DNA of 46,753 nucleotides from Vairimorpha apis BRL 01. Taxonomy: Eukaryota; Microsporidia; Nosematidae. Positions within the stretch are counted from its first letter, which is position 1. Each line of letters opens with the position of its first letter. Position numbers and translations under genes: made by a program. The stretch lies in assembly GCA_000447185.1 (NCBI GenBank), contig KE647286.1:1-46753 (forward strand), given 5' to 3'. Below the pieces are notes generated by a model. The model saw nothing but the letters and a program-made list of their open reading frames with translations. It did not search any database and had not been told where the DNA came from. This document shows positions 1-46,753 of this stretch, in pieces.

Positions 1-104
1 GCATTTTAAATTTTTCTTTTTTTATAATTTAAATTAACAAAAAAACTAAGTTGAATCTTATGAATAAAATTTAACAATAAAAAAATATAGAAATTTACTT
101 AAGG

Positions 105-107
105 CCC
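105..107 (+). promoter_or_regulatory. CCC start-proximal motif of CCA1
   Basis: CCC lies 5 nt before the ATG at 113 in otherwise A/T-only sequence. It matches the CCC/GGG-type signal known just upstream of microsporidian start codons and supports this start. Confidence 0.7.
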
Positions 108-112
108 TTTTT

Positions 113-1460
113 ATGAAACTTGTAATAACAAATGAAGAAAAAATGATTTTTGACATGATTCTTTCTTGCAAACCTAAAAATGTTACTGCACGTGTAGCAG
201 GTGGCTGGGTACGCGATAAAATTATGGGAATTTCGTCAAATGATATGGATATAGCACTTGAAAATATATCAGGTTATAATTTTGCTTTATTATTGCAAAG
301 TAATTTCTCAAAATCTATATCAAAAGTAAGTATAATACAAACAAATCCAGAAAAATCTAAACATTTAGAAACCGCTGTTTGCAAAATTAAAGACAAAATG
401 GTAGATTTTGTTAATTTAAGAACTGAGATTTATTCCGATTCACGTATACCTATTATAATTCCAAGCAATCCTTATGAAGATGCTTTTAGACGAGATTTAT
501 CTATTAATTCTTTATTTTATAATATAGAGACAAAAGAAGTAGAAGATTTTACAAAAATAGGTTTATATGACATCAGAAATCATATATTGCGTACACCATT
601 AGATCCTTATTTGACTTTTAAAGATGATCATTGAGAATTTTAAGAGTTTTTAGATTTAGAGCAAAATTGAACTTTAATATTCATGATAGTATAATAAAAG
701 CATTAGAAAACGAAGAATTGAAAGATATGTTGTCTAAAAAAGTTTCAAAAGAGAGGATAAGCATCGAATTGATAAAAATATTAAAGTATAAATTAGGTTA
801 TGAGGGTATTTTTTCAATATTACAAAATAAATATGTTTTCCCTATTTTTGGTTTGAATGCAAATTATGAAGAAATAAAAAAATTTTATAAAAAAATTGTT
901 GATAACTATTTAAAAAATGATATTAATTATATTGATGATTTGAAGTGGGTGTATAATCTTTATATTATTTTAATTTCGACTTCAGGAACTTTAATTGAAG
1001 ATGAAAAAAAAAAGTTATTTTTTAATTGTAGACTTGTTAAAGAAAAATTGTTATTTCCTAATAAGATGACTAATTTGGTCAAAAGTATAGAAACTGGTAT
1101 TTATAAAATGCATTATTTAGATTTATTAATTTTAACGGAATATAATGCAAATTTTATAATTTATACATTAGGTGAACATTGGCATATTATTTTAGATTTA
1201 ATTTTTATTAAACTTTCAAATAAGAATATTGAAAGTTTTCTTAAGTTTGTAACTAAAAATAATATTAGTTATCAAAATATAAAACCTGATTTAGATGTAA
1301 GCAATATATCTGAAATTTTAAATATTGAAAAAAATTATATTAAATTTTTTTACAAAGAATCTATTATTTTTAAAGATCATATCCTGATAAAGACGTTTTA
1401 ATGTATTTACAAAATAATAAAAAAGAAATAATTAAAAAACATCAAATTATGGAAATTTAG
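113..1460 (+). CDS. CCA1: CCA-adding tRNA nucleotidyltransferase (frame broken twice)
   Basis: Adds or repairs the 3' CCA end of tRNAs. The first frame (113-634, 173 residues) shows the class II nucleotidyltransferase head: GGWVRD at residues 30-35, the metal-binding pair in DMD at 44-46, RRDLSIN near 126, and the KDD segment that normally runs into LRILRVFRF. The frame hits TGA at 632 exactly there, and the protein continues one frame back from 631 (RILRVFRFRAKLNF, tRNA-binding body) to 1398. A second shift near 1371-1376 restores a plausible C-terminus (YPDKDVLMYLQNNKKEI) ending at 1460. Each shift is repaired by one missing base. Combined length of about 448 residues is normal for the family. 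A 10-A run at 1004-1013 is read through in frame. It is either a real gene with sequence errors or a decayed copy; I favour the former because the function is essential. Confidence 0.88.
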
Positions 1461-1630
1461 AAAATAATTAAACAATAAATATTTTGGTATAAATTTGTAA
1501 AAAATAAATACAATTGATTTTATTTTAATTAAAAGTTTTAAGATTATCACATAAAATATTAAAAATTATTACTAATTTAATTTATTTAACTATTATATCA
1601 TATTTAAACTTTTTCTAAACAAAATTTTTA

Positions 1631-1633
1631 CCC
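1631..1633 (+). promoter_or_regulatory. CCC start-proximal motif of the small unknown gene
   Basis: CCC ends 1 nt before the ATG at 1635. It is the main reason to accept this small reading frame as a gene. Confidence 0.65.
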
Positions 1634-1634
1634 T

Positions 1635-1960
1635 ATGAACAAAAATTCACTTCATATTTTTCCTTTCTTTAGTAAATATAAAGGAGTTATAAAAATTGAA
1701 CATTGTGATCTTACGGATAATGAAATTGAAATTAGAGGATTGCCTCTAATAAAAATTAAGTTAGATAAAGAAGAAACATTGTATTTAAATAACAGAAAAA
1801 TAGAAGAAGATATTTTTTATTGGAAAATAAATATTAATAAAATTGAAAATTCTGGCAACGAAAACAAAAATTTTTTTGATCACAAATTAAAAACAAAAAA
1901 ATAAATGATTTGTTTGAAAAAGGTTTGTATTTAACTAAAAAAGGAATTGGTTTTAATTAA
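1635..1960 (+). CDS. small protein of unknown function
   Basis: I do not recognise this gene. The frame from 1635 gives 89 residues ending at 1904 with a Lys-rich tail that looks like a frame slip. The stop directly follows a 7-A run at 1895-1901, and with one more A the frame continues as INDLFEKGLYLTKKGIGFN to 1960, giving about 108 residues. The body alternates charged and beta-type hydrophobic residues (IEHCDLTDNEIEIRGLPLIK) with no signal peptide, membrane segment or cysteine motif. It could be a small subunit of a larger complex, but nothing in the sequence decides which. The CCC motif before the ATG and its position between two conserved genes support it as real. Confidence 0.55.
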
Positions 1961-2262
1961 AAATATTTATTTATAACAAAATCAACTATTTTTAAGAATA
2001 ATTTTTTAGGTCTTTTTAATAATAAAAAATATATAAGCATGATTAAGTTTTTTACTACATACTTTTTATCATTTGTTTGATATCTCTTAAAATAAATTAA
2101 AATCAAAAACAATTAATATTTTATATTAAATTCAAAATAGTGATTTTTTAATTAAAAAATTTTACTTTTTTATTTAAATATAAAATAAAGCTTAATTACG
2201 CTTATTAATAAACTAATCTTACGTCAATAATTAATCTTTACAATAAATCTTCCTATTTTTAA

Positions 2263-2265
2263 CCC
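2263..2265 (+). promoter_or_regulatory. CCC start-proximal motif of the HDAC gene
   Basis: CCC 2 nt before the ATG at 2268, preceded by about 300 bp of A/T-rich spacer. Confidence 0.7.
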
Positions 2266-2267
2266 TT

Positions 2268-3518
2268 ATGTCGAATAACGTTGTTTATTTTTATGATCAA
2301 GAGATTGGGACTTTTCATTATGCAGCAGGTCATCCGATGAAACCTTTAAGAGTTAGAATGACACATTCTCTTGTGGTTAATTATGAGTTATATAAAAAAA
2401 TGGACATTTTAAAGCCGTATATGGCATCTTATAAAAATTTAACCAATTTTCATTCTGTAGATTATATAAATTTTTTGTCAAGTGTAACTGCTGATAACAT
2501 GGCAGAGATTACCAATGATTTAAATAAATTTAATGTAAAAGAAGATTGTCCAGTATTTTCAGGACTTTATGATTTTTGTAGATTAACTGCTGGTGGTACA
2601 ATGTATGCAGCGCAAAAAATAAATTCTGGTAGATATGATATTGCAATTAATTGGGCGGGAGGACTTCATCACGCTAAAAGGAGTGAAGCATCTGGTTTTT
2701 GTTACATCAATGATATTGTTTTAGGAATTCTAGAGCTTTTAAAATATAATCAACGTGTTTTGTATATAGATATAGATGTTCATCATGGAGGTGGTGTAGA
2801 AGAAGCTTTTTACACTACTGATCGAGTGATGACTGTTTCTTTTCACAAATATGGAGATTACTTTCCCGGTACTGGTATGTTAGATGATGTGGGATTGGGA
2901 AAAGGAAAAAATTATGCTGTAAATGTGCCTCTGAAAAATGGAATTGATGATGAAACGTACATTAATTTATTTAAAACAATAATTGACAAAGTATTAGAGA
3001 AATACAGACCTAATGCGATTGTTCTACAGTGTGGAGCAGATTCTTTATCTGGAGATAAGTTAGGATGTTTTAATTTATCGCATATTGGTCATTCTGAATG
3101 TGTAAAACATATTAAAAGTTTTAACATACCTCTTATTTTATTGGGAGGTGGTGGATATACTATTGGGAATGTTAGTAAAGCATGGGCTTATGATACAGCA
3201 ACAATTTTAGAAGAAGAAATTTCTAATGATTTACCATTTAATGAATTTTATGAATATTTTGGGCCTACATATAAAATTGATATACCTACTAATAATATGA
3301 CTAACAAAAATTCTAAGGAATATATTGACACACTTATTGAACAAATACATGAAAATTTAAGAAATGTATCTCATTGTCCATCTGTAGAACTTATAACACC
3401 ACCTGCTCCTTTTGTTGAAGATGAAAGTGATGAAGAAGAATTACTTGAACGAATGAAAGAAAATAATAAAGAATCTAGTGATTATAAAGATTTTATTGAA
3501 GATTCAAATGATAGGTAA
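2268..3518 (+). CDS. RPD3: class I histone deacetylase (Rpd3/HDAC1 type)
   Basis: Zinc-dependent lysine deacetylase acting on histone tails in nuclear corepressor complexes. The 416-residue frame is intact and aligns with class I HDACs from residue 5 to about 380. Visible active-site parts are the catalytic His pair H134-H135 ([16 protein letters not shown]), the zinc ligands D170, H172 and D258 (the last in [10 protein letters not shown]), and the transition-state Tyr Y297 in [10 protein letters not shown]. One normally fixed residue differs. The HHGDGVEEAF motif reads [10 protein letters not shown], so G175 (codon 2790-2792) replaces the Asp that pairs with the second catalytic His in this family. 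The tail (from about 384) is acidic, with [10 protein letters not shown]. The length is close to the usual core, without the long C-terminal extension of animal enzymes. Activity may be altered; see findings. Confidence 0.97.
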
Positions 3519-3728
3519 TAAATTGTTTTTTTTATTTGAAAAAATAAATCTGTATTTATTTTAATCATCTTTATTTTAAATATTAAATTTTTTAAACAAA
3601 TAAAATATATTTATAAATTTTAGATATTAGATATAAATTTATTATTATTTAATAATTTATTTTCATTTATATTAGATAATGAAAAATAAAAAAAACTATT
3701 TTATTATCTAAAATAATAAATTACGATT

Positions 3729-4794
3729 CTAGTTATAAATAAATTTTAAAATACCTGCAACTCCTCCAAATTCTTTTAATCTTTCTCCCAAAAATGATTA
3801 ACAGGAACAACATATGTTTTTACACGGTAATTTTCAAGATCTTTACAAAAAAGTTCCATTTTTTTCTTTTTTCTATTTCATTTGGTTTATAAATTTCATC
3901 AATAAAAAATATTTTCTCTAAAGCACCAAATTCAAGACTTTCTCTTATTTTATTTTTACCAATTAATAAATCAAGATTGCCTTTATCAAATTCCAAAAAA
4001 AATAACTTAATTCTTTAAGATCATTTATATATTTGAGATTATTAAATCTTCTAGATATGTTTTTATCAGTAAGAATAAAATTTATAATTTGTTTATTTGT
4101 TGCATTTTTAAAATCGTTAGAAGTTTCACTTTTAAAAAGAAATCTTTTAAATTTATTTTTTGATTTTTACTCATTTTTTTATATAATCTATTTTTATCTC
4201 TATTAAATTGTAAAAATCTGTACAAACGTTTGTATTGGAACATATAACAATTAATTCTACTTTATTTACATAATTTATTATTAGATTTAACAGGTTATCA
4301 AATTTTTTTGACTTTATTTCTATTTTGTTTATAATTTTTATATTGTTTTTTCCTACTAAACATATTACACAACATTTTTCATAAAAAATATAAAATAGTA
4401 CATCTTGTGATCCATTAGTGCAATTTTTTATGAGTTGAATGTCATAAAAATTCCAACTATCTTTATAAATGTTAAATTTTTTATCTAATTCTACATCTAA
4501 TGTATGATAACTTCCAATTTTTACATATTCATTTTCTTCACAAACACGACCCTTAGCATATAAAATACCATTCTCTAAATCAACGTTAAAAGACTCAACT
4601 TTTATTTTTAAATATAATCCAATTTTTTGCTGATTTTTACCATCAATTGTCAATTTTCTATGTGTAAAGCATTTAATTTTATCTTCTGGTTTTATTATTT
4701 TGCTTATTTCATATATATCATCTGAACTTTCTGGAATTAAATCTAATGAACCAAAATGTTTTTTTTTGTCAATGTTATCACATAAAATTTTCAT
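3729..4794 (-). CDS. DOM34: Dom34/Pelota ribosome-rescue factor (several frame breaks)
   Basis: Works with Hbs1 to split stalled ribosomes in no-go and non-stop mRNA decay. The first 207 residues from the ATG at 4794 are the Pelota N-terminal Sm-like domain (KKHFGSLDLIPESSDDIYEI, CFTHRKLTIDG, then ENEYVKIGSYHTLDVEL) and the start of the central domain. The frame stops at 4171, but the protein continues in other frames. It shows an RFLFKSETSNDF segment, then IRESLEFGALEKIFFIDE (the FGAVE/LLISDEL core of the third domain), then GERLKEFGGVAGILKF with a stop at 3729. Five breaks are needed, at runs 4174-4180, about 4145-4148, 3995-4002, 3859-3865 and 3790-3794, each repaired by one missing base. 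The total of about 355 residues is close to the usual 380. Such a fragmented copy would be missed by simple gene calling. Confidence 0.88.
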
Positions 4795-4796
4795 AA

Positions 4797-4799
4797 GGG
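4797..4799 (-). promoter_or_regulatory. CCC start-proximal motif of DOM34
   Basis: GGG on the plus strand (CCC in the gene's sense), 2 nt before the ATG at 4794. Confidence 0.7.
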
Positions 4800-5010
4800 C
4801 AACTAATTTAATTGCACTGAAATAAAAATTTCTGCATCGATATTTTAAATTTAACTTACAAATAATTTTTTTTAATTTAAAAACTATTTTAAATATTTAC
4901 AAGAAAATTATTTATTTTTTATAAATTACATAATTTTTTTATTGTGTTTATGTATGTTTTATTTTTTTAAAAATTAAACTGTATTAAACACCGCGAGATA
5001 AATCATTATA

Positions 5011-5780
5011 TTAAATTTTATCTTTAATATTTTGAGAAAAAACATTTGGTAATTCATTAATAATGTCTCTTGTTATTGTTGAAATTCCTTTACAATTAAA
5101 TGCAACATTACCAGTAGTTCTTAGTATTGATGAAGATAAACATAAAGTATCAAAAATTTTTTCCTCTGTTTTTATACCATTTATTTTGATAAGTAAAGCA
5201 GCCAAAATACCTGTTAGAATATCACCTTGTCCACTAATTCGTTTTTTACATGACGTGTTATTTATGTTTTTTTAAACTTATTTGAATATATCTCATCTAT
5301 TTTTCCTTTTTTCAACAAATATTGTCCTGTATTTAAGTTTGATATGTATGTCGCTTCTTTAAAATTTGGTGTAAATATAATATTTTGATATGATGAAATT
5401 TCAAGATCTTCATAACATCTTATTCCATCTCCGTCTAATATAATTGGAATTAGAAGATCATTCAAAAATTTTAAAATATTTTTAATTATTTTTAAAGTTT
5501 TTTGATGTAATTTACCTAAACCTGGACCCAAAATACAAACATTTATACGTTTTAATATCCATTCTTGATATTCTATAGGACTGATAATTGCTTCTGGCAG
5601 AAGAATTTTTAAAGGAATTATTGCCTCATCAGCTGTAAATACATAAATCATATCAACACCACAAATAAATGCTGCATTTGCAGAAAAAAAAGCAGCTCCT
5701 GTATATAGTTTTGATCCTCCAATTATTAAGACTGTACCATTTTCCCCTTTTTGTGAATTATCAAAATTATATTTTTTCAT
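5011..5780 (-). CDS. NAXD: ATP/ADP-dependent NAD(P)HX dehydratase (one frame break)
   Basis: Ribokinase-fold repair enzyme that turns damaged hydrated NAD(P)H back into the normal cofactor. The N-terminal frame (5780-5262, 172 residues) has the family signature GGSKLYTGAAFFSANAA near residue 22, a PEAIISP loop, ILGPGLG and LDGDGI. The C-terminal part lies in another frame from about 5255 down to 5011 and begins with RISGQGDILTGILAAL, the GGQGD catalytic and phosphate-binding motif of eukaryotic NAXD. The break sits on the T7 run 5267-5273 (plus strand), and one added base joins the two frames. The total of about 256 residues is shorter than the usual 300-390. No partner epimerase gene is visible in the window. 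Confidence 0.88.
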
Positions 5781-5781
5781 A

Positions 5782-5784
5782 GGG
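5782..5784 (-). promoter_or_regulatory. CCC start-proximal motif of NAXD
   Basis: CCC in the sense strand, 1 nt before the ATG at 5780. Confidence 0.7.
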
Positions 5785-5853
5785 TAATTAATTTGAATTA
5801 ATTATACTTTTAATTGAATAAACAAATAAAATTTAAATAATAAAAAAATTTAA

Positions 5854-6144
5854 TCAAACAACATCTTTTCTTATATACAAGGAGTTACAAAATGGATAAA
5901 CTTGATCAATGTCAAAATTCGAACTAATGTCATTTCTAACTGCTTCACTTCCTCCCCAACGTTCTTTAGCTCGCCTATTTTGAAACCAATTACGAATTTT
6001 GCACTTTGATACATTCAATTTCATTGCTAATTCAGTCCTTTGTAATGTTGTAGGTTTAGGATTAATGATAAAATACTTTTTGAGAAAGTTTTTATCTTCA
6101 TGAGTAAGTCTTTCTTGGTGATCTGCATTTTGAAGCATGGTCAT
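5854..6144 (-). CDS. homeodomain transcription factor
   Basis: A 96-residue protein that is little more than one homeodomain, at about residues 6-65. Helix 3 reads KIRNWFQNRRAKERW, with W53, F54, N56 and R58 in the positions equivalent to homeodomain W48, F49, N51 and R53, so base-specific DNA binding should be retained. Helix 1 contains LTHEDKNFLKKYF, and no three-residue TALE insertion is visible. The last 30 residues show no further domain. The reading frame is intact. Unlike most genes here it has no CCC directly before the ATG; two candidate ATGs lie 6 nt apart (6144 and 6138). It borders a 2.5-kb spacer on its 5' side. Target genes cannot be inferred. Confidence 0.93.
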   Translation of the reverse strand: MTMLQNADHQERLTHEDKNFLKKYFIINPKPTTLQRTELAMKLNVSKCKIRNWFQNRRAKERWGGSEAVRNDISSNFDIDQVYPFCNSLYIRKDVV

Positions 6145-8659
6145 CGTATTTGAGGTTCATTTATAATTTTAATTTATAAATTTTTATAAAATTAATTAAT
6201 TAAAAGTAAATTTTTAGATAACTTTACTATCAACTATTTGGTTTAAAAAAATTAATTTTGTTTATTGTTTAAATTTTTATACAATGTAAACTTTTAATAT
6301 TTGCAATAAATTTAAAAATATAATAAAATTTTTGTTTGTAAATCAAATGTCAAATTAATCAATCAAAAAATCCATCAAAAAATCTAAAATAAACTTAATC
6401 TATTAGATAATTTTGATATTACTAATTCTTATATAAATCATAAGTTAATACCAAAAGAATATTTTTTTAGTATTAATTTTAATTAAAATTTTATAAATAA
6501 AAATTCTCATAATATAATTTACTTTTAATTTTATATAATTTTTAATTTTAATATTTACCTAAAAAATTATTTAGTAAAATCATATCAAATCTATAATTTA
6601 TAATATTATATCAAAAATCTCAAAAGATTATAAATTCTTTAATTTATTAAAATAAATATTCAATCTTGTGTATATTAATAAATTTAGTTTTAAGTAAATC
6701 CTAAATATAATTATATTATTATTTTAATTTTAGACTTATAAATATTTTGACTTTTAACATGTATATAATAAAAAATTTTAATAAAAAATTTTAGAGATAT
6801 TTACATTTCAATTAAAATATAATTTTTTAATATTTTTTAACAATTATAATATTTTTTAGTACTATAAAATGTTTTATAAATGTAATTATTAAAGCATAAA
6901 AAAATTAATTAAATTTTATATATTAAATTTTTAAAAATAAAATTTTTATTTAAGTAGTTTTATATTTAAATTCAACAAATAAAATGTTGTATTATATTTT
7001 GTTATAATAAATTCTATTTTTGGATTATTGTTAAAAAAGATATTTTTATTTATTTAATATTTTTGTATTATATTTGATTTAAATTCTTAGTATTTTTTGA
7101 AATATATTTTTTTAATATGTAAAATTTATAACATTTTTTTTAAAGTATATTAAAAGTTTAATTTAAGTTTTTACAATATCATGAAATAAATTGCAAACTT
7201 AAACAAATTAATTTTATATTTAATTATAAAAACATACAATAATTTTTTTTAAATATTTAATCATAAACTAAAAAATATATAATATGTTATTATTTTAAAC
7301 AATTATAGAAATATATTATTGTATTGAATTGACTTATAGTAACAAATATTAATATATATAAAAAGGAAAAATATTCTACAAATAAATATTAATAAAAAAT
7401 ATAAATTTTACATAATTTATAAATTATATATATAAAAAAAACATCTTACTAAAATTTTATAACTTAAAGATTTTATTTTTTTAATTAAATATTTTTAGAA
7501 TTGTTAAGAAAAATTTAAAATGTCTTTGTTTGTTTAATTAATATAAAATAATTTTTAAAATTTGCATTTTATTTACTTATTTTATTGATAATAAAATATT
7601 TTGTATTAATACTTACATAATTAAAAAATTACAGTTTATTTTGCTAATTGAAATATTTTACATTTAAATAGTTATATATAACAATATTGCGTAGTTGATA
7701 AGAAAAAATCATCAAAATTATATTAATCAAGGTTTTTGCTATTTTAATGAAATATAATTTTTAATAAAATTTCTTACACAATATTCATATTTTTTTAATT
7801 ATAAAACTATTACATTTAAAATATTTCTTCATGTTATTTGCTCTAATAATGATTCATTATATGAAAAAATGATACAAAATAAAATTTAAATAATATATCA
7901 ATTTAGTACATACTTTAAAAATTAATTAAAAACACAATTAAATTTTTGTATGTTTAATTAATATTAGTTTGGATTTTAGATTTTAAACAATATTTTAAAA
8001 AAGAGTTATGTGTAAAATGTTCAATTTTAAAATTTTTTATTTAATAACTTTTAATTTGATTTTTTAAGAGATTGTTAAATAATGTCAAACATTTTACATT
8101 TTAATTAAAATAGAAATTATTTACTATTAAAAATTAAGATTACACTTTTAAAAAAATATTTAATGTATATGTTAAAAACAAAAATTTTATTATTTTACAA
8201 AATAAAAATCTTTACAATAATTAATTATCAAAATATTTTAATAACTACAAAATCATGTTTTTAAAATGTTAGAAAATTTTACATTGTCTTTTTATTTTTT
8301 AATTTTAATGTTTAATTTTTATATATAATTTATAAACTATTTTATAAAATTTGTTGTTTTTAAACTATACAAAACAGATAAGTATCAATAAAAACAAAAT
8401 TTTATTGATGAAATAATAAATTAATTAATATTTTGATGTAAACATTATTATATATAATAGATATTAATAATTCTATATATTTAATTTTAAATTAATATAG
8501 AATTTTATAAATATCTCTTTATTTTTTTTTAATATCTTATAATTAAATTTTAATCATTTTTAATATTATGCTATTTTTAGTTTAAAAAAATTAACAAAAT
8601 TTATAAAAAATATGAATATATGTTATTTAATAAAATTAATATTGCATTATAAAAACACT
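6145..8659. other. 2.5-kb AT-rich spacer, no gene found
   Basis: Almost pure A/T with stop codons in all frames at short intervals. I see no tRNA or rRNA signature, no CCC-plus-ATG start, no conserved protein fragment and no clear direct or inverted repeat. It presumably includes the upstream control region of the homeodomain gene and the 3' flank of MYG1. Confidence 0.6.
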
Positions 8660-9537
8660 TTATTCAGAAAAATAAGATTCTCTGCACATTTTAATAGCAC
8701 CTTCTTTAGTTTTGTTAGAACCAATAAAGCCTGTACTATGAACAAATACACCACCATCACATAAAATTTCAAGCTCTTTATCTTTTTTACCTCTCCATTT
8801 TTTATTAAGAGGTTTTTTAAGATCAAAATTATTAGAAGATATATTTATAGCTCTTATTTTATATTCAGATTCATAAGGATACACCATATATAATATATTT
8901 TTACCATAAATTGCTTCAATTTCCAAAATCAAGTTTATATCATAATATTCATTTGAAATTAAAATATAATCATCTAATTCTCGAATTAAATTTTTTAATT
9001 CTCTATATTTTTTATACCAAAAATTAATAACATTTTCAATATATTTAAAAAATCAGTTTCTACAATAAATAGTGCTTTATCAAAACCATTTACATCTTCA
9101 TTATACAACGATATTACATCAGAAATTGTTCTTGGTTTGACATTTCCAAAAACATTAATACCATTATCAATTGCATCTGCACATAAAAAAAATTCTTCAT
9201 ATACTTTATTAACTAATTTATCGTAAAGAGAATCATTTATCAATATGTTATATATTTCAAATAATTTTTCATGAAAATGTTTAAATATTAAACCACAACT
9301 ACTCATTTTAATGTTATATTTATCAGAGAAAGTATCAGAAAATGTATATTGATGATGATCATACCTATGTTTAAGATGATCATATACACCACCTACATCA
9401 TATACAATATCACCACTATTTATGATTGTTTGATCTCTTGTTCTTATTATTGAAGCATCTGGATAAATTTTTTTTAGTATTGCAGTTGCAAGAAGTTCGT
9501 CATAGTGAAATCTTCCATTATGAGTTATTAATTTCAT
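8660..9537 (-). CDS. MYG1: MYG1-family exonuclease/phosphoesterase (one frame break)
   Basis: DHH-like metal-dependent phosphoesterase family; animal and yeast members are 3'-5' RNA exonucleases of nucleus and mitochondria. The N-terminal part (9537-8995) carries THNGRFHYDELLA at residues 5-17, IVYDVGG ending at 50 and the RYDHHQ motif at 58-63, all metal-site segments of the family. The C-terminal part (8932-8660) has KKWRGKKDKELE and FVHSTGFIGSNKTKEGAIKMC, the highly conserved MYG1 tail. The two are joined by adding one base at the T4 run 9033-9036 (plus strand), which restores NVINFWYKKYRELKNLIREL. The total of about 292 residues matches a compact MYG1. The Cys usually found in TFHCDE is Tyr here. 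Confidence 0.92.
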
Positions 9538-11551
9538 AAGGGTTCATTTTAAATTTTAAATCAACATAATCAAAATTTCTTATTATGTTTATATATTATA
9601 TTTTTTTTTAGACTTATAATACAAATTTTTTATAAGATTTATATAAGAATAAATATTACATTTGTTTGTTATTGAATAAAATAAAGTAAAACTCAATAAT
9701 TCAATTATATATTTGTCTACAATTAAAACTAAAATTTAATTTTAATAATAAGCTTAAATATTTATTTATAAATTAAACATATATTTATAAATTAAATTTC
9801 TTATTCTAATTTATATTTAAATTTAAAAATAATTTATACATATTTGTTTAAATATTATTTTTTTTAGAAATAAAAAGATTTAAAAATAATTGTAATTAAT
9901 TCAAACACATTATTCAATTTGATTTATATAATCTAATATTTTTAATATATCGATAGATTTATTTTTTATATTTATTTTTATAACTTTTAATTGCAAATAA
10001 AAGTTAATATTTATGATTAGATATTGAGAGTTATCTATGAAGAGTAATCATTTATATAAAATAACATAAATAAATATTAAATACATTATAAAAACTTACT
10101 AACTACGTCTATTGTTTACAACAATATAAGTTCCATTTCTCTTTAATACTTTGCTAAAATATTATTTAAAATATAGGTTTTATGTTATTTTTAAATAAAT
10201 TAAAATTAAATGTGTTTTAAATTTATTTGAATATTTTGTTTATTTTTTAGAATTTATCTAAAAATTATAAAATTAAAAAGTTTTTATTTTTAACTCTATC
10301 ATTCAAGAAATTAAATATTATTTTATAAATGTAATTAAAACTTTAAGTTAATAAAATTTTTTTAAAATGATTCACATATATAATAATTAATTTATTAAAT
10401 TATGTTATTATATAAGCGTTTAATCAAATAAGAAGGTATTCAAATATAAAATTTGAATAATTTTACATATTTATAATATTCGAATTATATATAAAAATAT
10501 TTTATGTTAAATCAATAATAAAATGAGTTATTAAAAAAAAATTATTTGAATTAAATATTATGTTTTTTTAGTTTTTTTATTATATATAATTTTGTATAAT
10601 AATTGATAGTTTTGTAAAATATTTAAAAATATAATATCTATTTTTTTATAGCATTATTTGATTTAAATACTATTTATTCATGAAAATTTATTGTTGTTTA
10701 TTGTACTTTTACATTAAAATTAAAAATTATTAAAATGTGTATAATAATCAATAAACATAATATTATATCATATGTAAATTTATATAAATGTAGAACAAAA
10801 TATATTATTTATTAGGAAATTTATATAATATACACTAATTAATTATTTGAATAGTACTTTATGCATATAATAGTTATTATAATTTGTTTTTAAAAAAAAT
10901 ATATGACAATTATAAAAAACAGAATATTGTTTATAAACGTCAAAAAATATATTTATATACTAAAATATAATAACTGTTATTTTAATAAAACTAAATTTTA
11001 CACGGGTTGTAGAAATTTTAAATTTTAGAACAAGATTGAAACATTTAATCTTACATTAAAGTATTTTAAAATTATTTATTATGATTTTAAATTTTTTATT
11101 TTGTGCATAAGAAAACAAAAATTAATATTTTCTTTTTTGGTGTATTATTTAAATACACATTAAATAATTAATTTATTTTGTTGCCAATAAAATATATATT
11201 TTATAAAACGTTTAATTTTTTTAAAATTTAAATAAATAACTTTTAAATAAAAAAAATTAAATTAATTGATGATTACATCGTGTTCATTTGTTTTATTTCC
11301 ATTTATTATAACAAGTTTTTATTCTACAAAGAGTAATCTTTTTATACATAAACGATATAATTAAAACATACTTTTTAAACAAAATTTAAAATATTTTAAT
11401 TTTAATTTTAAGTAATGTACAATAAAAATTTGGTCTTTAAATTTTTTTCTATAAAAATACCACAAACGAATTAAAAATCTTTTTTTTTGATACGTTTGAA
11501 CTTACCAATTAAATGAAACATATTTTATAAGAAAAAATTAAAATATCAAAT
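9538..11551. other. 2.0-kb AT-rich spacer, no gene found
   Basis: Mostly A/T with frequent stops in every frame. Short stretches near 10,030-10,150 and 11,270-11,350 are slightly richer in G and C and share a loose AAGAGTAATC-type core, but neither encodes a recognisable protein or RNA. Confidence 0.5.
9540..9542 (-). promoter_or_regulatory. CCC start-proximal motif of MYG1
   Basis: CCC in the sense strand, 2 nt before the ATG at 9537. Confidence 0.7.
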
Positions 11552-12286
11552 ATGGAAACAGCTGAAAACAGCGAACACAATGAATCGCCAAATTACAGAC
11601 TATCAGTACTTTCATGCATACGATTCTTAATAGTTGTTGAAATTTGTTTCAAAATTATAAAAATAATTGTTACATCGATAATATTATATATAACAAGAAA
11701 CGAAAAATGCAAAGTACCTTTGAAACTATTTAACTTTGTATATCTTTTAATAACTTTAACAACAACGCTAACATATTTATCAAAAAATAGAAATTTTTTC
11801 AGAATTCTTAGAATTAATGAATTTAGAGAGAATCCAGATTTGATGGTTTTTAATAACTTTATAGAAGCATTCCTATTGTTCTGGTACTTACTTGGATTTC
11901 ATTGGTTACAAATTTGTCCAGAGTGTAAAAACTTAAATCCACTTTTGTATTGGACAACAGTACTTTGGGTTAGCATAGGTGTCAGTATGTTTATTGCTCC
12001 TTTATTAGCGATATTTTTATTATTAGTATTTGTAACATTACTAAGACCAAATTTAAAAGTTATTAATTATAAAGGACCTGCTGATATTCCTAATGATACA
12101 TATCACTGTACAATTTGTTTTGAACCATATGCATACGAAAGTGTAATTAAATTTTTACCATGTGATCATCATTTTCATTCTGAATGTGTAGATGAATGGC
12201 TTGCTTTAAGGGAATCTTGTCCTTTATGTAAAAAAAATATTAATATTTTATACGAATTGGTAGATACACCCGTTGTAGATTTATAG
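11552..12286 (+). CDS. multi-pass membrane RING-H2 protein (probable E3 ubiquitin ligase), copy 1
   Basis: A 244-residue protein with about four hydrophobic segments (roughly residues 20-48, 58-78, 103-121 and 132-165) followed by a C-terminal RING-H2 finger. The zinc ligands are C186, C189, C204, H206, H209, C212, C223 and C226, the C3H2C3 spacing of ligases that recruit ubiquitin-conjugating enzymes at membranes. A further CPEC pair (122-125) sits on a loop between membrane segments. The reading frame is intact. No CCC precedes the ATG. A protein of the same size and topology lies at 17,043-17,765, and a Ubc7-type E2 lies at 21.8 kb. An ER role such as membrane-protein degradation is likely, but this is inference; the exact family is not identified. 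Confidence 0.85.
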   Translation: METAENSEHNESPNYRLSVLSCIRFLIVVEICFKIIKIIVTSIILYITRNEKCKVPLKLFNFVYLLITLTTTLTYLSKNRNFFRILRINEFRENPDLMVFNNFIEAFLLFWYLLGFHWLQICPECKNLNPLLYWTTVLWVSIGVSMFIAPLLAIFLLLVFVTLLRPNLKVINYKGPADIPNDTYHCTICFEPYAYESVIKFLPCDHHFHSECVDEWLALRESCPLCKKNINILYELVDTPVVDL

Positions 12287-14423
12287 AATATTTTTATATA
12301 AATTTTACATATTTTTAAATTTTGGAAAAAGTCGTTTTTTATTATCACGTGATAAAAAATAAATCAGAAATAAAAAATTTTATTATTCCTAAATTAATAA
12401 AAATTTATATAAATTATAATAATATATTTAAAATTATAGACAAAAAATTGTTTATTTAGCATTGTTTTTAAATTAAAATAAAATATCTTATAATATGCTA
12501 TATGTATTATAAACTGTATCTTTTTCAGTAAATTCTTAATTAAATCTTAAATAATTGTTTCAATGTTGATCTTTCATATTATAGTATTTTTTCTATCTTC
12601 CTTCTTATAAATGTTAATATGATAGTTTAAAAAAATTTTTTTATAAGATTAAACCACATGACTTTGTAATATTTATTAAAAGATAGTTTAAAATTTATAT
12701 GCATATAAAAAATAAATTTTTATTTATATTTTTGCTACTTTTAGTTAATTCTAAAATAAATAAAGTTGTATTTATATTATTATATATAATTATTTATAAA
12801 ATTTTTAAAATTGGATGTAAATTGTCTTAAGTTAAACATTGGTTTTAATTTCTTTCTCATAAACTTCTTTTCTTTTCTAAAAATATTTACTTATGTACAA
12901 TAACATAGTTGAATATTCTAATTTTAATTTTGAAATTACTTAAACATATGCTTGTGTGCGTTTGTCTATATTAAATTCTATTTTAAAATGTTTAATAACT
13001 TATTACAATTACTTTCATGTCACAATATACATTTTACTTATATCTTATATACGTTCAAAGTTTCATAATGAAAGATTAACAGGTCTTATTTATATTTAGG
13101 TTCATTTCAATTTTATTAAAGCTGTTGAAGTTTATAAATTTCAAATCACTATTTAATATTTGATCATTTCTTATCAATAATTAATATTTCAAATTTATTG
13201 TATTTAATTTTAATACAAAAATTCTTCGAGTATATACTTTTATTTCACCTCTATTTTTAAGACATACATCTGCTAAGGGGTTTTAGTTTTCTTAGATTTA
13301 TTAGAACTATGATAAATATACATTGAAAATATATAAATTTAAAGCTTTTTAATACCTCTTCATTCTATCATTATGTTGCATTCTATCAGACTATGTGGTA
13401 AAATGTTAAGATTTATAAAATGAATGTAAAGCATAAAAATTTTAATATTTATTTAATTGTTTTTTATTATATAATATACAATTTATAATTATAAAAATAA
13501 AGTTGATTTTTTTGTATATATATTAAACTTAATGGTTAATATTTTTATTATTATGATTAATACAATTTTTTAAAACTTATTTTTATTAAACATCTATATG
13601 TATAAGATAATATTTAAAAAATTATAAGTTTTACAAGAGATTATTCTAAAATATGAGACATAATATATGCTTTTCAAGTTATAATAATAGTTTTAAATAT
13701 GATGTATTTTTTGTTATAGTTTTATTGAAGATAAAAATTTAAAATGAAATTTAAAAAATAAATCTTATATATTTATTTTAAAATGTCAATTTGTTTTATT
13801 TTAATTAAAATACAAAGTATTAACAATTAATTAATCATCATAATTCAAAATTTTATAGTTTATGTTTTTGAATGCTTAAAATAATAAAAACATTTCAATT
13901 CGAATTAAATGAAGTATAGTTATTTATTTTAAAATTTAAATTATTTTATGCTTTAAAGCAAAATCAAATTCGTGTATACACAAAGTTTTTAAAAGATCTA
14001 TTTTTTAAGTTATCTTATTAATAAAAAATATATTTTATAATTTATTGTTAATATATATTGATTGATAAACGTAATTATGTTATGATATATGAATAATTAT
14101 ATATACTTGAATTAAATATTACATAATTATAATTTTAAAAAAATTTTATATGAATTACTATTTACATATAAAACATAACTATATAAAATATTATTCTTAT
14201 AATAAATCTTTTATAAATTTTAATTTAAAATTTTTTATGGAAACATGATTATTACTGATAATTATATATGTATTCTAATTATAATGCAAAATGTAGATAA
14301 AATAGATATTATTTTTATCGTCGCATAATTTTTATTTATTAATTTTTATTTTAATTTATTTTTTCTTCTTTTCTATAAAATATCATATTAATCTATATAT
14401 TTAATTTACATTAATTTTAAACA

Positions 14424-14725
14424 TGAATAACTATGTCATAGCCTTACTATGACAAATAACTCATTGTTATCTTTCTTGAGGTTTACAAAACCCACAACTT
14501 TAAAAACCCAAAACGCATAAATAAAAATACAACCCATAAGGATACAGACCGATAGTATGAGAATAGAAACAACTATTCAGAGAGTGAGGTACATCGAGAC
14601 CACCCATAATAAAACATTAAAGACAAACAATAATAAATCTATTAATTTTAAAACTAAAATATTGTTGAAACATATTTTAAACTGGAGCGTATCCCCAAGA
14701 GCATGACAAACTATAATCCTAAATT
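14424..14725. other. unexplained island of higher G+C, possible decayed element
   Basis: This 300-bp patch has several CCC groups, CCGATAG and GAGCGTATCC, and stands out sharply from flanking A/T sequence. Plus-strand fragments such as IRIQTDSMRIETTIQ and RPPIIKH in neighbouring frames faintly resemble the endonuclease region of microsporidian non-LTR retrotransposons, but not enough for assignment. I cannot exclude a structured non-coding RNA. Confidence 0.35.
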
Positions 14726-15113
14726 TTTTTTAAAAAATTACGTTACTTAAAAACGTAAGGATTCTTCAATATAATTTTTTATATTAAACCAAAAAGTTTG
14801 TAAAAATTCAAGTATTATGAATAATTTTTATTTATAAAAGTTACTTATTATTATAAACAATGTGCTTTATCTTTAATATTAAAAAAAAATATTTATGTTT
14901 TAAATATAAATAAAAGTTTTTTATCATGATTTATTTTTATGAGATATATTTGAAAAATATACAATATATTCATTTTGTTTTAATATTTAAACATTAAAAA
15001 ACTATTATTTTTACAAATATCAAAATGTAATATAAATTTTAAGAAATTTTTTTTATACCTGTAATATAAACAATTTCTTAAAATATTAAAATGAAGATAA
15101 TATTTATATATAA

Positions 15114-15116
15114 CCC
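15114..15116 (+). promoter_or_regulatory. CCC start-proximal motif of SLD5
   Basis: CCC 2 nt before the ATG at 15119. Confidence 0.7.
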
Positions 15117-15118
15117 AT

Positions 15119-15613
15119 ATGAATATTAACGATCTGATTGAAGCATTTTTAAATGAAAAAAGTACAACGGCCCTTTTAAAATATAAAGAAGATGTAATTT
15201 CTAAATTTCATCATAGATTACAACTTCAAAAAACATTTAAATTTAAAATCCAGGATAGTATTATAATAAAGAATATTTATGAATTAGAAATCGATCGTAT
15301 AGAATATTATTTGAGAGAATACATCATGACAAGAATTGAAAAATTAAAAAGAAATTTATTTATTGATGTTTCGCTTCTATCAAACAATGAAAAAATATTT
15401 TATGAGAAATATTTAAATAAACTTAAAGAAAAAGGGTTTGTGTGTGAAAATAGTTGCGAAGATAATGTCGTTGTGGGATTTATTTGCAAAAAAGACTTAG
15501 GAAATGTTATTTTAGATGAAGAAGATGTTGAAGTGTATAGTGGAGATTTTTTTGTTGGCCCACTCTCTGATGTATACAGTTTAGTATTAAATGGAGACAT
15601 ATGTTTGATTTGA
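15119..15613 (+). CDS. SLD5: GINS complex subunit Sld5
   Basis: Subunit of the GINS tetramer, which with Cdc45 and Mcm2-7 forms the replicative CMG helicase. The 164-residue intact frame shows the two-part GINS architecture. A helical A domain contains YELEIDRIEYYLREYIMTRI (near residues 54-73), the hallmark segment of Sld5, followed by LSNNEKIFYEKYL. A small beta-type B domain closes the protein (VVGFICKKDLGNVILDEEDV through LNGDICLI at the extreme C-terminus), where Sld5 typically ends in a similar VELI-type strand. The order A then B is the Sld5/Psf1 arrangement. The usual length is 220-290 residues, so linkers and the N-terminus are trimmed. Psf1 is the alternative, but the ELEIDRI motif favours Sld5. 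Confidence 0.82.
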   Translation: MNINDLIEAFLNEKSTTALLKYKEDVISKFHHRLQLQKTFKFKIQDSIIIKNIYELEIDRIEYYLREYIMTRIEKLKRNLFIDVSLLSNNEKIFYEKYLNKLKEKGFVCENSCEDNVVVGFICKKDLGNVILDEEDVEVYSGDFFVGPLSDVYSLVLNGDICLI

Positions 15614-17042
15614 AATTTGAAATTTATTTTAGATATGTTAAAAATTTTATAGAAGTTTATATATTGTAATTGTGTAAAAGACTTAGTTTTTTTAAAATAA
15701 AATTATTCTATTAAATCATTTAAAAGATTATTTTAATAGAAAGTTTTTTCTATATAATTTTTTTAATTTAACCTTTTTCATTTTTGAACTTATAAAAAAT
15801 TTATTTTTTAATTTAACAAATTTCTAAAAGAATAACAAATATAAACTGTATTTATGATTAATTATAAACAGAAAGAAAAAAAAAATTTTAAAAATCTTTG
15901 TCTTTTTAAAACATAAGATTGTTTAAATAAAATAAATATATTATGTATATTTTATATTTATATACATTGTTAATAAATAAAATAAATTTTTATGCTATAT
16001 AGATTTGTATATAGTTATTGACAAAAAACTTTTTAAAATACATTTTTAATATTTAATTTTAAATATTTATTTTAGTTAAACCATAATTAATAAACAATTT
16101 TAAACATATTTAAATGTTATTTTAATTTTATTATAATGTATATAATTATTAAAAACAAATTTAAAAATTTAAACATAAAATTAAAATACTTTTTTTGTAT
16201 ATTATTACCTTATAATAAGGGTTAAAAATCTCTTGAAATTTTTTATATATCTTTTAGTTGACTAGAATTTTAATTTATAAGTTATAATTTTATAAAACGC
16301 TTTTTAATAATTTATTTATATTAATTTATGATGTAATTAATTAATAAAAAAAATATTATACTGATATATATTATAAATAGTGTTAAATTTTTTTATATAA
16401 AAACTTTATATCAAACAACATTAAACATTATAAATTTTAAAATTTGCCTTTAAAAAATTTTCCATATAATATCTAAAGAATTTTATTAAAAAAATAAAAT
16501 ATTACTAAAAAATGTATCTAAATTTAAAACAAAACCTTCGATTTCAAATTTTTAAAATATGTTAAGTTGATTTAAGACAAAAGTACATGTATTTAAAAAT
16601 ATTTTATTACTTACAAAATAATTTTTATGTTTATTAAATTATTTATTTAAAATAGTTCAAATACTAAAATTATTTAATTAAAGTATAATTTGGAAAAAAA
16701 CCAAAAAATAAAGTTTATTTGTCAATTTATTATTATATTTTATAACATCAAAATGGTAATAGATACATAAAAATCTATCTAGCACATAAAAAACAATAAA
16801 ATAATAAGTAAAAAACCGTGGAAATATTTTATAAAAAAAAGTTAAATTAAAAATATTATAATTTTTTTATATAATTACAAAATTTAAATTTTTTTACTTA
16901 TTTCAATATATATCTAATACATGATATAAGTAAAAAAAATGATTTATTGTAAATATTATTTTATGTTTAGTTAAAATTTAAACATCTACTTTTTTTCTTT
17001 AAAAATTACAAATTTATTATATTAAATTATTTGATATTATTA
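15614..17042. other. 1.4-kb AT-rich spacer, no gene found
   Basis: A/T-rich sequence between convergent genes. A GGG at about 16,219 has no ATG at suitable spacing on the minus strand. No RNA gene or protein fragment is recognised. Confidence 0.6.
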
Positions 17043-17765
17043 TTAAAGTTTTATAGTTTCGTTTTCGTAAACTTTCATTTGAATATCCATATTTCTTTTA
17101 CATATAGGACATGAATTGTTTCTATTTAACCACATAATAATACAATCATGATGATAAACATGATTGCAAACAAGTTCAGAAAGTTTTTCATCAAGCTTAT
17201 ACTCTTCCATGCATATACTACATTCATTTGTCAGATCTATATTTTTATATGTTTTTAATTCTTCTGTTTTTTTCATTAAATTTACAAATATTATGAAATA
17301 AAATAAAATAAATAACTTACTAAATATAAAAATAACATCAAACATTTGTGTCAATAACAAGTAGTTATACATACTCACTTCAGAATAAGAATTTTGTTCT
17401 ATTATTAAGTTTCCAAAAAATGTTGTATACAAGAAAATATAAAAAAAAGTAACTATACTTTCATATTTTTTAAAATTAATTATAGTTTCTTGTAGATTAA
17501 AAGTTAAAAAAATATCTAAAATATACAATAATTTGGTAGCAAAAACAATAGTATAAAAAAAATTAATAATTAAACATAAAAATACAAAAAATTGTAATGT
17601 ACTTTGTATGTTCTGTACATTATAAAAAATCAAAACAGTAAATAATATTATTAATTTGATAAAAGATGTTGTGAAACTTATAAAACATCCAAAAACAGAA
17701 TCTTCATATTTTTTTAATTTTTTTAAAACAATAATTGTTACTCTATCTATCTGAATATTGTACAT
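17043..17765 (-). CDS. multi-pass membrane RING-H2 protein (probable E3 ubiquitin ligase), copy 2
   Basis: A 240-residue protein with the same plan as the gene at 11.5 kb: about four hydrophobic segments (roughly 27-48, 57-80, 104-122 and 135-163), then a C-terminal RING-H2. Zinc ligands are C182, C185, C200, H202, H205, C208, C219 and C222, with the usual Trp (MWLNRN) between the last His-Cys and Cys-Cys groups. Outside the RING there is little obvious identity with copy 1, so they are either old paralogs or independent members of the same class. The reading frame is intact despite long T runs, and a CCC lies 4 nt before the ATG. Membrane-anchored ubiquitin ligase is the best description; its substrate is unknown. 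Confidence 0.85.
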   Translation of the reverse strand: MYNIQIDRVTIIVLKKLKKYEDSVFGCFISFTTSFIKLIILFTVLIFYNVQNIQSTLQFFVFLCLIINFFYTIVFATKLLYILDIFLTFNLQETIINFKKYESIVTFFYIFLYTTFFGNLIIEQNSYSEVSMYNYLLLTQMFDVIFIFSKLFILFYFIIFVNLMKKTEELKTYKNIDLTNECSICMEEYKLDEKLSELVCNHVYHHDCIIMWLNRNNSCPICKRNMDIQMKVYENETIKL

Positions 17766-19141
17766 TTGTGGGATAAGTTTTATTTTTTTTTATTAAAACC
17801 CTTTAAACCAAAAGGAGCTTTTTAATTTTTTTTTAAAAAACTAAAAATGTACTATTTTAAAAAGTAATAAAAAATATATTAATGAAGAACTTATTTTTCA
17901 TAAAATTCTAATTTATTAAAAAAATTAATTTGATTTATCTATTTATATTTAAGAAATATAGTATTTGTTAATATAAATGATTTTTATATTAAAAATACTT
18001 AAATTTTAGATTTAAATATATATTTTTATAGCATATCTGAAACATTTATATTTTATTAAACAATATAAACATTTAAAATTCTGTATAAAATATTATAAAC
18101 TATGAAATTTTTTTATAATTTTTATAAAAAAATTTTACTTGTATTGTTTTTGAATTAGTACATAATTATTTTTCAATTTATTGCTAAATATAAAGAAAAT
18201 ATTATTTTTTATTTTAATAAAAATATCTATTTATTTAATAAAAAATTCATTCTAATCTTGCTTTTAAACAACAGTATGTTTTTTTCATTTTAGTTTCTTA
18301 TATTCTATTTTGTCTTAATATGTATAATGTTTTTTAATAGTTTTTTTAATAATTATAAATTATATATGTATTTCAGTTTTATCAATTATTTCAAGATTTT
18401 TTTCGTATTTGAAATAATTTTACTTACTTTATCGTTTTAAGTTATAGCATATTGTATTATTTTAATTTAAAGCTTATGTAATAAATTTAATTCATTTATA
18501 AATTCATCTCATTCTAAGTTTCACTAACTAGAATTTTATGGTTTTTAAAAAAGTTTTTTAACGATATGTAGATATAGTAAATGTTTTTGAAATTAAATGA
18601 TAAAATATAACGAAACTTTATTTTTTATTTCCATTTTTTTATTATATAATTTCTTTACAAAAATAAATTATATTAAATATGCATTCTAAAATTTAAAAAA
18701 TTTACTTTAAAAGATTTTATAAATTTAATAGAAATTAAAAAAATAATTAATTACAGTTTAACTAAATTTTATAAATAATTTTTTTATAAATTTTACAAAT
18801 ATTTTATGCAAAGATATTTATTTTACTGAATAAACAAATAAATATTTCAATAGTTTTATACCAAATATATGTTTTTACTATATAATTTCTTAATAACACA
18901 AAATTTAATTAACAAGTAATCAAAATACATTTTTATGATTAAAATTTATTATTTTTGATATCAATAACAGTTTTATTGCTATTGTTTACAAATTTTTTTA
19001 AAATTTATAAAATCTTTTAAAGTAAATTTTTTAAATTTTTAATATACACATTGAGCAACAATAAAAATTTATTTTAAAAAATAATCTTTTTTATTTTTAT
19101 ATATTTAAGAATAAAATTTATATAAATATAATAAATAAAGA
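17766..19141. other. 1.4-kb AT-rich spacer, no gene found
   Basis: No conserved protein or RNA is recognised. On the minus strand, 18,240-18,560 has a slightly coding-like texture interrupted by many stops. It may be old decayed coding sequence, without a recognisable family. Confidence 0.5.
17770..17772 (-). promoter_or_regulatory. CCC start-proximal motif of membrane RING copy 2
   Basis: CCC in the sense strand, 4 nt before the ATG at 17765. Confidence 0.65.
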
Positions 19142-20348
19142 CTATTTAACTTTTTCATTAATCTTTTCATAAATCAATCTATAAACACTTTTACAAGGTG
19201 AAACTTTACGTATAAATTTTATTTTGCCTCCTGTAATACCAGTACGATTTTTTACTTCATCAACAGGATCATTTTTAGAAAAAAATAACAAAAAATTAAA
19301 CCTTTATCTATATATTGTATATAATCAAGACTATGTTCAGGTAAATTTAATATATAACAATCACCAATAACACACTTTAAAAATTCTTTTGCATCAATAT
19401 TATATATATTTTTACAATGTAATTTATTGAGATCAATATTAATTTTTAAACATTTAATAGCATCTTTATTTAAGTCATTACAATAAACTTGATACCCTTT
19501 TTTAATTAAAGGTATAACAAGTGGACCTACACCACAAAACACATCAATTATGACTTTATTTTTAGGAAGTTCATTAATCAAATATTTTCTTTCTTCCTGT
19601 AATTTTGAACTCCAATAAACATTTTTTAGATCAATATAAAATTTACATTCATTTTCTTCATGTACTGTTGATAAGTTTTTTATATTTATAATTGCATCTA
19701 CATAATATATTTTAATAAAAACATCTAATAAATTTTTATCAAAATCTTTATAATATATTTTATAATCAGTTTCTATAATATCATTGTTAAAATGATATTT
19801 AAGTTCCTTATTACAATCAAAAAAATCTAATATTTTATTTTTATATATATATTCATATTTATTTTTTTCATAATTTTCTCCTTTTAAAATATTATCAACA
19901 TCCATACCTCCAATTATTTCAAAATTATAGTTTCTATATGCATTATTGATTTCATTAATTTTATTAATAACTAAATATTTGGTTTTATCGTATACAATTT
20001 TTCCTATAATGAATTTATATTTAAGGAATTCTTGCTTTAAATTAAAATGTACAACATTTCCAATCACTTCATATGAAGAAATATTTATATTACACAATGA
20101 TTTAATAATAGTAGAATACACAAAATAATTGTAATTTAAAGTAATGGTTGCTAATTTATCACCATTTTCAGCGAGAAATATTCTATCATTTATTTTTTTG
20201 TTATTAAAATCAATATTAAAAGTTTTATATTCTTTATTTATTGATATAACAGATGGTATCTTGGGTATCTTTAAAATTTTTAAATTATTAGATTTTTCTA
20301 GAAAAAATTTTACATTTATATTTTTTTTATTAAATTTTTCAAATTCAT
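19142..20348 (-). CDS. TRM5: tRNA (guanine37-N1)-methyltransferase Trm5 (two frame breaks)
   Basis: Methylates G37 next to the anticodon using S-adenosylmethionine, which keeps the reading frame during translation. The start is set by the ATG at 20348 with CCC 3 nt upstream. About 9 codons later the frame breaks at the T8 run 20321-20328 (plus strand), and adding one base opens a long frame to about 19275. That frame holds the Rossmann motif VIDVFCGVGPLVIPLIKKG, the ribose-binding acidic CNDLN segment and YILNLPEHSLDYI, the NLP catalytic motif of Trm5. A second break at the A7 run 19279-19285 is again repaired by one base. It leads to KNDPVDEVKNRTG and the conserved C-terminal IRKVSPCKSVYRLIYEKI, with the stop at 19142. 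The total of about 402 residues is near the fungal length. No mitochondrial targeting extension is visible. Confidence 0.92.
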
Positions 20349-21072
20349 TCAGGGTTTAAATAAAAGTTTAATATTTTGTTAAAAAAATTAAACTTATAAA
20401 ATTTAAAATCATTTGATTTAGCAATATTTTTCGTCTATATTATTTAATTTAGAACAAAAAAAATTATTTTTTATACTGAATTTCATTAATAAAAATAATA
20501 GCTTTTTCTATCTATATGTATATAAAAAAATTTATTAAACATAAATTCTAATATAGTTTTATTGTAAAAATTTTATATGCAACTAAAAATTTTCTAATAA
20601 ACATGATTATTTAAATTATAAAATTTTTGTTTTGATATAGTTTTAATAAAATTATAATATTTAAATCTTAACTTTCTTGCAATTAAATCAAACATTATAA
20701 TTTTGAAAAAAAAAAATTTTTAAATAAAAAATTCTTTTTTATATGTATTAAAATTATAAATAATATTTTATATTAATTAAAAACATCCATATTTAAATAT
20801 AAGCAAATTAAAATAATTTATAAACTTTACAAATTTTAAATTAAGAAAGATTTAATTCTTTTTTTATACAAAAATCTATAATTATATGATATTAATGAAA
20901 TAAAAACTTATAATATAAGAATATTACAAATTATATTTATATATGATAAATATAAACATAATTTATTTTATTTTTAAATTGAAATATAAAAACTAAAGTA
21001 TAATTAAAATAAAATTATATAAAAATAAAACATAATAAATTATTTATGACGAGATAATGATAAATTATTTTA
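20349..21072. other. 0.7-kb AT-rich spacer, no gene found
   Basis: A/T sequence between the TRM5 start and the 3' end of the uS17 gene. Nothing is recognised. Confidence 0.6.
20352..20354 (-). promoter_or_regulatory. CCC start-proximal motif of TRM5
   Basis: CCC in the sense strand, 3 nt before the ATG at 20348. It identifies the start although the frame breaks shortly after. Confidence 0.65.
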
Positions 21073-21546
21073 TTATAAATCCTCAAGTTTCTTAAAAGTT
21101 CCTTCTGTACTTTTTTTCTTAAAATCTAGTACTACAGAACTTTTAGTTTTACTGAGTCTTCTTGTTTCACCACAAATAACAGTATCGCCTACGTGAATTA
21201 ATCCTTCAAAACATGGTGACATATGAACACTTAAATTAGTATGTCTTCTACCATATCTTCTATACTTCTTATTATAAATTAATCTGTTGATACGAACAAC
21301 AATAGTTTTATCAGCTTTCATTTTGTGAACTACACCCTCAAAAATTTTCCCTGTCACACGTACATCGCCAGTAAAAGGACATTTTTTATCAATATAGGTT
21401 GCATCAATAGCAGTTTGAGGTACATTGATCCCTTTTCTCATTTCATTTATACGTCTGTTTGCTTTTATCGTTGCCTCATCTGCATATGGATCGATATTAA
21501 CGCCTTTTTGTTCCGGATATATTTTGTATTTTACTGTTGTATCCAT
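21073..21546 (-). CDS. RPS11: 40S ribosomal protein uS17 (S11)
   Basis: Primary 18S rRNA-binding protein of the small subunit. The intact 157-residue frame has the eukaryotic N-terminal extension (about residues 1-53), then [20 protein letters not shown] and [15 protein letters not shown], the OB-fold core. It is followed by [20 protein letters not shown] and [21 protein letters not shown], which are nearly universal in S11. The length equals the usual 155-160 residues, so this gene is not reduced. The few visible long T runs are all read through in frame. A CCC lies 5 nt before the ATG. Confidence 0.98.
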
Positions 21547-21551
21547 TTTAA

Positions 21552-21554
21552 GGG
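21552..21554 (-). promoter_or_regulatory. CCC start-proximal motif of RPS11
   Basis: CCC in the sense strand, 5 nt before the ATG at 21546. Confidence 0.7.
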
Positions 21555-21792
21555 TTAAAAATTATACAAAAGTTATTTGAAAAGATTTATTTTTGAATTA
21601 ATAAACAAATAAAATTTTTGTCTAAAAAAATTATATTATTTGATAACTTAATTTGAGTTATGTTTATTTTTTTAATGCAGATTTGGAAATACATTCTATG
21701 TTGTTTATCGTCAATTTTATACATTTGATTATAACTTTATACTTTAATTTTTTATTTTTTACAATAAATTAGAATTTTATAACAAAAACTAT

Positions 21793-21795
21793 CCC
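21793..21795 (+). promoter_or_regulatory. CCC start-proximal motif of UBC7
   Basis: CCC 8 nt before the ATG at 21804. The 257-bp spacer to the divergently transcribed RPS11 must hold both promoters. Confidence 0.65.
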
Positions 21796-21803
21796 TTGTT
21801 TAC

Positions 21804-22304
21804 ATGAATAACGAAAGAAACAGATCTACAGCACTTCTTTTTAGTGATTATAAACGAATATTGACAAATCCTAATGAATTTTTTAGCGTGGGACTTATAG
21901 ATAATAATATTAATACATGGGAAGTTTTAATTTTTGGTCCAAAAGATACACCATATGAAAATGGAATTTTTAGAGCTAAAATGAAATTTCCTGTTAATTA
22001 TCCAGATTCACCTCCAACTTTTAGATTTATTTCAGAGATGTGGCATCCAAATATTGATTTGGATGGTAATGTTTGTATAAGTATATTACACAGTGGTGAC
22101 GATGCATACGGATATGAAAGTTTAGGAGAGAGATGGATGCCGGTAAGACATCCTGAAAGTGTCATAATGAGTATTGTCAGTCTGTTGAATGATCCAAATT
22201 GTGATAGCCCTGCTAATCTTGATGCGGCTAATGATTATAGAAAAAACAAAGAAGCATATATAAAGAAAGTTATGAGATTGACAGAAAAATCACTTGAAGA
22301 TTAA
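21804..22304 (+). CDS. UBC7: ubiquitin-conjugating enzyme Ubc7/UBE2G type
   Basis: E2 enzyme that carries ubiquitin on a catalytic Cys and serves ER-associated degradation ligases. The 166-residue intact frame has the HPN motif at 81-83 and the active Cys at C91 in GNVCISILH. It also has the acidic loop insertion HSGDDAYGYESLGERWMPV (97-114) that separates the UBE2G and Cdc34 classes from other E2s. The segment SLLNDPNCDSPANLDAAN follows, as in UBE2G1. The length is that of Ubc7 without the long acidic tail of Cdc34. In the same window two membrane RING-H2 proteins are plausible partners, though there is no direct linkage. It is divergently arranged with the uS17 gene. Confidence 0.93.
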   Translation: MNNERNRSTALLFSDYKRILTNPNEFFSVGLIDNNINTWEVLIFGPKDTPYENGIFRAKMKFPVNYPDSPPTFRFISEMWHPNIDLDGNVCISILHSGDDAYGYESLGERWMPVRHPESVIMSIVSLLNDPNCDSPANLDAANDYRKNKEAYIKKVMRLTEKSLED

Positions 22305-24260
22305 AAGAAAATACTATTAAATGTATTTTTATATTAAAACTTTTTAATGTTCTATTTTTTGTATTTAGATGTTTTTAACTTATTGATCGTGTAAATTTTT
22401 CTTCATTAGTTATTAGAAAAATTTCAAGAGTTAAATTATTTTTCGATTTTTTATATAAATTTTTAATTTTTTTACATATTTATAAATATTATTAATTTAT
22501 ATCATTTTAAAAAAAATTAAATATAAGATTTTATTTTGACATGATCTAAAATAAAAATAAGTAAAAATTGTTTTAAAGCATTTTTATTTATATATTTCAA
22601 TTGTTATTTATTGAAATAATATTATATCGTTTTAATAAATTAACAGTTGATTTTAAGATTATAATTAAAAAAACTCAATAATTTGTTTATAATCAGATAC
22701 TTTATATTTTAAGTTTATTTTTAAATTTTTTTAAATGAAAATTTTATGCATTATTATTTTAAAATTACCAAATCTAAAATTTTATAACACATTTTACATT
22801 AAATAATCTATTATTAAAAGTGAAGATATTATGCTAAATTATAAGAAAAATTATTAAAAAAAAGAGACAATGAGAATAAAACAATAAATATTTAAATTAT
22901 AAATAACATTAAAGGATAATATTTAATTTTGGTACTTTGTACTTAAATTTAAATTATTTATTGATACAAAATATTTTTTAATTAATTACATAGTGTGTAA
23001 AATTAAAAAAAATTTTTAAATAATGTTTTAATTTTATTTTTTTTATATTTATACTAATTTATATATGCAAGATAAATTAATCCGCAAACTTATCGATATC
23101 ATTAAATTAATAAAATAAAAAAAACATTTAATCTTTTTTAATCAACATATTTTTTGTACATTCTAACAAATATTTTGTTTATATTTTATTAGTAGATAAA
23201 TATAAACTCTTTGTAAGGAATAGTTAACAATGTTTTTTCAATTTATCATGTTTGTAAGAATAAATAATTATAAATGCTGCTTAAAGTACGTTAAAATATT
23301 TTTTTGTTTTCTAAAAAAAAGTAATATCAATCTTATAGGTGTCAAATATATTAATATATTATTATAATTTTTTATTATAAAATATAAATAATTGAGAAAA
23401 TATATTTAAAAGAATTCATTTATATTTATTTGACAATATCATATTTGTCATTGAGATTATTATCTGTTCATCTCCACGTTCTTTTTTATTTGTATTATAT
23501 TGGGACATTTATTTTGATGGTTTTTGTATTAACATTTTATTTATTGCTTGTTCAATCTCTTCCTCTCTATTTTTACACTAGTTGTGTTTCGTCTTCGATC
23601 GAAAAAATAATCTAAAGTTTTATTTAGAACTAACGATTAATTAATTTTTTGATTGTTAATAATATATTAATTATAAAAAATGTTGAATTTTTTAATCTGA
23701 TTTATTTTTTTATCAAAAATATTCCTTAAAAAGTAAAAATAAATAAACAAACTTAAAATAACAAAATAACTTATATGTAATTTTTTTAATTTGATATGTA
23801 TGTAAAAAATATAGATAATATTTAAAAATCTATTTTAATTTAAGGTAATTATTTTATAAAACTTCAAAAAAAATTAATACAAAAATTTTAAATTTAAATT
23901 TTTTTAATCGTAATATTTAAAAATGTTAAATTTAGTAAATAAATTTAATTATAACATATAAATTAAATATAACTAATGAAATTACATCCATAGTAAAATA
24001 TATAAGTCAATGAAAAATACATTTAATTTAAATTTAAAATAACATTTAAAAATATATCCTATTTATTATTTATATTCTAAAATTTAAAAATAAACTTAAA
24101 TTTTGTTGTAGAAGTAAATTTATACAAAATCAAACTAATTTATAGATTTTTTTTCTTACAATTAGTTTTAAAATACACATTTTTTATTCATTAATAATTT
24201 ATAAGAAATTTGAAGATTTGTTTTAAAATATATAATTAACTCTTAAATGGATGTTTACCC
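22305..24260. other. 2.0-kb spacer with one less AT-biased island
   Basis: No convincing gene. An island at about 23,420-23,630 has more G and C, including ATCTCCACG, TCTTCGATCG and CTCTTCCTCTC. On the plus strand it holds a 61-codon hydrophobic open frame (23,430-23,615) without a CCC start signal. On the minus strand it shows short Lys/Glu-rich stretches (CKNREEEIEQAINKML) that look more like relic protein. Neither is assignable. The remainder is A/T sequence. Confidence 0.45.
24258..24260 (+). promoter_or_regulatory. CCC start-proximal motif of SEC59
   Basis: CCC directly abuts the ATG at 24261. It favours this start over the out-of-frame ATG at 24248. Confidence 0.65.
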
Positions 24261-25125
24261 ATGTTTAAAATTATAATTTTAGAAAGTTTAGATATTTTGA
24301 GCACATTTTATGCAATAAAATATCAAATACAAAAAAAGGATAAAATGATCTTGTCATGTATTTTTTCTTTGATTTTACACAACTCTCAAATGCCTTTTAT
24401 GATACTTTTTTCTAAATATTTTTTGATTGATTGGAGCATTGTTTTGTATATTTTGCCACATATAAACTTAAAATTCCAAATATATTTATTACTTAAAAAT
24501 ATAGATACACTTAAAAATTTAACTTATTCTTTGATTTTGTTAATTGTTATATTAATATTAATATATAAAGTAAGTATTTTTGATAAAATTCAAAAAACAA
24601 ATATAATGAGAAAATCATTTCATATTTTTCTGTTAAGTATTTACTTTTATCCATCAAACTTTTTAATTAATTTAAGTGAAATTATTTTTATTATACTAAT
24701 AATCATATCATGTACTGATTTTTTAAACAAATATTTATCTATATTAAAAAGTAAACGTGATACTAATAGAAAATTCATTACATCGCACATCTTTTTGATA
24801 GTATCATGTAGCATTTTATATAAATATGTTAATTTGAATGTTTTTAGATTAAATCTGATAAGCGTATGTGTATTAGATGCAATGGCATCAATTACGGGTA
24901 TTTTTTTGAAAAAAAATGCAAAAAGTTTTGAAGGAAGCTTAGTAGGAATAATAAGTGGAATTATTTTTGTTTATTATTTGAAAAAAAAGTATGATTTTTT
25001 ATTTTAGTCTTGTTGGTTTAGTTGAATATTTTGATTTTTATAATGACAATATTGCTATCCCTGTATTTTCATTTTTATATTTTAAATTTCAAAAATATCT
25101 AAAATTTCATGATGTAAACATATAA
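24261..25125 (+). CDS. SEC59: dolichol kinase (C-terminal frame break)
   Basis: Phosphorylates dolichol in the ER membrane with CTP, supplying the lipid carrier for N-glycans, O-mannose and GPI anchors. The frame from 24261 encodes a strongly hydrophobic protein with about seven membrane segments. Near its end it has RKSFHIFLLSIYFYPSNF and CVLDAMASITGIFLKKN...SFEGSLVGIISG, the conserved CTP-binding and catalytic region of Sec59. It stops at 25007. In another frame the sequence continues as SLVGLVEYFDFYNDNIAIPV, matching the family's terminal segment with its acidic and DN residues, and stops at 25125. The break lies at the A8 run 24981-24988 or the T6 run 24995-25000 and needs one base removed or two added, unlike the other breaks here. 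The total of about 288 residues is much shorter than yeast Sec59 (519), with the N-terminal membrane part reduced. Confidence 0.85.
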
Positions 25126-25497
25126 AAAAACAGATTATTGTTTTAATTAAAATGTATTAAGAAAGTTATATAATTAGTTTTTTTTAAAATTATTGAATTG
25201 AATATATTATAATATAATAAATTTATAAAAATTAAACAATTCTTATTTATATAATGCATATTACATGATTTTAAATTATTTATAGAACAAAAATTTTTTT
25301 TGAATATTTATTGAATAAACAATATATTAAATTTTTTAATAAAATATAATAATTTTATTTGCTTTTATAAAACAATTTCTATTTTTTTTTGAAAACTAAA
25401 TTAATATATTTGTATATAAAAAACTAGTAAGTATTTTGTTTTAATCCTAAAAAATTCATTGTATGTAAATAATTTATTTATCTTTTAATAAATTTTA
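25126..25497. other. 370-bp AT-rich spacer between convergent genes
   Basis: A/T sequence between the 3' ends of SEC59 and the Rab gene; nothing is recognised. Confidence 0.6.
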
Positions 25498-26126
25498 TCA
25501 ACAACAACTTGATTTTTTTTTCTATTTCTTAGTTTTTTTATTTCTTTACCTTTAAATTCATTTTTTGGTTTCTTTTTTTCCATTCTAGACTCTTTTTCTT
25601 TATGTTTTTTATAAATCATTAAGACTAGTTCATAAAATGCCTTATATACGTTATCTCCAGTTCGAGCAGATGTCTCAAAATGCATTAATTCATTTCTTAA
25701 AGCCACATCTTGACCATACTCTGTACTTACTTGTTTATTTTGTAGGTCAATTTTATTTCCAATCAACATTATAGGTATATTTTCAGTAAAATTTTTTAAT
25801 TGTATCAACCAAGACTCGATTGCACGAGTTATTGTTATTTTTTGGGTAACATCATATACTATAATTGCTCCGGCAGAACCTCTATAATAAGCATGTGTTA
25901 TGGCTTGATATCTTTCCTGTCCAGCAGTGTCCCATATCTGAGCTTTAACAATTTTATTATCTATAGAAAATGTCATTGTACCAAATTCGACTCCTATAGT
26001 TGCACGACTATCTTGATTGTATTTGTTATGCATAAGTTGACTTAATAAATTTGTTTTCCCAACCGCGCTATCTCCTATTAAAACAATTTTAAAAAGATAA
26101 TCAAAATGTGAATTGGAATTTTGCAT
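25498..26126 (-). CDS. YPT31: Rab11/Ypt31-type small GTPase (frame break before the prenyl tail)
   Basis: Regulates exit from the late Golgi and recycling endosomes. Nucleotide-binding motifs are complete: P-loop GDSAVGKT at 18-25, effector-region Thr in ATIGVEF (42-48), WDTAGQE at 65-71, GNKIDL at 123-128 and ETSA at 151-154. The start FDYLFKIVLIGDS and the interswitch match Rab11. As written, the frame runs on to a stop at 25485 and ends without cysteines (VVVDKIY). One frame over, immediately after the 9-T run 25513-25521 (plus strand), the sequence reads KSSCC followed by a stop at 25498. This is the double-Cys geranylgeranylation signal expected of Rab11. I therefore end the gene at 25498. 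No CCC motif precedes the ATG, unlike most genes here. Confidence 0.93.
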
Positions 26127-26781
26127 GTATATAAAAATAAATTGTATTTTATATATAAAACTTGATGTTTTACATAAGATAAAAAATAAATAGTTTCAAA
26201 TAGCAATTGTTATAAATATATTTATTAATAATATTTAAAACTCATATTATTAAAAATTTTAATAAAATAATATATAAATTTTAAAATATAAATTTATAAA
26301 AAATAAATCTTTTTACAAAAAAAAAATTTTTATATCTTTAATTTAATGTTATGTAAACCAATTATTACTGATTTTTTTTAAATTTATTAAACATTATAAA
26401 CAAATTCGTAAAATTTATATAAAAATATCACTTTATTTTAATAATCATTATATCTAAAAATACATAAAAATATTAAAATTTGCTTTAAAATACTATTTAC
26501 TATTTTTCAATTATTTATATTTTGTATTTGTGATAAATTTTTTATTATCAATAACATATATGTGAGCTATAATAAAAAATTAAAATTTTTGATTTTATAA
26601 ATATTTCTACTTTATTATCTGTTAAATACAATTTTTAAAAAAAAATATTTGATTTTCTTTAATAATATTTACAGAATATAAAAAAATATTGAATTTTAAA
26701 GATAATAATAATTTACATATTTTTTTATTTGAATAAAAGTCTTAACTTTAGATATCTTTGTTATGATTCAAATAACCCCTT
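26127..26781. other. 650-bp AT-rich spacer between divergent genes
   Basis: Holds the start regions of the Rab and VPS13 genes. Apart from the CCCC before VPS13, nothing is recognised. Confidence 0.6.
26776..26779 (+). promoter_or_regulatory. CCCC start-proximal motif of VPS13
   Basis: CCCC ends 2 nt before the ATG at 26782. Confidence 0.7.
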
Positions 26782-29495
26782 ATGATTAAAAACATACTTA
26801 CTAGATATATTTCTAAGTATTTTGCTAACATCGATCCTCAAAATATTAATTATAATGTATTTACACAAACATTAGACATTTATAATGTATCTTTAAATCC
26901 ATCATTTTTTAAACATAGATCAAGTAAAATTTCTCATTGTAGATATTCTCATTCTTTTACATCACCTTCAATAATAATTAATAAAATGTGTATTGAAATA
27001 GAAGATGTTATCTTTACTAAGGATAGTTCTTTTAACGTAAACATAAACGATCTAACAATTTATTATAAAGGCTTAGAAATAAATATAAAAAAATTTAATA
27101 ACGATGAATTTATTGACATTGAAATTTTATCTCATAATAAATTTTTACTTGCAATTGATAAAATCATAAAATCAAATATCATTAAACTTAGCAATATTAA
27201 AGGAAATGTTAATAATTTATTTAATTATTATAATGATTTTTCTATTTCAAATACATCTAATCTTGTTCCTACTTTTTTTATCAATATAAAACAAATGAAA
27301 TTTTTGAACAATTATATTTATTTAAAAAATATTGAATGTATAAATAGTGAAAATTTAAAAATTTCTTTAAGAAAATTGTCGATTTTAAATTATAAATTTA
27401 AAGATATTATTTTTTATGTAGACAGTAAACTAAATGTAAAAAATAAAGATTTATATATATCATATCAAAAGTACAAGTTAGAGAATGTAGAAAAATTTGA
27501 TATATTTATAAAACTTAATAAAAATATTTTTTTATCTGATACAAAAACTAATACACTAGAGTTTCTTCAAAAAATAAAGCAATATATAAAAAATGATTAT
27601 AATATAAAATTTGAATATTTAAATTATTTGTTGAAGTTTAAACTATCAAAAGATTTTTTATTAAAAAATTTAACATTTAATAATATTTATATTGATAAAA
27701 TTGAAATATCAGATTGTTTTAATATTTTTAATGTTAAATTGATGTACGAAACTTCTAGGAATAATGCAAACTATGATCTACTAAACATGTTAGATTTTGA
27801 TATTGTCATTAGAAATATAAATATATTTGATAATACAAATATGAATATTATGTTTATACAAAAACTAACATTTTATCACTCAATAAAAAAAATAAAGATG
27901 TTTTTAAAAAATAAATATTTTTTTAATAATTTTTTAGAAACATCTACAGAAAATTTAATATATGATAATAGAGATAAACATTATGAATACAACACAGTAG
28001 AAGAAATGGAGATTTATTATTTTAAAAACAAAATAATACTAAACATATTTAATATTTTTATAATTGATGATAATTTATTTAACAAAATTAATATGAAAAA
28101 AAATAATATTGAAGATTTAGAAGATGATATTTTGTTTTATATAGTACTTTTTAATGTAAATGTATATCTAAACAATTATGTTTTTAGATCAAAATTTTTA
28201 TTTTATAGAAAGTATTTATATTTGGGTTTTGTAGATGCTTATTTTAATAATAATTTAATCATAGATGAATTTATTTTTAAATACGATCAAAATAAAATAT
28301 ATATACAGAATGCTATTTTCAATATAAATCAACATTTGATCGATTATGTTCATAAAAAAATTATTCATACATCTGAAAATACAAATTATAATTATTATAA
28401 TGTTATCAACAAATTAAAAAATTTTAACATACAAAATATAAATATAAATTATTTTGATAATAGTAATATTGAAATATATTCATTAAACATAAAAAATATA
28501 AATAATAATGATGAAACAAGTTCTAAAAATATGTATGCTACAAAACTTAGAGAATGTGAGAATAAGTTTAAAAATAATTTTTTTAATAAAAACCATTTGA
28601 AAGATTTTAGTTCAGAATATAATAATGAAAGCAGCATAGATTTGTTTAAAAATAAATACATCGTAAATTTAAATAATATTCAAATAGATTATCAGATTTA
28701 CAAGACTAATACACCTATACTATTTAAATGTAATCATATTTATATATCATATGAAGACAAAAATTTGAGAATAAATATTGAGAAATTTTTATTGAGTAAT
28801 GAAATTTTCAATCATAACTTTTATAAAAACAAACAAGTATCTAATAATTATTTGTTAAATAATTTTTTAGAATCGTTATATATAAGCAAACTTGAAGGTA
28901 CATTACTATATAAATACCCAATAAATTTAGATTTATGTCCTATAAAAATTAAAATTACTAAAGATATGGATATTTTCAAAAAACTTTATAATTCATATAA
29001 AAGTATGCTTAGTAGTAAAATAATAAAAATAATATGTAATACTGTATATAATTCTATTTTTAATACTAAAACTTATAGTTTGAATTATAAAGATGATATA
29101 GATATCCCATGTATATACACAAAAATTGAAAACAATAACACACGTATTAAATATCCAATGCCTATGAGACCAAATATCATTAAATATAATAAAGGACTTT
29201 GCATTGGTTTTTACATATATAATAAATATAAAAAACAGAACGAATATTTTTTAGATGCTTCATATTGTTCTATTCAATATAACGAAATAAATAATAATTT
29301 ATATAATAATTGTATAATTTTAACGACCAAAAGATTATTGTTGAGCACAAAAATAAATTTAAAGGAATTGTCGCTTGATGATTTATGTGTAAAAGAAAAA
29401 ATAAATATTTTACTATAGGGAGGATATTTATACAAGTGGATAATGCTACATTTGTACGATCATTGTGTAAATTTTTAATCTCTAAAAAATTGTAA
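26782..29495 (+). CDS. VPS13: miniature VPS13-like lipid-transfer protein
   Basis: VPS13 proteins are rod-shaped bridges that move phospholipids between organelles at contact sites. The start (ILTRYISKYFANIDPQNINY, then LDIYNVSLNPSFF) matches the chorein N-terminal cap that feeds lipid into the groove. The middle, about 750 residues, is Asn/Ile/Phe/Lys-rich with alternating beta-type strands and no other domain I recognise. The last part (NNCIILTTKRLLLSTKINLKE) resembles the C-terminal PH-like region of VPS13. The frame stops at 29418, but one base added at the A6 run 29396-29401 continues as NKYFTIGRIFIQVDNATFV to 29495. The total of about 904 residues is under a third of the usual length above 3000. 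Other bridge-like proteins such as Atg2 share the chorein cap and are the alternative. Confidence 0.65.
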
Positions 29496-31274
29496 ATTTT
29501 TTTATGTATAAAATAATTAAACATATTTTTAGATTTATATGGTATAATTAATAATGTTTTAATATGCTCAAATTTGTATTGTATCTTTATATTATAAACA
29601 TAAAAAAAATATAAGATTTACTTTTGATAAAAATATATTATATATAAAAACAAATCATATTTATATATTTTCTTAAAAAATTTGCTTAAATTATAATTTT
29701 AACTTATTTTTATTTATTAATGTTAATAGATAACACTATATTTTATATAATTTATTTAATTTTTTAAAAAGTATATAAAATTATATCAAACAAAAATTAT
29801 TAAAAATATGCTAGAAATTTTTTTTAAAGAGTTAACTTAAAAATTCCAAATAATAAAATAACTTTTCTTTTTTTAGATAATTATTTTTATGTCTCAGATA
29901 ATATATAGCAAAATTCACAAATAATTTTCAAAAGAATTATACATATTATTAATGATTTAATACTAAAAGTTTAGCAGGTAAAAATTTATTATATATAATA
30001 TAATTTTTATATGAAATAAATAGAAATTAATTAAAAAATACTATTTAATAATAAAAAATAAATAATTGAATTTTGAAATTCAAAACAAATTGTATTATAT
30101 GTTTTTAATCATAGGTTGTTTTAAAGTTAAATACATTTTTTTTATAAAAACAATACAAATTTTTGTAATTTTTTATAATTAAATAAAAATAAATATTCAA
30201 AAAATTAAAACCTTTTTTAAATATAATTTTACTTTAATACAAATGTATCATGTTTAATTATATTTATATTTATAATATTAATACAAATTAAACTAAATTT
30301 AACAATAAAAATAGAATAATTTTGTATAATTACTAGCTTAAATTTGATTATATTATAGCAAATATGATAATTTACTTTAAAACAATTATAATTTAAAATA
30401 TTGAAATAGTTCATAATATATAAATTTTTATGTTTTTAAAGGCAAAAAAGATAAAAATTTTTAGTTTTTATATGCAAGAAACAATATTATAAGTAATTTT
30501 TACTATTTGAATAGCATACTGTTATATATTTTTTAAGAATATAATAATTTGTTAACAAATGAGTATTTTTGTCACAAAATGTATATGAAAATAAAAAATA
30601 TAAAAAACTATTTAAAGCGAAGTAAAGTTTTTTAAATAAATGTTGATTTTATTAAATTTTTTCTAAAGATAAAAATTTTGAAAATAATTTATTTTTATTC
30701 TTAAAAAATAATATTAAATTTTATTTAATTAAAAATTAAAATTTAATGGTTAAAAAATTAAGTAACACATTAACTAAATTTTTTAGATTTGAGTTATTAA
30801 ATTACATATTTTTAATCATCAACAAATTATAAAATTTAAATTTTTTAAATGATGTTTATAAAATTTAATAAATAAAATTAAAAAGTTTTTTTTAATTTAA
30901 TATAATTTTTAATTATAGTATTTATTACAAAATGTTTTATCATTTATTTTTTCTAAAAATTAAATATTTATCATATATATAAAAAAAACTTTATTTTTTT
31001 AAATTAACTATAAATCTTAAATTTTTGAAAATGCAATTTATAAATATATATTTAATTTTTGAAATAAATTATTCACCATTAGATTTGATTTGAAAATTCA
31101 ATTTAATTTCTATTTATTTTAAAGATAAAAAATTATAATTACTATTATATATATTTTACTAAAAAAGATGTTTTATTTTTAAAATTTTTGTTGTATAAGT
31201 ATTAAAAAATTATCGTCAAATTTTTAAAATAATACACATAACTTATTTAAATTCTAAATCTACCATTTATTGAA
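29496..31274. other. 1.8-kb AT-rich spacer, no gene found
   Basis: A/T sequence between convergent genes. A 61-codon Ile/Asn/Tyr-rich frame on the minus strand (30,229-30,414) has no CCC signal and looks like chance. No RNA gene is recognised. Confidence 0.6.
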
Positions 31275-32180
31275 TTACAAAAAATAATCGGGTATCTTAC
31301 TACACACAAAATCTTCTACTTTAGTAGGAGAAGGCTCAAATTGTGTAAAATCATATCTTCCATATTCATCCATTTGCATCAAAGTAGCCAAGTTTCCACA
31401 TCTATAGCAATAATTAGGTGCACTAAAAATAGTAACACAATGTTTATTATGATTCCAAGAATATCCATCCATAACTACTTGATGAGCTCTACATATCATT
31501 TTAAGATTATTTTTTTCATTAAATTGCGATGTAACATCTGGCCCAAAAGTAAAACCTGCACCTCTAGGAGAAATACCCCAACCTTTATTTTCATCTGGAT
31601 CTGACCATAATAAATCACACATTACACCTTCGTGTGGTACTTCAACTTTTCTGTCAATTTTATTTAATTGGTCAATTGTTTCGAAAGCAGGACTTAGTCC
31701 TCCATGACAGCAAAAAGTGTCATTGTTTATAATAGCACTTATTGGAAGAAAATCAAATAAATCTGTAAAATATTTCCAAACATTAACCGTTGAATATTTT
31801 CTCATACACTCATCATAAAAACCATAAACTTGTGTAATCTGTCGTGATTCATGATTACCTCTAAGTAAAAAAATTCGATTTGGATGCTTAATCTTTAAGC
31901 AAAGTAACAATGATAGAGTTTCTACTGAATGATATCCTCTATCAACATAATCTCCCATAAATAAGTAATTTGTAAATGGTGGCAATCCACCAACTTTAAA
32001 CAACTCAATTAAATCATAGAATTGTCCATGAATGTCTCCACATACTGTTACTGGACCATTAACATTTATAACATTAGGTTCTTTAATAAAAACTTCTATT
32101 GCAAGTTTACAAAGATTTTGTACTTCATGTTCTGTAAGGTGTTCACATTTATATAATTTATCAAGAAATTTGTCTATCAT
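31275..32180 (-). CDS. PPH21: PP2A catalytic subunit (Ser/Thr phosphatase)
   Basis: Metal-dependent phosphatase that works with scaffold A and regulatory B subunits in mitosis and stress control. The intact 301-residue frame carries the three metal-site motifs GDIHG (48-52), GDYVDRG (76-82) and RGNHE (107-111), the second half [12 protein letters not shown], and [12 protein letters not shown] (252-263), whose CYRCGN form marks PP2A. The C-terminus is KIPDYFL instead of the usual TPDYFL. The Tyr and the terminal Leu that is carboxymethylated are kept, but the phosphorylatable Thr is Ile. The length is near the normal 309. A candidate B56-type regulatory subunit is encoded at 42.5-44 kb. Confidence 0.96.
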
Positions 32181-32185
32181 AAAAA

Positions 32186-32188
32186 GGG
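32186..32188 (-). promoter_or_regulatory. CCC start-proximal motif of the PP2A catalytic gene
   Basis: CCC in the sense strand, 5 nt before the ATG at 32180. The 233-bp spacer is shared with the divergent transporter gene. Confidence 0.7.
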
Positions 32189-32403
32189 ATGAAAATATAA
32201 TTTAAACATTAAAAATATAAAAAATACCAATTAATATTATTTTTAAATGTATAATTTTATAATGTTTCATTTTTAGGCTGTTGATGATTTTTATAATTTA
32301 ATAGAAATGTATTTTAATATTACAAGTTTTATAAGCAGTAAAATATGTAAATTTATTTTAAAATTTAGAAATACTCCTTTACACATTTTTATTTACAGAT
32401 CAA

Positions 32404-32406
32404 CCC
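32404..32406 (+). promoter_or_regulatory. CCC start-proximal motif of the transporter-like gene
   Basis: CCC 7 nt before the ATG at 32414. Confidence 0.65.
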
Positions 32407-32413
32407 TTTCTTT

Positions 32414-33225
32414 ATGAACAAAGTAAAAATTTTATATTCAATTTTATTATCTTTAGTCTTAGCGTTGAAATATAAAATTAATACTATAAAAAATTTTGCA
32501 TTTACATCAGAATCTCTTTTAGTGCCATTAACAGCTAGTATTATTGGATATATATTTTCTAAAAAAGATAAAAAATCGGAATTTTTGTTTTTTGGAATGA
32601 TATCAAATTTTATATATTACATACAATTATTTTTAAGAATAACTGGAATTAATGCATCATCTACAGAATTTGGGTTATTTTTTAAATCGTTAATTTTTGT
32701 GTATTCTGCTATATTTAAATTTTTTTAACAGATATTTTTAATTTTAAAAAAATGATTTTCTTTGCATTTTGCATAAGTTTTATGAGTTATAATATTTTCA
32801 AAAATATAACTATTGATGACGATGTATTTAATGGATTTTTAAAAATAATAATGGGTGTTCAAATAGAAGTTGTTTATATAACTATGGTTAATGTTTTGTG
32901 TAATGAATACGGTATATTTAATTTTCTGAAGTATTCATTTTTTATTCCTTTTTTTTCATTAATTTCTAGTATGTTTTTTATAAATTATAAATCATTAATA
33001 ATTGAATTTCAAATGTATAAAGAAAACATTTTTTTGTGTTTATTATATTATTTAACATCTCTTTTATGTTTTATTGGAAGCATCATATTTGTTCAAATGT
33101 ATGGTATAGTATGTGCATCAATTGTTATCGTAAACAGCTTATTGTATTTTATGATTTTTAGATGTGATAAATGGTATACATCAATAATTTATTTATTGTT
33201 TAGTGTTGGAATGATAATAAATTAA
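32414..33225 (+). CDS. multi-pass membrane protein, possibly a nucleotide-sugar transporter (one frame break)
   Basis: Two hydrophobic frames (32414-32728 and 32752-33225) are joined by adding one base at the T7 run 32720-32726, which reads through as FKFFLTDIFNFKKMIFF and gives about 270 residues. Eight or so hydrophobic segments can be drawn. The order of features resembles nucleotide-sugar transporters: an ESLLVPLTASIIGYI helix, then FFGMISNFIYYIQLFLRITG, then INASSTEFGLFFKSLIFV where the family has Tyr/Gln-Val and Lys-Ile. This suggests import of an activated sugar into Golgi or ER, but the similarity is pattern-level only. It could be another drug/metabolite-type carrier. The gene is divergent from the PP2A catalytic gene. 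Confidence 0.5.
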
Positions 33226-33859
33226 TATAATTAGAAATTTTTTATTTTGTTGTATTTTTAAACTATGTTTATATAAAACCATAACCTTAAATAAATTACT
33301 AATTTAATTTAAATTTATTAAATTGTTAATTTCACTAAATTAGATTTTTTTAACATTTATATTTTTTGAAATAAACAAAATTTAAATTTAAATATTTAAA
33401 TCTGAGAACATAAAATTTTTTAAGAAAAATAAAATTCGATAATTTTTTAAAACTTTTTAGATATTTGTAAGATATGTTATAAATATTAATCAAAAAAGAA
33501 TTATTAAATAATTAAAAACACAAAAAAATTTGATTTATAAATTTAAATAAATACAAAAAATTATTATTGAAATTAAATTATTTTTTCTTATTAAATAATT
33601 AATTTTATTTAATTTTATTTTGTTAATTTTAATTTATCTTATCATTAGATATTTTTTACTAGATTTATTTTCATACAGAAAATAAACCGCAACAAAATTC
33701 AAAAATATACAAAAAATATAAAAACATTTAATTTTTTTTTCGTAGTTACACTAATTTATACAAAACTTTTTTATTATAAAAAAATCACATTCCTTTACAG
33801 TTATAAGAATAAACTACAATGTTGAATTAAAAAAATTTAAAGTAATACTTTAATTATAC
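33226..33859. other. 630-bp AT-rich spacer between convergent genes
   Basis: A/T sequence; nothing is recognised. Confidence 0.6.
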
Positions 33860-34303
33860 CTACTTTTCAGTGTGTGTGTTAATAACACGTGATCTCAATC
33901 TCAAAGTTAATAAAATATCTCTAGGCATTACTGTACATCTTCTTGCATGTGTTGCACATAACAAAGAATCTTCAAATAGTCCAACTAAATATGACTCAAC
34001 GGCCTCCTGAATAGCAGCAAGAGCTGGTCCTTGAAATCTAATTTCAGCTGCATTATTAGTTTCTCTTACTATTGCACGACAATGTCTTTGAAAAGGCAAT
34101 CTCCTAATTAAACACTCTGTACTTTTCCTATATCTTCTAATTTCTCTCAAAACTAATGTACCAGACCTATGTCTAGTTCTTGGTCTCTTTTCGTTTGATC
34201 CAGGTGTAGCACCCGGTGTCTTTTTTGTAGATTTAGCTGATATCTGTTTTCTTGGTGCTTTACCACCAGTTGTCTTTTTAGCTGATTGTTTTGTTCTTGC
34301 CAT
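33860..34303 (-). CDS. HHT1: divergent histone H3
   Basis: Core nucleosome histone. The 147-residue intact frame keeps the tail lysines K4, K9, K14, K18, K23 and K27 (numbering without Met) and the fold segments [20 protein letters not shown] and [26 protein letters not shown]. Differences from the near-invariant canonical H3 are many. R8 is Lys; the mitotic phosphorylation sites S10 and S28 are both Thr. About three residues are inserted between the tail and alphaN ([16 protein letters not shown]), so the K36 region is remodelled. The C-terminus is extended by roughly eight residues. A centromeric H3 variant is unlikely because the N-terminal 19 residues stay H3-like. A CCC lies 3 nt before the ATG. 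Confidence 0.97.
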
Positions 34304-34306
34304 TGA

Positions 34307-34309
34307 GGG
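34307..34309 (-). promoter_or_regulatory. CCC start-proximal motif of histone H3
   Basis: CCC in the sense strand, 3 nt before the ATG at 34303. Confidence 0.7.
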
Positions 34310-34603
34310 CTTGATATTTTAAAAAATTAATAATAAATTGGAGGGAAAATGTGTTTCAAAAATGATTTTAATGAATTTTTAAAATTTGCAAAAAACAAAT
34401 TTCTTTATGTATAAAAACTTTAAATAAATGAAGTTTATCATAATAAATCTTCAAGTTTTTATTTTTATATAGTAAGTTCTGACATTTAAAATAAATAAAA
34501 TCAAAGTTTATTGAATCAGTTTCAAAAATCATATTTATAATTTTATGTATGTGTTTTCTTTATTAGATTTCAATTTTTTTTAAATATTTATTTTTTTGTT
34601 TTT

Positions 34604-34606
34604 CCC
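34604..34606 (+). promoter_or_regulatory. CCC start-proximal motif of ERO1
   Basis: CCC 2 nt before the ATG at 34609. Confidence 0.65.
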
Positions 34607-34608
34607 TT

Positions 34609-35286
34609 ATGAAAATAATAAATTTAATTTTTCATTTAATACAAATGACAAAATACGAATACAAATTTATTCTTCAAAACACAGGCTCAAATACTTTTAA
34701 AATAATTTATTTGCCTCTAAAAACATGTTATATTCCTGTAAAATGTAATTATTTATCATGTTCAATAAAAAAACATAATGATTATATAAATATTAATTTT
34801 ATAGAATCAAAATCAAATTGTAAAAACGGATCTGTTACGTGGAAAAATATTTATAAATTTAAAAAAAATATTATTTTCTATAAATTTATTTCTGGAATAC
34901 ATTTTTGTATTAATGTACATATATGTTACAATTATTATAATTTTTTATTTTTTTATAGATCAAATGTTACAAAATATAAAATTATAAGGAAATATATATT
35001 TAATTTTATTTTATTATTCAATACAGTAAGAGAATGTCTACATGCAAATCATAAAATTCAAAAATCATACATAAACAATATAAATAAAATTATTGATGAA
35101 ATTTCATGTCTCGATTGTAATAAATGCAAAGTTTTAGGTACATTACAATTTGAAGGATTAAAAGCATGTATTTTAAAATCAAACGGTAAAAAACTCACTA
35201 AATACCAATTTATCTACTTATTTTTATTTTATAAAAAGATATTAAGAACATTAAGATATATTTATTATTTAGAAAATAATCTTTAA
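34609..35286 (+). CDS. ERO1: miniature ERO1 ER thiol oxidase
   Basis: FAD enzyme of the ER lumen that oxidises PDI and so drives disulfide formation. The C-terminal half has SCLDCNKCKVLGTLQFEGLK. Its C167-x2-C170-x2-C173 cluster matches the CxxCxxC active site of ERO1, followed by the conserved LG-LQ-GL segment. W78 (SVTWKNIY) and H98 (FYKFISGIHFCINVHI) fit the FAD-contact motifs. Near the N-terminus KCNYLSC (C46-x4-C51) aligns with the shuttle Cys pair that passes electrons from PDI, but the third Cys that follows in animal ERO1 is absent. At 225 residues it is about half the usual 450-560, yet the frame is intact and the functional pieces are present in order. The first residues (INLIFHLIQM) are only weakly signal-like. 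Confidence 0.86.
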   Translation: MKIINLIFHLIQMTKYEYKFILQNTGSNTFKIIYLPLKTCYIPVKCNYLSCSIKKHNDYININFIESKSNCKNGSVTWKNIYKFKKNIIFYKFISGIHFCINVHICYNYYNFLFFYRSNVTKYKIIRKYIFNFILLFNTVRECLHANHKIQKSYINNINKIIDEISCLDCNKCKVLGTLQFEGLKACILKSNGKKLTKYQFIYLFLFYKKILRTLRYIYYLENNL

Positions 35287-36738
35287 AAAATTATATATTT
35301 TTTTATTTAACATAAATATTTTGTACCATTAAATTATTTTTAAATTGTAAGAAAAATTTTTAATGTTTGTTTTAAATGAATTTATGTATCTGTTTAAAAC
35401 CATACATTGTGGTTTGATTTAAAATTTTTTAAAATGAAAAAAATTTTGCTTTCTATGTTTTGTTTCATGTATAAGCAAAATTTTTTTATTATCAAATTAT
35501 GATTGTTTTTGCATTATTAGTTTAAATATGTTATTTTTGATAAAAAAAATTAATCTTAATCAATAATTTTTAGAATTTGCGAATCTATTTTTGCAGATAT
35601 TTTTTAATAACATGAATAAAGTTATTATGAAAAAAAAATTAATTAAGGTTTAAAAATTATTTTTATATTTAAAATTGTAAAAAAATTGTCATTTTTTATT
35701 AAACTAAAAAGTACTTAAATGAAATTTTGTTATAAATTGTAAATAAAATATAATAACGTAGTGTTTTATTTTATATACGAGTTAACAATGAAAAATATAT
35801 TTTTATAAAACATGATGTTTCAACGATTAAAAAATTAACATTTTCTTATTTTTAAAAATAATAAAATATGTGCATAGATTATTGAATATATTCTTAATGA
35901 TGCATATATTTATAAATATATGTTTAAAATTATAAATATGAAATTATAAATATTTATTTGTGAACTAAAAATAAAATTTTATTTTTAATAATGAAAAAGT
36001 CTAATTATATTGTTATAATTAAAAAATATAAATAACAGAATATATATTTTATAAATATTTATATTTAATTCATAAAAAAAAGTATTAAATATTATATTAA
36101 ATTAATTTTTATAATGTTATATTAAATTTTATAAGATGTTGAAAATAATTAATATTGCAACATATTTAAATTTAAAATTATATAATGTAAAAAAAATGAA
36201 AATTTAGATAATATTTTTGGCATTTAAAAATTTAAAATATAAAAAAATTACAATTTTACCTTTTTTTAGTATAATTTATTATTATTCTCAAAAAAAATAC
36301 TTTTTATATAAATACATAATTTAGTTAATTAATTTTACATAAATAATTTTAATGTAAACATAAAATTTGTTAATTTTTTTATTTAAATTTATTTTTTTAA
36401 AAAATTCATATAAATAAAAGTTTGTATAACAAAAGTAAAAAATAAAAATTGAATTTTTTTTATATTTTTAAAAAAATTAAATTATAAACTATATTATTAA
36501 CGTTATATTTGTTTTTTAGCCTTTTATAAACAGATTGATTATATTTAAATTTTTTTCTTACATTAAAAAGTAAATGTTTTAAAATAAATATATTATATAA
36601 TGCTATTTGATACTTTTTAAAACTTAAATTTTAATCTAACGAAAGTGATGTTTAAGATTTAAGTATTTGCCAAAAAAAATTTAAATAAAAAAGTTTATTA
36701 AGTTATATTTTAATGTTTTTTACCCAATTTTTTATAAA
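35287..36738. other. 1.45-kb AT-rich spacer, no gene found
   Basis: A/T sequence with stops in all frames. The only start-type motif is the CCC before the KH gene. Confidence 0.6.
36723..36725 (+). promoter_or_regulatory. CCC motif upstream of the KH-domain gene
   Basis: CCC 13 nt before the ATG at 36739, the longest spacing in the window and so a weaker case. Confidence 0.45.
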
Positions 36739-37139
36739 ATGAATGAAAAAAAATTTATAATGAAAAAAATGAAATTTCTTTCTTAAAAAATTTATCATCG
36801 ATTTATACAAATCTGATACGTGGTAATGTTGAAGAAAAAAAAATTTTGATTTCAAAAAAAAATATTAAAAATGATATTATTTGTTATGATTACAAAGATG
36901 AAACAAGTTGTTTAGTAATTAGAAAAGAGGAGTATAAAAATATTTGCATATTAGATATACCTAAATCATTTTACTTTTACTTTATAGGTAAAAGCGGTGT
37001 TATGAAACTTAAATATGAATATGAATATAATGTAGATATCACTGAAATAAGCACTGATTCAGAAAATTTTACAATTTTAGTCGATGGTAATGGAAAAGAA
37101 AAGTTTAGAATCTTTGTGCTAGACTTAATTTATAAATAA
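36739..37139 (+). CDS. small KH-domain RNA-binding protein (one frame break)
   Basis: The conserved part, CILDIPKSFYFYFIGKSGVMKL followed by YEYNVDI and FTILVDGNGKEK, is a KH domain with the nucleic-acid-gripping GKSG loop. The wording IPKSFYFYFIGKSG resembles the KH of the ASCC1 family more than that of poly(C)-binding proteins. Upstream the frame is open from about 36,755 without an ATG. Adding one base to the A8 run 36746-36753 joins it to the ATG at 36739 and gives about 133 residues. The 2H phosphoesterase domain that follows KH in ASCC1 is absent, and no coding sequence follows before 37.7 kb. RNA binding is likely; the specific role is unknown. Confidence 0.7.
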
Positions 37140-38297
37140 CTTTAGCATATAATAATACACAGTATTTTACAAATATACAAATTAATGTTCAAATTTTATT
37201 AAAAATGTTAGTTTTTTAATTTTATAATTATTGGATTGTTAAAATTATCGTTATTATCACATTTAAAATTATTATGAATGTTAAATACAAAATTATAAAA
37301 TAATAAGCAATTGGATGGAATAATTCTTATTCTATTTATTAAAATTCAAAATTTTATTTAAGATTTATCCTAAAACGTTTTTAACATTTTAAAATAATAC
37401 TTGTGCTGTTTTTAACAAAAATTAAATCGCAAATTTTTATTAATAAAAGTATAAGTTTTAAATTTAAATAACTTTTTTTGATTTGTCTTTAAAAAATTTT
37501 ATCTTTATTAAGTTATTAAAAAATAATTCAATTTCAACACATTTCATATTATAAAACTATAAAAATTTAAAAATTATTATAAAAAATTTATTCTTAAATG
37601 ATATAATAGTTTTTTATAATTATGTATCATTTTTGCCAAGATAAGATAAAGATTATTAATTCACAAAAAAATATTAAATACTTTTAAAAGGTTCTTAGTT
37701 TTTCCTCTTAAATGTGGTTAACCATAACGGGCTTTCATATTAGTTTCCTTTAAAATCATTTATAATATTCTGCAAAACTTTTATGTATGTGTGCAGTTGT
37801 CTATTTTCTTTTAATTTCCAAATTGCTTATTATTACTTATTGTTATACCTTCTCGTGTCATGACATATGGTATATTTTTTGTTTTGATATATAATATTCC
37901 CAAACTGATTACATATTATTCATATTATGTTTCTTTCTGTTTCTACAGATATTATGTTGTCAAAACTTGTAATTCACTCCTCAACAATAAAATAATTAAA
38001 AAATACATTATTAATTTTAAATAAAGTGTTTAAGATTAATTAAATTTTCATGAAATAAAAATTTAATAATTATGTGATATAAAATTAAAAATTTTAGATA
38101 AAACAAAAGTTTTACAAATGAATTCAAATGTTATATTTAATAAAAATTTTATTTAAAGTTAAATGGACAAAGTCTATAATGTATTCAAATAATAATATTT
38201 TAAAAACTACCACAATAAAAAAAAATAAATTGATAATAAATATAACTAATTACTAATAAAGATATAGCTTTTAATAGTCATATAATTTATAATTAGT
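37140..38297. other. 1.16-kb spacer containing a retroelement relic
   Basis: A/T sequence except for a less biased island at 37,690-37,995, which is listed separately as a probable retrotransposon remnant. No gene or RNA is recognised otherwise. Confidence 0.55.
37690..37995 (-). mobile_element. decayed non-LTR retrotransposon tail (candidate)
   Basis: Reading the minus strand in shifting frames gives ITSFDNIISVETERN, then IIYQNK and IPYVMTREGITISNNKQF. This order matches the end of the restriction-like endonuclease region of microsporidian non-LTR retrotransposons, where a GIT-x-LDNLQTVE-type segment precedes IPYVMTW-G-TKYH. Stops and frame changes occur every 15-20 codons, so it is inactive. 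The G+C is clearly higher than in the flanks. The clearer copy at 39.6-39.9 kb lies on the other strand and supports the call. Confidence 0.5.
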
Positions 38298-38791
38298 TTA
38301 AAACCTCCAATTATGTCCACATACACATGTTACAAATGTAGTCATAGGTTCATCAGCAGATCTAGTTTGTAATTGTCTATATGAAGCTTTTCTTTGTCCA
38401 CATTTTGAACATTTAAATATATCAGTTTCTGCTTTAATTTCTGGTAATTGAATATCGCACAATGAATTTTTGATAATTTTTTTTCTTCTTCTTTAAGGTC
38501 TAAACTTTTCATATCATCATCAGTCATGTTTATATATTCTTCAGGTGTAATTATCCCTTCATATACTCTTTTACATAGTGATGGATTATTTTTATCTCTA
38601 AGATTGAAACATTTTGAACGTACTATTTTAGGTATATCGTTTTTAATAGTCGAATATAAATATTTAGTTAATTCGAATGATAAAAAAATAATTTTTTTAT
38701 CATCGTAATTAATTAAATTATTTTTAAAAGATTCATAAAATAATTTCATAACTTTATTTTTTTGTGGATCGTCAAATTTTTGAAATTCCAT
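38298..38791 (-). CDS. DST1: transcription elongation factor TFIIS (one frame break)
   Basis: Rescues stalled RNA polymerase II by stimulating transcript cleavage. The first frame (38791-38342) carries the central domain ([21 protein letters not shown], then [18 protein letters not shown]), which binds the polymerase jaw. It slips at the T8 run 38477-38484 (plus strand). One added base restores [12 protein letters not shown], then [31 protein letters not shown] and VCGHNWRF, ending at 38298. This is the zinc ribbon with four Cys and the catalytic Asp-Glu pair of the RSADEPMT loop. The total of about 165 residues lacks the N-terminal LW domain of longer TFIIS. A polymerase subunit such as Rpb9 is excluded by the central domain. 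Confidence 0.94.
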
Positions 38792-38796
38792 AATTA

Positions 38797-38799
38797 GGG
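38797..38799 (-). promoter_or_regulatory. CCC start-proximal motif of TFIIS
   Basis: CCC in the sense strand, 5 nt before the ATG at 38791. Confidence 0.65.
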
Positions 38800-39610
38800 C
38801 AGTGAAATAATTTTTATAAATTTTTTTTTAGATTTATTGATGTTTCATTGTATAATTTAAAATAATGTTTTTAAAAAACTGGAAAAATATTATTGTATAA
38901 TTTGTAAAATAAAACATTTAATTTAATTTTTAATTAAAAATTTTCCTCTTGAATATAAAAAAAAATTGCAATAATTTTTTCTTTATTTATTTAAAACATT
39001 AATAAATTTCAAAATGTTATTATTTTTCTTTTTTATCTTGAATATAATAAATATATTATTTTAAAATATTTTTCATTTAAAAATTTTCAATTTAGTTTTT
39101 TTGCATAATTTAATTAATTTTATAATATTAAATGTAAAAGATATATTATAAAACTTATATTTTTTTAGTTAATTAACATTTTTATAATAATTTAATTAAA
39201 TTATATATATTATTAAAAATTATGTTCAGAAAAATTAGTTGTTTAATTTGATAATTTTTTTAAAATTGTTTATTTAAGAGTAAATTTTAATTTCTCATTT
39301 ATTAAGCTAGTAAAGATCCTTAATAAACAGAAGTTTGATGATTTGCCTTTCGATTTACATTATCATGCTCCCTCTTCTGTGTCCATCATAATCTCATAAG
39401 AAACTTTTTAAGAATTATAAATTAAATATACACTTCTATTCCGTCGTCGATACTAAATTCCTATCTATTGTTTAGAATGAAAATAAATCATTATACATCC
39501 CAGTTATCATATATGATATTATCTTTAATTTTTAACATATATAATTAACTTTAATAAAACAAAACATTAATTTAAAAATTAAAAAATTAATTGTTTTTTT
39601 AATTTACGAA

Positions 39611-39912
39611 ATTAACAACCATCAACAATTAGATGCAGAAAAATTATAAAAAATACGATTTTTTAGCTAATGAGCTAGGTTTAATACACGGGTGTAAAAC
39701 AAGAATAATTCCATATGTGTAACATGAGATGGTATAATCACTAAATACCACGTGAAATACAGAAAGGCGCTAGAAATCTCAGAACTAATCGAAGCATATA
39801 TTCAATCAGTAACTTTTAAGAAAACGTTTTAGTGTGTGTCGATAGAGTACAGAAGAGGAGGCGACTTAATATTAGTGGAGAACGAGAGAAACGAAAACTT
39901 ACATACTAAATG
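39611..39912 (+). mobile_element. decayed non-LTR retrotransposon, C-terminal endonuclease remnant
   Basis: From 39651 the plus strand reads KYDFLANELGLIHGCKTR, IIPYV and stop. From 39731, in another frame, it reads GIITKYHVKYRKALEISEL, then IEAYIQSVTFKKTF, a stop, and SIEYRRGGDLILVENE. Just upstream, in a third frame, is QQLDAEKL. This is the recognisable end of the reverse-transcriptase polyprotein of microsporidian non-LTR elements, the restriction-like endonuclease region (KYDLLANELG, IIPYV, TKYH, EAYIQS, KKT). At least two frame changes and two stops show that it is dead, and no reverse transcriptase part is found nearby. Higher G+C than the flanks fits a recent insertion relative to the surrounding spacer. 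Confidence 0.8.
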
Positions 39913-40256
39913 AATTCGTTTGATACGGAAGCGAAAAATAATAAAATAAAAAATTAACCTTTAAATAAAAATTTTAAATGTTAATATACGAAAAAAAATT
40001 ATTAAATTATTAAATTTGTATGAAAGATAAATCAAAATATTAAAATCATTTAAAAGTCTACATAAAAATTATTTAAAAAAATTGTATGATATCGTATAAT
40101 AATTTTATATTTTTGAACGAAAAATATTACAATATGAGAGTTTATGTATCATTTACTTAAAAAATTCCATTTTCAATTGTTAAAAACCTAATAAATGATT
40201 AAAACAAAATTTATCTAAATTACAGTATATAAAAATCAAGAATAAAAACAAATAAT

Positions 40257-40652
40257 TTAAAACTTTAATTCCGTAAACAAAAACTTTGCTTTGTTTTCTT
40301 TATGAGCTTTTTCCATGATATCAGAAACTTGACAAATCACCTTTTCTTTATTTTGTTTAAAATCGCTTTTTTCATTATCTAAAACATCATCAAAACTCAA
40401 ATCTCCTAATCCAATATCTGCCTTATATCTAGTAGCAAGTAAGTGTCTAATATTGTACTTTTTCAAAAAAACAAGAAATTTATCATTTTTCCTTTTTTCA
40501 TCTTTAGAACAAAAGTCCTCGCTCTGTTTTGGTAATCTTTGTATACCTGCCACTAAACAATATTTATCGTCAATATTTTTTACAATAACAGCCTTTTTAC
40601 CTGCAAATTTTCCTGCTGTTGGTATTGCTATCATATTTTGTATAAACAACAT
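40257..40652 (-). CDS. RPL27: 60S ribosomal protein eL27
   Basis: Large-subunit protein near the exit side of the ribosome. The intact 131-residue frame shows the KOW-type N-terminal segment [19 protein letters not shown], then [32 protein letters not shown] and a helical tail ending in KFLFTELKF, matching eL27 (FFQKLRF end). The length is near the usual 136. The extra residues before [10 protein letters not shown] are kept because the CCCC lies 4 nt before the first ATG; initiation at the internal ATG is the alternative. Confidence 0.93.
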
Positions 40653-40656
40653 TTTT

Positions 40657-40660
40657 GGGG
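40657..40660 (-). promoter_or_regulatory. CCCC start-proximal motif of RPL27
   Basis: CCCC in the sense strand, 4 nt before the ATG at 40652. It favours the upstream of two in-frame ATGs. Confidence 0.65.
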
Positions 40661-42046
40661 TCTAAAAAATTGGTTTTTGTTTAAAATTAAATATTATTTT
40701 TAAATTTTTAAAAAAGATATTCTTAAAATATTTTATTAAAAAAATATAACTACCACAGATGTGTTTTTACATAGTTGATCATGATAACAAAAAAATAATT
40801 TTTATTTTTTAAATAGTAAAATATTAAAACAATATATAAATTTTTTTGTATTTATGTTTTATAAAAATCTTAAATATATAGTTAAATGTTCAATGATTTT
40901 GTTGTAAATAATTTATTTTTAAATAAGTTAACTGTATTTAAAAAATAAAAAAATGTTATTTGTATTTTGAAGACATATTTAAATTTTAGATAAAAAAATT
41001 ATTTTCTAAAAGAATTTATTATTATAAATATTTTTAAAAAAATAAATAATTATATTTTATTTATAACGAGTATAAAAATATAAATTTAATTTAATTTTAC
41101 AAAAAAATATAAATACTACAAACTGTATAAATAATTTTATTGTATTGCCATTTTATAAAAAATTTAAAAACATAAAAACCAATCAACACTGTATTTTAAA
41201 ATATAAACAATAATTAACTATAATTTTATTGCAGTAAAAATATGTACGTTAATTTAATTTAATGGACAGAAAAAAATTTTATATAATTTTTTCAATATAA
41301 ACAAACAAAAAATTCTTAAATATAAAAAAATTCAATATTATAATGTTTATTACAAAATTATTATACTTATTTAATTTATATTTTCAAAAACTTTATTATA
41401 TATATTATATTTTTGTTTATTACAAATTTTAAACAATATAGCTTAAAAAAATAATTAAATTAAATGTTTAATAAAATAATTGTTCATGTTATAAAAATCA
41501 AAATAATGTTACAAGTTTCTATTGATTTAAAAATTTAAATTATGTTTTATTCTTAAATTCGATTATGGTTTTAAAAAAATATGTATTTAACATAATATAT
41601 ATGACAATAATTAAAATAAATAAAAATTTTAATTTTTGTTCATATAAATATATATAATCATTTTTTACTATCAAATTTTTAAATTTTTAGATTAATAATT
41701 TTTTTTAATTTTAAAAAAAATTTTGAGTGAAATATATTATTAATAATAAGAAAAATTATAAATAATAAAATAGTTTAAAATAATTATAATAACTGTTTTT
41801 TATGTTCGAACGTCATAATTTTAATACTGATACATGTCATTTAATAATTTTTTTTGATATTTCATTATAACTCAATTTATTAAAAAAAATTGTAATTTTT
41901 TAAGGTTATTAGAAATATATATAAAGGAAAATAAAAAATAATAATTATTAATTTTTACAACCGACTTTATGATTAATTAACAAATTATTTGATTGTTTAC
42001 AAATTTTATCGAAAATTTAAATTTTTATTTTTATTTTTATTTTTTA

Positions 42047-42049
42047 CCC
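42047..42049 (+). promoter_or_regulatory. CCC start-proximal motif of the small coiled-coil gene
   Basis: CCC 2 nt before the ATG at 42052. It places the start here instead of at the upstream in-frame GTG/TTG-type codons. Confidence 0.6.
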
Positions 42050-42051
42050 AA

Positions 42052-42321
42052 ATGTTAAAAAGTGATATAATACAAAATATTAATGACAATCTTGAAAAAA
42101 TTTTAGAAGACTATATTGAAATTTTTGATATGCTAAAAAATCCAAACAATGATATAGTTTCATTATTTTTTGTCAAAAGAAGTTGTTTAAATATCATTAA
42201 TAATGTTCAAGAAATTTATTATAATATTTTAAATTTAAATAAAAAATATCATCAAGATAATTCTCAAAATAAAATTAAAAATAATGATAAAATTATATCA
42301 TTGTTAAATGAAGATTTTTAA
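42052..42321 (+). CDS. small helical protein, possibly Mediator subunit Med22
   Basis: An 89-residue protein (MLKSDIIQNINDNLEKILED...LNEDF) that is almost entirely helical with heptad-like spacing of Ile/Leu, so probably a coiled-coil subunit of a complex. The first half (NDNLEKILEDYIEIFDML), followed by a hydrophilic gap and a second helix (CLNIINNVQEIYYNILNLNK), resembles Med22 of the Mediator head. The resemblance is weak and several small helical proteins would fit. No membrane segment remains once the start is placed after the CCC motif. It lies 167 bp upstream of the B56 gene on the same strand. The identity is a guess; the gene itself is fairly likely. Confidence 0.45.
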   Translation: MLKSDIIQNINDNLEKILEDYIEIFDMLKNPNNDIVSLFFVKRSCLNIINNVQEIYYNILNLNKKYHQDNSQNKIKNNDKIISLLNEDF

Positions 42322-42488
42322 TAAAATACATTTTTGTAATTTGAAATTTTTTTATTTTCTTGTTTATTTTACACCTGTCATTACGTTTATTTTAATTAAA
42401 CTCAATGCATATTTTTTATATTGATATAAAATTTTATTTATTTATATATAAAACGAATTTAATAAAAAAAATACAATTGATCCTATTT

Positions 42489-44071
42489 ATGAAACCTAAA
42501 AACGATGAAGAGAAACAGGAGAAAAAGAAAAAATTAAACTTAAATTTTATTAAAGAAAAGAATAAAAATCGGAGATTGTTTGAAAATAAAAATTTTAATA
42601 CAAAAGAAAATAATACAATTGATAATATATTTAATCTAAATATTAATGAGCCCAATTTTAAGGTAGTCAATAAGTATAAATCAAATTCTGAGGTACATAT
42701 CAATTCTTTTTTAATTGAAAATATTCATTCAAAAGATACTTTAACATTATACGAATTATTATGCCAATTAAAAAAGACAAAGATTACAGAAAATCTTTTT
42801 ATAATCATAGTTAATAAATGCAAAGATGTATTATTTCGAGAAATTAAAAATTCAAATCCAACTGGTGTACAGTTTCATGTTGGTGACGATGTAAATGTTA
42901 AAAATTCTGTTTCGTCAAATATTAATATATTTGCAAAAATTTTAAATTATGTGACAAGTGTTATGTATGATAATAATATAATTTTAAAAGTATTTTGCGA
43001 TAGTGATATCTTAAATTTAATTAATCTTCTTAAATCTGAAGACGAAAACGAGAGAGCACAAATTGCAAATGTTTTATTAAACATTTTTAAAAATTTTAAA
43101 ATTACAATTAGAAATGTTATTGAAAATGAATTATGTTTATTTTATGAAGGTTTACGAACACATATAGGGATGGAAGAATTGTTAGAAGTTGTTTCTTGTA
43201 TAATAGAAGATATGGTTAGGATAAAGCCAATTAAAAGAGAATATGTGAAATTAGAAAATAAAAAATTTCCAATATCTAATGATCAAAGTATTATATCAAA
43301 CAACAACTTTAAAGATAAAAATGAAGAAAAACTAAAGGAAAAAAATAATAGTTTTTTCTATGAATATGTTTTGAGGTTTTTAACTGTTAATAACTTAGAG
43401 TATTATACTAATATCAACCAAATAATTTTTAGTTATTGACAAAAAAAATTTAAATGTTTCTAAAATTACTCTTAAATATTTATCCGTTTTATTTCAAAAC
43501 ACTCAATTTTCAAACAAATCAGTACTAGTACAGATATATATGTCAATATATATTTTATGGTCAAGAAAAATATCTTATAATGAAATAATTAACGATGTTT
43601 GTATGTTCTTAAATAATGCATTTGAATCTGAACATTTTAAACTTATTGATCAAACAGTTAAAATTATAGATTTACATGTTATAAAAAAATTCTTTAAAGA
43701 AAATATTACAGAAATTCTTCCAAAAATATTTGATAACTTGTACATGATAAGTAAAAAATATTGGAGACACAAGGGGAAATTAGATATTTTGAAATTTATG
43801 TTTTTAATTATTAATCTCAATCATCATTGCTTTGAACAATGTTTAATAAATTACAATAAAAAAAGCATTTAAAAAAAAGTGAAATTTTTGAAGATTTGAA
43901 AAAAAACTTTTAAAAGTTATAGAATCTTATAAAATAGAACAAAGTAAAGAATTAATCTTTACAAAAAGACGAAAGTCTTTAAATAATTCAAAACAAAAAA
44001 AATATAAATTAAATTGTAAATTATGTTTAATTGTATTTGTTTATTTTTTAAAAATAAAATATTTTAATTAA
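42489..44071 (+). CDS. RTS1: PP2A regulatory subunit, B56 family (three frame breaks)
   Basis: B56/Rts1 subunits direct PP2A to substrates at centromeres and in stress signalling. A Lys-rich N-terminus leads into a HEAT-like superhelix. LLKSEDENERAQIANVLLNI, then RNVIENELCLFYEGLRTHIG and MEELLEVVSCIIEDM correspond to the strongly conserved B56 block around FDSEDPRERD and GIAELLEILGSII. The frame stops at 43437. One added base at the T5 run 43426-43430 leads into VQIYMSIYILWSRKIS, ILPKIFDNLYMISKKYW and FEQCLINYNKK, matching the B56 C-terminal helices. Further one-base breaks at the A7 run 43858-43864 and the A8 run 43899-43906 extend a Lys/Glu-rich tail whose end, about 44,000-44,071, is uncertain. 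The start is also uncertain. I chose the ATG at 42489, although no CCC precedes it. Confidence 0.83.
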
Positions 44072-44395
44072 ATAAGTGTAATTAATTTAAGTCATTGAAA
44101 AATATATTTTAATTTATGTATTAATTATTTTTTTAAAGTTTTATTAAAAATAAGGATTAAGAATCAGATTGATTAAAATATTATCAAAAATTAAAAATCT
44201 ATTATATTTAATTATTCACATGAATTTATAAATATAAATAAATTATTATAAAAAAAGTATTGAATATTAGTTTTATCTGAACAAATTCCTATTTCATACA
44301 ATTTATATTTCTAAATATTTAATAAATCAATTTATATATAAATACATTTTTTTACTTTTAAAATAAACAACATTTACAATATATAATTAAACTAT
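44072..44395. other. 320-bp AT-rich spacer between convergent genes
   Basis: A/T sequence between the 3' ends of the B56 and RPN1 genes; nothing is recognised. Confidence 0.55.
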
Positions 44396-46753
44396 TTAAT
44401 TATCTTTTAATAACACAACATCTTCAAATATAGTAGTATAACTACTTTCGTCAATTTCAGCACGTTCTGTACAATTTAAAATTACAGGAGTAGTGTGTGT
44501 CTGCATAGAAGAAATAGTTTTAGGATCTCCAACAATACCAACTGTACTTACAGGTAAACCAATTCTAACATGTACCTTTTTTTCTGTATACATATATTTA
44601 GGTACAAATGATTGATTTAATAAATAAAAAAGATAAGTATGGCCTTTAAAAAGAGGACTTGAAAATGTATCAAACATAAGAAAAGTTGTTGCAAACAAAC
44701 CAATAAAATTTTTTGGAACAATACATGATTTATCATAAAGATTATAAGAAATAGAAGTTAGCCCTTTTCCAAGAGATAATAATCCATTTGAAATTCTTAA
44801 CATAGTGATGGCTTTAAAATCTTTATAAAAATGAGTATACTGCGAATCAATAATCTTTTGAAGTCTACCACTTACAGTTCCTGCTCCAATAACACCAAGA
44901 GCAAACATTGAGGAAATTGATACATTAATATCACCACAATTTATATTTCTTTCTAAAAAATCAATTATAGTAGATTGAGGCGAAGAAGGATACATCAAAG
45001 CATAGCATAGAGGTAAAACGGATTTGAGATGTGTTGATTCTAGAATCAATGAAGAAGCACATATTCTAGAAATCATTTGCGTAGCCAATTCATCTCCTAT
45101 ACCTATTAAAGAACAACTTAATAGTGCAATTGATTCAAGTAAAGCGTCCGTTTCTCCACAAAAGGCTTCAGACAATAAATGTTCAACTACTTGAGGATCT
45201 CCTGTTTTTAAAAACTGAAATCCTTTAACTAAAATTGCACCATGTTTTGCGTAATTCGTCTCCATAGTTTCCAAACAACACTCAACATCTGGTCTTCTAT
45301 AAAATAGTAATGCAATACCAAGCATTAGCATTTTAAAAAAATGAGAATCAACATATTCTTCTTTTTCAATATACATTTGTAAAAATATCGAAATCAATTC
45401 ATCATCAGCTGATCCGACAAATAAGCTTCCTAAGGTAAATGCTGCGAAAAAAGATATTTCCTGGTTTTCAGAATATAATAAAGGTATTAATAATTTTTTT
45501 AAATCTTCGTCGTTAGCATTACAATATATTGTTTGAATACCCATAAGTGTTGGAATAACATGTAACGGATCGTTGGATTGTAAATTATTTGTCAAAAGTG
45601 ACAGAATTGTACTATTTTCATCATAAATTTTTGAACTAGAAAGAGCTAATGCTAATAATGCTCCTGTTTTTTTATTGAAATTTCACCAAAAATATGTTCT
45701 TGCAAAATCTCTAAAACTTTACTTGGATTCCAAAATTCAATACATCCTACACTAGCGATTATTGTAATTAATTCGGGAATATTAGAATTTAAAACTGTTT
45801 GGTAATCAAATCCATCATTTACTGATTCTTCAGCAGGAAAAAAAATAGTATCATGACTGTAACCGAGATTTATAAAACCATTGCAAACTGTTATAGCATT
45901 AAACGAATTTTGTTGAATATTTTTTGCGTCTTTTTCATATTTTAATTTATTTAACATACTTGTTTTGGTTTTGTCAGAATTTAATTCATATATATTAATC
46001 AATTGAGTATAAATATCTTTAATATGATTATTTGATAAAATAACTTTTTCGTCTAATATCTTAGTATCGTAAAAAATATTAAGCCTTGCTAAAACATACA
46101 ACAATTGGCGTTTAACCATTTTATCATCAATTTTTTTAACGAATTCAATTGCTTCATCAATAAAATTTTGCTCAATTAAATTTATTATGTATCTCGTATA
46201 ATCTTTTGTTTTTAGATAAATTTTTACTAATATATCATTCAAATCATAAAAAACACTCATTTCTCCCAAATACTTTATTATTCGCTTGTAATTATGTATA
46301 TCAACATAATTAACAATATTTTCAATATCTTTAATTTCTAATAAAAAATCAATGGCATCAAATTCTAAATTATTCTGAAAAAGAAAATCTTTACATTCTT
46401 GAACAACTTCATATGTTTCATCAAAATCAATTTTATTTTTTTTAATTTTGAATCAACGATACATCCAATTAATTTTTTTACATATAAATGTCCCCATTCT
46501 TTAAGGGAAATAACATTACCTAAAATCCTGTATCTTAAAATATCTTCATCGTCGCCTATAATACTTATAGCACTAATAATATCGAAAATTTTTTTAGACT
46601 GTTCATTTTCTAACTTTGAACACAAATCCAATAAATCATATTTTCTTTCTGATAAAACTTGAAAACTTAATGTACTAATTGATCCAGAATGCGATGATTT
46701 TACTAAATCAACCAACATATTAGTAGCATTATTAATTATATTATTATCTTTTT
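44396..46753 (-). CDS. RPN1: 26S proteasome base subunit Rpn1, 5' end cut by the window (two frame breaks)
   Basis: Largest non-ATPase subunit of the 19S base and docking site for ubiquitin receptors and Ubp6. The reading frame is open to the window edge, so the N-terminus is missing. Three frames in succession match Rpn1. The first has ILRYRILGN and KEWGHLYVKKLIG. The second has YIINLIEQNFIDEAIEFVKK and the segment with CNGFINLGYSHDTIFFPAEE. The third is the toroid of repeats (FFAAFTLGSLFVGSADDELI, SMFALGVIGAGTVSGRLQ), then RIGLPVSTVGIVGDPKTISS with MQTHTTPVILN and the terminal FEDVVLLKDN. Breaks at the T8 run 46436-46443 and the T7 run 45667-45673 (plus strand) are each repaired by one added base. 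About 786 residues are present of an expected 850-990. Confidence 0.95.

What the first reader, a model, noticed from the sequence alone, without database searches (positions are those of the whole stretch)
113..46753. About 23 frame breaks in 14 genes, nearly all repaired by exactly one missing A or T
Breaks were found by reading conserved protein on across stops: CCA1 (2), small unknown gene (1), DOM34 (5), NAXD (1), MYG1 (1), TRM5 (2), SEC59 (1), Rab11 (1), VPS13 (1), transporter (1), KH (1), TFIIS (1), B56 (3), RPN1 (2). All except possibly SEC59 go in the same direction, one base lost, and about 16 lie in runs of 7-9 identical A or T. Essential genes (RPN1, TRM5, CCA1, DOM34) cannot all be dead. 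Genes without breaks (HDAC, H3, PP2A, uS17, Ubc7) also read through some runs, and A10 at 1004-1013 and A8 at 28096-28103 are in frame, so run length alone does not decide. The simplest reading is systematic homopolymer undercalling. The exciting alternative is polymerase slippage at poly-A restoring frames, as reported for AT-rich insect endosymbiont bacteria.
Basis: partly seen in the sequence, partly recalled or inferred. Interest (0 to 1): 0.75.

Follow-up and report, generated by a model that had tools for sequence, protein, structure and literature searches.

The report
Sequencing miscounts mimicking broken genes
In this piece of the genome of Nosema apis, a honey-bee parasite, genes look broken most likely because the sequencing machine miscounted runs of identical letters: three of the broken genes are whole in other public sequence data, and the same miscounts likely produced false introns in the public gene list.

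Summary
The breaks are in the deposited sequence but almost certainly not in the organism. The window is a 46,753-base contig of Vairimorpha (Nosema) apis BRL 01, sequenced by 454 Titanium at about 15x. I located 16 of the 23 listed breaks: 15 lack a base, one has an extra base. The other 7 were neither confirmed nor refuted.

Three genes with 10 breaks (DOM34, B56, CCA1) are whole in public proteins of the same species; 1,324 of 1,329 aligned codons agree. Two contigs of the same assembly overlap the window's ends with different break sets: CCA1 has 2 breaks in the window and 0 in the overlapping contig; HDAC is open in the window but shifted there. A/T runs are in excess up to length 8, collapse above 9 and never exceed 11 in 246,753 bases. 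Decoded breaks occur in 17 of 20 sampled stretches. Poly-A slippage is not needed.

A consequence: the public DOM34 model spans its breaks with three GT..AG introns that delete real coding sequence. The introns reported in 22% of N. apis genes are therefore doubtful.

The parts
113..1457 (+). CCA1 (CCA-adding enzyme), 2 breaks, one base short each
   Evidence: 446 of 447 codons identical to P0009 (449 aa, whole); overlapping contig C63 has the gene unbroken, 448 of 449 identical; PF01743 in the first piece
2265..3518 (+). HDAC, open in the window; frame shifted in the overlapping contig C63
   Evidence: PF00850; C63 carries two more bases within the stretch matching 3038-3066 and decodes as two separate segments
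3732..4794 (-). DOM34/pelota, 5 breaks, one base short each; the public 267-aa model crosses it with three false introns
   Evidence: 351 of 351 codons identical to P0001 (356 aa, whole) apart from the breaks; exact spliced match of P0003
5020..5801 (-). NAXD (NAD(P)H-hydrate dehydratase), 1 break, one base short
   Evidence: decoder; both pieces match PF01256 (the second at 25.0 bits, just under the 27-bit cut-off)
8663..9543 (-). MYG1, 1 break, one base short
   Evidence: decoder; the two pieces match PF03690 positions 1-184 and 181-317
19148..20355 (-). TRM5, 1 break located (reader: 2), one base short
   Evidence: decoder (at penalty 9; not called at penalty 12); PF02475
38310..38827 (-). 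TFIIS, 1 break, one base short
   Evidence: decoder; PF07500
42405..44005 (+). B56 (PP2A regulatory subunit), 3 breaks: two one base short, one with an extra base
   Evidence: 527 of 531 codons identical to P0007 (534 aa, whole); C96 copy has 3 breaks, 2 shared with the window
44399..46748 (-). RPN1 (runs off the contig end), 2 breaks, one base short each
   Evidence: decoder; C96 copy has 5 (3 lost, 2 gained), one at the matching position; PF17781 and PF18051
1..3538 (.). overlap with the end of contig C63 of the same assembly (reverse orientation)
   Evidence: 99% identity; 12 gap positions and 12 substitutions
41955..46753 (.). overlap with the end of contig C96 of the same assembly (reverse orientation)
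   Evidence: 99.6% identity; 14 gap positions and 5 substitutions

Best explanation
The frame breaks are most likely base-calling errors in the 454 draft assembly of Vairimorpha (Nosema) apis BRL 01, a genome of about 19% G+C full of A/T runs. A 454 flow reads a whole run as one light signal that is judged less reliably as the run grows, so runs of about 8 or more would often be called one short, and at about 15x depth some short runs would be miscalled in either direction (mechanism: platform knowledge, inferred). A frame breaks wherever a miscalled run lies in a gene, however essential the gene. A eukaryotic gene finder then likely hops between frames with false GT..AG introns. Shown: the breaks, whole same-species copies of three genes, disagreement between overlapping contigs, the run-length ceiling, and three false introns in one gene model. 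Inferred: that 454 chemistry is the cause, and that many other reported N. apis introns arose the same way.
For: 454 Titanium run, Celera assembly, 15x, no mention of Illumina or homopolymers in the term search of PMC3726280. Whole same-species proteins: P0001 (14 contigs, longest 35,605 bases), P0007 (6 contigs, longest 12,633), P0009 (1 contig, 11,131), with 1,324 of 1,329 aligned codons identical. In the same assembly CCA1 is unbroken in C63 and shares one residue difference with the window, so it is the same strain's gene. Break sets differ between overlapping contigs: CCA1 2 vs 0, HDAC open vs shifted, RPN1 2 vs 5 with 1 shared, B56 3 vs 3 with 2 shared. Break rate 8 of 28 at A/T runs of 7-8 vs 5 of 1,274 at 2-6. 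Run spectrum in 246,753 bases: excess growing to length 7-8, then 14 vs 51 expected at 10, 2 vs 23.5 at 11, 0 vs 19.2 at 12-15. Breaks in 17 of 20 sampled stretches, 25 lost to 10 gained.
Against: Half of the 10 adjudicated window breaks touch only runs of 2-5, and only 9 of 26 gap positions between overlapping contigs lie at runs of 7 or more, so long-run undercalling is not the whole story. No run of 9 or more is broken (0 of 3), and the run of 10 in CCA1 is in frame and equal in both contigs. Two B56 breaks and one RPN1 break recur in both contigs. The 17 substitutions in the overlaps leave room for some allelic difference. The simple run model also misfits short lengths, and no genome of like composition from another platform served as control. 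Contig length is my only ground for taking the whole copies as genomic DNA.
Confidence: 0.96

Rival explanations
1. RNA polymerase slippage at poly-A/T runs adds a base to part of the transcripts and restores frames that are truly broken in the DNA, as in AT-rich insect endosymbionts.
For: A/T runs of 7-8 carry most of the excess; the precedent is real: 12-50% corrected transcripts at long poly-A runs in endosymbionts (PMC5009743 passage); some breaks recur in two contigs.
Against: Whole frames on contigs far longer than an mRNA; CCA1 whole in an overlapping contig of the same assembly; 5 of 10 breaks touch only runs of 2-5, where slippage is not expected; an RNA process would not cap runs in noncoding DNA.
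Confidence: 0.01
2. The genes are real pseudogenes, or one decayed allele of a polyploid parasite.
For: Overlapping contigs differ by 17 substitutions in about 8.3 kb, so two haplotypes are possible.
Against: DOM34 has five one-base losses and 351 of 351 other codons identical to the whole copy: decay would leave substitutions. Essential genes are hit in 17 of 20 sampled stretches (genes there not identified). No allele is consistently the broken one: CCA1 is broken in the window, HDAC in C63.
Confidence: 0.02
3. Ribosomes shift by -1 at A-rich slippery sites (programmed or corrective frameshifting).
For: A one-base loss at a run of A is the geometry a -1 shift would correct.
Against: The frame is continuous in same-species copies, so nothing needs recoding. 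Five shifts in one gene, breaks outside runs and an extra-base break do not fit.
Confidence: 0.005

Closest known systems
454 pyrosequencing homopolymer miscalls
   Same: Indels concentrated at runs, mostly losses, a ceiling on run length; a pyrosequencing test reports 95.8, 87.4 and 72.1% correct calls at runs of 4, 5 and 6, with both over- and undercalls (PMC5822529, abstract and passages).
   Different: Half of the adjudicated breaks touch only short runs; raw reads were not seen.
Frame breaks in the 454 draft of the sister species N. ceranae
   Same: AT-rich, homopolymer runs called error-prone, 58 cases of ORFs joined by assuming a single-base assembly error (PMC2685015 passages).
   Different: There the authors marked the sites with ambiguity letters; in N. 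apis the DOM34 model was given introns instead.
Transcriptional slippage in aphid and ant endosymbionts
   Same: AT-rich intracellular organism with frames broken at poly-A runs (PMC5009743 passages).
   Different: There the DNA is short; here same-species copies and a contig of the same assembly are whole.

Membership tests
454 homopolymer base-calling error | Sequence made on a 454 platform | tested here: met
   454 Titanium stated in PMC3726280 (passages)
454 homopolymer base-calling error | Break rate rises steeply with run length | tested here: met
   8 of 28 at 7-8 vs 5 of 1,274 at 2-6; 0 of 3 at 9 or more
454 homopolymer base-calling error | Breaks absent from independent sequence of the same species | tested here: met
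   10 of 10 breaks in the three genes compared are absent from P0001, P0007, P0009; the other genes were not compared
454 homopolymer base-calling error | Run-length ceiling also in noncoding DNA | tested here: met
   (window noncoding counts are small); no control genome
454 homopolymer base-calling error | Reads at the site show a spread of run lengths | not testable with these tools
   raw reads not held
Transcriptional slippage rescue | DNA truly short at the run | tested here: not met
   whole frames on long contigs and, for CCA1, in C63
Transcriptional slippage rescue | Break lies in a long A/T run | tested here: not met
   5 of 10 breaks touch only runs of 2-5
Transcriptional slippage rescue | Mixed run lengths in RNA | not testable with these tools
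   no RNA reads held
Pseudogene | Decay by substitutions as well as indels | tested here: not met
   DOM34: 351 of 351 codons identical beside five breaks
Nosema spliceosomal intron (for the three introns of the public DOM34 model) | GTAAGT donor and TTAG acceptor, as in five ribosomal-protein introns of Nosema sp. YNPr (PMC5012567 passage) | tested here: not met
   0 of 3 match donor or acceptor; the removed stretches are coding in P0001

The most novel reading that the evidence does not exclude
Most of the introns reported in 612 of 2,771 Nosema apis genes, and the substantial secondary intron gain later inferred for N. apis, are gene-finder bridges over 454 frame breaks; N. apis would then be about as intron-poor as its relatives.
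Probability: 0.78. Interest if true: 0.45.

Novelty: not a real feature. Interest (0 to 1): 0.25.

Why it matters
It removes a candidate case of polymerase slippage in a eukaryote. It also warns that the public N. apis proteome likely holds more proteins like the DOM34 model, which keeps only 242 of 356 residues in matching blocks of 8 or more. The report of introns in 22% of genes (PMC3726280) and the intron gain inferred for N. apis (PMC8476143, whose authors call for further analysis but also say a preliminary look supports some of the gains) need rechecking against accurate sequence. Counts of lost or species-specific genes in this bee parasite may be affected too (inference).

Tried and rejected
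A first genome-wide test by pairing long neighbouring ORFs was too strict: 4 junctions in the window (all lost) and 14 in the sample (9 lost, 5 gained); I replaced it by the decoder. Lower frameshift penalties: at 12, with cheaper gene ends, 7 breaks in the window and the TRM5 one not called; at 9, 13 breaks, including three of the DOM34 ones and a spurious antisense pair opposite RPN1. None of the 7 unconfirmed breaks appeared. tRNA and Rfam scans were empty; a plasmid search with RPN1 found nothing. The overlap search with window 28,001-36,000 gave, besides itself, only partial matches of 65-81% identity. No second DOM34 locus was found in the assembly. Paper searches listed no paper that I recognised as linking N. 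apis introns to 454 errors; I read passages of seven papers, so this covers little more than listings of one library. The four A/T runs of 7 in the five intact genes are no contradiction: at a 29% rate all four are right with probability 0.26.

Considered and rejected: slippage, pseudogenes or decayed alleles, ribosomal frameshifting (see rivals).

Full report
What the window is. A search with the first DOM34 piece returned a 267-aa 'protein pelota [Vairimorpha apis BRL 01]' on a contig of 46,753 bases, the length of the window, and a 356-aa protein, P0001, 100% identical over the aligned part and present on 14 contigs, the longest 35,605 bases. The species belongs to Microsporidia, Nosematidae. 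The assembly held here has 5,960,447 bases in 223 contigs. The genome paper (PMC3726280; [quoted passage not shown] It reports 612 of 2,771 genes as interrupted by introns 'in random places'. [quoted passage not shown]

Are the breaks there? Yes, for the 16 of 23 that I could locate. Frame-tolerant alignment of whole same-species proteins to the window gives DOM34 5 breaks with 351 of 351 other codons identical, B56 3 breaks with 527 of 531, and CCA1 2 breaks with 446 of 447. A decoder that uses codon usage and stop codons (trained on 15 ORFs of this window) finds 8 breaks in the window, 7 lost and 1 gained. Two of them are in CCA1 and B56; the other six are in NAXD, MYG1, TRM5, TFIIS and RPN1 (2). 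Fifteen of the 16 lack a base; one B56 break has one too many, and the overlapping contig lacks that base. The remaining seven (small unknown gene, second TRM5 break, SEC59, Rab11, VPS13, transporter, KH) were neither confirmed nor refuted.

Where do they sit? Over the three genes in the window plus two copies in overlapping contigs there are 13 breaks (two B56 breaks counted twice). Assigned to the longest run touching each break zone, 8 fall at A/T runs of 7-8 (28 such runs), 5 at runs of 2-6 (1,274), 0 at the 3 runs of 9 or more. In the window alone 5 of 10 are at runs of 7-8. The enrichment is far beyond chance, but half of the window's adjudicated breaks are not at long runs, and the run of 10 in CCA1 is in frame and equal in both contigs.

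Internal control. The window's ends overlap the ends of two other contigs of the same assembly: 1-3538 with C63 and 41,955-46,753 with C96. The overlaps differ at 26 gap positions (window shorter at 18, longer at 8; 3 at G or C; 9 at runs of 7 or more in the longer copy) and by 17 substitutions. CCA1 is unbroken in C63, with 448 of 449 codons as in P0009 and the same single residue difference that the window has. HDAC, open in the window, is shifted in C63. B56 has three breaks in each copy, two shared. RPN1 has two in the window and five in C96, one at the matching position. Breaks thus belong to a contig's consensus rather than to the gene, and the shared ones suggest that part of the error is systematic. 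Contig ends may be less accurate than the middle, and some differences may be allelic.

Genome-wide. In 20 stretches of 10 kb from 20 of the 223 contigs (16 at contig starts, 4 around histone-fold matches) the decoder breaks in 63,621 decoded coding bases, in 17 of 20 stretches: 25 lost, 10 gained (p = 0.017). On synthetic genes it detects 220 of 300 losses and 217 of 300 gains, never in the wrong direction, with no call in 300 unbroken genes and none in 300 kb of synthetic noncoding DNA. In the sample plus the window (246,753 bases) A/T runs exceed a simple repeat model by a growing margin up to length 7 (742 vs 523) and still at 8 (314 vs 241), then fall short: 84 vs 111 at 9, 14 vs 51 at 10, 2 vs 23.5 at 11, 0 vs 19.2 at 12-15. 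The noncoding part of the window shows the same shape with small counts. This is what a saturating detector gives. The model also misfits short runs, and no genome of like composition from another platform was at hand as a control.

Mechanism. The cause is most likely 454 base calling, in which a run is one flow and one light signal. A pyrosequencing test reports 95.8, 87.4 and 72.1% correct calls at runs of 4, 5 and 6, with both over- and undercalls (PMC5822529, abstract and passages). The 454 draft of the sister species reports error-prone homopolymers and 58 cases of ORFs joined by assuming a single-base error (PMC2685015, passages). Slippage as in aphid and ant endosymbionts (PMC5009743, passages) needs DNA that is truly short; the same-species copies and C63 say that it is not.

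A consequence not in the finding. The public 267-aa DOM34 protein is reproduced exactly from the window by three GT..AG introns of 95, 124 and 43 nt. Two of the three contain a break; none has a length divisible by three, so each changes frame; none has the GTAAGT/TTAG signals given for Nosema ribosomal-protein introns (signals from a passage of PMC5012567). They cut out residues that P0001 encodes; 242 of 356 residues remain in blocks of 8 or more. GT..AG pairs 20-150 nt apart span 916 of 1,000 random positions of the window, so a gene finder can nearly always find such a bridge. It is therefore likely that many of the 612 intron-interrupted genes are of this kind, and the secondary intron gain inferred for N. 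apis (PMC8476143, passages) becomes doubtful. Against this: I tested one gene model only; [quoted passage not shown] and PMC5012567 names two N. apis ribosomal-protein genes (L19, S4) with introns shared with relatives, so some N. apis introns are real.

Verdict. As biology this is not a real feature; as a correction to public data it is useful.

Noticed in passing
window 3732-4794; public protein P0003: The public DOM34/pelota protein of N. apis is a chimera made by three false introns; it keeps 242 of 356 residues in blocks of 8 or more.
   Followed up: yes
window 1-3538 and 41955-46753: Both ends of the contig overlap the ends of other contigs (C63, C96) by 3.5 and 4.8 kb at 99% or more, yet the assembly left them unjoined.
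   Followed up: partly
window 5857-6156, minus strand: A short ORF matches the homeodomain family (PF00046, E = 5e-16).
   Followed up: no
window 11531-12286 (+) and 17043-17789 (-): Two ORFs look like membrane proteins ending in a RING-type Cys/His pattern (pattern recalled; read from the translations, not tested).
   Followed up: no
P0002, P0008: Public data hold a close relative 83% (DOM34) and 74% (B56) identical to N. apis on short contigs without a species name; perhaps an undescribed Vairimorpha.
   Followed up: no
L005 (G000:C90:22659-22985): A histone-fold match elsewhere in the assembly has one in-frame TAA, possibly the same kind of error.
   Followed up: no
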